Positions 1 through 54,045 are shown, numbered from the stretch's first letter. The stretch is DNA of 54,045 nt from a virus (IMGVR_UViG_3300032267_001096:1-54045); one strand, 5' to 3'. The notes: generated by a model from the sequence alone, not told the origin. Numbers and translations: made by a program.

Positions 1-1
1 C

Positions 2-1123
2 TATTATGGTAAAAAAATAGATACAGCAAATATCTTAAATATCGAAGATGCGTCAAAACTTATCAATAACAGGAAAACAGTAATTATAACTGGAGTTACT
101 GGTCAAGATGGAAGCCATATGGTAGAGTTTCTACTTAAAAATACAGATTTATTAATATTTGGTGGAGTAAGAAGACTAAGCGTATATAATCACGAAAACG
201 TAAGAAATATAAAGTCTGATAGATTTCATTTAATTAATTTTGATTTAACAGATAGCCATTCAATCGCAAGAGTTGTAGAAAAAATACAGCCAGAATATTT
301 TATTAATTTTGCTGCTCAAAGCTTTGTGGCAAGCAGTTGGGATTTTGCCAGACAAACTTGGCAAACAAATTCTACTGCGATCTTAGATATATTAGAAGCA
401 ATTAGACTATATAAACCATCATGCAGATTATATCAAGCAGGATCTAGTGAAGAATTTGGTGATGTCTTATATACCCCACAAGATGAAGATCACCCATTAA
501 GGCCAAGAAGTCCTTATGGCGCAAGTAAAGCAGCCTCTAGACAACTCGTTAAAGTTTATAGAGAATCATATAACATCTACGCAATTCAAGGATGGTTATT
601 TAACCATGAAGGAACAAGGCGAGGAGAAGAGTTTGTTACTAGAAAAATTACAAAAAATGTAGCAAGAATTTTTAACGCTATTAAAAATAAAGAAGCTTTC
701 GTTCCATTAGAACTTGGCAATCTAGAAGCAAAAAGAGATTGGAGCGATGCAGAAGATTTCATAGAAGGAGTTTGGATGATGTTGAATCAAGATAAATATA
801 ATCCAAATTACAATGGTATTCCAAAAGAATATGTATTTTCTTCGAACGAAGCTCATACTATTAAAGAGTTTGTTGAAAGAGCATTTTCTACTGTTGACAT
901 AAAGGGCAAATGGGTTGGAGAGGGAGAGCATACGATATATTTATCAGAAGATAACAAAACATTAGTTCAAATTAATCCTAAATTTTATAGACCAGCAGAA
1001 GTAGAATTACTATTAGGAAACTCAAATAAAGCTAGAAAAGAATTAAATTGGAAACCAAAAGTTTTATTTAATGATCTGGTAAAAAAAATGGTTGAAAATG
1101 ATATTGCAAAAATTGAAGTTTGA
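2..1123 (+). CDS. gmd: GDP-mannose 4,6-dehydratase, 5' end outside window
   Basis: Short-chain dehydrogenase/epimerase-fold enzyme expected to convert GDP-mannose to GDP-4-keto-6-deoxymannose, the precursor of GDP-fucose, GDP-rhamnose or GDP-perosamine, in the cytoplasm. Visible signs are the nucleotide-binding TGVTGQDGS loop, the GSSEEFG segment, the catalytic YGASK (Tyr-x-x-x-Lys) and the family hallmark GWLFNHEGTRRGEEFVTRK. The reading frame stays open to the left edge. About 30 residues precede the glycine-rich loop, whereas family members normally start only a few residues before it. The ATG at 119 lies after the loop and cannot be the true start. The gene therefore begins outside the window and may carry an N-terminal extension or fusion. 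The next gene overlaps its 3' end, so they are co-transcribed. The product probably feeds the glycosyltransferases encoded further on. Confidence 0.9.
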   Translation, partial: YYGKKIDTANILNIEDASKLINNRKTVIITGVTGQDGSHMVEFLLKNTDLLIFGGVRRLSVYNHENVRNIKSDRFHLINFDLTDSHSIARVVEKIQPEYFINFAAQSFVASSWDFARQTWQTNSTAILDILEAIRLYKPSCRLYQAGSSEEFGDVLYTPQDEDHPLRPRSPYGASKAASRQLVKVYRESYNIYAIQGWLFNHEGTRRGEEFVTRKITKNVARIFNAIKNKEAFVPLELGNLEAKRDWSDAEDFIEGVWMMLNQDKYNPNYNGIPKEYVFSSNEAHTIKEFVERAFSTVDIKGKWVGEGEHTIYLSEDNKTLVQINPKFYRPAEVELLLGNSNKARKELNWKPKVLFNDLVKKMVENDIAKIEV

Positions 1124-1469
1124 ATTAAGTTTTTGGTTTAAAAATTTATTTAAATACAAACATGGATATGCAAAAAATTGTTTAGGTGAAAAATCTAAAA
1201 AATGCCCAGTATGTAGTACTCCTTGGCCAATAATAAAAAAAACACCTACAGAAAAATATTTAGAATCTATAAATTACCATACGAAATATATAAAAGTTAT
1301 TAGAAATGATGGTATTTTAGAAATGCCAAAAGGAGTAACTGGAGAAGAAATGAAAAAGATTGCACAAATATTAAAACCAGAGTATGATATTTTGACGAAA
1401 GGTAAAGGTCAAGACGAAGCAAAAAGAATAGGTGCATTACAGGGTTATGATGAAAGAAATGACAAATAG
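1098..1469 (+). CDS. hypothetical protein with a CxxC motif
   Basis: Small basic protein of about 123 residues that I do not recognise. A single CPVC motif near residue 36 could be half of a zinc ribbon, but no second cysteine pair follows. The C-terminal half is helical and lysine-rich (GVTGEEMKKIAQILKPEY). I chose the ATG at 1098. A TTG six bases upstream is equally open, and neither has a clear Shine-Dalgarno sequence. It overlaps the end of gmd and the start of the next gene, so it sits in a tightly packed operon leading to the recombinase, where a DNA-transaction accessory role is possible but unproven. Confidence 0.6.
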   Translation: MILQKLKFELSFWFKNLFKYKHGYAKNCLGEKSKKCPVCSTPWPIIKKTPTEKYLESINYHTKYIKVIRNDGILEMPKGVTGEEMKKIAQILKPEYDILTKGKGQDEAKRIGALQGYDERNDK

Positions 1470-1800
1470 GCATAAATTATGCCAAATGATTATAAAGAAA
1501 TATATAAAAGGTAATATTAATTGGCCTAGAGAAATTAAAATAGCTCAAAAACTAGTAAAAAAGTTTAAATCATTTGAGTTTTGGGACAACCTTAAAGAAC
1601 TTGGAAACCCACCTCCATCTTTAGCTTGGTTTTTAAAGAGCGAAGGTAAGGCTTTTCTTATCAAAGAATACGAAAGCTTTAATATGAATTTTGATAAAAA
1701 AGTAATAGATTTAAAACAAAATAAAATTTCAGAAGATAAAAACATTTGCCAAAAGCCTAAAACTCTGCTAGAATTTATAAGATATGGGAAGAAAACCTAA
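1447..1800 (+). CDS. hypothetical basic protein
   Basis: About 117 residues, lysine-rich and predicted mainly helical, with a tryptophan/proline-rich centre (FWDNLKELGNPPPSLAWFL). No known family is apparent. Start candidates are a GTG at 1432 and ATGs at 1447 and 1459. I prefer 1447, which has an AGGG just upstream. The gene overlaps both neighbours, including 17 bases of the RecA-like gene, suggesting translational coupling to the recombinase. An accessory role for the recombinase is inferred only from position. Confidence 0.6.
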   Translation: MMKEMTNRHKLCQMIIKKYIKGNINWPREIKIAQKLVKKFKSFEFWDNLKELGNPPPSLAWFLKSEGKAFLIKEYESFNMNFDKKVIDLKQNKISEDKNICQKPKTLLEFIRYGKKT

Positions 1801-2923
1801 AGAAGAAGTCGAACAATCATCTGGTCCATCAGCATCAGATAGATTATTATCATTTTTAAAAGAAAACAAAGAGGATCATTATAATTTCGAAGACGAAGTT
1901 TATTATAAGGTATCTACAGGTAGTTTGAACCTGGATATAGCTACAAGCGGTGGTTTATGCCCAGGTCTGCATAGATTCATAGGAATGAATGAAGGTGGAA
2001 AAACATCAGAAGCACTTGAAGTAACCAAGAACTTTCTTAAAACTGTAGACAACTCAAGGGCTTTGCTTTTTAAAGCAGAAGGAAGATTGAGTAAGGAAAT
2101 TAAAGAAAGATCTGGAATTAAGTTCGTAACCGACCCTAAAGAATGGGTCGATGGAACATGTTTTGTATTCGAATGTAATATTTTTGAAACAGTATCTGAA
2201 TTAATGAAAGATTTAGTTTCTTCTAATGATGAAAATAAAAGATATATTTTTGTTCTTGATTCTGTTGACGGATTAATGACTAAAGGCGATTCTCAAAAGA
2301 GCATGACAGAAGCGACCAAAGTTGCAGGAGGAGCAGTAATTTCATCCATGTTGATGAAGAAGATTTCTCTTGCTCTTTCTAAACGTGGACATATGGCTAT
2401 TTTTATTAGTCAAGTTAGATCAGATATTAAACTTGATCCTTACGCAGCGAATAAGGACATAAGACAAACTACTGCAACTGGTGGAAATGCACTTCTGCAT
2501 TTTGCTAATTGGATTCTAGAATTTGAACCTCGTTATAATAAGGATTTAATCCTTGAGAAACCAAATGAAAAATATGATCCAGTTAAGAATAAAATTATTG
2601 GACATAATGTAAAAATTTCAATTAAAAAGTCTACAAATGAATCAACTAATTCTAAGGTTCTATATCCTATTAAGTATGGAAGAAAAGAGGGTTCATCTGT
2701 TTGGAAAGAGTACGAGGTTATTGATCAAATTTTAGCTTGGGAATTTGCTACTGCAAAAGGCGCATGGGTTACATTCTCAGACGAAATAATCGAAGAACTA
2801 AAGCAAATTAATCTTGAGCTCAAAAAGCAACATCAAGGTATTGATAATTTGAGATTATATTTAGAAGATAATAAACCAATCGTAGATTATTTTTACAATA
2901 AATTCATTAAAACTCTTTGCTAA
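1784..2923 (+). CDS. RecA/UvsX-like recombinase
   Basis: ATP-dependent strand-exchange protein for homologous recombination and recombination-dependent replication. The core starts with a RecA-like entry segment (STGSLNLDIATSGG, residues 44-57). Walker A is GMNEGGKT (67-74) and Walker B is YIFVLDS (Asp159). A DNA-loop region resembling RecA (ISQVRSDIK through TTATGGNAL, about 209-238) includes the conserved TGGNAL. At 379 residues it is close to UvsX and RecA in length. The Walker A sequence departs from the bacterial GPESSGKT, so this is a phage lineage rather than recent host capture. It is oddly placed between nucleotide-sugar genes, and its stop codon abuts the ATG of the epimerase gene. 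It probably works with the DnaB-type helicase and the ssDNA-binding candidate encoded downstream. Confidence 0.88.
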   Translation: MGRKPKEEVEQSSGPSASDRLLSFLKENKEDHYNFEDEVYYKVSTGSLNLDIATSGGLCPGLHRFIGMNEGGKTSEALEVTKNFLKTVDNSRALLFKAEGRLSKEIKERSGIKFVTDPKEWVDGTCFVFECNIFETVSELMKDLVSSNDENKRYIFVLDSVDGLMTKGDSQKSMTEATKVAGGAVISSMLMKKISLALSKRGHMAIFISQVRSDIKLDPYAANKDIRQTTATGGNALLHFANWILEFEPRYNKDLILEKPNEKYDPVKNKIIGHNVKISIKKSTNESTNSKVLYPIKYGRKEGSSVWKEYEVIDQILAWEFATAKGAWVTFSDEIIEELKQINLELKKQHQGIDNLRLYLEDNKPIVDYFYNKFIKTLC

Positions 2924-3928
2924 ATGAAGATACTAATAACTGGAGGGGCTGGTGGAATCGGTTCTACTTTAGCTTATGCTTTAAGCAAAGCTCACCAAGT
3001 TACAGTAGTAGATAGTCTTAGAAATGGGTACATTGAAAATTTATCAATAAATAATAAAGAGTTTTGCAAATTCTTCTTATTAGATATAAGATCAAACGCA
3101 TTCACCGAATTCGTTAAAAATGAAAAGCCAGATATCATAATTCATTTAGCTGCGATTACATCTTTACCAGATTGTGAATCTAATATTAATGAATGCATTG
3201 ATATCAATGTAACTGGAACACTTAATGTTTTAGAATCAGCAAGATTAAATAATATTAAAAGAGTTATTTTCGCAAGTACATCTGCAGTTTATGAAAATAA
3301 TCAAATAGATGAAAACAATGGTTTTACTGAAGACTTAATAGTAAGTCCAAGATTATTTTACAGTTTATCTAAAAAATTGTCAGAAGAAATATGTATATCG
3401 TACGAAAAGAATTATGGAATGGAAATACCAATTTTAAGACTTTTTAACGTTTTTGGACCAAGACAAGATATACATAGAAAATCTCCTCCATTACTCAACT
3501 ATTTGGTTAGAGAGTTGAAGAATAATAGGCAACCTGTACTCCATTCAAATGGAGAACAAAAAAGAGATTACATTCATATAAACGATGTAATCGAAGCGTT
3601 CACGATATGCTTAACTAACCCTAATGCAAAAAATAATATATTTAATATATCAAGTGGAAACTTACTTTCAGTAAAAGATATTGTTCGATATACAAAAGAA
3701 GCTTTAGGTATAAACATAGACCCAATATATAGGTCAGCAAAAATGCTATGGGACGATTACCCAAAACTTTTTGAAGGTAAATTATCTTTAGATAAAAATA
3801 TAGTAGAAAAAGAAACAAATAAGTTTTCTCTTGGTAATAACGCTAAAGCTAAAAGAATTTTGAATTGGAATCCTAATGAAAATCTAGAATCCTTAATAAA
3901 AGATACAGTTAAACAAATTAAATTATAA
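2924..3928 (+). CDS. NAD-dependent sugar epimerase/dehydratase
   Basis: Extended short-chain dehydrogenase of the GalE/WbpP class, acting on a nucleotide sugar. The N-terminal Rossmann motif TGGAGGIGS (residues 6-14), the HLAA segment and the YSLSK catalytic Tyr-x-x-x-Lys are all visible, as is the substrate-side QKRDYIHINDV typical of UDP-sugar 4-epimerases. Length (334) is normal and the protein looks intact. The ATG follows the recombinase stop codon directly. Together with the dehydratase at the left edge and the glycosyltransferases around 14-17 kb, it points to a phage-encoded glycan pathway. Whether the target is DNA, virion protein or a host surface polymer cannot be told from sequence. 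The exact sugar substrate is unknown. Confidence 0.88.
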   Translation: MKILITGGAGGIGSTLAYALSKAHQVTVVDSLRNGYIENLSINNKEFCKFFLLDIRSNAFTEFVKNEKPDIIIHLAAITSLPDCESNINECIDINVTGTLNVLESARLNNIKRVIFASTSAVYENNQIDENNGFTEDLIVSPRLFYSLSKKLSEEICISYEKNYGMEIPILRLFNVFGPRQDIHRKSPPLLNYLVRELKNNRQPVLHSNGEQKRDYIHINDVIEAFTICLTNPNAKNNIFNISSGNLLSVKDIVRYTKEALGINIDPIYRSAKMLWDDYPKLFEGKLSLDKNIVEKETNKFSLGNNAKAKRILNWNPNENLESLIKDTVKQIKL

Positions 3929-3930
3929 TT

Positions 3931-4350
3931 ATGAGGCTTTTAAATATTAACGGCACACTCACTAATAAAAATGTAAGAAGAAATTTAATAAACTGGGAAG
4001 GCAAAAGTAGAAGTAAATTACAATTTAAATTCAAACAGTTCTTTTGCCCTTATTGGAAGAACCATATTGTTTATGAAGAATTTCCAGTTTACGGAAGCAT
4101 GCTTAAAGTAGACTTATTAAATGCAACAAAAAAGATTGCTGTTGAGATACAGGGTAATCAACATGAATCCTTTAATAAATTTTTCCATGATAATTCTAGG
4201 TTAAAATACCTTCAAAGTATAAAAAGAGATGTTAAAAAAGAAAAATGGTTAGAAATGAATAATTTTAAATTCCTTGAACTCTACGAAAATGATCTTAAAG
4301 ATTTATCACCACAATATATAGAAGAAAAGTGCGGAGTTTTAATTATTTAA
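3931..4350 (+). CDS. PD-(D/E)xK-type nuclease, small
   Basis: A 139-residue protein with a restriction-endonuclease-like core. VDLLNATKKIAVEIQG (about residues 58-73) gives Asp, then Glu-x-Gln in place of the usual Glu-x-Lys, followed by NQH. This pattern is seen in Vsr-like and DUF559-like nucleases. An N-terminal SRSKLQFKFKQ segment matches the usual helix carrying the first acidic or basic residues. It is not LAGLIDADG, GIY-YIG or HNH. The substitution of Gln at the Lys position is a mild oddity. It is encoded between the epimerase and a small acidic protein, before the helicase promoter. Likely roles are processing of recombination or repair intermediates or host DNA, by inference only. 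Confidence 0.6.
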   Translation: MRLLNINGTLTNKNVRRNLINWEGKSRSKLQFKFKQFFCPYWKNHIVYEEFPVYGSMLKVDLLNATKKIAVEIQGNQHESFNKFFHDNSRLKYLQSIKRDVKKEKWLEMNNFKFLELYENDLKDLSPQYIEEKCGVLII

Positions 4351-4362
4351 GTGTAAAACTTT

Positions 4363-4635
4363 GTGGTGACAAATAAGAAAAAATTTAAAATACCAGATTC
4401 CATTTTAAAGCAAATAGACGAATGTAGTTTCGGTGGGTATATATTATTTAATTTTTCAAATAAAGGAGATCCCCAAGTTTTTACAAAATTTGATAATCAA
4501 ATTAATGCTATGGCACTTTTATATTATTTAAATACATGGGGTCAAAGTATTGATCAACTTAATTTAGAAGCTACAACAGATTTAATCGCTAGGAAAAATA
4601 ATAAAGAATTTGATGACGAAGAAGACGAAGAATAA
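4363..4635 (+). CDS. small protein with acidic C-terminal tail
   Basis: Ninety residues starting at one of two adjacent GTG codons (4363 or 4366). The body alternates strand and helix (GGYILFNFSNKGD, then INAMALLYYLNTW) and ends in a run of acidic residues (FDDEEDEE). A GTGTAAA copy of the structural-gene motif lies directly upstream, eight bases before the second GTG. Overall design resembles the other small acidic-tailed protein encoded just before the polymerase (10605-10835): similar size, a lysine/asparagine-Gly loop, then a helix and acidic end. An acidic tail is common in proteins that contact SSB partners or polymerase, but I do not recognise the family. Confidence 0.6.
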   Translation: MVTNKKKFKIPDSILKQIDECSFGGYILFNFSNKGDPQVFTKFDNQINAMALLYYLNTWGQSIDQLNLEATTDLIARKNNKEFDDEEDEE

Positions 4636-4639
4636 TAAC

Positions 4640-4668
4640 TTGACTTTTAAATTTTAAATTGGTATCAT
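4640..4668 (+). promoter_or_regulatory. sigma70-type promoter for the helicase operon, near-leaderless
   Basis: The -35 box is TTGACT (4640-4645) and the -10 box is TATCAT (4663-4668), with a 17-base AT-rich spacer. The helicase ATG follows ten bases after the -10 box. A transcription start 6-8 bases after the -10 would leave a leader of only about 2-4 bases and no room for a Shine-Dalgarno sequence. The geometry repeats at three other sites in this strand. Confidence 0.78.
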
Positions 4669-4678
4669 ATAAAGCTGG

Positions 4679-6163
4679 ATGATTTACTCATTACAAGTAG
4701 AAAGACACGTTTTAAGCGGCTTATTAAAGCATCAAGACTTATTTGCTGATGTTGATGTATTTTTAACTGAAAATGATTTCTATAATGATGTTCATTCAAC
4801 TATATATTCAGTATTTAAAAATATAAAACATAAAGGTGAAAATGTAGATAAAGTCCTTTTAGCGGAGAAGATTAAAAATCTAGGAATATCTTTCAAGGAC
4901 GAAATCAACATTTTTGATTATATTGATAATTTAAGCTTTTCTCAAATTACAGAAGATGCAACTGTTACCGCTTGCAAAGAATTAATTAAATTAAGAGTTA
5001 GGAGAGAAATAGTTAATACCGCAGATAAATTAAAAGACTATGTTTCTAAAAACTCAGAAGATTCACTTGATGAAATAATCGGTAAGATAGATCAAATTTA
5101 TAATAAGAAAATATCTTCTTACTCAGAAAATGATGTACCAGTTAATATCTTTGAAGGAGTCGAAGATTTAATTGAAGAAATAGGCAATTCTCCAAAAGAA
5201 GAAACTGGACTAATTACTCCTTATCCAGAATTTAATAGAATGTATGGTGGTTTAAAAAATGGAAATATTTATGCTATTGCAAGTAGGCCAGGTCAAGGAA
5301 AAAGTACTTGGTTAAATGATATCTGTTTTAAAACAGCGACTAATCCAAAAAATAAAACTAAAACTCTAATTCTTGATACAGAAATGCAAACAGTAGACAT
5401 TCAATTAAGAATGGTTGCCTCTTTAAGTGGAGTACCAGTTTGGTATCTCGAAACTGGCAACTGGAGAAAAAATGAAGAGATGACAAAAAAAGTAAGAGAT
5501 TCTTGGGCTAAAGTTAAGAACTACGAATACTTTCATTATCACGTTGGAAATAAAAACATAGATCAAATTTGTTCCTTAATTAGAAGATGGTATTTATCAA
5601 AAGTAGGAAGAGGAAATCAAGCCATGATAGCTTATGATTACATCAAATTAACTGGAGAAAAGGTTGGCCAAAATTGGGCAGAGCATCAAGCTATTGGCGA
5701 TAAGATCGATAAACTAAAAAGAATTTCAGAAGAGATACATTGCCCAATCATAACAGCCATGCAATTAAATAGAACTGGCGAAAGCTTCAATAGAAAAGGC
5801 GCAGAAGTAGTAGATGACAGTTCAGTGATTTCTCTTTCAGATAGACTCCAATGGTTTGCTTCATTCGTAGCAATCTTTAGAAGAAAAACTTTAGATGAGT
5901 TAACTTTAGACGGCCAAGCATTTGGAACACATAAACTAATTCCAACTAAAACTAGATTTCAAGGAAAAGACGCAGCGGGTCACCAAGATTTAGTTAGAAG
6001 ACTAGATTGCACTGGTAAAGAGGTGTGGTCTCAAAATTATTTGAACTATAATGTTCAAAATTTCAACATTGAAGAAAGAGGATCACTAATTGATGTTGCC
6101 GAAAGACAAAGAGAGCAATATGAATTAAATGATGCAAACGCTAATGATGGAGAACTATTATGA
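4679..6163 (+). CDS. dnaB: replicative DNA helicase, DnaB family
   Basis: Hexameric 5'-3' fork helicase. The N-terminal all-helical domain (LQVERHVLSGLLKHQ) is characteristic of DnaB. The RecA-like C-terminal domain has Walker A SRPGQGKST (residues 202-210), the Glu-containing LILDTEM strand and Walker B IAYDYIKL. Length (494) is standard for bacterial or phage DnaB. It opens a new transcript from the promoter immediately upstream with hardly any leader. The thyX gene overlaps its stop codon (ATGA), so helicase, ThyX, primase and nuclease form one operon. It should act with the primase two genes downstream at the phage fork. Confidence 0.93.
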   Translation: MIYSLQVERHVLSGLLKHQDLFADVDVFLTENDFYNDVHSTIYSVFKNIKHKGENVDKVLLAEKIKNLGISFKDEINIFDYIDNLSFSQITEDATVTACKELIKLRVRREIVNTADKLKDYVSKNSEDSLDEIIGKIDQIYNKKISSYSENDVPVNIFEGVEDLIEEIGNSPKEETGLITPYPEFNRMYGGLKNGNIYAIASRPGQGKSTWLNDICFKTATNPKNKTKTLILDTEMQTVDIQLRMVASLSGVPVWYLETGNWRKNEEMTKKVRDSWAKVKNYEYFHYHVGNKNIDQICSLIRRWYLSKVGRGNQAMIAYDYIKLTGEKVGQNWAEHQAIGDKIDKLKRISEEIHCPIITAMQLNRTGESFNRKGAEVVDDSSVISLSDRLQWFASFVAIFRRKTLDELTLDGQAFGTHKLIPTKTRFQGKDAAGHQDLVRRLDCTGKEVWSQNYLNYNVQNFNIEERGSLIDVAERQREQYELNDANANDGELL

Positions 6164-6816
6164 ATGTAGAATTAATATCAGTAACAAATCCTAAAATGAA
6201 TGGAGTTAAAAATGCAGAAGATTTAGTTGCATTTTGCGCTAGAGTTAGCAATCCTTCAAATCAAATGAATGTTGAAACTGCACCAAAACTTTTAAAATTC
6301 TTAATAAAACATAAACATTGGAGTCCATTTGAATTGGTTGATATGTGTGTTGAAATTAAAACTAGTAGAGGTATTGCAGCACAAATTCTTAGACATAGAT
6401 CATTTAGTTTTCAAGAATTTAGTCAAAGATATAGTATTGCGAATGAATTCGAAGATATAGAACTTCGTATGCAGGGGGATAAAAATAGGCAAGTTGGAGA
6501 GAAACTATTACCAGTTAATACGCAAGCATACGATAAAATCAACGAACTTTTAATAGAATCCCTATCTATTTCACAACATTGTTACGATACAATGATCGAA
6601 AATGGAGTAGCTAAAGAAGTAGCCAGAATGGTTCTGCCATTAACAACTCAAACTACAATGTACATGAAAGGATCATTAAGAAGTTGGATTCACTATATTG
6701 AGTTAAGAACAGAGCAGAATACTCAAAAAGAGCACAGAATTATCGCAGAAAAATGTAAAAAAATCTTTATTAAACAATTTCCAGTTATAAGCGAGGCTTT
6801 AGAATGGAAGAGTTAA
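6160..6816 (+). CDS. thyX: flavin-dependent thymidylate synthase
   Basis: Converts dUMP to dTMP using FAD, NADPH and methylenetetrahydrofolate. The diagnostic ThyX signature is present as RHRSFSFQEFSQRY (residues 78-91), followed by LPLTTQTTMYMKGSLRSWIHYIELR, which matches the C-terminal substrate-binding part (run given here only to indicate position, about 149-173). Length (218) is in the normal range. It overlaps the helicase stop by four bases with GGAGAAC upstream, and its own 3' end overlaps the primase start. A thymidylate source fits the high A+T demand of this genome. Confidence 0.93.
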   Translation: MNVELISVTNPKMNGVKNAEDLVAFCARVSNPSNQMNVETAPKLLKFLIKHKHWSPFELVDMCVEIKTSRGIAAQILRHRSFSFQEFSQRYSIANEFEDIELRMQGDKNRQVGEKLLPVNTQAYDKINELLIESLSISQHCYDTMIENGVAKEVARMVLPLTTQTTMYMKGSLRSWIHYIELRTEQNTQKEHRIIAEKCKKIFIKQFPVISEALEWKS

Positions 6817-7709
6817 ACGTTTACCAAGTCCTAACAGATCTTGGATATCAATTAAAAGATTATGGTAAAGAGTTTAGAACAAAACCTTTATACAGAGAAA
6901 GTGATAATGATACAGTATTAAGAATATATAAAGATACTGGCAAATGGTTTGATTTTAAACAAAATATAAGTGGTGATATAAATTCTCTAGTTAAATTAAC
7001 TTTAAAGCTAGAAGACATGAGTCAAGCTCAACAATGGTTGAAAAATAAAAATTTTGTTTCGAATAATGCTACTGAAATTAATAAACCACTTATAAAGTCT
7101 TCGAAAAAATTTGACACAGAAATCTTATCTAGATTAGAAGATAATCAAGATTACTGGATCAACAGAGGAGTCGATATTGAAACATTAAAGACTTTTAAGG
7201 GTGGAGTTGCAAAAATGGGAAAGATGAAAAATCGATATGTATTTCCAATATTCAATTCAAAAAATAACATTATAGGGTTTTCTGGTAGAGACATTACAAA
7301 TTTATCTAAAATAAAGTGGAAGCATCTCGGTGAAAAAACAGAGTTTGTTTATCCATTATTTCTTAATTCAGAAATAATACAAGAACAAAGAGAATTAATT
7401 TTAGTTGAAAGTATTGGAGACATGCTGAGTCTTTGGCAAGCTGGAATTAACAATACTTTAGTTACATTCGGAACAAGTTTAAGTTTAGCGATTTTAAACT
7501 ATTGTTTAAAAATTGATCCTAAGAAAATTTACATCAGTTTAAATAATGATTCAAATAAGAATAACGCTGGAAATATTGCAGCTGAAAAAACTCAAGCTAG
7601 ATTAAGTAGATATTTTGATAAAAGTCAATTAAAAATATCCTTACCACCCAAAAAAGATTTTGGTGAAATGACAAAAGAAGAAATAGTTCAATGGAAAAAC
7701 AATCTTTAA
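6804..7709 (+). CDS. DnaG-like primase with degenerate zinc domain
   Basis: Probable RNA primase partnering the DnaB helicase. The N-terminal 80 residues keep the outline of a CHC2 zinc-binding domain (RTKPLYRESDND, KWFDFKQNISGDINSLV) but have none of its cysteines. The TOPRIM part is clear: LILVESIGDMLSLWQAG supplies the metal-binding Glu, and VTFGTSLS follows. The usual Asp-x-Asp strand reads SLNNDSNKNNAG, so only one of the aspartates is obvious. At 301 residues it lacks the long helicase-binding tail of bacterial DnaG. The gene overlaps thyX and the nuclease. It could alternatively be a DNA-binding TOPRIM protein with reduced activity, but position favours primase. Confidence 0.82.
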   Translation: MEELNVYQVLTDLGYQLKDYGKEFRTKPLYRESDNDTVLRIYKDTGKWFDFKQNISGDINSLVKLTLKLEDMSQAQQWLKNKNFVSNNATEINKPLIKSSKKFDTEILSRLEDNQDYWINRGVDIETLKTFKGGVAKMGKMKNRYVFPIFNSKNNIIGFSGRDITNLSKIKWKHLGEKTEFVYPLFLNSEIIQEQRELILVESIGDMLSLWQAGINNTLVTFGTSLSLAILNYCLKIDPKKIYISLNNDSNKNNAGNIAAEKTQARLSRYFDKSQLKISLPPKKDFGEMTKEEIVQWKNNL

Positions 7710-8656
7710 AAGTATTATCTGCTTCTAGAATTAAAACTCTTGAGACTTGTTCTTGGGTTTATTGGAATAACTATCATACGAAAGTTCCTCAAAGTCAAAA
7801 CGATGGAGCTTTAAGAGGAACAATATGTCATACAATTTTTGAATTACTATTAAACAAAAGACATCTTAAAAATTACAAAAGAATAATAAAAAAGAACGCT
7901 ATTAATGGAGACCAAGGAGTTGATAGGTTAGTTAAAAAATTATCAGCAAAAGTTAAACTTGATGAAAGCAATTACAAACTATTAAATGACATGATTTTAG
8001 TTGGTCTTAAAAACGACTTTTTTGGAGAAGGCGGGGAAATCGTTAAACCAGAGTATGATTTTGAAATTAAAAATGACGAGCCCAAATACCATATTCGTGG
8101 TTTTATAGATAAGCCTATTAAAATCAAAAAAGAAATGCATATAATAGACTACAAAAGCTCCAAATACAAGTTTAGGGGTGATGACCTTGAAGCTAATATT
8201 CAAGCTATGATGTATAGTCTAGCGAGTAAAAAATTATGGCCAAAATTAAAGCCAATAGTAAAATTCTTATTTCTTAGATTCCCAAAGCAACCTATTCAAG
8301 AACTAGTATTTGATGATGATCAAATTAAGGGATTCGAGCATTATCTTGAGCATATTAATAACTACGTTAATAAATTTGACGAAGAATCTGCTAGATCAAA
8401 CTTCGCTGTAGATAATGTTAAGAATAAATGGATGTGTCAAGTCGGTGGATGGAAATGTCCATATAAAGATCCATATAAATATTATGTTAAACTAAATGAT
8501 AAAGGCGAAGTAGTAGAAACTAGTCTAGAAGATAACTTTAAAGATATCAAAGGATTTAAAGTAGAAACTCGAACATATCAAGGATGTCCAAAGTTCCAAA
8601 CTAGTTTAGCTAAAGACGACTTTTTAGATGATTCAAAAGACGAATTTTTAGATTGA
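7691..8656 (+). CDS. RecB/Cas4-family exonuclease with Fe-S cluster
   Basis: PD-(D/E)xK nuclease of the RecB/AddB/Cas4 superfamily. Motifs in order are SASRIKTLETC, RGTICHTIFE (His47), GFIDKP (Asp140), IIDYKSSK (Asp153, Lys155) and QAMMYSL. Four cysteines, Cys20 with Cys249, Cys256 and Cys299, are placed as in the iron-sulfur staple of Cas4 and AddB, one N-terminal and three C-terminal. The likely function is end resection to provide single-stranded tails for the RecA-like recombinase, or clean-up of host DNA. It starts inside the primase gene. Its stop codon TGA lies within the -35 box of the next promoter, so it closes the helicase operon. Confidence 0.87.
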   Translation: MEKQSLKVLSASRIKTLETCSWVYWNNYHTKVPQSQNDGALRGTICHTIFELLLNKRHLKNYKRIIKKNAINGDQGVDRLVKKLSAKVKLDESNYKLLNDMILVGLKNDFFGEGGEIVKPEYDFEIKNDEPKYHIRGFIDKPIKIKKEMHIIDYKSSKYKFRGDDLEANIQAMMYSLASKKLWPKLKPIVKFLFLRFPKQPIQELVFDDDQIKGFEHYLEHINNYVNKFDEESARSNFAVDNVKNKWMCQVGGWKCPYKDPYKYYVKLNDKGEVVETSLEDNFKDIKGFKVETRTYQGCPKFQTSLAKDDFLDDSKDEFLD

Positions 8657-8681
8657 TATATTTATAAATTCTTGTTATATT
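8653..8681 (+). promoter_or_regulatory. promoter for split Pol III operon, leaderless
   Basis: The -35 box is TTGATA (8653-8658) and the -10 box is TATATT (8676-8681), separated by exactly 17 bases. The TGA inside the -35 is the stop codon of the upstream nuclease gene. The next ATG (8689) begins eight bases after the -10, where transcription would normally start, so the message should carry essentially no leader. This supports the ATG at 8689 rather than the TTG at 8680, which lies inside the -10. Confidence 0.75.
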
Positions 8682-8688
8682 GGTAAAA

Positions 8689-9426
8689 ATGATACCTTTA
8701 TTTAAATCTCATTATTCTTTAGGAAGATCTATTCTTACATTAGAAGATAAACCTGAAAGAGATGAATATCCAGACTCTATTATTCAAATCGCAAAAGAGA
8801 ATAAATTAAGTGAAATATTTTTAGTTGAAGATAATATGTCTTCTTTTCTAGAAGCCTATACAAACACAAAGAACAATAATATTAAGTTAAATTATGGGTT
8901 AAGAGTTTCCGTAACGGAAAATATAAGTGACAAAACAGATGAATCTAGACTTAAAAATTCAAAATTTATTTTATTTTTTAAAAATAAAAAAGGATATGAG
9001 CTACTCACTAAACTATTCAGTATAGCTGCAAAAGATGGTTTTTATTATGAACCAAGACTTGATTATTCAACTATAGAAAAAAATTGGACAGAAGATTTAA
9101 TATTGGCTATTCCATTTTATGATTCTTTTATATTTAATAATACATTAAAAAATACCATATGCGTACCTCAACTTAATTTTACGAAACCTATAGCATTTAT
9201 CGAAGATAATGATTTACCTTTTGATTTGATAGTTAAAGAAAAAATGCTATCTTTCTCAGAGAAAAACGATTTAGAAGTTTTCAATACAAAGAGTATTTAC
9301 TATAATAGTAAAAAAGATTTTAAAACATATTTAACTTTTAGATGTATTAATAATCGCAGTATCCTAAATAAACCAGAGTTAGACCATATGACAAGCAATG
9401 AATTTTGCTTTGAAAGCGTAAAATGA
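8689..9426 (+). CDS. stand-alone PHP domain of DNA polymerase III alpha
   Basis: About 245 residues matching the N-terminal PHP segment of bacterial DnaE. FKSHYSLGRSILTLE corresponds to the HSEYSLLDG start. IIQIAKENKLSEIFLVEDNMSSFLEAY corresponds to the alpha-subunit region around the TDHGNM motif, NYGLRVSV to the GVEVYV strand, and FFKNKKGYELLTKLFS to the NxxGYxNLxxL segment. Most metal-binding His/Asp residues of an active PHP are missing, so it is probably structural. In bacteria this domain is fused to the polymerase. Here the polymerase is encoded 1.4 kb further on, so the alpha subunit is split. The start is fixed by the leaderless promoter. Its stop overlaps the next gene by four bases. 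Confidence 0.75.
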   Translation: MIPLFKSHYSLGRSILTLEDKPERDEYPDSIIQIAKENKLSEIFLVEDNMSSFLEAYTNTKNNNIKLNYGLRVSVTENISDKTDESRLKNSKFILFFKNKKGYELLTKLFSIAAKDGFYYEPRLDYSTIEKNWTEDLILAIPFYDSFIFNNTLKNTICVPQLNFTKPIAFIEDNDLPFDLIVKEKMLSFSEKNDLEVFNTKSIYYNSKKDFKTYLTFRCINNRSILNKPELDHMTSNEFCFESVK

Positions 9427-9962
9427 TAACAGAAGACTATCAAGTAGTTCAAGATCCTATTGTTATCGTTAATAAATACAATGGCAAAACAAGACAACTA
9501 TCTTCAAATGAAGATAGAACTCACGATTACAGAACTATGTTAATGGAAGAAAATCGTCTATATGCTATAGATTTAGATTTAATTTGCCTTAAGTATGTTG
9601 AAAATAAAGCAGTTTATGTTGCAGGGTTAGAATTAACAAGGATAGGCGATCATCATTCTGGAGATCCAGATATTAATTTTTTTATAAAAGTTGTCAATAG
9701 ATACAGAGCTCAAGGACAAAAAAAATTAAGCGTTGATATAACTAGCAAATTACATTGCCCATCGATTATCGTTGCATTTTCTAGAGATTTAATGGACTTC
9801 TATCTTTATAACTTGACAAAGGATGATAACAAATGGTATTATCAAAATAGATTGAAACACCTAGAATGGCATTATTTAATAAGAGATAGAGAAATTCCAA
9901 AAGAACTTTACGAAGATAAAAAAAATGACATGAAATCAATTCAAGGATCATTTACAATATAG
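9423..9962 (+). CDS. hypothetical protein in split polymerase operon, possible nuclease fold
   Basis: 179 residues, unrecognised. The segment YAIDLDLICLKYVENKAVYVAGLELTRI (given for position, about residues 47-74) alternates Asp and Glu on two beta strands in a way reminiscent of PD-(D/E)xK enzymes. There is no lysine at the expected site, so I treat this as a suggestion only. A second conserved-looking patch is HCPSIIVAFSRDLMDFYLYNL. It is translationally coupled to the PHP gene (ATGA overlap) and sits two bases before the exonuclease gene, so a role in polymerase assembly or as a PHP-polymerase bridge is plausible. Confidence 0.6.
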   Translation: MITEDYQVVQDPIVIVNKYNGKTRQLSSNEDRTHDYRTMLMEENRLYAIDLDLICLKYVENKAVYVAGLELTRIGDHHSGDPDINFFIKVVNRYRAQGQKKLSVDITSKLHCPSIIVAFSRDLMDFYLYNLTKDDNKWYYQNRLKHLEWHYLIRDREIPKELYEDKKNDMKSIQGSFTI

Positions 9963-9964
9963 TT

Positions 9965-10603
9965 ATGGACGAGCATTTATTAAGATATAATAAAGATAAA
10001 ACTTTAGTATTCATAGATTGTGAAACATTTAATCTATGTTTAAATTTTTGTCATAATATTCCTTGGCAAATAGCTATGTTAAAAGTAAAAGGAGATAAAA
10101 AAATTGATCAAAAGAACTTTTATTTAAAATGGCAAACAGATTTAAAAATAAGCCAAGACGCAGCTAGAATCACGAGATATGATCACAAAAAAGTTCAAAA
10201 AGAAGGCTATGATCCAAAAGAAGTATTTCCAACAATCAAGGATTGGCTAGATCATGCTGATTATATTATCGGGCATAATACTTTAGGTTTTGACATTTAT
10301 CTTATTAAAGAGTATTATAAATATATGGGATGTAGTTGGCATCACTTAATTAATAAATTTATTGATACTAATACTATGGCTAGAGGAATTAAGTATGGTA
10401 TGCCATATAATCCAAAAGAAAGTTTAATAGAATATCAGTATAAGATATATCATACAAGGAAAAAAAATGTTAAAAGTTCTCTTACTTTCTTAGGAAAAGA
10501 AAATGGAATAGATCATGATTATGAAAAACTACATGATGCTATTAACGATCTTGACTTGAACTTAAAAGTATGGAATAAATTAAAATGGCAGGTTGAAATT
10601 TAA
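9965..10603 (+). CDS. DEDDh 3'-5' exonuclease, DnaQ/epsilon type
   Basis: Proofreading exonuclease expected to work with the phage alpha subunit. The Exo I motif is FIDCET (Asp18, Glu20), Exo II is GHNTLGFD (Asp110) and Exo III is HDAIND (His190, Asp195), the DEDDh arrangement. Length (212) is close to bacterial epsilon without its alpha-binding tail. The gene lies between the separate PHP and polymerase genes, which strongly suggests a three-component Pol III-type replicase. No beta clamp or clamp loader is visible in this window. Confidence 0.87.
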   Translation: MDEHLLRYNKDKTLVFIDCETFNLCLNFCHNIPWQIAMLKVKGDKKIDQKNFYLKWQTDLKISQDAARITRYDHKKVQKEGYDPKEVFPTIKDWLDHADYIIGHNTLGFDIYLIKEYYKYMGCSWHHLINKFIDTNTMARGIKYGMPYNPKESLIEYQYKIYHTRKKNVKSSLTFLGKENGIDHDYEKLHDAINDLDLNLKVWNKLKWQVEI

Positions 10604-10604
10604 T

Positions 10605-10835
10605 ATGGCATCATTAGACGATATTTACGATATGCTTCAAAAGCTAGACGACTCTAATATAGAGTATCTACTTATTACTGTACAAAAAGGTAAGAAAAAT
10701 GGTAAAGCAGACGTATTCTTTTCGTTAAAAAATAATGACTCAATGAGGATTCTCTCTAGTGGTCTTAAAGAATTTAATAAAGAGATAGATAAAATAAAAA
10801 GAGACGAAGATAAAGAGGAAGAAGATGAAGAGTAA
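10605..10835 (+). CDS. small protein with acidic C-terminal tail, upstream of polymerase
   Basis: About 76 residues beginning at the ATG just after the exonuclease stop, with AGGTTG upstream. A TTG at 10593 is a weaker alternative. A helical N-terminus (LDDIYDMLQKLDDS) and a strand (YLLITVQKGKKNGKADVFF) lead to a helix and a strongly acidic tail of mixed Glu, Asp and Lys. It overlaps the first codons of the polymerase gene, so the two are coupled. It resembles the 4363-4635 product in size and design. Unknown function. Confidence 0.65.
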   Translation: MASLDDIYDMLQKLDDSNIEYLLITVQKGKKNGKADVFFSLKNNDSMRILSSGLKEFNKEIDKIKRDEDKEEEDEE

Positions 10836-13410
10836 TCTATTACAAGATAAAGCATTTTCATCAAAATTTCAAATCACAGATTTGGGATTGCATGGTGTTA
10901 GACTACCAGAATTTAATATAGAGCTTTCGTTAAAAAGACATTTAAACATAAGTGAAGATTCCAGCAACTATGACTTCTTAAGAGCATTAGCTTTAAATGG
11001 CTTTAAAGAATTAAAGATTAACAAAGAAAATAAAGATTACAAAAAATACACAGATCGGGCAAAACACGAACTTGAAACCTTGAAGGAGTTAGGTTTTATA
11101 GATTACATCTTATTGGTTTGGGATGTTATTAACTTTTGTAAAACTAATAATATTCCAGTAGGCTTAGGTCGAGGATCTGCTGCTGGATCATTAATATTAT
11201 ATCTTATTGGGGTGACTAGGATTGACCCAGTAAAATATGATCTTTATTTCGAAAGATTTATATCTAAGATTCGCGCTAAAAAGCAGGTTGTTGATGGAAT
11301 AACGTATTTGGATGGTAGTTTGATGTGTGATGTTGATTTGGATATTTGTTATTATAATAGACAAAAAGTTCTTCAGTACTTAGAAAATAAGTTTAGGGGT
11401 AAAACTAGTAAAATTTTAACCTTAAATACTTTAAGCGGAAAGCTTTTGATTAAGGAATGTGGAAAAATTATCGGTGAAAAAACAGAAGAAGAAATGACCA
11501 TGATATCTTCTCTAATACCAAAAGTTTATGGTCAAGTAAAAGATATTAATCAAGCTTACGAAGAAGTTGAGAAATTTAAAGAATGGTGCGATGAGAATAA
11601 AGAGACTTATCAAATAGCTTTAAAATTAAGAGATTTAATTAAAAACAAGGGAGTCCATCCATCTGGCGTGTTACTTTCTTATTACGATTTAGAAACGATT
11701 TGCCCAACGGAATTATCATCTGATAAAGAACCAGTTTCAAGTTTTGATATGAATTGGGTTAGCATGTTTAATATTAAACTTGATATTCTTGGCTTAAGAA
11801 GTGTTTCTGTAGTAGATGATGTTTGTAAGAATATTGGAATCAAAGTAGAAGATATCGATTTAAATCATGAGTCTATTTATAGAAATCTACAAGAGTTAAA
11901 ATCACCACATGGACTTTTTCAAATCGAAGCAGACACCAACTTTAGAGTTTGTCAAAAAGTTAAACCTAAAAACTTAGAAGAACTAAGTGGCGTATTAGCT
12001 CTTGCAAGACCTGGAGCATTACAATTCGTAGATAAATATGCTGCTCATACAAATTATCAGCAATCCGAAAGTATTCATCCATTTTTTGATGATATTCTAA
12101 AAGAAACTGGTGGAGTAGCTCTTTATCAAGAACAGTTAATGAAAATGGCTCATAAGATCGGCTTTACTCTTGATGAAGCAGAAATCTTAAGAAGAATCGT
12201 AGGAAAGAAGAAAATTGAAGAGATCAAAGCTTGGAAAAAGAAAATCGAAGAAAAGATCAAACTCAATAAATTGCCAAAAGAAGTAGGAGAAATTCTTTGG
12301 AAGATTTTAGAAGATTCTGCTAATTATTCATTTAATAAAAGTCATTCCTTGGCTTACGCAGCCTTGGCAGCAGTTACAATTTATTTAAAATTTAATCATC
12401 CTCAACAATTCTTTTTATCACTATTAAAAATGAGCAGAAATGAACCAGATCCAATTGGTGAAATTTCTAAGATTCAAAAAGAAATGCATGAATTTGATAT
12501 CAAATTACTTCCTCCACATATCATTAAATCAGAAATGGATTTTTCGACAGAAGGTAAAGATCTCAGATTTGGTTTATTATCAATCAAAGGAATTAGTGAT
12601 AAATCTATTGAGAAGCTAAATAGCTTCAGAAATAAGTATTCTAATAAGTTCGAGATCTTTCAAGCAGCAGAAGAAGCTAACCTTAACATTGGAGTTTTAT
12701 CTTCTTTAATTCAAGCTGGAGCGTTAAGTGGCTTTAATCAATCTAGAAGTAAAATCGTATTAGAAGCTCAATTATGGAATATTTTAACCGCTAAAGAAAA
12801 GAAATATTCAATTTCATTTGCAGATCAATTCGATTATGATCTTATTAAGATTATAAAACATTTGAATAAATTCACGGACGAAAAGAATCATGTAATCATT
12901 AAAGACACTAGATTGAATACTATTAAAACTAAATATACCCCATATCTAGAAATTTATAATCAGAATAGTAAAAGCGAAAGTTTTGCTAATTGGTATTACG
13001 AAAAGAAGCTTCTAGGATATACTTATAATAAGAATCTAAGAGATATTTTTGCTGAAAAAAGAGAAAACCTTAAATATATAAGCGATATTATTGATGAGCA
13101 AGTTAATACCAAAGTAGCTTTGGTAGGTCAAATCGAAGAAGTTTATACTGGCGTATCTAAAAATGAAAAGAAAACTAGATATGTAAGATTAAAAATAGCA
13201 GATGAAACATCGTCAATTAGTGTGTTAATATTTAATGATAATATTGAAAACAATAAACTATTAAATAATAAAGCTTTTGAGGAAGGCAATATTGTTATAG
13301 CAAAAGGCTCAAAAAGAGATGATTGTATATTTGGAGACTTAATAGCAATTCAAGATCATCAAATTTACATGAAATTAAATGATTTAAAAAAGATAGATAA
13401 AAATAATTGA
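10825..13410 (+). CDS. dnaE: DNA polymerase III alpha catalytic subunit lacking PHP domain
   Basis: C-family replicative DNA polymerase, 861 residues compared with about 1160 in bacteria, because the N-terminal PHP domain is encoded separately. The polymerase core shows GLGRGSAAGS (about 113-122), the two catalytic acids in CDVDLDIC (Asp171 and Asp173, aligning with the PDFDxD motif) and the third in KLDILGLRS (Asp320). The LYQEQLMKMA and FNKSHSLAYA segments also match. A helix-hairpin-helix region and an OB fold (VALVGQIEEVYTG, about 770-850) follow. Everything needed for catalysis appears intact. The start overlaps the small acidic gene, and the stop codon TGA lies inside the next promoter. 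Bacterial-type alpha subunits are uncommon in phages, which usually carry family A or B enzymes. Confidence 0.93.
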   Translation: MKSNLLQDKAFSSKFQITDLGLHGVRLPEFNIELSLKRHLNISEDSSNYDFLRALALNGFKELKINKENKDYKKYTDRAKHELETLKELGFIDYILLVWDVINFCKTNNIPVGLGRGSAAGSLILYLIGVTRIDPVKYDLYFERFISKIRAKKQVVDGITYLDGSLMCDVDLDICYYNRQKVLQYLENKFRGKTSKILTLNTLSGKLLIKECGKIIGEKTEEEMTMISSLIPKVYGQVKDINQAYEEVEKFKEWCDENKETYQIALKLRDLIKNKGVHPSGVLLSYYDLETICPTELSSDKEPVSSFDMNWVSMFNIKLDILGLRSVSVVDDVCKNIGIKVEDIDLNHESIYRNLQELKSPHGLFQIEADTNFRVCQKVKPKNLEELSGVLALARPGALQFVDKYAAHTNYQQSESIHPFFDDILKETGGVALYQEQLMKMAHKIGFTLDEAEILRRIVGKKKIEEIKAWKKKIEEKIKLNKLPKEVGEILWKILEDSANYSFNKSHSLAYAALAAVTIYLKFNHPQQFFLSLLKMSRNEPDPIGEISKIQKEMHEFDIKLLPPHIIKSEMDFSTEGKDLRFGLLSIKGISDKSIEKLNSFRNKYSNKFEIFQAAEEANLNIGVLSSLIQAGALSGFNQSRSKIVLEAQLWNILTAKEKKYSISFADQFDYDLIKIIKHLNKFTDEKNHVIIKDTRLNTIKTKYTPYLEIYNQNSKSESFANWYYEKKLLGYTYNKNLRDIFAEKRENLKYISDIIDEQVNTKVALVGQIEEVYTGVSKNEKKTRYVRLKIADETSSISVLIFNDNIENNKLLNNKAFEEGNIVIAKGSKRDDCIFGDLIAIQDHQIYMKLNDLKKIDKNN

Positions 13411-13435
13411 CATTTATTATCATTAATGATAATAT
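13407..13435 (+). promoter_or_regulatory. promoter, leaderless, for ssDNA-binding candidate
   Basis: The -35 box is TTGACA (13407-13412) and the -10 box is TAATAT (13430-13435), with a 17-base spacer. The polymerase stop codon is the TGA within the -35. The ATG at 13443 comes eight bases after the -10, so transcription should begin at or next to the start codon. The TTG at 13407 is the -35 itself and is not a start. Confidence 0.8.
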
Positions 13436-13442
13436 AAGTAAT

Positions 13443-13982
13443 ATGATATCTTTTTATAAACCAAATAGCAAAAATACAGGCACAGCTTGTAGCTTTAGCG
13501 TAAATTCAAAAGACGGTTCCATTTGGAGTTCATTAATTAAGCAAAGCGCTTGGAATGAAGGCACAAAGACTGGATCATTTTCAGACAATAGAGACAATCC
13601 TCAAAAAAGTGCAAAAATTAAATTCTCTATTACAGAAACCGCAGGTTTAATAGACGCTCTAGAAAGAAATACAGAGTTTTCAGCATACCATTCATCTGAC
13701 AAGCAAATCACAAAAATCAAACTATCACCATATATTAGAGATGATAAACAAGTTGGATTTTCTTATAGCGTTAATAAAGAGAACAAAGATAATATCGAAA
13801 ACAAGCAATCCTATTTAATTGGATTTTATTTCAATGAAGCTAGACTTTTAAGAGAATTTTTGATTCATTCTCTACATTCAGTCTTTAAGTCTCAAGAATT
13901 AGAAAACATTAAAAAGTACAAAAATTCAAAACAACCACAAATTAATAACACAAATACAGATTCTGATGGAGAAATTTGGTAA
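13443..13982 (+). CDS. probable single-stranded DNA-binding protein
   Basis: 179 residues beginning MISFYKPNSKNTG, with a beta-rich body (ACSFSVNSKDGSIW, KIKFSITETAGLIDAL, then NTEFSAYHSS and a GFSYSV strand). It ends in a flexible, acidic tail finishing DSDGEIW. An acidic tip with a terminal aromatic residue is the protein-interaction signature of SSB-type proteins. The strand/helix pattern fits a PC4/Whirly-like or OB-type binder better than classical SSB, but I cannot decide between them. It has its own strong promoter in the replication region, as expected for a protein needed in quantity. The identification is inference from layout and tail, not from a clear domain match. Confidence 0.6.
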   Translation: MISFYKPNSKNTGTACSFSVNSKDGSIWSSLIKQSAWNEGTKTGSFSDNRDNPQKSAKIKFSITETAGLIDALERNTEFSAYHSSDKQITKIKLSPYIRDDKQVGFSYSVNKENKDNIENKQSYLIGFYFNEARLLREFLIHSLHSVFKSQELENIKKYKNSKQPQINNTNTDSDGEIW

Positions 13983-13988
13983 TAAATT

Positions 13989-15908
13989 GTGAGAAGAAAA
14001 AAGGTTTTAATACAAACTGACTTTTCTTTGGCTAAGACTGGCTTTGGAAGAAATGCTAAAGCTATTTTAAAAGCTTTATATTCAAAAGATAAATACGATA
14101 TTGTACATTATTGCTGTGGACTAAATTGGAGCAATCCAGAAACTTTAAAAGTTCCTTGGAAATGTTTTGGATCTCTGCCTGATGATCAAAAACAATTAGA
14201 ACAATTAAATAAAGATCCTCTTGCCGCAAGAAACGCTAGTTATGGGGCGCTTCTTTTAGATAGAGTTATTGAACAAGAAAAACCAGATATTTATATTGCT
14301 ATCCAAGATATTTGGGGAGTAGATTTTGCAATAGAAAAGCCTTGGTTTGAGAAGATATCTTCTGTAATTTGGACCACTTTAGATTCTTTACCAATTTTAG
14401 AATCAGCAATTAAGTATGCTCCAAAAATTAAAAACTATTGGATATGGAGTAACTTCGCTACAAAAGCTTTACATAAATTGGGTCATAAACATGTAAAAAC
14501 TTTGCATGGAGCATTAGAGGATTCATTCTTTTATAAATTATCAGATTTTGATAGAAGCCAATTAAGAAAAAGACATGGTATACCTCAAGACGCTTTTATT
14601 ATTGGTTTTGTATTTAGAAATCAATTAAGAAAAAGTGTTCCTAATCTTTTAGAAGGATATGCTCTTTGGAAAAAGCAAAATCCAAATATAAAAAATACAT
14701 TCTTACTTTTGCATACTCATTGGGCAGAAGGGTGGAACATATATAAATTAGCAGATGAATATGGCGTACCAAAAAATGAAATTTTGACTACATATATTTG
14801 CAAAAATTGTCATAATTATGAAATCAAACCTTTTCAAGGACATGATATAGACTGTAGATTGTGTGGAGCGCAAAAGAGTCAAATTACAACTGGAGTTGGT
14901 CTTGGAATTAATGAAGTTCAACTTAATGAAGTATATAATTTAATGGATGTTTATTGTCATCCATTTACTAGCGGTGGACAAGAAATACCTATTCAAGAAG
15001 CTAAACTTACAGAATTAATCACTTTAGTTACTAATTATTCATGTGGAGAAGAAATGTGTGAGCCAGAAGCTTATTCATTACCTTTGGAGTGGGCAGAGTA
15101 TAGAGAGCATGGCACAGAATTTAAAAAGGCTTCAACACTACCAACTTCTATTGCTCAACAACTAAACGCAGTTTATAAGATGCCAAAAGATAAAAAGATT
15201 TTAATGGGTAAAAATGCTAGAGAATGGACTATTAAAAACTTTGGCGTTAATTACGTAAGTAGTATTTTAGAGAAATTTATTGATGATCAACCATATATAG
15301 ATCAAGATAGTTTAACTATTACTCATCAAGAAAAAGATCCAAACCACATAGTTCCAGATATTAAAAACGATGCAGAATGGGTGAAATATTTATACGCAAA
15401 TATCTTAAAACGTCCAGAAGTAGATGAAAGAGATGAAGGATTTAAATATTGGATGCAAGAAATTTCGAAAGGAATGAAAAGACCAGATATTGAGAACTAC
15501 TTCAGAAACGTAGCGCTTCAAGAAAACTCAAAAACTAAGAAGTTCAATTTCGAAGATTTCTTAGATCAAAAAGATAATAATAGCAAAATATTATTTGTAA
15601 TGCCTGAATCAGAAGTAGATTTATTTTTATCGACTTCCTTATTTAAATCTATAAAAGAAACTTACCCAAATCATTCCCTATACGTTGCAACAAAGCCAGA
15701 GTATCATGAAATTCTTGATGGCAATCCATACATTAAAAAAGTAATACAATATATTCCACAAATGGATGATATCTTATGGCTAGAAGGAGTTTCAGACCAT
15801 AATGGTTATTTCGATATAGCTTTCTTACCATATGTAAATTCCCAAAGGATTGTGAATTTCTTGCACAATGGTAAAACTAAAATTAACTACTACCTAAAGG
15901 ATAAATAA
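13989..15908 (+). CDS. glycosyltransferase: GT4 + DUF4214 + N-terminal half of GT9
   Basis: 639-residue multidomain protein with a GTG start. Residues 1-440 look like a GT-B fold family 4 transferase (TDFSLAKTGFGRNAKAIL at the start, SGGQEIPIQEAK for the donor site). A CxxC...CxxC zinc ribbon is inserted (Cys271/274 and Cys289/292). Residues 460-520 resemble DUF4214 (WVKYLYANILKR...GFKYWMQEIS). From about 532 the sequence switches to the N-terminal half of a heptosyltransferase-like GT9 domain (KILFVMPESEVDLFLSTSLF), then stops. The missing GT9 half is in the next gene. It is probably involved in transferring sugars made with the phage nucleotide-sugar enzymes. It lies in the transcript of the ssDNA-binding candidate. 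Confidence 0.85.
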   Translation: MRRKKVLIQTDFSLAKTGFGRNAKAILKALYSKDKYDIVHYCCGLNWSNPETLKVPWKCFGSLPDDQKQLEQLNKDPLAARNASYGALLLDRVIEQEKPDIYIAIQDIWGVDFAIEKPWFEKISSVIWTTLDSLPILESAIKYAPKIKNYWIWSNFATKALHKLGHKHVKTLHGALEDSFFYKLSDFDRSQLRKRHGIPQDAFIIGFVFRNQLRKSVPNLLEGYALWKKQNPNIKNTFLLLHTHWAEGWNIYKLADEYGVPKNEILTTYICKNCHNYEIKPFQGHDIDCRLCGAQKSQITTGVGLGINEVQLNEVYNLMDVYCHPFTSGGQEIPIQEAKLTELITLVTNYSCGEEMCEPEAYSLPLEWAEYREHGTEFKKASTLPTSIAQQLNAVYKMPKDKKILMGKNAREWTIKNFGVNYVSSILEKFIDDQPYIDQDSLTITHQEKDPNHIVPDIKNDAEWVKYLYANILKRPEVDERDEGFKYWMQEISKGMKRPDIENYFRNVALQENSKTKKFNFEDFLDQKDNNSKILFVMPESEVDLFLSTSLFKSIKETYPNHSLYVATKPEYHEILDGNPYIKKVIQYIPQMDDILWLEGVSDHNGYFDIAFLPYVNSQRIVNFLHNGKTKINYYLKDK

Positions 15909-15910
15909 AA

Positions 15911-17077
15911 ATGCATTTATTAGAATCTTACGCTTTGAATTGTGGTCTTAAAATAAATCAACCATTTATATATGAAAAAATAGTACCACTTCCATTTAAT
16001 GATTATATCGTATTGAATTGCGGAGGAAGTTCTGATCCTAAAAATTATAGTTACTGGCAAGAAGTTGCTCTTCTAATTAAACCATATTTACATAATAAAA
16101 ATATTAAAATAATACAATTACTAGAAAAAAACGAAGCTCAATCACTAGATACTCATGGATTAAACGATTTGTCTTTTAATCAAAAAGCTTTTGTTATAAA
16201 AAATTCATTACTATACGCTGGCAATGAATCAATGAGTATGCATTTGGCATCACATTACGATAAAGATATTGTAGCTTTATATTCGAACACGAATCCAAAA
16301 AATACTGGACCATTCTTTAATATCAAAAATAGTCCAGAGATAATAGAAAGCCCTAAAAATAAACCCTCTTATTCAAATGTAGAAATGCCTAAAACAATAA
16401 ATAGAATTAAACCAGAAGATATTGCTAAGGCTATACTCAAAAAATTAAATATAAAGAACAATATAAATATAAACACTTTGTACATTGGGGAGGCTTTCCA
16501 AGCCTCAATACTTGAAATGGTTCCTGATACATTAATTGATTTAAAACCATTTAATACTCAATTTATTAATGTTCGAATGGATTATCTTTTTAACGAACAA
16601 ATATTAATGAATCAGCTACATTTATGCAAATGCGCAATTCTAACAGATAAACCTATAAATCTTGCTATTTACAAGAATTTCAACCAAAACATAGTCCAAA
16701 CATATTTTATACTATCAAAAGATACAGATTTTGATTATTTAAAAGAATTAAATAAATTAAATGTTAATTTTAATATGATATCATTTCTGGATAAAGAAGA
16801 AACGAACAAACTTAAAATAAATACTCTTGAATACGGAATAATATCGGAGGTTCCTTTAAAAAGCAAAATTGATATTTATAATAAATTTAAAGATTTACCA
16901 AATTTAAAAATAAGATCAAATAAGCTACTTTTAAGCAATAATAAAGTATATCCAACATTTTGTCATTACAAAAATAACATGAGTTATGTTTCTAATAATC
17001 TAGAGGCTATAGATTTTATATATAATCCTCTTATGGCATACGATATAGATTATTACTCGATATTTCAAACTACTTGA
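15911..17077 (+). CDS. C-terminal half of GT9 glycosyltransferase plus unknown domain
   Basis: 388 residues. The first 170 continue the GT9 domain left unfinished by the previous gene: the start resembles the helix after the heptosyltransferase linker, YIVLNCGGSSDPKNYSYW matches the donor-binding Gly-rich strand, and NSLLYAGNESMSMHLASHYDKDIVALYSNTNP (about 104-135) matches the GT9 donor site. The remaining 200 residues are not recognised. The frames differ by one base, with a stop and ATG only two bases apart, so the two products are made by reinitiation. I see no convincing slippery site. The TGA stop forms part of the -35 of the next promoter. Confidence 0.75.
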   Translation: MHLLESYALNCGLKINQPFIYEKIVPLPFNDYIVLNCGGSSDPKNYSYWQEVALLIKPYLHNKNIKIIQLLEKNEAQSLDTHGLNDLSFNQKAFVIKNSLLYAGNESMSMHLASHYDKDIVALYSNTNPKNTGPFFNIKNSPEIIESPKNKPSYSNVEMPKTINRIKPEDIAKAILKKLNIKNNININTLYIGEAFQASILEMVPDTLIDLKPFNTQFINVRMDYLFNEQILMNQLHLCKCAILTDKPINLAIYKNFNQNIVQTYFILSKDTDFDYLKELNKLNVNFNMISFLDKEETNKLKINTLEYGIISEVPLKSKIDIYNKFKDLPNLKIRSNKLLLSNNKVYPTFCHYKNNMSYVSNNLEAIDFIYNPLMAYDIDYYSIFQTT

Positions 17078-17102
17078 CAAAAACTAAAAGATATAGTATC
17101 AT
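17074..17102 (+). promoter_or_regulatory. promoter, leaderless, near-consensus
   Basis: The -35 is a perfect TTGACA (17074-17079) and the -10 is TATCAT (17097-17102), with a 17-base spacer. The ATG at 17109 begins exactly seven bases after the -10, the usual transcription start distance. The TGA stop of the preceding gene lies inside the -35, so the whole intergenic region is the promoter. Confidence 0.82.
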
Positions 17103-17108
17103 TATTAC

Positions 17109-17918
17109 ATGAGTCCAAAAATCAAAAAAGAAGAAGATACAATTTCAATTGGTAGCTCTGAATTGTTTGAGTCAGTTATTGTTCAAGAACAAAATCAACA
17201 AGTTCAAGTAGTTCCACCTAATCTAATAACAAGAAACCAATATGGTCTTGTTGAAGATAAGAGTCTTAATTACATATTTAATGATGATGGAAGTATTAAT
17301 TGGCGCAAAATGGTAAAGACAGAACATCTTGTACCAAATAGACAAAAAACTCAAGAAACAGATGTTTCTAAACTCCAAGATAAAGATTTACTTATTCTTC
17401 TTGGTGGTATTAAAGAATTGGCTCAAATTCGTGGATACACAAGCGTAGAATATAAAGTAGTAGCAGCCTCTGAGAATTATTTCGCAACAAGTTGTAGAAT
17501 TACTTGGTTACCAAATTATGAAACTGGTGGGAAAGAGATAGTTTTTGAATCACTTGCCGACGCAAGCGTAAATAATACAAAAAGTTTTGCTAGATTCTTT
17601 TTAGCTGCAATTGCAGAAAATAGAGCTTTTGTACGATGCGTGCGTAATTTTCTTAAAATTAATATTGTAAGTCAAGAAGAATTAGGAGATGCTAAACTAC
17701 TATATGATGGAGCAGTTGCTCAAGATAACCCTACTTCTCCACATGTTTTACTAGAGAAAGTAATTAAAGAAAAGAATATATCTTTTGATGTATTAAAAAA
17801 GAAATTAATTAAAGAAAACTTTGAAAATGCTGAAAATTTAAATTCAATCTCAGATATACCTAAAGTAAAAATATTTGAATTAATTGAAAGAATTAAAAAT
17901 ATTAAAATTAACAATTAG
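17109..17918 (+). CDS. possible single-strand annealing (Rad52/Sak-like) protein
   Basis: 269 residues. The middle has a beta-rich stretch (VEYKVVAASENYFATSCRITW) followed by an alanine-rich helix region, FESLADASVNNTKSFARFFLAAIAENRAFVRCVRNFL (about 156-192). This last pattern is like the segment of Rad52-type annealing proteins where a series of Ala and basic residues ends in an aromatic or leucine pair. A positively charged C-terminal helix bundle follows. No decisive motif is visible, so the call is tentative. It has its own strong promoter and ends overlapping, tail to tail, with the first leftward gene. Placement after replication and recombination genes fits. Confidence 0.45.
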   Translation: MSPKIKKEEDTISIGSSELFESVIVQEQNQQVQVVPPNLITRNQYGLVEDKSLNYIFNDDGSINWRKMVKTEHLVPNRQKTQETDVSKLQDKDLLILLGGIKELAQIRGYTSVEYKVVAASENYFATSCRITWLPNYETGGKEIVFESLADASVNNTKSFARFFLAAIAENRAFVRCVRNFLKINIVSQEELGDAKLLYDGAVAQDNPTSPHVLLEKVIKEKNISFDVLKKKLIKENFENAENLNSISDIPKVKIFELIERIKNIKINN

Positions 17919-18168
17919 TGCAGTTCCCACCACAAGCTGGATTTCCAGCAGGAGCAGCGTGCATTACTCCGCTTATAAATCTATAACAATTATATGGTAG
18001 ATTATAACCCGCTTCAACAAACCTCATATAAGTTCCAGTTCTTAGATTAACATCTATGCTTCCAAGATAATCTGCAACACTAATTAAAGGTAAACTTGCG
18101 CCGACTGGATTTCCAGCTAAATCATAAGTGATACCTTGATTTGTTGTAAACATCGGAATATAGCTCAT
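17908..18168 (-). CDS. hypothetical small protein with Cys-rich end
   Basis: 86 residues without a recognised family. It starts MSYIPMFTTNQGITYDLAG, has an aromatic-rich centre and ends CGGNCTNC, a compact cysteine cluster that could bind a metal or form disulfides. A GTGTAAT element sits eight bases before the ATG, the arrangement seen for several structural genes, so it is likely expressed with the virion genes. It converges with the 17109 gene and overlaps it by 11 bases. Confidence 0.6.
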   Translation of the reverse strand: MSYIPMFTTNQGITYDLAGNPVGASLPLISVADYLGSIDVNLRTGTYMRFVEAGYNLPYNCYRFISGVMHAAPAGNPACGGNCTNC

Positions 18169-18176
18169 ATTATATG

Positions 18177-18183
18177 ATTACAC
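18177..18183 (-). promoter_or_regulatory. GTGTAAT element, 8 bases before ATG
   Basis: On the minus strand GTGTAAT is followed by CATATAAT and then the ATG of the 86-residue gene. The same heptamer at the same distance precedes at least three other leftward genes. The preceding leftward gene has already terminated, so the copy is fully intergenic. Confidence 0.55.
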
Positions 18184-18188
18184 GTATT

Positions 18189-18959
18189 TTAATTATAATC
18201 CTCTATTTCTATTCTTCTATCTTCAAATCCTTTTAATTTTAAAGCATAAGCTAGTTTATTATCTATAATAGAGCTTTTGTATAAACTTTCTCCATTTTTG
18301 TTTAATAATTCTCTTTCAATGCATTTTTTATCTATATCATAAATATAAGATTTATATACTGATAACTTGTTTGTACGTGATTTAGGTTTTTTATCTAATC
18401 CAGTTACTATTAATTTATTTTGTTTGAATATTGAATTTACTCTAGTAATACTTTCAAAGTTAAATAAATCACTACTTATGGAATCTAATAAATCTTTATT
18501 TGAAAAATCTTCTATTAGAATAATTTTACCAATTTGATGCGCTAAAGAATAAATTTTATTATCTACTACACAGCCACTAAATATATTACTTTTTAAAATT
18601 GTAAAATCTTTTATTTTATCAAAATCTAAATCTGGCACCTCGTATTGAACTAAGTCATATTTTAAGCCCGCTTCAAATACCCCTTTTATATAAGTTAAAA
18701 AAAATTTACCATCTAATTCATATAAGCTAGGATTACATTCTATAATTGCTTCACTTCTATTTTTGGAACTAATTTTATTAAATGGAGTATTTATTTTTGA
18801 AATTCCTCCAGAATCTAAATCTTTAATAAAAATTTTCCAAGGTCTAGAGTATATGATTTTATCTTCTTGTTTAGATTGACAATGCAATAATTTTATTTTA
18901 TCAGCCTTTTTAAATAAAAAAGGTTGATGAGTATAAATTATATTATTGGTATCATTCAC
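18189..18959 (-). CDS. hypothetical protein, weak resemblance to glycosidase-type beta-propeller
   Basis: 256 residues with a GTG start; no in-frame ATG is available at the right place. The segment SEAIIECNPSLYELDGKFFLTYIKG (residues about 69-93) looks like a blade of a five-bladed GH43/GH32-type propeller, and later stretches (GCVVDNKIYSLAHQIGKIILIEDFS) repeat a strand-turn-strand rhythm. Acidic catalytic residues cannot be assigned, so I do not claim enzyme activity. It lies between the Cys-rich gene and the 86-residue gene. Possible role: a small virion-associated or host-surface protein. Confidence 0.6.
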   Translation of the reverse strand: MNDTNNIIYTHQPFLFKKADKIKLLHCQSKQEDKIIYSRPWKIFIKDLDSGGISKINTPFNKISSKNRSEAIIECNPSLYELDGKFFLTYIKGVFEAGLKYDLVQYEVPDLDFDKIKDFTILKSNIFSGCVVDNKIYSLAHQIGKIILIEDFSNKDLLDSISSDLFNFESITRVNSIFKQNKLIVTGLDKKPKSRTNKLSVYKSYIYDIDKKCIERELLNKNGESLYKSSIIDNKLAYALKLKGFEDRRIEIEDYN

Positions 18960-18988
18960 TTAAGCGATACTAAGTATTCGTCAACTTA

Positions 18989-19324
18989 TTACGTCTGCCC
19001 ACCCCATTGTCCGTAATATGGATAATCGCCAGAGCAATCGCACTTCGATGTGCACCCACAACATTCTTCTGGTTTGCTACACTCTGCGTCTGGGTTATAA
19101 CAATCATCACAACTATCGGTACAGCCACCCTGTTTGCATATATCGCACTCTGGTCCTTCTAATGTTGCTTCTGCATCATAATTACAAGCGCTAGAATCCA
19201 TACAACCACACTTTGCGCATTCATCACAAGCATCGCAACAACAAAATGTTTGCTTTATATTTGGATTGCATTTGCAATCTTCTGTACAAGGACACTCGTC
19301 TGATTCGTTTGGAACATTAGGCAT
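18989..19324 (-). CDS. extremely cysteine-rich protein with GCxDxxACNYD repeat motif
   Basis: 111 residues containing 23 cysteines (about one in five). Cysteines occur as CxC, CCC and CxxC clusters throughout. One segment, GCMDSSACNYDAEATLEGPEC, matches a repeat I know from surface proteins of marine bacteria and large viruses (GCTDxxACNYDxxA). GCTDSCDDCYNPDAEC looks like a degenerate second copy. Low hydrophobicity suggests a disulfide-knotted or metal-loaded particle protein rather than a globular enzyme. The end (YYGQWGGQT) is Gly/aromatic rich. The ATG has GTGTAAT eight bases upstream and an AAGG immediately before it. Function unknown. Confidence 0.75.
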   Translation of the reverse strand: MPNVPNESDECPCTEDCKCNPNIKQTFCCCDACDECAKCGCMDSSACNYDAEATLEGPECDICKQGGCTDSCDDCYNPDAECSKPEECCGCTSKCDCSGDYPYYGQWGGQT

Positions 19325-19332
19325 ACCTTACT

Positions 19333-19340
19333 ATTACACC
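19333..19340 (-). promoter_or_regulatory. GGTGTAAT element, 8 bases before ATG
   Basis: On the minus strand TTTTGGTGTAAT is followed by AGTAAGGT and the ATG of the Cys-rich gene. The copy is intergenic, lying after the stop codon of the 95-residue membrane protein gene. The spacing equals that of the copies at 18177, 20896 and 50099. Confidence 0.58.
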
Positions 19341-19345
19341 AAAAT

Positions 19346-19633
19346 TTAATCCTTAAATGGTATTAATTTTCTTCTTATAAATACTAAATTAATAAAAAAT
19401 CCAGAAAAAGCACTTAATACATTAGAAATATAATCTAAAGCATACTCTTGGAATGGATTTAAAAATAAAGTTAAAAATAAACAAATCCAAAAACTACTAC
19501 ATTCATGACAAAGTAACGGTTTCCTTATATAAGGTATTCTTGCTATAAAATTTCTAAAAGGTCTTGAAGCTTCTGTATCAGACCAAGCATAACTCGCTCC
19601 AAGGCAAACAAATAAATATAATAAAAATATCAT
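19346..19633 (-). CDS. small membrane protein with CxxCxSFW motif
   Basis: 95 residues with an N-terminal hydrophobic segment (MIFLLYLFVCLGASYAW), a central one (FWICLFLTLFLNPF) and a C-terminal one (LSAFSGFFINLVFI). Between the first two is KPLLCHECSSFW, a cysteine pair next to a Trp. This is the look of the DUF1360-type phage membrane proteins, although I cannot verify it. It begins immediately after the stop of the 136-residue gene. A holin-like or membrane-anchoring role is possible but not supported by any specific motif. Confidence 0.65.
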   Translation of the reverse strand: MIFLLYLFVCLGASYAWSDTEASRPFRNFIARIPYIRKPLLCHECSSFWICLFLTLFLNPFQEYALDYISNVLSAFSGFFINLVFIRRKLIPFKD

Positions 19634-20044
19634 TTATAAAAAGTAAACATGAATAGCATCTTCTTTTTCTATAGTTGAAAAACTTCTGAATACTTTTCCA
19701 GATGTTACTCTCCATAAATTATTCCAATCCTCTTCATTTTTACCGATTTTTATAATTTTACCGCTTAATATTTTTTCTGAATGCAAAGAGTTTACAGAGT
19801 TTATGTCTTTAATTAAATCTAGTCTATGATCTACATATTTGTCAAAAATTGATTCATTTCCTGCAACTATTTTTTCATTAAAATATTTAGTAACCCTGCC
19901 TCGGCATGAACAATTTGGATTTTCCCTAAAAGTTGTGAGATCTGCTAGAATTTCTGGAAAATCTTTCTTGAGCTCCTCAAATGCATCTTTATTTTGAAGA
20001 ATAATACTGATTATATTCGCTAGGTTATTTTTATCAATTTTCAT
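19634..20044 (-). CDS. hypothetical protein
   Basis: 136 residues. The N-terminal half is helical and rich in Asp and Glu (NKDAFEELKKDFPEILADLTTF) with one CSC motif (NPNCSCRGRVTKYF). The C-terminal part seems beta-rich (IIKIGKNEEDWNNLWRVTSG). It is not recognised. No GTGTAAT element lies upstream. The sequence before the ATG is AT-rich with TATAAT-like hexamers too close to assign confidently. Its stop codon touches the ATG of the membrane protein gene, so the pair is co-expressed. Confidence 0.6.
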   Translation of the reverse strand: MKIDKNNLANIISIILQNKDAFEELKKDFPEILADLTTFRENPNCSCRGRVTKYFNEKIVAGNESIFDKYVDHRLDLIKDINSVNSLHSEKILSGKIIKIGKNEEDWNNLWRVTSGKVFRSFSTIEKEDAIHVYFL

Positions 20045-20086
20045 ATATTATATTATATGTGAATATCCATATATTTCTATTATTTT

Positions 20087-20887
20087 TTAAGAATTTATAT
20101 ATCCTTGAAAATTCAAATCAAACTTGCCATATTCACTAACTGAGAAATTATAATTTTCATTAGAATAAATCATTTTATTTAAATTAAAACTTTTAATAAT
20201 TGCAGAATTATTAATATTTTTAAAATTAACCTGTAAGTCTCTAGTTTGTAGATTAGAAAAGAAATTATTAGGAGACGAGATAGACTCATCGCTTATCTCA
20301 AAATTAAACCTACAAGAAACCTCTATAGGGTATTCACTAGTTACTGCAGAAGGCATAAAATTACCGATTGTATATATTGGTAACTTTTTACAAGAATAAG
20401 ATATTCCACAATTGCTTACTCTATTTAAATTTGCTTCAGCTAAGTTAAAATCAATATAACAATAATTAATAGGCGAAATTTCATAATTAATAGCAGAATT
20501 ATTAGTATTTATACCAGTCAAATAGCTTAATTCTCCTAATACCCTACCTTGAACAGACACTTCTACTGGCCTATCAAGTTGAGCGTCTATAGAATAACTA
20601 TCTATAAAACCACTAGAAAAAAACAAATATTTATCACCATATTCAATTTTTCCTGTAAAAAAAGAATTACCAGTATAATCAATAAATGGTTCTGAAGTTC
20701 CAGGTATATAGTTTAAATTAAAATTAGCAATAATTGGTTGATTTATTATATAATTCATACCAGTATCAGATATAGCAAACGAAGGAGTTATATTAGTATC
20801 GTAATTTAAGCTTAAACTTTGTATACCAGATATAAAAGTATTATTTAAGTAAAATTTTTGATTTTGAATCTGAGAAACATTAAACAT
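20087..20887 (-). CDS. tail-tube-like protein, divergent paralogue of the major tail protein
   Basis: 266 residues, beta-rich. The stretch GISYSCKKLPIYTIGNFMPSAVTSEYPIEVSCRFNFEISD (about residues 159-198) aligns without gaps with TLNFDLARTPIEKLGSKF...REIDFPLTVNLSVDAQVTD of the major tail protein encoded at 38076-39191. Shared positions include the Pro-Ile, the Gly four positions later, the EY/DFP motif and the alternating strand. The N-terminal half (SLNYDTNITPSFAISDTG) also resembles a tube subunit. It is therefore probably a structural tail protein that caps or decorates the tube near the tip. It is transcribed away from the tip cassette from a shared divergent region that carries GTGTAA half-sites. 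Function is inferred from paralogy. Confidence 0.6.
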   Translation of the reverse strand: MFNVSQIQNQKFYLNNTFISGIQSLSLNYDTNITPSFAISDTGMNYIINQPIIANFNLNYIPGTSEPFIDYTGNSFFTGKIEYGDKYLFFSSGFIDSYSIDAQLDRPVEVSVQGRVLGELSYLTGINTNNSAINYEISPINYCYIDFNLAEANLNRVSNCGISYSCKKLPIYTIGNFMPSAVTSEYPIEVSCRFNFEISDESISSPNNFFSNLQTRDLQVNFKNINNSAIIKSFNLNKMIYSNENYNFSVSEYGKFDLNFQGYINS

Positions 20888-20895
20888 TAAATATA

Positions 20896-20919
20896 ATTAC
20901 ACCCTTTTTAAGTGTAAAT
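20896..20919. promoter_or_regulatory. divergent regulatory region: inverted GTGTAA half-sites
   Basis: Minus-strand GGTGTAAT (20896-20903) and plus-strand GTGTAAAT (20912-20919) face away from each other across a short T-rich spacer. Together they form an inverted repeat of the type AATTACACC-spacer-GTGTAAATT. The left half lies eight bases before the ATG of the tail-tube-like gene. The right half lies about 20 bases before the ATG of the M-like gene, which has GAGGTT in between as a possible ribosome site. This is the only head-to-head gene pair in the window. Confidence 0.6.
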
Positions 20920-20938
20920 TTATAGAGGTTAAAGGTAT

Positions 20939-21481
20939 ATGGCAAGCGTTTACGATACAATATCTGGTTGGAATGCAGGTACTAATTATAGTAAGTATAA
21001 TATTGTATCTGGATCTAATAGCAAATATTACTATTCTATAATAGATAATAATATTGGCGCAGGTAATAATCCTATGACTCCTGCTAATCTTCAACTAGAT
21101 TGGGATGGTTATAAATTAGTCAATTCTAATTATGTGCCAAACTTTTTTTGGCAACCATCTTATCAATCAAGCGTAAAAATTGAACCAAGAGTCAAAAAGA
21201 TTCAATTTGGAAATGGATACCAACAAAGAATCTTAGACGGTATAAATTCTGAACTTAAAAATTTAACTTTAACTTTTGAAAATAGATCAGAAATAGAAAC
21301 AGTTTCAATTTTACATTTCTTAGAAGAAAGAGCAGGACAGCAATCATTCGTTTATAATGTTCCAACAATTTACGCAAAACCTTCTGGAGTTAGTAAATTT
21401 ATTGCGCCTAATTGGGAAACAAACTATAATTTTTATAATAATTATACTATTAAAACAGTATTTGAACAAGTTCCAGATTAA
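20939..21481 (+). CDS. M: minor tail protein M-like with N-terminal chitin-binding-like module
   Basis: Lambda gpM homologue acting at the tail tip, needed to complete the tip complex. From about residue 66 the sequence follows the Phage_min_tail pattern: PRVKKIQFGNGYQQRILDGIN, then a beta-rich body with FLEERAGQQSF and TVFEQVPD at the end. Residues about 10-58 are extra. GWNAGTNYSKYNIVSGSNSKYYYSII with a later LDWDGY shows the Trp, Tyr and Asp spacing of CBM5/12-type carbohydrate-binding modules. The ATG has GAGGTT upstream and begins the plus-strand tip cassette. A similar module occurs in the adjacent L protein, so both may touch a glycan. Confidence 0.82.
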   Translation: MASVYDTISGWNAGTNYSKYNIVSGSNSKYYYSIIDNNIGAGNNPMTPANLQLDWDGYKLVNSNYVPNFFWQPSYQSSVKIEPRVKKIQFGNGYQQRILDGINSELKNLTLTFENRSEIETVSILHFLEERAGQQSFVYNVPTIYAKPSGVSKFIAPNWETNYNFYNNYTIKTVFEQVPD

Positions 21482-21486
21482 ACAAT

Positions 21487-22869
21487 ATGCCAACGTCTTT
21501 AGAAGTTTACAATCAAATAGTAAGTGGATACAAATCCATAAATACAGAAACAAGTAAATTAGAACCATCTGTACCAGTGATTTTTTATGAAATAGATTTA
21601 ACTCAAATTTATCCACAGATCAGAAACACTACCACTTTAACAAATCAACCATTGCAGAATGGTATTTTAAGAGTGTACAATGATTATAATTTATACAATT
21701 TATCAAACCAACCATACGGCACAATAACTTGGAAAAATAATAAATACTTTCCAATGCCTGTTCACGCAGATGGATTTGAAATGAATAGCGCTGGAACTCT
21801 TCCAACTCCAAGAATTTTTATTGCAAATAGTAGTCCAGATACTTCAACAAATTCTTTTTATAAATACATAAGATTACAAATTCAATCTTTAGGAGATATT
21901 GTTGGTGCAAAATTTACTAGAATTAAAACTTTTTTAAAATACTTAAATGGTGTTAATTTTTCTGGAGGATTTAATCCATATACAGATGATCCATCTATAT
22001 CTGAAATTGAATTACCAAAAGATATTTATTACATTGATCGAAAATCTCAAGAAGATAATTTAATTTTAGAATATTCTTTGGGTTCTATTTTAGATGTTGA
22101 AGGAGTATTTTTGCCTTCAAGAACAATTTTTTCTAATAAATGTCCATTTGAGTATAGAGGCGAAGGATGCTTGTACGAATATGATAGCAGAAGATCTATT
22201 GCTCATAGTGGAGTTTATGGAGGAGTTGTTAATTCGAATGTAGTTAACATAAGATTATTACAAACTGCACCACCAGTTGCAACAGAAAATGATCAGCTTT
22301 TCTTAGGATCATCTGGTTCAGTTTTTGTTACTGGAGTTAATACTTATGCAGTAAATAGGATTACTGGTGGAGCGGGCAATTTAGGAGCATGGAATACTGG
22401 GGTAGGCTATACAAGTGGAGATTTTATATTCCTACAAAATACAAGTAAATTAAATTATTATTTTGTATGTATTAATAATCATACATCTTCCTTAGAAAAT
22501 TCTCCACCTAATACAACATTTTGGCTAGCAGATTCTTGTTCAAAAAGTATTTCTTCATGTAGATCAAGATGGTTAAAAAATCCAGCTTTTAGACCAGTTA
22601 TTTGGCCAACTAATAGAGGAGGATGGGATTTAAATTACTACAAACTAGCAGATAGAGCCATGAGAACAGCTGCAGAAGCAACTAGCATATTAAGCCCACC
22701 AAGTTTCACTAATACAGGAATCAACTCTCCATTTCCAAGAAGACCAGCTTGTTTTAATCCAAATTCAGATCTTTCGCACGGAATACCAAAAGATTATTTA
22801 GGAAATTATTTAAATGGATTTCTTCCATTTGGGGGATTTCCAGGAACAGATCAACCGAACAATCAATAA
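21487..22869 (+). CDS. L: minor tail protein L-like with inserted chitin-binding-like module
   Basis: Lambda gpL homologue; in lambda the C-terminal domain carries a [4Fe-4S] cluster. Four cysteines are found here at 219 and 228 (CPFEYRGEGC) and at 351 and 358 (CSKSISSC). The spacings of 9 and 7 within pairs equal those of lambda. Between the pairs are 123 residues instead of 23. This insertion includes GAWNTGVGYTSGDFIFL...YYFVCINNHTSS...FWLAD, which looks like a CBM5/12 module. The distinctive NRGGWDLNYYKLAD end follows. It is 460 residues compared with 232 in lambda, and the remaining extra length is N-terminal and in loops. It overlaps the K-like gene by one base. Confidence 0.83.
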   Translation: MPTSLEVYNQIVSGYKSINTETSKLEPSVPVIFYEIDLTQIYPQIRNTTTLTNQPLQNGILRVYNDYNLYNLSNQPYGTITWKNNKYFPMPVHADGFEMNSAGTLPTPRIFIANSSPDTSTNSFYKYIRLQIQSLGDIVGAKFTRIKTFLKYLNGVNFSGGFNPYTDDPSISEIELPKDIYYIDRKSQEDNLILEYSLGSILDVEGVFLPSRTIFSNKCPFEYRGEGCLYEYDSRRSIAHSGVYGGVVNSNVVNIRLLQTAPPVATENDQLFLGSSGSVFVTGVNTYAVNRITGGAGNLGAWNTGVGYTSGDFIFLQNTSKLNYYFVCINNHTSSLENSPPNTTFWLADSCSKSISSCRSRWLKNPAFRPVIWPTNRGGWDLNYYKLADRAMRTAAEATSILSPPSFTNTGINSPFPRRPACFNPNSDLSHGIPKDYLGNYLNGFLPFGGFPGTDQPNNQ

Positions 22870-23594
22870 TGAATACTAAAATTAAAAATAAAATAAAAAA
22901 TCATGCTTTGGAGGAATCTCCTCAAGAATGTTGTGGTTTTGTTATTGAAAATGATGGAATTATAGATGTTTTAAGATGCAAAAATATATCCAAAGACCCA
23001 ATCAATAATTTTAAAATATCTGCTTTAGAATTCTTAAAAATAAAAAATTCATACAATCCACTTTATATTTATCATAGTCATTTAGATGAGGAAAATTTTT
23101 CTATGATGGATAAAAACTGCGCAGAAGAATCATCCATAGATTTAATACTATATATACTTAAAAGCGACACTTTCAAACATTACAGCTCTAATAATTCAGA
23201 AAGTTTAAAATATGTTGGAAGAAATATTAATTTTCAAAAAACAAATTGTTTTGATTTAGTAAAATTATATTATAAAAATGAATTTAATATAGATTTAAAA
23301 TTTCCAGAAAATTTTATATATGATCATATGCTAGAAGTAAATCAAGAAAATCTTGATCTAATATTAGAATATGCAAAAATAAATAATCTAGAAGTAGACT
23401 ACGCTGATAAATTTATAAATCACGATATATTGCTATTTAATAGTGATGGTTATTTTCATTTAGCTATTTATTTAGGAAATGATAAAATTTTAGAACAACC
23501 TAGAAATGGGTTTTCAAAAATAACAAATTACTGTAATTACTATAAGAGAAATAAAATAGCTAGACTTAGGAGATCAAAAAATGGTAACAGTTAA
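22869..23594 (+). CDS. K: tail protein K-like: JAMM plus NlpC/P60 peptidase
   Basis: Two-domain tail-tip protein expected to cut peptidoglycan or process tip proteins. The N-terminal JAB1/MPN (JAMM) domain has the metal-binding HSHLDEENFSMMD (His69, His71, Ser78, Asp81). The C-terminal NlpC/P60 domain has nucleophile Cys127 in TNCFDLVKLYY and His197 in YFHLAIYLGNDKILEQ. Length (241) is close to lambda gpK. All catalytic residues appear intact. The gene overlaps gpL by one base and the I-like gene by 14, as expected for a tail-tip operon. Confidence 0.88.
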   Translation: MNTKIKNKIKNHALEESPQECCGFVIENDGIIDVLRCKNISKDPINNFKISALEFLKIKNSYNPLYIYHSHLDEENFSMMDKNCAEESSIDLILYILKSDTFKHYSSNNSESLKYVGRNINFQKTNCFDLVKLYYKNEFNIDLKFPENFIYDHMLEVNQENLDLILEYAKINNLEVDYADKFINHDILLFNSDGYFHLAIYLGNDKILEQPRNGFSKITNYCNYYKRNKIARLRRSKNGNS

Positions 23595-24333
23595 TTTACA
23601 TGGCAGATTAGGAGAAGAGATAGGAGAGACATGGCGTTTAGATGTCACTTCTGTATCAGAAGCTATGAGAGCAATAGAAGCAAATACTAGAACCTTTAGA
23701 AAATGGCTACTAGATAACTCTAGAACAAAAGGTTATTCTTCATACGCAATACTTATAAACAATAAACCAGTAGAGATTAAAAATCAAGAAAATATAAATG
23801 AATTTAAAAATTCAGAAGTATTTATGGAATATGGAGAAAAACTTCAAACAATAGATCTTATACCAGAGGTAATTGGATCTCGTAGTGCTATATCATTTCT
23901 TGTTGCAACAGTTTTAATTATTGTCGCAGTTTTTGTTCCTCCATTAGCTCCAGTTTTAATATTAGGTGCAATTGGATTAATAGCTGCTGGTGTTACTAGT
24001 TTGTTGAGTAAACCACCACCACTTATTCCATATAATGCGCAACAAGCAGATCCTATAAGCACTTCTGCAGGAGAAGTTGGAGGTCCAAGTTCTTATCTTT
24101 TTAATGGCCCAGTAAATACAGTTGGCGAAGGAGGACCAGTCCCAGTAGGATATGGTACTTTATTAATTGGATCAAATAATGTATTTGCATCTTATGATAC
24201 TCAATATAAAACAGCTAGAAGAGGAGTTACTAACGCTGGAAATACAGTATCTTCTGGATCTTATACGTATTTATTTAATTCTAATTGTAGATTGATGGGT
24301 CAAAAACCAATAACAAACGAAATAAACTTCTAA
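23581..24333 (+). CDS. I: tail assembly protein I-like
   Basis: Lambda gpI homologue required for tail-tip assembly. The N-terminal half resembles a ubiquitin-like fold (VTVNLHGRLGEEIGETWRLDV). Two hydrophobic segments follow at about residues 104-143. The C-terminal signature is SYLFNGPVNTVGEGGPVPVGYG. Length is 250 compared with 223 in lambda. It is coupled to the K-like gene and followed after one base by the J-like gene. Confidence 0.85.
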   Translation: MVTVNLHGRLGEEIGETWRLDVTSVSEAMRAIEANTRTFRKWLLDNSRTKGYSSYAILINNKPVEIKNQENINEFKNSEVFMEYGEKLQTIDLIPEVIGSRSAISFLVATVLIIVAVFVPPLAPVLILGAIGLIAAGVTSLLSKPPPLIPYNAQQADPISTSAGEVGGPSSYLFNGPVNTVGEGGPVPVGYGTLLIGSNNVFASYDTQYKTARRGVTNAGNTVSSGSYTYLFNSNCRLMGQKPITNEINF

Positions 24334-24334
24334 T

Positions 24335-27300
24335 ATGGCAGGCGCAACAAATCTTAGTACAGAAGGATTAGAGTACCTTTGGAATCCAGGGAACGAAGGA
24401 TTAACTTTAGCTGGAATGAATTTTCCAGAAAGCGAATGCATAGATAGCGCTCCAGGAAATAATTCTTTTTCTTTTAGTGGTTATGATCCTTTTGGAAATC
24501 TTGATTTTTATTTTAATAATGCAATAAGTGGATATAAATCTTACTCTAGTCAAATCGTGACATTTGACGGCGCGCCTGGATGGATATACCAATTGGCAAA
24601 CACATCAATTGATTTAGTGGGTCCAGGAATTGCTTATCTTAGAGGTGCGCCAAATTTCAATAGCTTATATTCAATTGTTTATGGCGGAGCCACCGACCCA
24701 GGAGGTTATGGTAGATCTACTTTAATGTATGGTAATTCTGGAGATCTTGGCGTAACTAGTATAAATAAAATAGGAGTATTAGATTTAATTTGTGAAGGCC
24801 CGATAGAAGGTTTTATAACAGGAACTTATTTTTATGATTATTCTGGGAAAAATACTGGAGATATTGGATATACTTCGGCTACTTTTATACCATTTAGTAA
24901 TTCTGGTTTTTATGGTGGATCAGAAGACGGAAACCAATATCTTGAATCTCCACCAGAATCTCGCTCAATTTTTTGGAATGATATTCCAATTGTTCAAAAA
25001 AATGGATTATATAATTTTAAATCAGTAAACTATAAATATAGTATAGGAGATCCTAATCTACATACTCAAATGAATCCAATAATAAATTTATTCGAAGATA
25101 GATATAGTTATTTTGGAAATCAAATAGATAAATTTAAATATCCCCTTGTAACTTCAAGAACAAAAACAATAAACGAAAGACTTTTTGGAGCAATTATAAC
25201 TACTGGCGTTACCGATGTTGGATTTCCTAAATCTTATAGCGTATATAATACCGATGTTTCTTCTATAAAATTAAATATTAAAATCAATGGATTAAGTCAA
25301 ACAATTGTTGCTGTTGGGGCTGGAAATCAAGGAGATGTTTATAAAGAAAATCTTAAAATTAATTTTTTATTATTTAGGCTCTTTAAAGATGGCAGTACTG
25401 CATTGGTAGACGCTTCTCAGTATTATCCATACAAAAGTCAATATTATTTTAACTCAAGCATTTTATTAAGAGGAAAAATAAGTAGTCCAATGTTGACTTG
25501 TTATGAAATGTCTGTTAGACCATTTGCAGAAAATTTTCCATCTTTTCAAATTATGCAAAATCAAATCGGTTGGTCTGTTACAGTTACAAAAATAACTCAA
25601 GAAGGTTTACCTCCAGGAATAACAAATTCCTGTTCTGTAGACAGTATAACAGAAGTTTATAGCGACAAATTTGTTTATCCCAATGTTGCAATGGTTTATA
25701 ATGAATTTGATTCTAGATATTTTAATAGCGTTCCAACAAGAAGCTATAAAATGAGATTATTAAAAGTTAAAATTCCAAATAATTATGATCCAATTACTAG
25801 AAATTATAATGGTTTTTGGGATGGTAGATTTAAATTAGCATGGACAGATAATCCTGCTTGGTGTTACTATGATTTAATTACAAATAATAGATATGGATTA
25901 GGTAAATACATTGATTCATCTTTAGTCGATAAATGGAATCTTTATGAAATCGCACAATATTGCGATCAATTAGTTCCAGATGGTAAGGGTGGATTAGAGC
26001 CAAGATTTACATGTAATCTGCTGATCTCAGCAAAAGATGAAGCTTATAAAGTTTTAAATGATATGGCTTCAATATTTAGAGGAATAACTTATTATTCTGC
26101 TGGATTAGTTTTTGCAAATCAAGATAGACCCAAAAATATTATTTATTCATTTAATAACGCAAATGTTGTAGATGGTAAATTTACATATTCTGATAGTTCA
26201 AGAAGAGTTAGAAAAACCGTAGCAACTATCAGATATAACAATGAAGATGATAATTATAAACCAGCAATAGAATATGTAGAGTATAGACCTGGAATATTAA
26301 AATATGGAATAAGAGAAATTTCAGTTACTGCATTTGGTTGCACAAACCAAAACCAAGCAAGAAGATTAGGAAAATGGTATTTAATTACAGAAAATTTAGA
26401 AACTGAAACGGTAGTTTTTGATGCAGGATTAGAAGCTGGATATCTTATCCCAGGAGATTTAGTTCAAATTTATGATCAAAATAGAAGAAATGTAAATTTT
26501 GCTGGTAGAACAAAAGAATTGTCTACAGGATCTGCAACTCTTGATTTACCTTATAATACTGGAGTATTAAATAATTTAACTGGATTTAAAAGTAATTTTG
26601 ATATTTATTTCTTAACTCCTACTTATAATTTAAATTATGGAACAGACTTAGGAAATGATTATATAACTGGCTATAATATAACCTCAAGTGGTGCAACAGG
26701 ATTGAACTCTGATTTCTTTAGAAGAAGTGCTGTTCAAAGAATGACAATACCGTTGCCAACTCAAAGTTATATAACAAGAGGAACTGGAGTTTATTCGGAT
26801 AACATTAGAATAAATTTTCCTTCTGGTTTAAATGGATCAGGATACAGTTTATTACAAAATACTGTATGGAATATAGATGTAAATATTAATGGATATACTG
26901 GCATAGATATCAGATCTCCAATTAATAATCCTTCTAATTTAACATATCCAGGAGCATTATATGATGGATATTTAAATGAACCACAAATTTATAGAATTTT
27001 AAATGTAAAAGAAGATCCAGAAAATAAAACATATAATGTATCAGCTATGCAGTATGTACCAGCAAAATATGGAGAAATAGATTTAGATGCTCAATTAACA
27101 AATGTACCTAATAAACCTCTAGTTCCTGGCGCACCAAGAGTAATTTTGAGTGGTTTATATAGAGATGCAATAGGTAATTTAACAGGGTCAAATAGATTAT
27201 TATATCAAGGAGTTCAAAGTGCAATTGGAATTAATAGCGTAGCTTATTCTACATCTCCATCTACAAATGGTTCTTATGTTAGTCAATATTTAGTTTATAT

Positions 27301-27586
27301 GAGAACTGGTACAGCTTTTACCAGCTTAACAAATGATCAAACAGACTTAATAGACATACAACCAGCTAATGTTAATACTGGATTTTATCCGACAGATCCA
27401 GTTAATGGAAGAGATTTAGGATTATACCCTCCATACTTTACTCCTCAATACGCTGGAACTTTTTTCTTCAAAATTTACGCACAAAATTCATTAAATGAAG
27501 TATCAGCCCCAACTTTAGGCTCTTTCACTTTGACCAGTCAAGCTCCCTTAGATAGAGTTAATGCTTCTGGAATTAACGTATTATGA
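24335..27586 (+). CDS. J: tip attachment protein J-like host-recognition protein
   Basis: Central fibre/receptor-binding protein of the tail tip, 1083 residues compared with 1132 in lambda. The core shows GVLDLICEGPIEGF near 148-161, then LAWTDNPAWCYYDLITNNRYGLGKYI, EIAQYCDQLVPDGKGG, a helix with LNDMASIFRG and YNNEDDNYKPA (positions about 505-650), all hallmarks of gpJ. The C-terminal part has a fibronectin type III-like domain (PGAPRVILSGLY... FFFKIYAQNSLNEVSAPT). It reads through to four bases inside the next gene. Receptor specificity in lambda lies at the C-terminus. Here the fibre and adhesin genes at the right of the window may share that job. Confidence 0.88.
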   Translation: MAGATNLSTEGLEYLWNPGNEGLTLAGMNFPESECIDSAPGNNSFSFSGYDPFGNLDFYFNNAISGYKSYSSQIVTFDGAPGWIYQLANTSIDLVGPGIAYLRGAPNFNSLYSIVYGGATDPGGYGRSTLMYGNSGDLGVTSINKIGVLDLICEGPIEGFITGTYFYDYSGKNTGDIGYTSATFIPFSNSGFYGGSEDGNQYLESPPESRSIFWNDIPIVQKNGLYNFKSVNYKYSIGDPNLHTQMNPIINLFEDRYSYFGNQIDKFKYPLVTSRTKTINERLFGAIITTGVTDVGFPKSYSVYNTDVSSIKLNIKINGLSQTIVAVGAGNQGDVYKENLKINFLLFRLFKDGSTALVDASQYYPYKSQYYFNSSILLRGKISSPMLTCYEMSVRPFAENFPSFQIMQNQIGWSVTVTKITQEGLPPGITNSCSVDSITEVYSDKFVYPNVAMVYNEFDSRYFNSVPTRSYKMRLLKVKIPNNYDPITRNYNGFWDGRFKLAWTDNPAWCYYDLITNNRYGLGKYIDSSLVDKWNLYEIAQYCDQLVPDGKGGLEPRFTCNLLISAKDEAYKVLNDMASIFRGITYYSAGLVFANQDRPKNIIYSFNNANVVDGKFTYSDSSRRVRKTVATIRYNNEDDNYKPAIEYVEYRPGILKYGIREISVTAFGCTNQNQARRLGKWYLITENLETETVVFDAGLEAGYLIPGDLVQIYDQNRRNVNFAGRTKELSTGSATLDLPYNTGVLNNLTGFKSNFDIYFLTPTYNLNYGTDLGNDYITGYNITSSGATGLNSDFFRRSAVQRMTIPLPTQSYITRGTGVYSDNIRINFPSGLNGSGYSLLQNTVWNIDVNINGYTGIDIRSPINNPSNLTYPGALYDGYLNEPQIYRILNVKEDPENKTYNVSAMQYVPAKYGEIDLDAQLTNVPNKPLVPGAPRVILSGLYRDAIGNLTGSNRLLYQGVQSAIGINSVAYSTSPSTNGSYVSQYLVYMRTGTAFTSLTNDQTDLIDIQPANVNTGFYPTDPVNGRDLGLYPPYFTPQYAGTFFFKIYAQNSLNEVSAPTLGSFTLTSQAPLDRVNASGINVL

Positions 27587-29019
27587 AACTCTTAGCTAAA
27601 AACTTAGATTTAAAATTAAGTTGGGAATTATCCTCAGCTCTTCCAGCATTATACGCTAATGAATTAGTACCAATTAAATATTTCCCTAATTTTAATGTAG
27701 ATATTCGTGACGAAGAAAATAACCTCTTAGAAAGTTTTAAAAATATTGATTCAAAAAAAGAAGTAGAAAAATACATCGTATCAAATGAAATCCTATATCC
27801 ACCCAAAGAATCTATAGAGGGCACAAGAACTCATAGAAATCTTCAATCAGAAAAAAATATTCAAAAAGTTTTAGAAAATTATTTCGAATATCCTTTTCTT
27901 TCTAATTATAAAAAGTATAAACAAATAAAAAATAAAATAGGATTTTTTGATAAATTAAAATTTGATATCACCTTTAACTCAAAAGAACTTTCTTATTTAA
28001 ACTTTGAAATAGATTACCCAAAACTTAATACTTTAAAAATAGATTCTATTTTTAATAAGATTTATAGGAGTAATGATTATTATTCAATTAAATTTTTAAT
28101 AAATACAGAGAATTGGAATGAAAGTCAAGCCTATTCATTACTAATATTTCCTTCTTATAAAGATACTAAATTAAATACAATTTTAATAGAAAATGTAAGC
28201 ACTTTATGGCTTAACTCTATAGATGCATTAAAACTATTAACTGTTCCATTTGTTGAAACTGGATTAGTCGAAAATTTAAACTCTTTAGATCTTAAAATAT
28301 ATGTTTTGAATAAAATTCAATCAGACTTATACAAATTCCTTGGTGATTTTGAACTTCCAGAAGATATAGAAAACTTTTTTTCAAGCACTTATCCTGACCA
28401 AATTATAAATGTTTCTTTGAATCAAAATAATAATAAAAATGGATTCTTTCAAGGAAGTTTATATTCATTTAATGATGAAAACTTTAATACATTATCTTGG
28501 CCTAAAGACGAATTATTAATTAATAATTTAAATTATAAGAATTACTTTCCAATTGCTAGTTATAATAATAAAGAGACTATCTTAATCGAAGGTCAGCCAA
28601 TCAATAATAATATATTATCTATATTTAATTCTGAAGATATAGAATCAAATCAAGTAGGATTATATTATAATAATATATATGAATCATGCGCTCAAGATAT
28701 ACCATTCTTTAATTTTTCAAATTTAAATAATATAGAAATTATTGAAGTTAAAAACTTCAATGGCAATATTCAAATATTTTTAGAAGCAACAACTAATATA
28801 GAAAACATAGAAAACATACATGTAGAAAGCTCTTCTAATTTAATACTACAAAATAAATACTTAAAAAATATAAATGGCAAAGCTTATACTGCTATATTAT
28901 TTTTATACGAATATTCAAAATTAAAAGTAACAAATAAATCTTTAGAAAATACTTTACAAGTAGATCAAATAATTTATAAAAAAGCACCAATTAGTTTTTC
29001 TTGGAAAATTATAAATTAA
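27583..29019 (+). CDS. hypothetical tail-tip-associated protein
   Basis: 478 residues, rich in Asn, Ile, Leu and Lys, mixed strand and helix, with no recognised domain. It overlaps the J-like gene by four bases (ATGA) and is the last gene of the tip cassette, in the place where lambda carries bor/lom or fibre genes. Its stop codon overlaps the stop of the oppositely transcribed tape measure gene in a TTAA palindrome. No signal peptide. It may be a fibre-attachment or accessory tip protein. Confidence 0.6.
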   Translation: MKLLAKNLDLKLSWELSSALPALYANELVPIKYFPNFNVDIRDEENNLLESFKNIDSKKEVEKYIVSNEILYPPKESIEGTRTHRNLQSEKNIQKVLENYFEYPFLSNYKKYKQIKNKIGFFDKLKFDITFNSKELSYLNFEIDYPKLNTLKIDSIFNKIYRSNDYYSIKFLINTENWNESQAYSLLIFPSYKDTKLNTILIENVSTLWLNSIDALKLLTVPFVETGLVENLNSLDLKIYVLNKIQSDLYKFLGDFELPEDIENFFSSTYPDQIINVSLNQNNNKNGFFQGSLYSFNDENFNTLSWPKDELLINNLNYKNYFPIASYNNKETILIEGQPINNNILSIFNSEDIESNQVGLYYNNIYESCAQDIPFFNFSNLNNIEIIEVKNFNGNIQIFLEATTNIENIENIHVESSSNLILQNKYLKNINGKAYTAILFLYEYSKLKVTNKSLENTLQVDQIIYKKAPISFSWKIIN

Positions 29020-32000
29020 TTCTTCATTGTATACTTGCTACTACTTAACATTCCGCCTGGTCTTTGTTCAGTATTTAGAACTTTAAGAACCTCAGATTTA
29101 ATTCTATCTGATAATTTTCTATTTTTCTCTAATTCATCTCTTCTATCTTGATCAGTTGTGATTTTATCATTTGATTGATTATTTGCGGTGCTAGTTTCAA
29201 CAGATGAACTCTTATCAATATTTACTGTTATATTAATATTATTAGTATTTGATACAGAAGATTGGGTTTCTGATTGATTTAATCCTGCGTTTTGATTTCC
29301 TACTGATCCTCCATCTGCGAATTTACTTATTCTTCCAGAATTTAATGAATCAAAAAATCCCTTACCATATCTATTAACTGTATCTTTATTAACGACATAC
29401 TCTCCATCCATTAGTAGGGCTGGTACATTATCTTTGTATGGCGAACCACCTTTAGCATACCCTTTTCTAATAGTTGGAACAGTTCCTCTTAATCCGTAAT
29501 TATTTGCTTGGTTTGGAGGGCCAAATTTCATACTTCCACCAGAATAATCTCCACCACGCCAATTTGCCCATCCTTGATTTGATGTTCCACCAAATACACT
29601 TGAAAATCCTTGCTTAAGAGCTGGAATACCATATTGACTTAATAGACCACCTCCGACAGCAGTTCCAGCTTGCAATAATGAACCCCAGAATGCATTATCT
29701 TGTTGCTTGTTATAAGCATCTCTATTTTGTTTATTTAATTGATCTACTCTAGCTTTTTCTTGTCGATTTCTTTCTGCAAGATCTGCAAGATATTGATCAT
29801 AATTAGAAACTTCATTTTGAAATGTTAATAATCTTTGAACTTTTTCATTTCTTAATTGATTCATTGGATTATTTTCATCTAATATTGCTTGAGGAGATAA
29901 TCTTGGATCAAAGAAATATGATCCTTCTGTTGGTAATCCATATTTAGTTGCACCAGTAGTATAAAAATCATTTAATAAATCTGAAGAAAATGCTCCACCA
30001 GTATCTGTTCTTTCAGATAAAACTTCTGAGCCAGCTGATGTCATGGCTATTGGCCAATTGTTTACTTTTATCCATTCGTTAGGATCTCCTATTTTTGATC
30101 CTACTCCAAATCCTCCTCCGTCAGCTTTTTTAACTGTTCTTCCACTATTTAAACTATCTAAGAAATCTTTTCCATATTTTTCTACAGCAGCTTTTTTAAC
30201 TACATATTCTCCTTTGCTTAAATATGCTGGAATATCATCTCTTACTCCTGATCCGCCAGTAACATGTCCACCAGTTGCATATCCTTTAATAAATCCACCA
30301 TTTTTTCTTCCTAATGGACTTTTAAATAAATCACTAATTCCACCTACAGAGCTAAATACGCTATTAAATATCAAATTAGTTGACATTTCTAATGCTAACT
30401 GTTGAATTCTTCTTGATATATTTAAAGCCATTGTAGTAAATGCATCGCCTACTGTTTGTGTTCCCTCTATAACAGATTGAAATGCATTATTAAATTCTGA
30501 TTTAATAGTTCTTGCTGTATCAGAAGCTGTATTATTTAAATCTCTCATTACGTCTTGGGTTCCATATGCAAATTCATCTTGGAAACTTTCTAATGTATCC
30601 ATTGGTGTATAATTTCCACCTCGGATTGCTTTTTCTCTTGCAGCTGCTCTAGCTTGTTTAAATTCATCGCTAAAAGCTGTGCCTTCTCTAAATTTAGCTT
30701 CTGCTATTAAACTTTCTACAGTTGCTTCTATTGCAAAATTTAATTTTGTGATGTTATCACCTAAAGTTTTTGTTAATTCTGCTTCTTTTTCTTTATATGT
30801 ATTTAAAGCTTCTTGTCTTAATGATGTATCAGATATAGAAGAACTCATCGCTATTAAACTTTTTTGTGTCATAGCGGCAGAAGTATTTATATCATTAATT
30901 GCTGTTTGTAATTGTACAAAAGCCTCATCTGTAAGTTTACCACCATTAGCTACAACGGACGCGCTTGTTTCTTTTAAAGCGTCACCTAATTGTTTTGTAT
31001 ATTTTAATCTTTTCTCTTCGTCAACTGTACCGCCGAAAACTCCAGCCATACCTTGATTGAAGGCGCCACCTACTACTGCATTAGGTCTAAATTGCTTACC
31101 AGTTGTCTGCAAGAAGTCTTCTACTAAACTACCAAAATCTGCTTGCTGTAAGAGTTTATTTCCAGTTTCTCTTACGTTATTATCTTTATTAAATAAATCA
31201 ATTAATCTATCTTCTAATTGCAAAAGATTAAATGCTGTTTGTAATCTTCTTTTTTCTGCAACCGCTAAAGCATCAGATGCATTTGCTAAATTTTTATATA
31301 TTTTTTCTAATTCTGCGCCCTTTGCTCCAATATCTAATGGAGATTTTAAAACACTTGTTATCTGATCTTTTAAATCTTTTCCAGTTTGAGGTAAAATTTC
31401 TCCAGAAGAAATTAAATTATCTATAAAAGAATTTAAATTTTTACTAAAATTATCAATAGCAATTTGACTTCTAGACTCTACTATATTGCTTATCGCTCTA
31501 TTTCTTCGTACTTCAAATGGTTGAGCTCGTCCAGTTGATATTCTTACTATTTCTTTTTGAAGTTCTTCATCTGATATTGCTAATTTAGAAGCTGGGCTTT
31601 TAGCTGTAAGCGTTACAGATGAATTTCTTGCGTCGTCTAGAGCTGATTTACTATTAATTAAAATTTCAGTTAATTTGTCAAAACTTGACATTACATCTTT
31701 ATTTTTTGCAATTAAAGCTCCGAGTGATTCACCACTTCTAGTAGTCAAAACATTAAATTGTTTAAATACTTCACTAAATTTTTCTGCACTTTTAATATTT
31801 TCTGGTTTCAAAGTATTTACAGAATCAATAAATTCTCTAATTTGTTTAGTAGAAGTTAATGCTGAAGATGCTTTTCCTAAAGCTTTTTGTAATTCATTCT
31901 CTGATCCACTCGCAATAGCGTCTACAATAGATTTTCCAATATCTGAATCTGAACTAGCAATTATTCTACTTAAAGCTTCATCTCTTGCTTTCGATGCAGC

Positions 32001-35000
32001 TTCAAGATTACCTTTTGATTCTCCACTTCTAATTCCTCTTGCTGTTTCTCTATTTGTTAAAAATGCTTGTACATCTTCAGAAAATCTAGCTAAATTAGAT
32101 GTAGCCTGTTCAGTTAATTTTTGATATTGTTCTGTTTTATCTTTTAGTTGCGAAAAAGCTTTTGTAAGACCTATTGTTATTCCTATTAGACCTCCTACGG
32201 CTGCTCCGTATGGGCCAAATATTGCGCCTGTACCAGCAAAAGCTGCTGTATCGCTTGCTACTGTTGCTCCAAATTTTACCGCTTTATTTTGCGGAGCAAA
32301 TTGCTCTAAAGTTTGAGAAACAATTGGTACAGCAATACTAGCTAATAATCCTGCGTTTTGTAATCTGCCAGCAGCCATAGATCTTCTTTGAGCTACGCTA
32401 TCTAAACTTCCTCTGGCAGCTTCTCCGAATTTTCCTTGTTGATTTGTTAGTTGCTCTAATCTTGCTCTAGCTTTTCCTCCCCCAAAAACTCCAAACGCAC
32501 CTGCTGCTTCTTTTTCTAATCCAGATAAATACGTAGCAAATCTTTCGCTAGATGTTGAAACTCTTGTAAATAAATTTTTTACTTTTTGCGTACTTTGAGA
32601 TGTTAATTGATATGATTGAGCAATTATTCCAGCTTCTTTTTCTGCTGTAGCAAGATCGATTTCTTGCGCTTTTAATCTTTTAGAAATTTTAGCTAAATCT
32701 TTTGCTACTTCATTTGATAATATTGAAATATCTTTTACTGCCATTCCACTTACAGCGGATTGTTCAAATTGAATATTTTGCGCTGCAAAATTAGGTACAA
32801 ATCCCAAAGCTGCCCCAGCTTTTTTTGCAGAAGATATTGATGAATATCTTGAAATTCCTTGATTTAATCCTTGTGGTTCATCTTGAGTATTATAAACCCC
32901 TAAACCTAATGGATTACTTGATGCCATTAATTTGTTATTTTGACCAATTCTAATTCTTGAGCTTGGTACACCAGCCGATATTTCTCTAGATACGGCTTGT
33001 TGTAATGCTGAAAAATTAGGTATAAATCCTGAAGCTGCTGTTCTTGGCTTTGGCAATAGAGGTCTAGTAGTAGCATCTCTATATGCTTTATCGATAATTT
33101 CTCTTGCTTGTTCACTTGTGATTGTTCTTTTTGCGTCTGCTCTTAGAACTGGTGGAGAAAATCCAAATTTAGAATTAAATGCATTCGTTGGTGGACTTGA
33201 TTCTTCGAAATCAAATGGTTTTTGAGCTGAATCTTGATTAAAAGCTTTTTCTAAAGCTCCTCCTCGTTTTGTACCTAAATTTACAGCTGCTTCAAAAATT
33301 GAACCTTCAGTTCCTGGAGGAAATAAATTAATTCCAGTTTTTCTATTATTAGCTGCAAGTGTAGATTTAAATTTTGGATCTGGACTTAATGGCCCAAAAA
33401 TATCATTAGCAAGTCGTGCAAGTGGATCAACGAATAGTTTATTAATTGCTGTAGAAAAAGAATTTTTATCTTGAATTTCGCTATTTTTTAAATCTTCAAG
33501 AGTTCTAGCTTGTATTCCTTCGAATTTTACAGATCTTGAATCTTTTGTATACCCTAATGTACTAAATGCAGTTTGAGCGTCTATAGACCCTCTTCTTCCT
33601 CCTACTCCAACTATTCCGAACTCACTAGCTGGCACAACGACCACTTCGCTTTGACCTGTTTTTGCCGCAGCCATTTTACCACCTTTAATTGCATCGACTT
33701 CTTTTTGAACTTCTGGAGTTATTTTGTAACCTCTAGATTTTATAAAGGCATCTATATTTTGCCCTTTCGCTTCTGTGAATAAACTTTGTGCAATTTGTAA
33801 ACTATTTTTAGCAAAATTAGGTATAAATCCACTACTAGCATATGGATTAAATCCATGAATAGAAGAAAATTGATTTTGATAATTTTTTCCAGCTTTACTT
33901 TGAGATGGAGGCATAATTGCTGGTTGAGATAATCCTGGAAATTTTTTAACAGTTTCTGCTGAATTATAAACAGTTTTTCCTACGCCAGAGATATTCATCT
34001 CTTTTATTTTTCCTGGTTTGTATCCACCAGATAATGCACCATAAATTTCTGACATAGCATATGAAGGTATGAATCCAGAATTTGCCGTAGTAACTTGTCC
34101 CCCTTTTACAGAAACTCCTCTTCTTACTAATCCACCTGTGATACTAGATGACAAACTAGAAGCTTGCGCTCTAACAGCGTTTTGTTCTTTTAATATTTGT
34201 AATATTTTGTTTTCTACACTCAAGACTCCAATTTGTTTGCTTGCAATTGCTGCCAATAAAGTTGGTTCTTGGGTTAAAACTTGATTAATTTTATTTTGTA
34301 ATTGTAATCTACTTTCTGCTGCTTGATTTATTCCTAGTAAAGTTTTAACAGAAGCTGCTGCAAATTGCCCCAAGTTTAGTAATAATTTTCCTAAAACTGC
34401 AGTAATTAAAACTACTCCTGGCCCAGAAATAAAAGAAGAAATTCCATTTAATATTCCTTGTCCAATTTTAGATCCAACGCTCTCGGTGTCTTGATTGTTA
34501 ATCATCTCTAAAAGACCATTAACATTTTTTAGTGTTCCTTCTATCGCTGGTTGAAATGCTCCTGCTCCAACAGTTGCGCCTAATTGAGCCACATTATTTA
34601 TAGTTCTATTAAATAAAGCGGCTAATGTTTCATTTAATGCTTGATTTCTTTTAAGAGCCTGATCTGTTGCAGATGTAGCAGTATTTAAAGCGTTTTGATA
34701 AATTGAATATTCTTTACCTAAATCTCCTAATGCTGCTTTCAAAATATTTATTTGGAAAACTCCTCCAACAGTTTCTGCTACTTGAGATTTTTGCGCATCA
34801 GACAAAGTATCAAATGTTGTACTTAATTGTTTTAAAATTTGTATTGCTGGTAAAGTATTACCTTCTAAATCTCTTACTCCAATTCCTAAAGCTTGTAATT
34901 GAGATAATACTTCTGGTCTTTCTATTCTTGTAAAGATAGTTTTAAGTGAATTACCTATTACCGCTCCACCTCTAGCAGTAGTTTGTTGAACGCTTGTAAC

Positions 35001-35693
35001 GACAGCTAATAATTCATCAAATCCAACTCCTGCGTCTTGAGCAGAAGTTCCTACTCGTTTGATAGCTTCAGCCAAATCAGCAGAACTAACCGCGAAAGAT
35101 GCGTCAACATTAGCTAATTTATTAACAATAACTGTAGAATCTAAAGCTGTTTTATTAAAACTGTTTATTGTAGCCGTTAAAGCTTCAACGCTACTAATAG
35201 TATCCAATCCACTTAGTCTAGTAAGAATAAGAGCGTCTCTTGTTCTTTTTAAAGTCTCTTCTACTCCTAAACCTTGACGAGCTAATTCTGTAGCTGCTGC
35301 AGCTACTTCATTAAAACCCTGTCCAGTGCTTTTAGCTATATCAAATAAATCGGCTCCAAATTTAGCTAGACCACTAGTTGTTGTATTTAAAATAACATTA
35401 ATATCAGTTAATGATTTTTGTACATTTACTGTAGTTTTAATTAATTCTACAAAAGCTTTCTCTACAGTATATATTACTCCTGCACTAGCTCCGAATGCAA
35501 TAACACGAGCATTTGATGCATCTAATGATTTTTGGAATTCATTTGCTGCACCAGTGATTCTACCAAGAGGTTGAGTAAAGGCCTTTTCATTCAATCCTTT
35601 GAATTTAAAATCTCTCGATAAGGCGCTCTGAATATCTCTTTCGAGTTGCCTTGTATCTGCACCTACTGAAATTGTAGCGGAAGTCCTAGCCAT
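29016..35693 (-). CDS. tail tape measure protein
   Basis: Determines tail length and probably channels DNA into the host. 2225 residues would correspond to a tail of roughly 330 nm at about 1.5 angstrom per residue. The N-terminal 400 residues resemble TP901-1-type tape measures (helical, with GASAGVIYTVEKAFVELIKT, ATELARQGLG and a GGAVIGNSLKTIF segment). Four motifs of the type GF[I/V]P[N/S][F/Y] lie at about residues 538, 618, 887 and 963. A glycine-rich hydrophobic segment lies near 1160-1185. Two copies of a block with DDIPAYLSKGEYVV...YGKDFLDSLNSGR lie near 1818-1855 and 2088-2121, typical of tape measure C-termini. SD-like AAGG precedes the ATG, with a GTGTAAT element 23 bases upstream. 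Confidence 0.93.
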   Translation of the reverse strand: MARTSATISVGADTRQLERDIQSALSRDFKFKGLNEKAFTQPLGRITGAANEFQKSLDASNARVIAFGASAGVIYTVEKAFVELIKTTVNVQKSLTDINVILNTTTSGLAKFGADLFDIAKSTGQGFNEVAAAATELARQGLGVEETLKRTRDALILTRLSGLDTISSVEALTATINSFNKTALDSTVIVNKLANVDASFAVSSADLAEAIKRVGTSAQDAGVGFDELLAVVTSVQQTTARGGAVIGNSLKTIFTRIERPEVLSQLQALGIGVRDLEGNTLPAIQILKQLSTTFDTLSDAQKSQVAETVGGVFQINILKAALGDLGKEYSIYQNALNTATSATDQALKRNQALNETLAALFNRTINNVAQLGATVGAGAFQPAIEGTLKNVNGLLEMINNQDTESVGSKIGQGILNGISSFISGPGVVLITAVLGKLLLNLGQFAAASVKTLLGINQAAESRLQLQNKINQVLTQEPTLLAAIASKQIGVLSVENKILQILKEQNAVRAQASSLSSSITGGLVRRGVSVKGGQVTTANSGFIPSYAMSEIYGALSGGYKPGKIKEMNISGVGKTVYNSAETVKKFPGLSQPAIMPPSQSKAGKNYQNQFSSIHGFNPYASSGFIPNFAKNSLQIAQSLFTEAKGQNIDAFIKSRGYKITPEVQKEVDAIKGGKMAAAKTGQSEVVVVPASEFGIVGVGGRRGSIDAQTAFSTLGYTKDSRSVKFEGIQARTLEDLKNSEIQDKNSFSTAINKLFVDPLARLANDIFGPLSPDPKFKSTLAANNRKTGINLFPPGTEGSIFEAAVNLGTKRGGALEKAFNQDSAQKPFDFEESSPPTNAFNSKFGFSPPVLRADAKRTITSEQAREIIDKAYRDATTRPLLPKPRTAASGFIPNFSALQQAVSREISAGVPSSRIRIGQNNKLMASSNPLGLGVYNTQDEPQGLNQGISRYSSISSAKKAGAALGFVPNFAAQNIQFEQSAVSGMAVKDISILSNEVAKDLAKISKRLKAQEIDLATAEKEAGIIAQSYQLTSQSTQKVKNLFTRVSTSSERFATYLSGLEKEAAGAFGVFGGGKARARLEQLTNQQGKFGEAARGSLDSVAQRRSMAAGRLQNAGLLASIAVPIVSQTLEQFAPQNKAVKFGATVASDTAAFAGTGAIFGPYGAAVGGLIGITIGLTKAFSQLKDKTEQYQKLTEQATSNLARFSEDVQAFLTNRETARGIRSGESKGNLEAASKARDEALSRIIASSDSDIGKSIVDAIASGSENELQKALGKASSALTSTKQIREFIDSVNTLKPENIKSAEKFSEVFKQFNVLTTRSGESLGALIAKNKDVMSSFDKLTEILINSKSALDDARNSSVTLTAKSPASKLAISDEELQKEIVRISTGRAQPFEVRRNRAISNIVESRSQIAIDNFSKNLNSFIDNLISSGEILPQTGKDLKDQITSVLKSPLDIGAKGAELEKIYKNLANASDALAVAEKRRLQTAFNLLQLEDRLIDLFNKDNNVRETGNKLLQQADFGSLVEDFLQTTGKQFRPNAVVGGAFNQGMAGVFGGTVDEEKRLKYTKQLGDALKETSASVVANGGKLTDEAFVQLQTAINDINTSAAMTQKSLIAMSSSISDTSLRQEALNTYKEKEAELTKTLGDNITKLNFAIEATVESLIAEAKFREGTAFSDEFKQARAAAREKAIRGGNYTPMDTLESFQDEFAYGTQDVMRDLNNTASDTARTIKSEFNNAFQSVIEGTQTVGDAFTTMALNISRRIQQLALEMSTNLIFNSVFSSVGGISDLFKSPLGRKNGGFIKGYATGGHVTGGSGVRDDIPAYLSKGEYVVKKAAVEKYGKDFLDSLNSGRTVKKADGGGFGVGSKIGDPNEWIKVNNWPIAMTSAGSEVLSERTDTGGAFSSDLLNDFYTTGATKYGLPTEGSYFFDPRLSPQAILDENNPMNQLRNEKVQRLLTFQNEVSNYDQYLADLAERNRQEKARVDQLNKQNRDAYNKQQDNAFWGSLLQAGTAVGGGLLSQYGIPALKQGFSSVFGGTSNQGWANWRGGDYSGGSMKFGPPNQANNYGLRGTVPTIRKGYAKGGSPYKDNVPALLMDGEYVVNKDTVNRYGKGFFDSLNSGRISKFADGGSVGNQNAGLNQSETQSSVSNTNNINITVNIDKSSSVETSTANNQSNDKITTDQDRRDELEKNRKLSDRIKSEVLKVLNTEQRPGGMLSSSKYTMKN

Positions 35694-35716
35694 GCCTTAT
35701 TCCTTTACTACAATAT

Positions 35717-35723
35717 ATTACAC
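35717..35723 (-). promoter_or_regulatory. GTGTAAT element upstream of tape measure gene
   Basis: On the minus strand TTTGTGTAATATATTG is followed by TAAAGGAATAAGGC and the ATG of the tape measure gene, 23 bases after the element. AAGG-type ribosome-binding sequences lie between, unlike the copies eight bases from a start codon. The upstream gene has already ended. Confidence 0.5.
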
Positions 35724-35745
35724 AAATATTAACTATTATAGTATA

Positions 35746-36744
35746 TTATATGCCATGTAATTTCATTAAATCTTGCATGCTTAAATTTCCACCACGTTTC
35801 TTAGCCTCTTCTATTAAGCTTATTCCACCTTCTTGTTTTACCCCTGCTTTTTCAAGGTCTTCTTTTGAAGCTCCAACAATTGATGTAGCCATTACTCCAT
35901 CATTTTTAGATACATTTTTAGATGTTTTATCTAATAATTCTTCTATATTTTTAGCACTTTCTAACCATTCAATTAATTTATCTGGATCTTCAAAATATTC
36001 ATCTGGTGGTTTATTCTTAGCATTTTCAAGTTGATTTTTGAAATATCTTGCGTAACCATATATATCAATTTGATACAAAGTTAAATATATTACTGGCTTG
36101 CCAAATAAATTATAAATATTATCTCCAGCTAAATTAAATAAACTTAAGAAGGTAGGAGAAAGAGCTATTTTTCGTAAATTTAATTCAGAAAAATTATCAG
36201 TTACTACATTATATATACCGATAATATCAGAAATATCTGTATTCTCTAAATCTTCAAATTCTTCATTAGAAAAAAAACTTGCATTTAAGTCTTTATCTTT
36301 AAATAAAGATATAAACATGCAATATTCATTTATTTTTTTATTAGCATAGTCTTCTGCAGTAAAACCAATTAAATCTCTCTTTTCTGATTTTAATTTTAAT
36401 AAATTTAATTCATTTTGATTTATTTGATTATTTATATTTTTTAAATCTTCATTTTTGAACATCTTAGACTTGTTCTTTTTTAGAGTCTTAATGTATGTCG
36501 TTATAGACTGTATTTCTTTATTGCGGTCTTCAGACCATAAATTTTCTTTTAATATATACTTTTCTTGCTCTTCTAACGAGGGAAGCTTTTGATTAATTGC
36601 TCTTTGGTAGATTTCTTCTTTTTTTAAGTTTATATTGCCAATGCTTAAGTTATCAAAATGATTTATATAAACTGGTTGTTTTTTATAATACGATTTTGAA
36701 TAACCATTTAAAATATCTGTTAATGTATTTGTATTCTTAAGCAC
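35746..36744 (-). CDS. putative tail assembly chaperone component
   Basis: 332 residues, largely helical, lying between the major tail protein and the tape measure, where lambda has gpG/gpGT. A region GKPVIYLTLYQIDIYGYARYFKN (about 214-236) is helical and aromatic. The C-terminal end (KRGGNLSMQDLMKLHGI) resembles chaperone C-termini. It begins at a GTG inside the end of the previous gene, in a different frame, with eight bases overlapping. The frame is shifted by +1 (or -2) relative to the previous gene, and an in-frame stop lies eight codons upstream of the GTG. A fused G-T type product is therefore conceivable over only a short window, but no classical slippery heptamer is seen. Confidence 0.5.
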   Translation of the reverse strand: MLKNTNTLTDILNGYSKSYYKKQPVYINHFDNLSIGNINLKKEEIYQRAINQKLPSLEEQEKYILKENLWSEDRNKEIQSITTYIKTLKKNKSKMFKNEDLKNINNQINQNELNLLKLKSEKRDLIGFTAEDYANKKINEYCMFISLFKDKDLNASFFSNEEFEDLENTDISDIIGIYNVVTDNFSELNLRKIALSPTFLSLFNLAGDNIYNLFGKPVIYLTLYQIDIYGYARYFKNQLENAKNKPPDEYFEDPDKLIEWLESAKNIEELLDKTSKNVSKNDGVMATSIVGASKEDLEKAGVKQEGGISLIEEAKKRGGNLSMQDLMKLHGI

Positions 36745-37489
36745 CGTTTTCTTTATTTTCTATTTCGAATAATTTTTCGAATTCTTCTACAGTAGAAGCT
36801 CTTCCCATATACCAAAAACTAACAAATAGAACTAACTTTTTGATTAATTTTTCAAAAAAACTATCAGTCATTTCCTCTAATTTATCATATACCATAATTC
36901 TATCTTCAAAAGATCCTTCTCCGAATATAGGAATTAGATTTCCATTTTCGTCTTCTTGGTGACTCAAATTTAATACCCACCACATGATAGTCTTATTTCT
37001 AGCTCTATTTTCTGCTGTTTGATCAAATAAACTAGCTTGTGCAAATTCATAATCTTGAATTTTTTCTCTTATTTCGGTAATTTGTTTTATTAAAACTTTG
37101 TATTCAGCATTTTCTTCTTCAGAACGATCCTTGTCTTCTTTTAAAGAAATCTTTTGAAAATCATTTTGAAGTTCAAATATTTTCATATAAAGTTTAGTAT
37201 ACTCTTCTTTATCGATTTCACTAAATACCCCACCATCATTAGTAAATCTTTTTGATAAAAGCGCTCTAGTCAATAGGCCAGCTTTAATCCCTTCAGATAA
37301 TCTGACTCCATAAAATAATTCAGCTTCATCAAATAACAGTCTTGTTGGTTTTTTAATAACAATTTTTTGAGGTATTTGTTTTTTTACAGTTTTCGTAACT
37401 GATATCTCTTCGCCACTTTCATTCTTTTCGCTTATAGTTTCTTTGAGTTCTATTTCTTTATTTAGTGTGAATTCGTATAATTTTTTCAT
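36737..37489 (-). CDS. putative tail assembly chaperone, G-like
   Basis: 250 residues, helical and Glu/Lys-rich. It follows two small genes and precedes the tape measure, the canonical place for the tail chaperone. FDEAELFYGVRLSEGIKAGLLTRALLSKRF (about 53-82) is a helix pair with a run of conserved-looking leucines. I have no direct family motif, so the call rests on position and helical character. AAGGAAAC precedes the ATG, and the start overlaps the preceding stop by four bases, so the chaperone genes are translated in series. Confidence 0.5.
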   Translation of the reverse strand: MKKLYEFTLNKEIELKETISEKNESGEEISVTKTVKKQIPQKIVIKKPTRLLFDEAELFYGVRLSEGIKAGLLTRALLSKRFTNDGGVFSEIDKEEYTKLYMKIFELQNDFQKISLKEDKDRSEEENAEYKVLIKQITEIREKIQDYEFAQASLFDQTAENRARNKTIMWWVLNLSHQEDENGNLIPIFGEGSFEDRIMVYDKLEEMTDSFFEKLIKKLVLFVSFWYMGRASTVEEFEKLFEIENKENGA

Positions 37490-37755
37490 ATAGTTTCCTT
37501 ATTTTCTATTTTTTCTAAAAAACTTTTAATCTTTTTATAACTAGCAGGGCCACCTATAGTTTTAATAAATTTGTTCTTTTTGTTCTCATCCCAGCATTGA
37601 TAATTTTTAACAAAATTGGGATTTGAGAATATTTTTAATGTAGGATTTAAAATGCCAAAATCATTTTTTAATGATCTTTGTATGGATTGAAGATTCAAAT
37701 TACTTTCAATAATTTGTTCCGCAGAGAAAACAAAGCTTAATTTTGTGGGTTTCAT
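37486..37755 (-). CDS. hypothetical small tail-region protein
   Basis: 89 residues, basic, with NYQCWDENKKNKFIKTIGGPASYKKIKSF in the centre and C-terminus. Both ends overlap the neighbouring genes by four bases. Unrecognised. Possible chaperone partner by position only. Confidence 0.55.
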   Translation of the reverse strand: MKPTKLSFVFSAEQIIESNLNLQSIQRSLKNDFGILNPTLKIFSNPNFVKNYQCWDENKKNKFIKTIGGPASYKKIKSFLEKIENKETI

Positions 37756-37979
37756 TTTAATGTGATATTTAATTTACTAAAATTTTCTTCTAGTTCTCTT
37801 AGTGCGTCGTTAGCATTATCAAGAACTCTTTTCCTAATTTTTTGATAAGTTTCATCAGGTATATTATACCCAGAATCAGATAGATCTTCAAGAATAAAAA
37901 AGAAATTCTTATATATACTTGTAATTTTCCTCTTTATCTGAAAAAGAGTCATGTCTTTAATAGCCTGATCTGAATCCAT
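37752..37979 (-). CDS. hypothetical small helical protein
   Basis: 75 residues, helical, starting MDSDQAIKDMTLFQIKRK. A GTG at 37997 would add six residues, but the ATG at 37979 has AAAGGA five bases before it and is much better placed. It is the first gene downstream of the terminator that ends the major tail protein transcript. A GTGTAAA element is located 34 bases upstream of the ATG, so it may start a new transcript through the chaperone and tape measure genes. Confidence 0.6.
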   Translation of the reverse strand: MDSDQAIKDMTLFQIKRKITSIYKNFFFILEDLSDSGYNIPDETYQKIRKRVLDNANDALRELEENFSKLNITLK

Positions 37980-38013
37980 AAAATTCCTTTGTATCACCTT
38001 TTACCTACTAGGA

Positions 38014-38020
38014 TTTACAC
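38014..38020 (-). promoter_or_regulatory. GTGTAAA element after terminator
   Basis: Minus-strand TTTTTTTGTGTAAATCC directly follows the T-tract of the terminator. It lies 34 bases before the ATG of the first chaperone-region gene, with an AAAGGA ribosome site between. A weaker copy (last base A). Its juxtaposition with a terminator suggests that transcription restarts here. Confidence 0.45.
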
Positions 38021-38053
38021 AAAAAAATAACCCCCGAGAACGGGGGTTATTTT
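38021..38053 (-). terminator. rho-independent terminator behind major tail protein gene
   Basis: A 13-bp perfect stem with CCCCCG/CGGGGG at its tip and a 4-base loop, flanked by a run of seven T on the minus strand. The GC-rich core stands out in this AT-rich genome. Read leftward it terminates the major tail protein transcript. It would also work weakly rightward but nothing lies in that orientation. Confidence 0.93.
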
Positions 38054-38075
38054 AATTTAATAATTTAATTATTTA

Positions 38076-39191
38076 TTAATATATGCCGCTGATAAACAAT
38101 CCGTTAACTGTATCTTGTGGTCCACCAACTTGTGAACTAAAGTTTAATGTAACGGATTTGTTTGAGCCGATATCAGAACTAAATTCTTGACTATCTAATT
38201 TAGCTCTTCTTAAATCAAATTGAGCGACTGTTACGCTTGAATTTAGTGGGCTTTTGATAGTAATAATTGGATTATAGAATGTTGTACTATCATTAACTAC
38301 TAGACTTTGTAATGTTCCAGTTGTGATATCTGTTACTTGTGCGTCTACGCTCAAATTAACAGTAAGTGGGAAGTCGATTTCACGAGCAAATGCGAATTTA
38401 CTTCCTAATTTTTCAATTGGAGTACGAGCCAAGTCAAAGTTTAATGTGTAGCTTTGAATGTTAAATGTTGAACTATCTGCTCCTGGAGTTGTTGGCAAGC
38501 TTAGAGTAATGTCTCCTGGGCGAAGAGCACTAATTCCAGTTGCATTTGTTCCAGTAGCACTATATTGAGCAGCAACATCTAGAGCGTAGTACTTGTCGGT
38601 GACAGCTGTTCCAAGACTAGGATCGATAGCTGGAATATAATTTCCAGTTGTTCCTTGTTGGAATGTCATATTTAAACCTTCAACATTAATTGTTGTGGTT
38701 GGGAAATTGCCAACGCTAGCTTCGGTTGAGTAAGAAGTCATGAAGCCGTTTCCAACTCCAATTACTCCGATGGTTGAACCTGTAGCTGTATTTCCAACTG
38801 CATCTGTTCCTTCTGGAGTTGTTTTGATAAAATAATTTTTCTCGTCTTGAGTCTTATTTAAAATTCCAGATATAGCAGAAACTGCTGCTGTTGAACCAGC
38901 TGTTGATACGGTGAGTCCTAAATCGTTTTCATTAGCTAAATTAGCTAGGATGTAACTAAAATCAAGAGCTACAGTTGGTGATGTTAAAATAACACGATCA
39001 ATTGCTGCCAATTGACCAAATTGATTAACATCTGTGCGGTCTACTGTAAAGCTATAATTAGCTGTTTGTACTCTTTGAAGTTGTTGAACTAGGTTATTTC
39101 CACTATTTCCTAAACTAAAGTGGTTTCCTGTTGCTGGGGAAGGTCCAACATAAAGTGCTTCTGATTGATAAATTATTCTATTTCTTGCCAT
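38076..39191 (-). CDS. major tail (tube) protein
   Basis: 371 residues, beta-rich, Ser/Thr/Asn-rich, with no cysteine-rich or helical part. It lies just upstream of the chaperone genes and the tape measure, and is the only gene in the window bounded by its own upstream element and a strong terminator, as expected for the most abundant tail protein. Composition is visibly less AT-rich and more regular in codon choice than neighbours, suggesting selection for high expression. The C-terminal half contains the TLNFDLARTPIEKLGSKF...SVDAQVTD block shared with the 20087-20887 product. GGAG lies eight bases before the ATG. A major capsid protein is the alternative, but the position relative to the tape measure favours a tail protein. 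Confidence 0.82.
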   Translation of the reverse strand: MARNRIIYQSEALYVGPSPATGNHFSLGNSGNNLVQQLQRVQTANYSFTVDRTDVNQFGQLAAIDRVILTSPTVALDFSYILANLANENDLGLTVSTAGSTAAVSAISGILNKTQDEKNYFIKTTPEGTDAVGNTATGSTIGVIGVGNGFMTSYSTEASVGNFPTTTINVEGLNMTFQQGTTGNYIPAIDPSLGTAVTDKYYALDVAAQYSATGTNATGISALRPGDITLSLPTTPGADSSTFNIQSYTLNFDLARTPIEKLGSKFAFAREIDFPLTVNLSVDAQVTDITTGTLQSLVVNDSTTFYNPIITIKSPLNSSVTVAQFDLRRAKLDSQEFSSDIGSNKSVTLNFSSQVGGPQDTVNGLFISGIY

Positions 39192-39215
39192 TTGATTTGT
39201 TCTCCATTTTCTGTT

Positions 39216-39223
39216 ATTACACC
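39216..39223 (-). promoter_or_regulatory. GGTGTAAT element upstream of major tail protein
   Basis: Minus-strand AAAAAATAGGTGTAAT lies 24 bases before the ATG of the major tail protein gene, with GGAG between as the ribosome site. It is intergenic. The same sequence precedes at least nine other leftward genes. Confidence 0.58.
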
Positions 39224-39248
39224 TATTTTTTAACTTTTTTTCTAATTT

Positions 39249-40112
39249 TTATTGATTTGGATATCTATTTTTACCTAACTCAAAATCAACAAAAGCTGAA
39301 TATACGTTACGATTTAGGCTGTTTGTAGCATTTAATAATTTAGTATCAGTTTTAGTAACATTAACTTCGTTAATATATACATATTCACTATCTACTACTT
39401 TATTTTTTGTTGAATTAATATAATTAAATGAACTACCAGTTACAGACCCTAAAGAATTAAAGGGCATTTCATTTGGATATATTAATGGTATTAATTGGCG
39501 ACTTGTATCTCTCATTATACTTGTAACAGCATCTAAGTTGAATACGCTATCTGCTAATATTACTGCTCTTACAAAACTAATGGTTTGATCAAAGCCACCG
39601 AAAGCTAAAGGTTTATTTTTACCACCCTGATATTTTAAATATATAACAGGATAGGTTTCTGCTCCTATAGGTAAACCTGTAGGATTTTGATATGTTTTAG
39701 GATTTATTTGATATTGAGTTTCAAATAATAAACTTTCTTCAGTTTTACTAGTTAAATATATATTAAAATCTTTAACAGCATAATTTCCACTTAAAGCTGT
39801 AGTAGGATCAGATATTGGTGAAGTAAAATATAATTGACCATTTGCAGCATCAATTCCGCTTAATGTTCCTTGGCCTGGAACAGTGAAAACTCCGTTTACA
39901 TAAACTCCGCTTATAATATTTGCTCCAGTTATAGAACTATCAATTACCATTTGTTTGAATGGAGCGCCATAAGTATAATATCCATAATACATATTAGGAA
40001 GTGGATAAAATGTACTTTGATAATTTGCATAAGCTTCACCTTTTGTCATTATTTTATTATCTAACCAAAGTAAAATACTGGTCATTATAATATTATCAAA
40101 TTGTGGTAGCAT
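39249..40112 (-). CDS. putative tail terminator/neck protein
   Basis: 287 residues. A Tyr-rich N-terminal segment (PLPNMYYGYYTYGAPFKQMVIDSS) is followed by beta strands (SGVYVNGVFTVPGQGTLSG, a GQLYFTSP turn). The second half has helix-plus-strand character (FVRAVILADSVFNLDAVTSIMRDTSRQLIPLI). It lies immediately upstream of the major tail protein in the place occupied by tail terminator or completion proteins in lambda-like phages. No family motif is decisive. Its ATG lies one base after the stop of the 196-residue gene, with AGGAG about 10 bases before it. Confidence 0.45.
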   Translation of the reverse strand: MLPQFDNIIMTSILLWLDNKIMTKGEAYANYQSTFYPLPNMYYGYYTYGAPFKQMVIDSSITGANIISGVYVNGVFTVPGQGTLSGIDAANGQLYFTSPISDPTTALSGNYAVKDFNIYLTSKTEESLLFETQYQINPKTYQNPTGLPIGAETYPVIYLKYQGGKNKPLAFGGFDQTISFVRAVILADSVFNLDAVTSIMRDTSRQLIPLIYPNEMPFNSLGSVTGSSFNYINSTKNKVVDSEYVYINEVNVTKTDTKLLNATNSLNRNVYSAFVDFELGKNRYPNQ

Positions 40113-40113
40113 G

Positions 40114-40704
40114 TTATCTTAAACTCCTTATAAAATTCTGATATAATTCAGACATATATTTTACTGGTTTATAAGTTATACTTCTAACTTTATTTTTTGA
40201 TTGAATAGCTTTTCCAGATCTACTATTGGGAAATAATAATCCATAAACATAATATCCAAATCCAGGGATACCATCTTCTACTCCTTTAACCCAGCTTCTA
40301 CCACCTTCAAAAGGTAATGGAGTTTTAGTTTTAATTTCGTCTGGAGATGGAGTGAAAACATTAAATTTTAATTGAAGATTTCTCGTGTCAAATGTTGATT
40401 TTTTATCTAAAAAAGTATTTTGTTTTACTAAATCTTTTAGATCGTCTATAGGTTTTGATTCTGCTTCAAATCCAATAAATGCGAATAAATTTTCAACTCC
40501 ATTTAAAGTACGACTTAAATTTTCTCCTTCTGGACCCTGAGAAAGTTCTTGAGAAACTGGATGTTGATCGATTTGTTCAATGTAATCATTAAGATTTTCA
40601 TTTAAAATTTGTTTGGCTAAATTTGTAGCTTCTTTCTTGAGAGAAGATTGATATGCTTCGCTTAATTCTGATTTAATCTTATTAAAATTAATTTTAGTTG
40701 CCAT
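40114..40704 (-). CDS. putative neck or head-tail joining protein
   Basis: 196 residues. The helical N-terminus (KIKSELSEAYQSSLKKEATNLAKQIL) leads into a Pro/Gly-rich and then basic C-terminal part (GRSWVKGVEDGIPGFGYYVYGLLFPNSRSGKAIQS). The helical start plus basic end resembles HK97 gp10-type connector-completion proteins, by general character only. The ATG shares one base with the preceding stop (TAATG). Confidence 0.42.
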   Translation of the reverse strand: MATKINFNKIKSELSEAYQSSLKKEATNLAKQILNENLNDYIEQIDQHPVSQELSQGPEGENLSRTLNGVENLFAFIGFEAESKPIDDLKDLVKQNTFLDKKSTFDTRNLQLKFNVFTPSPDEIKTKTPLPFEGGRSWVKGVEDGIPGFGYYVYGLLFPNSRSGKAIQSKNKVRSITYKPVKYMSELYQNFIRSLR

Positions 40705-41144
40705 TATTTTGTTTGTTCTAATCCATAGACATAATATGAATTAGTTAAATATTTTTTAACTATATCTTCTGTTATTACGTTCCATGTTTTTCCATCAAAT
40801 TCAAGTTTTATAGTTTTACCGTTATTCATAAAATCTCTTGCATCTCGTCTGACTTTCAAAGTAACGTCGCCACGAGCAAATACTAATTTTAAATCATTAT
40901 TTACAGCATCAATATCCCTTGAATTATTATAATATATTCTTCCGTTAAAAGTTCCAGTAACAGGTTGATATGTATAATTTACTGCATCTGATGCTTGGCC
41001 ATAACCATACATAGGAACACTATCTAATTGTTGAATAATTTTTATTGGTTCTTTATGAACTACGAAAGGCCTTGAAAAATAAGTAAAAAAATTATCGTAT
41101 TCTTGAGCAAATCCATCAACTATTGAGGAGTCTATATAGCTCAT
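40704..41144 (-). CDS. putative head-tail stopper/adaptor protein
   Basis: 146 residues with alternating strand pattern (TGTFNGRIYYNN, GDVTLKVRRDARDFM, TIKLEFDGKTWNVITED) and an N-terminal helix. Stopper proteins of siphoviruses are small beta-barrel proteins of this size located between connector and tail genes. Position supports it, but no specific motif is known to me. It starts five bases after the stop of the upstream gene. Confidence 0.42.
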   Translation of the reverse strand: MSYIDSSIVDGFAQEYDNFFTYFSRPFVVHKEPIKIIQQLDSVPMYGYGQASDAVNYTYQPVTGTFNGRIYYNNSRDIDAVNNDLKLVFARGDVTLKVRRDARDFMNNGKTIKLEFDGKTWNVITEDIVKKYLTNSYYVYGLEQTK

Positions 41145-41149
41145 AATTA

Positions 41150-41659
41150 TTATCCATTATAACTGGTTCTTATATTATATAATGCATCTCTATAAAAATA
41201 ATTATAACTTCCAGCAATTGTATCATCTCCAGCAACTTGTAAAGGACTAACTTCATTAAGTCCGTACTTATCAACTAAATCTTTTAATTCTTTATATTCT
41301 TGTTGTCTTATTTGATAGAAATTTCTTAAAACTTCATTTTTGTTTAATTTTTGGACGCTAGCAATATCATCTTTGATTACAGTATAATCATTAATCGCTA
41401 AACTTCCAGTACTTTTAATTTTAAGGTCAAAAAAGTATACAGAATACATTTTCTTAAAAATATACTTCTCAATATCAGAAAGATTAGGGGATATTTCATA
41501 TGTTTGATCATTTATAGAATAAGATTTGTTTATCATATTGCTCAAGCCACCTATATTTCTTCTTACCCAAGCAGCAATAGCTGCTATACTAAAATCAGAA
41601 GGTTCGCCCATTTCTTCGTATATTTCTTGTGCAATAGATGCAACTGTATTTATTATCAT
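41150..41659 (-). CDS. putative head-tail connector protein
   Basis: About 169 residues beginning MIINTVASIAQEIYEEMGEPSDFSIAAIAAWVRRNIG. A helix pair at the N-terminus followed by an acidic helical C-terminal half resembles gp6/gp15-type adaptor proteins that bridge portal and tail. A TTG nine bases upstream is also open, but it abuts the GTGTAAT element and the ATG is preferred, nine bases after it. This is the first gene of the neck group. The large YadA-like fibre gene lies directly upstream of it. Confidence 0.5.
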   Translation of the reverse strand: MIINTVASIAQEIYEEMGEPSDFSIAAIAAWVRRNIGGLSNMINKSYSINDQTYEISPNLSDIEKYIFKKMYSVYFFDLKIKSTGSLAINDYTVIKDDIASVQKLNKNEVLRNFYQIRQQEYKELKDLVDKYGLNEVSPLQVAGDDTIAGSYNYFYRDALYNIRTSYNG

Positions 41660-41668
41660 ATAATACAA

Positions 41669-41676
41669 ATTACACC
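41669..41676 (-). promoter_or_regulatory. GGTGTAAT element, 9 bases before ATG
   Basis: Minus-strand CAGGTGTAAT is followed by TTGTATTAT and the ATG of the connector-like gene. It is intergenic, between the fibre gene stop at 41698 and this ATG. Confidence 0.57.
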
Positions 41677-41697
41677 TGAGAATATTTTTTTTATCTA

Positions 41698-44571
41698 TTA
41701 ATAATATACTTGGATAAATCCGCCTGGAGTCCAGTTAAAACCATCTACTGGAGTATTTATATTTATATATCTCATTCTTCTGCTACTAACTACTGGCTCA
41801 AGATTTGGTATATTTGTTATTGTAACTTGAGGTAATGAATTAATTGATCGTAAACTAGAAACTAAAGCTGGATCATTAGTAGTCCAACTTCCAGAGCTAT
41901 ACCAATTAGATAATGGAATTGTATCAGGAGCAATTGCTTGTCCTGATTGATAATTATTTAAAAGCAATATTTTATATTGAGATGGGTTTTGACCATTTGC
42001 CCCTGTGTAAAGAGTCCAAATTCCTCTGTCATCAGTCGTATTTTTTACTGCATTATAAGATATAACAGAAAAATTAGGTCCTTGGTATCTTGCATAAAAA
42101 TAATAGTATGGAGGATTATTGCTAGTAGCAGAAATGTCTACTGCTCTAAGATATTCAGCTTCTCCAGAACTACCATAAGAATAAGTTGGCAATGGAAGAG
42201 ATTGTTGTCTATTTTTTGCATTTTGAATTCCATATCTTAAATTACCATCATCTAAAATTGCAACATATAAATCATATGTTCCAGTTACGATAGTTCCTGC
42301 GTAATCTCCTCTTCCAATTGTATTAGGAACTTGAATTGTTGAAGGAATTTTAATTGGACTATATAATTGGTCATAGTCTGGACCATTAGAGCTTATAACT
42401 TGTCTATTTAAAGAATAAAGAAGTTCTCCATTTAACCCAGTTCTTTCAAATGTTGTTGTTGAAAAGTGCCAAGATTGATTTGTAATGTATTCAAATGCTT
42501 TTTGATTATTTATTTCATCTAAACTTTCAGATAAGTTGTTTAATCCAGATGCTCCACTGAAAAATACACTTGCCGCTTTTAAACTTCTAGGTCCTAAGTC
42601 TAAACCACTTGAATTAAACGTAAAATTATTTGATCCTAAATTGACTTTTAATGTATTTGATTCATTATTAAATACGTTTCCATTACCTAAAGCTATGTTA
42701 TTAGAACTATTTGTAAATGTATTTGATAATCCTAAAGCAGAATTATTATTTGATAAATTTCCTGTTGATGTATTGTTGTTTCCAATAAGAACAGAGCTAT
42801 TTGTATTGAAAAGATTATTATCATTTCCTATAGAAATATTTGATACATTATTCCCAGTTCCATAAACTTTTGTAAAGTTTCCTAATACTAGATTGTTTGA
42901 ACCAGAAGAAAAATTAGTATCGCCAATTAGAATAGAATTTGCACCACTTGCATTTCGTGCACGTACTGATGTACTATTGTTTCCAACTAAGATAGAACGA
43001 TCGATATAATTTGAACTGTTATTTCCAACTAAAATATTTTGCTGTAAAATAGTATTTGATTGCGGAGTTATATTCGTTCCATTTAATGTATAGTTATCAT
43101 TTCCAAGATTATTTGAATTTCCAACGAGTATAGAATTATTTGTATTAAAAAATCTATTTGAATTACCTAAAGATATAGAGGTATTTAAAGTTTCATTTAT
43201 ATTATTATTTCCTACAGTGGTAAATCCAGTGACAAATTCATTTGTAATATTATTTCCAAATGAATTCACATTTAAAACAAGCCCCATTTGGTTGCTTTGT
43301 CCAATATTATTAATTGATTGTATTCCACTACCAAAAGAATTATTCATACCAAAAGAATTAATATTAGAAATAGTATTTTTAGAATCTATTAATGTATTTG
43401 TATTTCCAGCAATATTTATATTATTGAAATTATTAGCGAAAATAGTGTTACCTTTACCAACTAAATTAACATCATAACCAGTACTATTAGTTATAGATCT
43501 TCCACTTATATTTTTATTGATATTATTGTTTCTACCTAGGATCATGCTGGTTTCTAGCGACTTTACCCCAGTATCTACTCTATTATTTACTCCTAAATAA
43601 ATTGAAGAATTTGAATTATAGAGCGTTGTTGAATTTCCAATTACTACATTTCCAGTAGAAAGTCTAATTACTGAATTTGATCCTGCCAGTAAAATATCAG
43701 ATCCGCTAAATATTGTTGAATTATTTCCAAATACAATTAATTTATCACTACTACGAACAGTATTTGAACTTCCATTAACCATGGAATAATTTGATGAAGT
43801 ATTGCTATTTTTTTCGTTTAATAACCAATTATTTGTACCAAAAATATAATTATTTTGCTGATATGTTCCATTCAATCCAGTCGAAAAAGTGTCTACATAA
43901 TTATTTTTTCCAATTGTAACATTTGGGCCTAGAAACGTATCATTTGCTATAGCTCCAGTAGGGCTGCTAGATTTAATTTGAATTTTTCCATTAGGATTAA
44001 TGGAATTTTCCATTGTAATATATGATTCTGATCGATCTGATCTAAATAGTAAATTTCCACTAATGTTTACTTTTTGAGGAATTACTCCTTGATCCATTTT
44101 TCCAAAGTTTATATAATTTGATTCACCTACCGCAAATGTTCCGCTATTATATAATTTATCTATTTTAGCATTTAAATCTAATGGTAGAATTTGAGCTTTA
44201 AAGAAACAAGTACTAGGAAAAGCTGCTCGATTTATACTGAGTCCAGTAGAATTTACTTGAAGTCCTTCAAAACCAGTATATCTTGAAAATGATCCATTTT
44301 GAGTTGCGCCAGTCATCAACAACCAGTATTGATTTTGATAATGATATTTTAAATCATTTGAATTGTTAAAAACTAACCCTATATCAAGTCCAGTTCCACG
44401 AAGTATGCCAGTTGGACCAATAAAGATATCTGGATACAATCCAGTTCTTATAGAAGATGGAGCTACTATACTTGAGGTGTATAAATTTGGAACTATTCCT
44501 GTACCTTGAAAAATTTCAAAGACCCCTGAATTTAATCGTAAATTACCTTGTAAATTGCTAATAGTTGGCAT
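41698..44571 (-). CDS. fibre/adhesin with YadA-head-like repeats
   Basis: 957 residues. The middle (about 180-650) is a run of imperfect 13-16-residue repeats with the pattern S[I/V]LxGNNxxx (SSVLIGNNNTSTGN, NNIALGNGNVFNN and SSIYLGVNNRVD). This is the left-handed parallel beta-roll signature of YadA/Hia trimeric autotransporter heads. N- and C-terminal parts differ (C-terminal FNWTPGGFIQVYY). Trimeric fibres with such heads are used by phages as side or tip fibres that recognise surface glycans. The upstream GT9 gene stops just before it and may be part of the same transcript. Confidence 0.8.
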   Translation of the reverse strand: MPTISNLQGNLRLNSGVFEIFQGTGIVPNLYTSSIVAPSSIRTGLYPDIFIGPTGILRGTGLDIGLVFNNSNDLKYHYQNQYWLLMTGATQNGSFSRYTGFEGLQVNSTGLSINRAAFPSTCFFKAQILPLDLNAKIDKLYNSGTFAVGESNYINFGKMDQGVIPQKVNISGNLLFRSDRSESYITMENSINPNGKIQIKSSSPTGAIANDTFLGPNVTIGKNNYVDTFSTGLNGTYQQNNYIFGTNNWLLNEKNSNTSSNYSMVNGSSNTVRSSDKLIVFGNNSTIFSGSDILLAGSNSVIRLSTGNVVIGNSTTLYNSNSSIYLGVNNRVDTGVKSLETSMILGRNNNINKNISGRSITNSTGYDVNLVGKGNTIFANNFNNINIAGNTNTLIDSKNTISNINSFGMNNSFGSGIQSINNIGQSNQMGLVLNVNSFGNNITNEFVTGFTTVGNNNINETLNTSISLGNSNRFFNTNNSILVGNSNNLGNDNYTLNGTNITPQSNTILQQNILVGNNSSNYIDRSILVGNNSTSVRARNASGANSILIGDTNFSSGSNNLVLGNFTKVYGTGNNVSNISIGNDNNLFNTNSSVLIGNNNTSTGNLSNNNSALGLSNTFTNSSNNIALGNGNVFNNESNTLKVNLGSNNFTFNSSGLDLGPRSLKAASVFFSGASGLNNLSESLDEINNQKAFEYITNQSWHFSTTTFERTGLNGELLYSLNRQVISSNGPDYDQLYSPIKIPSTIQVPNTIGRGDYAGTIVTGTYDLYVAILDDGNLRYGIQNAKNRQQSLPLPTYSYGSSGEAEYLRAVDISATSNNPPYYYFYARYQGPNFSVISYNAVKNTTDDRGIWTLYTGANGQNPSQYKILLLNNYQSGQAIAPDTIPLSNWYSSGSWTTNDPALVSSLRSINSLPQVTITNIPNLEPVVSSRRMRYININTPVDGFNWTPGGFIQVYY
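42540..43940 (-). repeat. YadA-head-type repeat region inside fibre gene
   Basis: About thirty degenerate copies of a short coding unit centred on Gly-Asn-Asn or Gly-Asn-Ser (for example LIGNNN, IALGNG, ILVGNN, ISLGNS and MILGRNN). At DNA level this shows as recurrent ATTATTTCCAA-like words on the plus strand. Repeat boundaries are approximate because units vary in length. Confidence 0.65.
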
Positions 44572-44589
44572 ATATTATTATATACACAA

Positions 44590-44597
44590 ATTACACC
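44590..44597 (-). promoter_or_regulatory. GGTGTAAT element overlapping a stop codon
   Basis: Minus-strand TTGGTGTAAT, whose TAA is the stop codon of the upstream GT9 gene (Leu-Val-stop). The fibre ATG lies 18 bases away. A second copy-like GTGTATA lies nine bases before the ATG and includes TATAAT. Confidence 0.5.
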
Positions 44598-45460
44598 AAA
44601 TTTTTGATTAATAAATCTTTATTATAGATTTTATTAATATCTATATCGCATTGATGAGGTAAACCTACAAATTCTTTCTCTAGTATAATCCCATCTATTT
44701 TATGAGTAAAAACTCTTGACTCTTCTAATGGCCCAAGGTTATTATGTATATTGTATCCTAATTTTTCTGGCGAAGTAGCGACCCAACATACTGTAGATGG
44801 AAGCATAAGTGCTGCAGCTGCGTGTTGAGCAAAGGAATCAATCAATAATCTTTTATTAGATAAATTCAAAAAACAAAATATTTCTCGCCAATTTGCATTT
44901 AATTTTTCTGTATTTTTTAACTGTATTTGATCATCTCTTCTTAAATGAAAAATATGATACTTTTCTTTAAGTTCATCAATAACTTCTTGAACTATATCTG
45001 TATTTAAATCTCTAGCCCAATTGTAGTTAGATTGATTTTCTGCTCCGCCATTAGTTTGTAAGGCTAAAATTGGTTTGTCTCTATTGTATTTTTTATATGC
45101 ATCAATTAGTTCTATTTGAGTTAAAAATAATCTAGGATTTTCTCCAGTATATTTTAGTCCAAACATATTGCACCAAGATTCAATCAAATGCTTATTTGAC
45201 GTAACGTACTCATTGCTCTGATAAACTTCGTTTCCTAAAAAGATAGCGTCTTTATTTTTGATAAAATCTTCATAAAAATACTGAGCCGTATTTGATCTAT
45301 AAACTCTGTAAATAAATGGATTATTAAGAAAGACCTCTGGATAAGGACATATTACTATTAATTTTCTATCTGGATAATTTTTACTAATATTTTCGGCTAC
45401 AGCAGTTGCGGCTATATGCTTGCCCATACCACCTTGAAGAAAGAAAATTACTGTTTTCAA
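44591..45460 (-). CDS. GT9-family (heptosyltransferase-like) glycosyltransferase
   Basis: About 290 residues. KTVIFFLQGGMGKHIAATAVAE is the N-terminal GT9 start (compare ...LGGLGDxxxxTP). LIVICPYPEVFLNNPFIYRVYR is the next strand-helix, and residues from SNYNWARDL through FHLRRDD and LIDSFAQHAAAALMLPSTVCWVATSP (about 136-235) are the donor half. The TTG at 45460 gives the natural family start. A TTG ten codons upstream is also open. It stands alone inside the fibre/adhesin region, unlike the plus-strand transferases, and might glycosylate a fibre. It is not obviously fused to anything else. Confidence 0.82.
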   Translation of the reverse strand: MKTVIFFLQGGMGKHIAATAVAENISKNYPDRKLIVICPYPEVFLNNPFIYRVYRSNTAQYFYEDFIKNKDAIFLGNEVYQSNEYVTSNKHLIESWCNMFGLKYTGENPRLFLTQIELIDAYKKYNRDKPILALQTNGGAENQSNYNWARDLNTDIVQEVIDELKEKYHIFHLRRDDQIQLKNTEKLNANWREIFCFLNLSNKRLLIDSFAQHAAAALMLPSTVCWVATSPEKLGYNIHNNLGPLEESRVFTHKIDGIILEKEFVGLPHQCDIDINKIYNKDLLIKNLV

Positions 45461-45520
45461 CTTATTTATTATATTATAATACCATAACAATATCTATTAA
45501 TTGTTACTCAAAATATAATA

Positions 45521-45760
45521 TTAATATAGCTTATTTTTAATATACTGAACGCAATCTATAAAATTATTGATTTTTAGGTCTAAAATTCGTCTTTCGTCTA
45601 TTCTATTAACCAAAGTAATATCTCCAAAAGGATCAAGGTAAAAGCTTAAATGATAAGCGTTCTCTGCGTAAGTTATTGTTATTTCTTGTTTTTTAAAAAC
45701 ATTTGCTCCAAAAGGTTCAAATCCTAAAGAAATTAAATGATCTACTATAACTTGTTCCAT
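45521..45760 (-). CDS. hypothetical small protein
   Basis: 79 residues, mixed strand and helix (ITITYAENAYHLSFYLDPFGDITLVNRIDERRILDL). Not recognised. GTGTAAC lies seven bases before its ATG and includes the stop codon of the upstream propeller gene. It may be a small chaperone for the fibre proteins, an inference from neighbours. Confidence 0.6.
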   Translation of the reverse strand: MEQVIVDHLISLGFEPFGANVFKKQEITITYAENAYHLSFYLDPFGDITLVNRIDERRILDLKINNFIDCVQYIKNKLY

Positions 45761-45767
45761 AATGTAT

Positions 45768-45774
45768 GTTACAC
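45768..45774 (-). promoter_or_regulatory. GTGTAAC element sharing a stop codon, 7 bases before ATG
   Basis: Minus-strand GAGTGTAAC: the TAA is the stop codon of the propeller gene (Gly-Val-stop), and ATACATT separates it from the ATG of the 79-residue gene. A slightly degenerate copy. Confidence 0.45.
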
Positions 45775-48700
45775 TCCAAATCCTTTAAAATTTTTATCAA
45801 TTTTACCATTATAATCCATTGCAGCAATAGAACATCGAAAATCTGGATTTTTCATATTAGAAAATTGTCCATGAAAAAATATTTTGTCTGCATTAAAAGA
45901 TGCGTCATATAAAAACAATCCAGCGCTGCTTGAAGATGTGCTATTATTTGAATCGTTCTGATATGAGGATGGATCTGAATCTATTGTAAAATCAAAATTA
46001 CCAATATTTACTCCTGTTACTTTATCTTTTAAAGTAATAAAATAATTTCCAGGAGATGCAGAATTTAATTGTCTATATTCTGTCATATCGCCAAACTCAC
46101 CCCCAGCAATTAACATGTCTCCAGTGCTTTGTATGCTCCAAATTTGACCAGGATTAGCATCTCCTTGAGCAAAAGGTGGTCTTGATCTAAAAACGCTATC
46201 CTCTCCTATTCCTCCGTAATTTCTTATTATGTTTCCATTAGTAGGATTAACAAGAAATACTCCTCTAGGACTCACAGTGTCTCCAGAACCTCCTACAGAT
46301 AGAATATCTCCACCTATAAATAAACCACTAGGATGCATATGGAGCGCACTTACTCCATCAGTTGCTGTTACATTTCGAGGTCCATACCACACAGTTGAAG
46401 GAATACTGTATCCTGATAATGTTCTAAACGCAGTCAAATGCGCAGCAGTATTTGTATCAAAAGCTGCTATGCTTAGATAAACATTATTTGCAAAAGATCC
46501 AACTTGACTAAATGTTCCTCCAGCATATAAAGTATTTCCTGAAATTAAAAGTTTTCTAACTCCACCATTTAAAATAAGCGGATTATAAGATTCAAGCGCT
46601 CCTCCTGAAGCCGATGAAACATCAAACCTACAAACCCTATTTCTACTCAATCCACTCATTGTCCCAAAATCGCCACCAACAAAAAGCTTATCTCCACTAA
46701 ATTGAAAATCATAAACTGTGCTAGGCGAATTAGGGTTCCAACCGTCAAGAGTATTTGTATCTAAATTTATTCTTGCTATACGATTTCTTGCTGTAGCTAA
46801 CACAGATGTAAATTCTCCACCTAGATAAAGAAAATTATCTTTTCTTTTAATTGCCCATACGTTACCATTAACATTATAATCTAATCCAGAAATTCTTTGA
46901 TTATCTAAATCAAACCAAGCAACACGATTTCTTGTAACAGTAGAATTAACATTTGTGCTAGGAGACATATTTTGAACGCTAGTAAAGCTTCCTCCCATAT
47001 ACATTTTTCCAGATTCTAAAAATGTAGATAAAACATTACCACCGCCTCGGATACAAAGTGGAGCATTATCTCTGTTATTAACAAATCCAGTAACTATATG
47101 CCCAGAAACTAAATTATATCTAATTTGATTTCCAGGTGTTTGACCACCTGCAAGTCCAACATTTTGAGGCATAGAAGCGGTAAAGGTTCTTCCGTGCGCA
47201 TATAAAATATTATTATATATTTCTGTTGTATATACTCCTCCGAATGGATTGGTCATTAAATTAATATTTCGTTTTAAAAGATTTCCACTTTGTATGCTAA
47301 AAAATGCTAATCCAGCTCTTCTTTCTCCAGCATTAGAAAAACTACCACATATTACTACTCCAGATGGAGTAACTCTAAGATTTGTTGGCTCTTTAGATAA
47401 TTCTGGATCCCATTGTAGCAAACCTGTATTATTTAAATTTATAGCTGCACCATAATTTCTTTCTTGTCCTAATACCGATCTAAATCCACCGCCAATATAT
47501 AAAGTATTTGTGGATGTATCTATATCCATAGCTTTTACTTCGCCTCGGTCAAGATTTAAATTAAAATCTGTTATTGTATTGTTTTGTATATCTAAACAGA
47601 AAATTCCAAATCTGTTATTGCCACTTACCACATCAAAACTTCCTCCAACATAAAGAAGATTATCTTTTCTTTTCATGCAAGAGACTTTGGCGTTAGCATT
47701 ATTGCTTGTTTTATTAGAATTCATACCAAGTAAAGTATTATTAATTTCAAAGTTAAATCCATGGGTTGGAGTATTAGTATTTATGTTTAGTCCTATGAAA
47801 TGATGATATCTAGTAGGTATACCTCCAAGAGTAAAGTTTCCACCTAAAAATAATGTATTTCCACTTTTTTCAATAGCCATAACGTCAAAATTTGTTCCAA
47901 GATCAATATTTAAATTTGTTGTTAATCCTCCACTGATTGTATCAACAATAGCTATAGAATTTCTGATTGTAGAAGGATTATTAGGTTCATTTACAGTATT
48001 AAATCTTCCACCAATAGTTATAGTATTATCTCCTGTGTCAAGATGCATGCAATATACTCCTTGTGCGTTATTATTAATAGAATATGCGCTAGTAGGAGCA
48101 TTTATCATTTGAAGATTTGGATTCCATTGTGTTATTCTATTTGTATTAAGATCAACTGCAAAAGCATTATTTCTGGGAACTTTTTGTATAAAAGCTCCAG
48201 CTTGTTTACCAAGAATATATATTTTATCATCTATTTTTTTACATACATTAAAACCTGCATCAGCAGATTGGTCTCCTTGATATACGTTTGTGCCACCAAA
48301 TCCATAACCTAAACCAGTATAAGTGGTTAAACCACTAATATTATCTATTACCACAGGGAAAGTTATTGGGTTATGATAATTAGGAATCAAAGGACCATTT
48401 CCTGGTTGATTGTCTCTGTATGTCCAAGTTCGATTGCTACTTGTATCTATATTTATAATAACTTTATCACCAAATTCAGCAATGCTTCCATAAGTATTAG
48501 ATCCAAAATTAAATTTTGGTCTGAAACCTGTGATTAATAGTCCACTTTCATAATCAACTTTGCAGATACTTGAATAATCTCCAGCTATTCCGCCGATACT
48601 AAAAAATGATCCTGCTAAATATAGACCACTTACTCCAGTTGCCATTTGCCTGATTGTAGTATTAGCATTAGGGTTAAATGGTAATAAACTCATATCTGGA

Positions 48701-49644
48701 AAAGTTATTGCTGCTATTTGATTTCTAGATACTCCACTAAAAGTTGTAAAACCGCCTTTAATATAAATTCTATTTCCAGATTTTATTATTTGCTGTATGT
48801 TTCCATTTGGGCCATTCGCTGTAGATAATCCAGTAATATATTTTCCACTTACGTAGTCTAAACATACTAAACGATTACAGGCTACTCCTGCTGCAGTTGT
48901 AAATTGGCCAGCAACCCAAATTCCAGTTTTATTAGGATAAAAATCTCCTGTATCTGCAAAGTAATCTATAATTGTTCCGTTTGTGCTAGTACCATTAGCA
49001 AAATTTTGAGTCCAATCTCTATCTGCAATTAAAGCCCACTTAAAATTATTCGCAGCATTTTGTAACATATTAAATTTCATAAGGCCTTGGTTATATAAAC
49101 CAAAACCATAATTTGCAGCATTAAATACTCCATTACCCGTAAACATATTTAGATTATTTCCAGCATGTATAAAAAATATTCCAGAACCAATCTGTTTTAT
49201 ATTTCTTATATTATTTCCACCTCCAACACTTACTCCAAGTCCAGTATTTAAACCTGACGGAGTAATTTGTAAAAATGATTGTTTGCCTCCTAAATTATTT
49301 ACTGGGGCTGGAGAAATACTTCCATCTGGCGATGGCATTTGAATAAGACCGTTTGTTGAACTAAAAGAGCCAACTAAATATCTATTTCCATATTGATCTG
49401 TTGTAGTATCACTTACTCCTACGCTATTTCTATCTCCAGCTATTCTGACATCTATTTCTGGAGGATAAACATTAAGCCCAGTATCTAGTATAGCATAACC
49501 AGGATAAACTTTGCAAAGTGAATTAAAAGAACCTCCAACATATAAAATATTATCTTTTATAGCAGAAGCATAAATTCCACCATTTGGATATAAAAGATTA
49601 TCTGTTGTGGTGTTTTTATCTAAATTTGAAAATGGAAAAAACAT
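45769..49644 (-). CDS. giant beta-propeller (DUF5122-like) tail or fibre protein
   Basis: 1291 residues made almost entirely of repeats of about 50-70 residues. Each starts with a motif like LYVGGSFxxVxGxxRNxIAxID. Examples are LYLGGEFTSVLATARNRIARINL, LFVGGDFGTMSGLSRNRVCRFDV, IYIKGGFTTFSGVSRNQIAAI and LYIGGGFRSVLGQERNYGAAINL. I count about eighteen clear or degenerate copies. This is the delta-60/DUF5122 beta-propeller type, predicted to form two or more stacked propellers. There is no signal peptide or membrane anchor and no catalytic motif. It sits amid fibre and adhesin genes with five bases between it and the 146-residue gene, so it is probably a virion adhesin. Confidence 0.83.
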   Translation of the reverse strand: MFFPFSNLDKNTTTDNLLYPNGGIYASAIKDNILYVGGSFNSLCKVYPGYAILDTGLNVYPPEIDVRIAGDRNSVGVSDTTTDQYGNRYLVGSFSSTNGLIQMPSPDGSISPAPVNNLGGKQSFLQITPSGLNTGLGVSVGGGNNIRNIKQIGSGIFFIHAGNNLNMFTGNGVFNAANYGFGLYNQGLMKFNMLQNAANNFKWALIADRDWTQNFANGTSTNGTIIDYFADTGDFYPNKTGIWVAGQFTTAAGVACNRLVCLDYVSGKYITGLSTANGPNGNIQQIIKSGNRIYIKGGFTTFSGVSRNQIAAITFPDMSLLPFNPNANTTIRQMATGVSGLYLAGSFFSIGGIAGDYSSICKVDYESGLLITGFRPKFNFGSNTYGSIAEFGDKVIINIDTSSNRTWTYRDNQPGNGPLIPNYHNPITFPVVIDNISGLTTYTGLGYGFGGTNVYQGDQSADAGFNVCKKIDDKIYILGKQAGAFIQKVPRNNAFAVDLNTNRITQWNPNLQMINAPTSAYSINNNAQGVYCMHLDTGDNTITIGGRFNTVNEPNNPSTIRNSIAIVDTISGGLTTNLNIDLGTNFDVMAIEKSGNTLFLGGNFTLGGIPTRYHHFIGLNINTNTPTHGFNFEINNTLLGMNSNKTSNNANAKVSCMKRKDNLLYVGGSFDVVSGNNRFGIFCLDIQNNTITDFNLNLDRGEVKAMDIDTSTNTLYIGGGFRSVLGQERNYGAAINLNNTGLLQWDPELSKEPTNLRVTPSGVVICGSFSNAGERRAGLAFFSIQSGNLLKRNINLMTNPFGGVYTTEIYNNILYAHGRTFTASMPQNVGLAGGQTPGNQIRYNLVSGHIVTGFVNNRDNAPLCIRGGGNVLSTFLESGKMYMGGSFTSVQNMSPSTNVNSTVTRNRVAWFDLDNQRISGLDYNVNGNVWAIKRKDNFLYLGGEFTSVLATARNRIARINLDTNTLDGWNPNSPSTVYDFQFSGDKLFVGGDFGTMSGLSRNRVCRFDVSSASGGALESYNPLILNGGVRKLLISGNTLYAGGTFSQVGSFANNVYLSIAAFDTNTAAHLTAFRTLSGYSIPSTVWYGPRNVTATDGVSALHMHPSGLFIGGDILSVGGSGDTVSPRGVFLVNPTNGNIIRNYGGIGEDSVFRSRPPFAQGDANPGQIWSIQSTGDMLIAGGEFGDMTEYRQLNSASPGNYFITLKDKVTGVNIGNFDFTIDSDPSSYQNDSNNSTSSSSAGLFLYDASFNADKIFFHGQFSNMKNPDFRCSIAAMDYNGKIDKNFKGFGV
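45780..49640 (-). repeat. beta-propeller repeat array
   Basis: Coding repeat containing about eighteen copies of the GG[S/E/D]F-type unit. Units are diverged in DNA sequence but retain Gly-Gly, Phe, a small-residue loop, Arg-Asn and Ile-Ala/Leu. Boundaries are approximate. Confidence 0.65.
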
Positions 49645-49649
49645 AATCT

Positions 49650-50090
49650 TTAATTAATAAAGTCTTTGACATAAGTTGAATAAAAGTTTGAATCTATTTT
49701 AAGAGCTGTATATATATCTGCTTTGCTTGGTGTGAATGTCAAAGAGGGACTAACACCTCCTGGAAATTTATAAGCAGCATCAAATATCATATTATTGCTT
49801 CCACTTGGACTTTGTTTTATTTTTATTACAATATTTTCTCCATTAAACATATTAATTGGTGCATTCAAAGTAGCACTTGCGCCCGCGAGTCCAGTTAAAG
49901 CATATTCAAAAGTTCTTGCAACACTAGAGTCTGGAGTAAAATTATTTCCAGTAAAATATACTATATTCTTTTGATAATAAACTTCTTTTCCGCTAATTAA
50001 TAAAGCTCCATTCATGGAGTCTCCAGCGGTATTGACATATCTAATGTCTGCATCTGTTTGATTAATGAAAATTGGATTGTTTAATTGCAT
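49650..50090 (-). CDS. small tail fibre protein
   Basis: 146 residues. The N-terminal NQTDADIRYVNTAGDSMNGALLISG has the ADxRYVNxxGDxMxGxLxI pattern found repeatedly in phage tail fibres. The rest is beta-rich with GGVSPSLTFTPSKADIYTALKI. No catalytic motif. A GGTGTAAT element lies eight bases before its ATG. The five LamG-like genes lie upstream. Confidence 0.72.
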   Translation of the reverse strand: MQLNNPIFINQTDADIRYVNTAGDSMNGALLISGKEVYYQKNIVYFTGNNFTPDSSVARTFEYALTGLAGASATLNAPINMFNGENIVIKIKQSPSGSNNMIFDAAYKFPGGVSPSLTFTPSKADIYTALKIDSNFYSTYVKDFIN

Positions 50091-50098
50091 ATAAGTAT

Positions 50099-50106
50099 AT
50101 TACACC
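50099..50106 (-). promoter_or_regulatory. GGTGTAAT element, 8 bases before ATG
   Basis: Minus-strand AACAAGGTGTAAT is followed by ATACTTAT and the ATG of the small fibre protein gene. It lies within the short gap after the stop codon of the last LamG-like gene. Confidence 0.57.
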
Positions 50107-50110
50107 TTGT

Positions 50111-50923
50111 TTATGGTAAGCCTAAATCTTGGCCAAGGGTGGCTTTATAGAAGAAGTGAATAGATGCAATATCAGCATCTGAAAGCGCAGGATTGAAATA
50201 TATTGCTATTGAAATTGTGCCATTAAATGCACTATTATTATTCGAAGGTGTTCTTGTTCCAATGCTAGTTGTTGAACTAGTTGGAGCAGGATAACTTGCA
50301 GAAGAATTAAGGTCTTTTGATCCTCCATTATAAAATCTAGCCATTGAAGAGGCTGATGGATTAAATACTCCTGCTGCTGTATATTGTATTCCTGCTCCGA
50401 AACTAGATATAGTTGTTGATCTTCCAGCGGTTGGATATGGAGGAGTTAATACCGTTGCCTCTACGCCGAACGAAGCACTCTCTGCTTTTCCAATTTCAAT
50501 ACCATTAAAATTCATTGCTTTTTGACTAGTTGGTGTTGGAGAACTTGAAGTCATTGATAAGTGATTTGCTGAATAAAACAATGTACCAAGAAATGATGTT
50601 GTGAAATTTGAAATTACAATAGAGTCATTTATACCATCAAAAACAATTCCATTGTTTGCCCAAATTGGTCCGTTGGTTAGCGTGCCATTTGGTGTTATTA
50701 ATCCACCTAAAGAATAAGCAATTAACCCAGTTCCAGCGTTTTGGTTGGCTCTTAATGGCCAGCAGACCATATTATGCCAAAGTTTCATTTTTTTAATTGA
50801 AATTACAAATTGATTTAATTGTCTTAAACTTTGCATACTTAAACTTTGATTGCCACCAGCTACTATTCTGGCGTTATATGATATAACATCAGCATCTATT
50901 CCATATGTTCTATTAGTTATCAT
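50111..50923 (-). CDS. LamG-like adhesin, paralogue 1 (most divergent)
   Basis: 270 residues. After an N-terminal stretch unlike the others (TNRTYGIDADVISYNARIVAGG), the shared block appears: FVISIKKMKLWHNMVCWPLRANQNAG. The body has a jelly-roll LamG outline (FDGINDSIVISNFTT, then GGSKDLNSSASYP and SIGTRTPSNNNSAFNG) and ends LGQDLGLP. Concanavalin A-like folds bind carbohydrates or peptides; nothing here shows catalysis. The ATG overlaps the stop of the preceding paralogue by four bases. Confidence 0.72.
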   Translation of the reverse strand: MITNRTYGIDADVISYNARIVAGGNQSLSMQSLRQLNQFVISIKKMKLWHNMVCWPLRANQNAGTGLIAYSLGGLITPNGTLTNGPIWANNGIVFDGINDSIVISNFTTSFLGTLFYSANHLSMTSSSPTPTSQKAMNFNGIEIGKAESASFGVEATVLTPPYPTAGRSTTISSFGAGIQYTAAGVFNPSASSMARFYNGGSKDLNSSASYPAPTSSTTSIGTRTPSNNNSAFNGTISIAIYFNPALSDADIASIHFFYKATLGQDLGLP

Positions 50924-51714
50924 GGTAGAGCTAATCCTTTTCCTATTGTAGATTTACAAAGAGCACGAAGTGATTCAATTGTTGAATTTGATAATTCTAA
51001 ATTAAAATATGAATAAAAAGAATGAGCGGCATTACCATAAAGAGAAGTATCACCAGCTCTTCTTGCTAAAACCATTCTATCTTGCCTTATTGCAGATAAA
51101 TTTCTTACTGAAGATTGAGCGCTAAATGATCCATTAAGTGAAACATTTGCAGATGGTCCAGATTCAGAATATGCAACAGATTGAAAACCAAAATTTGTTG
51201 TTGCGTTTGCTGCTGGTCTTGATGGAGACCAGTTATTTATACTGTTGTCAGACTGGAAAATCCCAAGCCCACCATCTTTTAGATAATATGTATTTCCTGA
51301 AAGTGCAGTTGATTGTGCGGAATAATACAATCCCCAATAATATCTTGGTTCTGTATCGCTATTATTTATTCTTGACATAATTGCTACAAATGACCAAGTA
51401 CTTGATGTTGGTATTGTAGCATCTACCCATTGATTTGTTCCATTTGTAGTTAATCCGTTTGCTTGCCAACTAGGACTATTATTTAATGTTGCATTATAAA
51501 TTCCTAATGCACCTAATGAATAAGCGATATTACCTGATCCAGCATTTTGATTCGCTCTTAATGGCCAGCAAATCATATAGCTCCAAAGACCTAAATCTTT
51601 TATTCCTCTAACAAATTGGTCTACTGAATATATATCAGTTGGAGTTTTAAATCCATTGTAATTTAATCTTTTAACGTATTTTTTTGTATCGTTGTCTAAT
51701 TGATAAAATCTCAT
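50920..51714 (-). CDS. LamG-like adhesin, paralogue 2
   Basis: 264 residues. The N-terminal block (RFYQLDNDTKKYVKRL and then TPTDIYSVDQFVRGIKDLGLW) precedes WPLRANQNAGSGNIAYSLG. A jelly-roll domain follows, ending IGKGLALP. Compared with paralogues 3 and 4 the N-terminus is almost co-linear, while the middle varies. The stop overlaps the next gene's ATG. Confidence 0.74.
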   Translation of the reverse strand: MRFYQLDNDTKKYVKRLNYNGFKTPTDIYSVDQFVRGIKDLGLWSYMICWPLRANQNAGSGNIAYSLGALGIYNATLNNSPSWQANGLTTNGTNQWVDATIPTSSTWSFVAIMSRINNSDTEPRYYWGLYYSAQSTALSGNTYYLKDGGLGIFQSDNSINNWSPSRPAANATTNFGFQSVAYSESGPSANVSLNGSFSAQSSVRNLSAIRQDRMVLARRAGDTSLYGNAAHSFYSYFNLELSNSTIESLRALCKSTIGKGLALP

Positions 51715-52472
51715 GGTAGATTTAGTCCTTTTCCTGCGGTTATTTTGTAAAGTGAATATAGTTGAGAATTTTGAGTTGAACTAAGTTGAATATTAAAAAA
51801 TGCAAAAAATGGATATACTCCTTTATCAGCCGTACCATTACTTCCAAAAAATGCAAGATTATCAGAGGTTGATCTTAACGAACCTAAAGTTTGATTAAAT
51901 CCAGAATCATTGTTTACATATCCAATAGTGTTTAAACCTATATTTTTTGTAAGACATACCCAATTAATTATTCTTTGATTTACTGAATTAGTAATATTTT
52001 GATTATTTACAAAATCATAAAAACGATAATTTGTACCAGCAGAAGATTCTCCCCAAATGTATGTCATTGCGATATTTGTTCCAAGAAATCTTGCAGGAGT
52101 ACCAGATGGCATACTGCCAACTCCAATCATAGAAAATTCTCCAATAGATGAAAGAGTAATGGCTAGATTTGTTTGAACGAATGAATTTGTAGATTGCGCA
52201 ACTAATCCATTAGCAGTCCAAATTGGAATCGGAGAACCTGTTAGAGTACCATCGTAAGTTCCTAAATTGCTTAATGAATAAGCTTTTGTTCCTATCCCTG
52301 CGTTTTGATTTGACCTGAATAGCCAACAAATCATACTTCCCCATAAATTTAAATCCTTTAATCCAACAACAAAATCATTAACAGAATAAATATCAGCTGG
52401 AGTTTTAATTCCATCAACGGCCATTCTTTTAAGATAGGCTTTTGTGTCTCTGTCTAGTTTATAATATTTCAT
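51711..52472 (-). CDS. LamG-like adhesin, paralogue 3
   Basis: 253 residues beginning MKYYKLDRDTKAYLKRMAVDG. It carries the shared block (TPADIYSVNDFVVGLKDLNLW, then LFRSNQNAGIGTKAYSLSNLGTYDGTL) and ends AGKGLNLP. It replaces the WPLRAN of the others with WLFRSN, a small divergence. The predicted jelly roll contains DNLAFFGSNGTADKGVYPFF. Confidence 0.74.
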   Translation of the reverse strand: MKYYKLDRDTKAYLKRMAVDGIKTPADIYSVNDFVVGLKDLNLWGSMICWLFRSNQNAGIGTKAYSLSNLGTYDGTLTGSPIPIWTANGLVAQSTNSFVQTNLAITLSSIGEFSMIGVGSMPSGTPARFLGTNIAMTYIWGESSAGTNYRFYDFVNNQNITNSVNQRIINWVCLTKNIGLNTIGYVNNDSGFNQTLGSLRSTSDNLAFFGSNGTADKGVYPFFAFFNIQLSSTQNSQLYSLYKITAGKGLNLP

Positions 52473-53242
52473 GGTAGGTTAAGTCCTTTACCAAGAGTGG
52501 ATTTATAAAGAGAATAAAAAGACGATATAGAATTAGAATAATTTCCAAAAATACACACAAAAGAAGACTCTATAGGAACTGATTCAGAATTGGTTGGACC
52601 TCTTCTTCCAATAGTAAAATTATTTGTAGGTATACTTCTTGTACCAGCTACAGATGTAAACGAGCCAGCCGTTCCATCTGCGAAGACCATTGCTGAAATA
52701 TTGTCTGTTATACCAGCAAGAAAATGATATTTTCCATCGTTGCAATTTACCGAAGTAGTTCTTGCGTTATTTGAACTAGATGAATAAAATCTTGCTTGTG
52801 GAGAATTAGAAGCGTCATGACGCAATTCATATCCTATTTCAGCTGGAGGATTGGGTGCGGCATATGATGAACAAATAGCTCCATTAGTAGAATTTGTTGT
52901 TTTACGATAAACAGATATTAAAATGAATGTATTTATAAAAACATTATTAATTTCTATATAACTTGTTGGAGTAGTCCATACACCATTCGCTCCCCAAGTT
53001 GGACTACCTACTAAAGTCCCATCATAAATTCCAATTTTACCTAAAGAATATGCAATTGTTCCATTTCCAGCGTTTTGATTCGCTCTCAATGGCCAAAAAA
53101 TAACATCCCCCCAAATATTTAAAATCTTTAATCCTTTTACAAAATCACTAACACTATTAATATCAGCTGGACATTTATATCCAGCATCAACTATGCGCTT
53201 TGCATAATTTTTAACATCAATATCAAGATCGTAAAATCTCAT
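52469..53242 (-). CDS. LamG-like adhesin, paralogue 4
   Basis: 257 residues, starting MRFYDLDIDVKNYAKR. It is the clearest LamG match: DGKYHFLAGITDNISAMVFADG gives the LamG strand pair with an Asp-Gly turn, and NNFTIGRRG is the typical last edge strand. It ends LGKGLNLP. Confidence 0.76.
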   Translation of the reverse strand: MRFYDLDIDVKNYAKRIVDAGYKCPADINSVSDFVKGLKILNIWGDVIFWPLRANQNAGNGTIAYSLGKIGIYDGTLVGSPTWGANGVWTTPTSYIEINNVFINTFILISVYRKTTNSTNGAICSSYAAPNPPAEIGYELRHDASNSPQARFYSSSSNNARTTSVNCNDGKYHFLAGITDNISAMVFADGTAGSFTSVAGTRSIPTNNFTIGRRGPTNSESVPIESSFVCIFGNYSNSISSFYSLYKSTLGKGLNLP

Positions 53243-54045
53243 GATAAATTTAATCCTTTGCCAATTGTACTTTTAACTATATTATAAACTGTGGTTACAT
53301 CTGTTGCTGAAAGATAATCATTAAAAATAAAACAATGAGAAAAAGTGCCTTTATAAGATCCAGCTCCTCTACCAAAGGTTAAAGTTGCGCCTTGAGTATT
53401 GTTTGGTAATTGTTCGTATCCAATTCCTGTATTCCCAGCAGAAGCAGCTCCATTGCTAGATACTGATATGGCATTTCTATAACCAATAGTTCTTCTTCCT
53501 ACTCCACCAGTACTGTTCCACATATTAAAACCTGTACTTGTATTTTCTCCTAGTGTAGAATAAGAACCAGTTGCGTTAGATCCATATCTAAATTCTCCTC
53601 CACAACAATTTGTTCTTGGAGCAATCCATATAAAAATATCGGTACCACCTGAAGTTGTTGATGTGATAATTCCTCCACCTCCGCTCGTGTCGCTTGGACA
53701 AGTGCATATAGTAAAAACGCTAATTTGTTTTTGAGCAACTACTTTTTTCCAATTTTCATTAGAATTGCAAATAATATAATCATCTGATCCGTCAAATATT
53801 ATTCCAGCTTGACTCCAAACTGGGCCATTTACCATTGTAGCAATATTATTAATATCTTTTAAAGGATATACTGTTGTTCCAGACCCAATATTATGAACAC
53901 TCCTAAAAAACCAAGCTTCAGAGAGTGCATTCCACAAATTATTTTGTTTTAATTTTCTAATGAAATCACTAACACTACCTATATCAGACGGAATTCTTCC
54001 GCCAGCTTTTACAATATTGTTTGCGTAAGCTTTTGCATCAACATC
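53239..54045 (-). CDS. LamG-like adhesin, paralogue 5, start outside window
   Basis: Open to the right edge: the first in-window residues are DVDAKAYANNIVKAGGRIPSD, aligning with about residue 6 or 7 of paralogue 4, so only a few N-terminal residues are missing. Internal ATGs (for example at 53937) are too far downstream. The block SVSDFIRKLKQNNLWNALSEAW...FFRSVHNIGSGTTVYPL lacks the WPLRAN core. The body has FDGSDDYIICNSNE and TLTFGRGAG and ends IGKGLNLS. The ATG of paralogue 4 overlaps its stop. Confidence 0.74.
   Translation of the reverse strand, partial: DVDAKAYANNIVKAGGRIPSDIGSVSDFIRKLKQNNLWNALSEAWFFRSVHNIGSGTTVYPLKDINNIATMVNGPVWSQAGIIFDGSDDYIICNSNENWKKVVAQKQISVFTICTCPSDTSGGGGIITSTTSGGTDIFIWIAPRTNCCGGEFRYGSNATGSYSTLGENTSTGFNMWNSTGGVGRRTIGYRNAISVSSNGAASAGNTGIGYEQLPNNTQGATLTFGRGAGSYKGTFSHCFIFNDYLSATDVTTVYNIVKSTIGKGLNLS

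Follow-up and report, generated by a model that had tools for sequence, protein, structure and literature searches.

GTGTAAT as the probable core of a one-part late promoter, often leaderless by prediction, in a widespread group of uncultivated phages

Genome context and placement of the element

The window analysed here is an entire IMG/VR record, a linear stretch of 54,045 bases that has a GC content of about 30%, lacks tRNA genes and is a fragment of a tailed phage. Its plus strand encodes a DnaB-type helicase, ThyX, a primase, a Pol III-type polymerase with exonuclease, and a lambda-like tail operon M-L-K-I-J (20939-29019); its minus strand encodes the tape measure protein and further structural proteins. 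A short element recurs before genes on both strands. The ten minus-strand copies named in a first-pass annotation are all present, with places and spacings correctly given, and two more on the plus strand, likewise in sense orientation (4351-4357 and 20912-20918), had been overlooked. The copies, an adjoining terminator and the conservation of individual sites are as follows.

4351-4357, plus strand: GTGTAAA in the replication region, before the gene at 4363 (90 aa); 14/15 orthologues
18177-18183, minus strand: GTGTAAT, 8 nt before the ATG at 18168; predicted leaderless late promoter
19333-19339, minus strand: GTGTAAT, 8 nt before the ATG at 19324; predicted leaderless late promoter; equal spacing in 3/3 of the orthogroup
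20896-20902, minus strand: GTGTAAT, 8 nt before the ATG at 20887; paired divergently with the plus-strand copy at 20912; identical spacing (9 nt from GTGTAA to start) in 12/12 orthologues
20912-20918, plus strand: GTGTAAA before the ATG at 20939, with a GAGGT ribosome site; plus-strand half of the divergent pair, serving the tail operon; kept in 12/13 orthologues
35717-35723, minus strand: GTGTAAT upstream of the tape measure gene (start 35693, spacing 23 nt), with an AAGGA ribosome site between; 6/6 orthologues
38014-38020, minus strand: GTGTAAA, putative promoter of the 37997/37979 gene, adjoining the T run of an intrinsic terminator; copy in 14/16 orthologues
38021-38048, minus strand: intrinsic terminator AACCCCCGTTCTCGGGGGTTATTTTTTT, predicted from sequence, ending immediately 5' of GTGTAAA
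39216-39222, minus strand: GTGTAAT, 24 nt before the ATG at 39191, with a GGAG ribosome site between; 12/15 orthologues
41669-41675, minus strand: GTGTAAT, 9 nt before the ATG at 41659; 15/16 orthologues
44590-44596, minus strand: GTGTAAT, 18 nt before the ATG at 44571 (957-aa protein); equal spacing in 3/3 orthologues
45768-45774, minus strand: GTGTAAC, 7 nt before the ATG at 45760
50099-50105, minus strand: GTGTAAT, 8 nt before the ATG at 50090

In two cases, as had been noticed, the TAA of the element doubles as the stop codon of the upstream gene: the 44590 copy ends gene 44591-45490 and the 45768 copy ends gene 45769-49644.

Counted over the whole window, GTGTAAW is not over-represented (12 copies against 15.2 expected), and the raw count was dropped as evidence; of what the first-pass annotation had expected of such a count, the excess fell away and the non-random placement stood. 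Intergenic gaps make up 595 of the 54,045 bases (1.1%), and 12 of the 13 copies of GTGTAA, all in sense orientation and before a gene, lie within or across a gap (binomial 4e-23), as do all eight copies of GTGTAAT (binomial 2e-16); shuffled gaps held a mean of 0.28 GTGTAA, and a count of 11 was not reached in any of 2000 shuffles. An equal density inside coding regions had been named beforehand as fatal to the promoter reading; the density observed there is near zero. The statement that the element falls in nearly every substantial gap is best given as a fraction: of the 12 gaps between 18 and 50.1 kb that measure 12 nt or more, nine contain it, and those at 18960-18988, 20045-20086 and 45491-45520 do not.

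Conservation in related phages

Related contigs were collected by means of three proteins and taken as whole records, gene calls came from a simple longest-ORF program, and the 60 nt preceding each start were compared for all 6-mers. In each of three sets of related contigs GTGTAA shows the strongest enrichment upstream: 50 of 66 copies lie upstream in near relatives (1.8 expected), 219 of 341 in relatives found through the polymerase (11 expected) and 42 of 97 in a more distant set of higher GC content (3.3 expected). It also ranks first upstream in most single genomes. The near relative G006 has DNA 92% identical to the window over 18.8-45.7 kb; another relative, G015 (171.9 kb), is probably near complete, since it carries an exact repeat of 357 bases at both ends. 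The phages bearing the motif are a widespread, uncultivated group, mainly AT-rich.

Loss of the motif from orthologous gaps had likewise been foreseen as a possible objection, and these gaps retain it, with the distance from motif to start preserved among orthologous genes. In diverged orthologous pairs the flanks further upstream are about 31-50% identical, the 100% identity of the motif in this comparison being a result of choosing motif-containing sites. Because orthologous sites are not independent, site counts overstate the evidence, and figures per orthogroup are safer.

Applied to the late region of phage T4, the same script returned TATAAAT/ATAAATA, corresponding to TATAAATA, with GTGTAA at 0/14; for Pelagibacter phage HTVC008M it returned TAAATAG/ATAAATA, with GTGTAA at 3/42. 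With phiEco32 as a positive control it missed tAATGTAtA, which has few sites there; recovery of the T4 element and failure with that of phiEco32 indicate that the script detects only abundant motifs. No upstream GTGTAA was found in a Leptospira phage that is a distant relative in one protein, and a literature search on the motif sequence returned nothing relevant.

Promoter anatomy and two classes of upstream region

The logo of 276 aligned sites consists of GTGTAA, followed by T in 69%, within A/T-rich flanks. A G before this core does not belong to the motif, six copies reading GGTGTAAT and only 20% of sites across relatives having G at that position. The absence of a TTGACA box, noted earlier in the window, extends to the relatives: in the 276 sites the motif stands alone as a conserved block as far as 50 nt upstream, and a second promoter element at a fixed distance, sought as a candidate, does not appear in the logo. 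One short conserved block at a fixed distance before late genes, with no -35 box, is the anatomy of a single-element late promoter. The word late is applied here on gene content (tail, tape measure and structural genes), so that late timing is a presumption.

The gaps that lack the motif are of another kind. They contain 86 copies of TTGACA where 6.2 would be expected, the distance to a TATAAT-like box being preferentially 17, and TTGACA combined with a near-consensus TATAAT is found in 10% of motif-free gaps versus 0.3% of the 314 motif regions, which thus do not have the sigma-70 arrangement (TTGACA and TATAAT about 17 nt apart). Because the motif-free genes carry TTGACA-N17-TATAAT, the two promoter classes are nearly exclusive. 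Two contrasting promoters in the window illustrate the second class.

4640-4668, plus strand: TTGACT-N17-TATCAT before the DnaB-type helicase gene at 4679; 14/15 orthologues
17074-17102, plus strand: TTGACA-N17-TATCAT before the gene at 17109; 16/16 orthologues

Conserved members of the TTGACA/TATAAT class include the genes for UvdE, adenylosuccinate synthetase and DNA ligase. The motif class comprises tail and tape measure genes and also those for the ribonucleotide reductase beta subunit and PhoH, so it is not purely structural. Terminators preceding the motif were considered as a general rule and rejected, being found at 6 of 314 sites, the same rate as in other gaps; given this rarity, terminators lend support in single cases only.

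A candidate sigma factor

The first-pass annotation had proposed searching the rest of the genome for a sigma-like or late-activator gene. Such genes were found in relatives; in the window fragment, the searches made found neither of the two families described below. The protein of G006 that defines the first family (228 aa, encoded at 52613-53299) matches Sigma70_r2 at 28.5 bits (Pfam cut-off 24). Its structural model is of moderate confidence (pLDDT 70.6) and shows helices such as regions 2 and 4 should have, the latter assigned by predicted fold, with a Cys-rich stretch between them; the named structural neighbours in the PDB and a viral library are nearly all sigma factors, at a best Foldseek E-value of 0.0056 (TM about 0.27) and none below 0.001. 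At E 1e-5, a tblastn search of 50,697 phage records gave no match to it.

Relatives of this protein occur in 193 IMG/VR stretches, from which 80 contigs were kept; a phage-encoded sigma gene is present in G006, G014, G015, G028, G030, G037 and the 80 kept contigs. In the latter, GTGTAA once more leads the upstream 6-mers (340 copies versus 18 expected) and is present in 77. In assemblies with diverged sigma factors, the motif ranks first beside a protein of 56% identity and second beside one of 46%, and is absent with one of 44%; enrichment is weaker in G028, whose protein is 65% identical (9/23 versus 0.8 expected). Common ancestry alone may account for contigs sharing both the sigma factor and the motif. 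The assembly searches gave three distant matches, among them Flavobacteriales and Halobacteriovorax, too few to name a host.

An ORF of about 140 aa resembling a zinc ribbon adjoins the sigma gene on its 5' side in 64 of 65 loci. Upstream of this ORF there is mostly a TATAAT-like box, and GTGTAA is missing in 63 of 64 loci, which would suit a factor produced ahead of late gene expression.

The GTGTAAT promoter might instead be read by a different factor, either a second sigma-like family of about 200 aa that has regions 2 and 4, termed class ii, or an alternative sigma factor of the host. Class ii proteins are encoded by at least eight relatives that bear the motif and, as the contigs are fragments, presence and absence cannot separate them from the 228-aa protein. 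However, the motif is enriched in contigs fetched solely by means of the 228-aa protein, down to 46% identity; G006, the nearest relative with that protein, showed no class ii gene in its 74 kb; and a host sigma factor alone would not explain why the motif tracks the phage group. We therefore consider recognition by either of these other factors unlikely, and favour the 228-aa family as the candidate reader of GTGTAAT.

Spacing, ribosome-binding sites and start codons

The spacing from GTGTAA to the start codon is bimodal, with 188 genes at 6-12 nt, including a sharp peak at 8-9 nt (126/314), and 79 genes at 21-45 nt. Scored as a 4-nt core, a Shine-Dalgarno sequence precedes 6% of the 188 close genes versus 82% of the 79 distant ones (9% versus 76% by orthogroup). 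Among 80 close-class orthogroups the start codon is ATG in 74, GTG in six and TTG in none; in orthogroups with neither motif nor Shine-Dalgarno sequence, TTG starts number 49 of 214. The close-class start calls are real, because divergence within codons 2-12 falls mainly on the third position and because an internal start with a Shine-Dalgarno sequence lies within 20 codons in just 3%. In mycobacteria, leaderless mRNAs start only with ATG or GTG (PMC4633059). The combination of close spacing, missing Shine-Dalgarno sequences and absent TTG starts is the pattern that transcription from the start codon itself would produce, and from it we infer that the close-class genes are leaderless. If the geometry of phiEco32 and T4 promoters applies here, the mRNAs of these genes would begin with the start codon or have a leader of 0-2 nt.

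A distance of about 8 nt before ATG is also the usual place of a Shine-Dalgarno sequence, so that the main spacing peak, together with the lack of that sequence in the close class, would fit an unusual ribosome-binding element. Such a translation signal is very improbable: one in four copies is placed 21-45 nt from the start codon and has an ordinary Shine-Dalgarno sequence after it; genes that start inside the previous gene have the motif in only 2%, though all need translation; motif-free gaps hold promoter boxes instead; and one copy stands directly 3' of a terminator. The alternatives offered by the first-pass annotation, a repressor (or activator) operator and an RNA processing site, fit even less well, since the inverted repeat TTACAC-N9-GTGTAA formed by the two copies at 20896-20918 is countered by the remaining window copies, which are single, directional and at fixed distances from starts, and since consensus host-type boxes are missing from motif regions, which leaves an operator no other promoter to control and which a processing site would not explain.

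Proposed mechanism and comparison with known systems

The recurrent element itself is confirmed as an observation. Its interpretation as a single-element late promoter that gives leaderless mRNAs where it lies near the ATG is supported by sense placement, fixed spacing among orthologues and the lack of a second element, and further by the near exclusion with TTGACA/TATAAT, Shine-Dalgarno sequences only where there is room, the absence of TTG starts and the sigma factor of the relatives. We give a probability of about three in four to the reading that GTGTAAT is the core of a one-part late promoter which a phage sigma factor recognizes and which is often leaderless. Under this reading, GTGTAAT would be the -10-like element of such promoters in a large phage group. 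Host RNA polymerase would initially transcribe early genes from TTGACA-N17-TATAAT promoters; an early or middle operon would yield the small phage sigma factor and its putative zinc-ribbon partner; and the sigma factor would redirect host polymerase to GTGTAAT, with RNA starting about 6-8 nt downstream. A start codon at that distance would give a leaderless mRNA (0-2 nt leader) lacking a Shine-Dalgarno sequence, and a gene start about 21-45 nt away would give a short leader with one. More tentatively, the late transcriptome may be largely leaderless through tuned promoter spacing, coupling a sigma switch to initiation free of Shine-Dalgarno sequences. To our knowledge, large-scale leaderless translation in a phage is rarely documented, and the link between promoter spacing and absent Shine-Dalgarno sequences suggests it here. 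The motif also offers a testable regulatory code for a large uncultivated phage group, comprising its late genes, their probable activating protein and predicted transcript starts.

Phage sigma factors and one-part promoters are known; new here are the consensus, a sigma family for which the tblastn search of phage records gave no match, and a spacing that predicts leaderless mRNAs. The sigma factor gp36 of phiEco32 recognizes a single short element, tAATGTAtA, with start sites 6-8 bp downstream, and the absence of a -35 element has been tied to the absence of region 4 from gp36 (PMC8948821). The GTGTAAT promoters resemble the middle and late promoters of phiEco32 in the single short element and in the proposed use of a phage sigma factor with host polymerase, but differ in consensus and in having many more sites per genome. 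Unlike gp36, the 228-aa protein has a Cys-rich stretch and a region-4-like domain at its end, although still no -35 element is seen, which counts against our favoured explanation.

The late promoters of T4 (gp55/gp33/gp45) likewise have a one-part element, TATAAATA at -13 to -6 (PMC1524935), and share with those described here a short element, a phage sigma factor (as proposed) and a fixed distance to the start. Unlike T4, the present phages have GTGTAAT, which is not a T4-type consensus, lambda-like tails, a Pol III-type polymerase and, for most motif genes, apparently leaderless mRNAs. A bacterial-type clamp (PF02767) was not found in the six relatives searched. Phage AR9 has late promoters of the form AACA-N6-TA/G, which are transcribed by a phage multisubunit RNA polymerase (PMC5312081). 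They too place a short motif at a fixed distance before late starts; unlike AR9, however, no gene for a phage RNA polymerase beta subunit was found in six relatives, in a search whose control was positive. A search for single-subunit RNA polymerase (PF00940) gave no match, nor did its positive control. Like the leaderless genes of mycobacteria (PMC4633059), the close-class genes have no Shine-Dalgarno sequence and start only with ATG or GTG; mycobacterial leaderless genes occur host-wide, whereas here the pattern is linked to one class of phage promoter with bimodal spacing.

The sigma operon and a second sigma-like family

The gene for the 228-aa phage sigma-factor candidate is immediately preceded by an ORF that is conserved across L203 (3029-3466) and 63 other sigma loci. 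Its product, roughly 140 aa long and zinc-ribbon-like, is acidic in its middle and lysine-rich at its end, and could be a co-activator. A second phage sigma-like family, possessing regions 2 and 4, is encoded at L288 5001-5627 and at 20 other loci. In the promoter region of the sigma operon at loci L208, L209, L211, L216 and L218, TATAAT is preceded not by TTGACA but by TTAGATTAAAT, which is conserved among them; this arrangement is perhaps a middle promoter.

Motif variants and other upstream elements

GTGTAA, the proposed one-part late promoter motif, is nearly absent from L286, whose sigma is the most diverged one (44%). There GTGTAT is located upstream in three of five copies, possibly reflecting a changed specificity. 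In G003 and G004 (L018-L024), related phage contigs of the distant set, another element besides GTGTAA is located upstream of genes: AGTGTCCT, accompanied by TTGAAGTG. Of the 9 copies of AGTGTCCT, 8 precede genes.

Sugar-nucleotide and tandem genes

Sugar-nucleotide genes (window 119-3928, plus strand) adjoin the replication genes, and glycosyltransferases accompany this region:

119, plus strand: GDP-mannose dehydratase-like gene (likeness from the first residues only)
2924, plus strand: epimerase, within the sugar-nucleotide stretch
13989 and 15911: glycosyltransferases

At window positions 50111-53937 (minus strand), five genes of about 230-270 aa each are arranged in tandem with overlapping stop and start codons. 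The first pair are 29% identical, and all five share the C-terminal ending KxTxGKGLxLP; they look like repeated modules of a tail fibre or adhesin.
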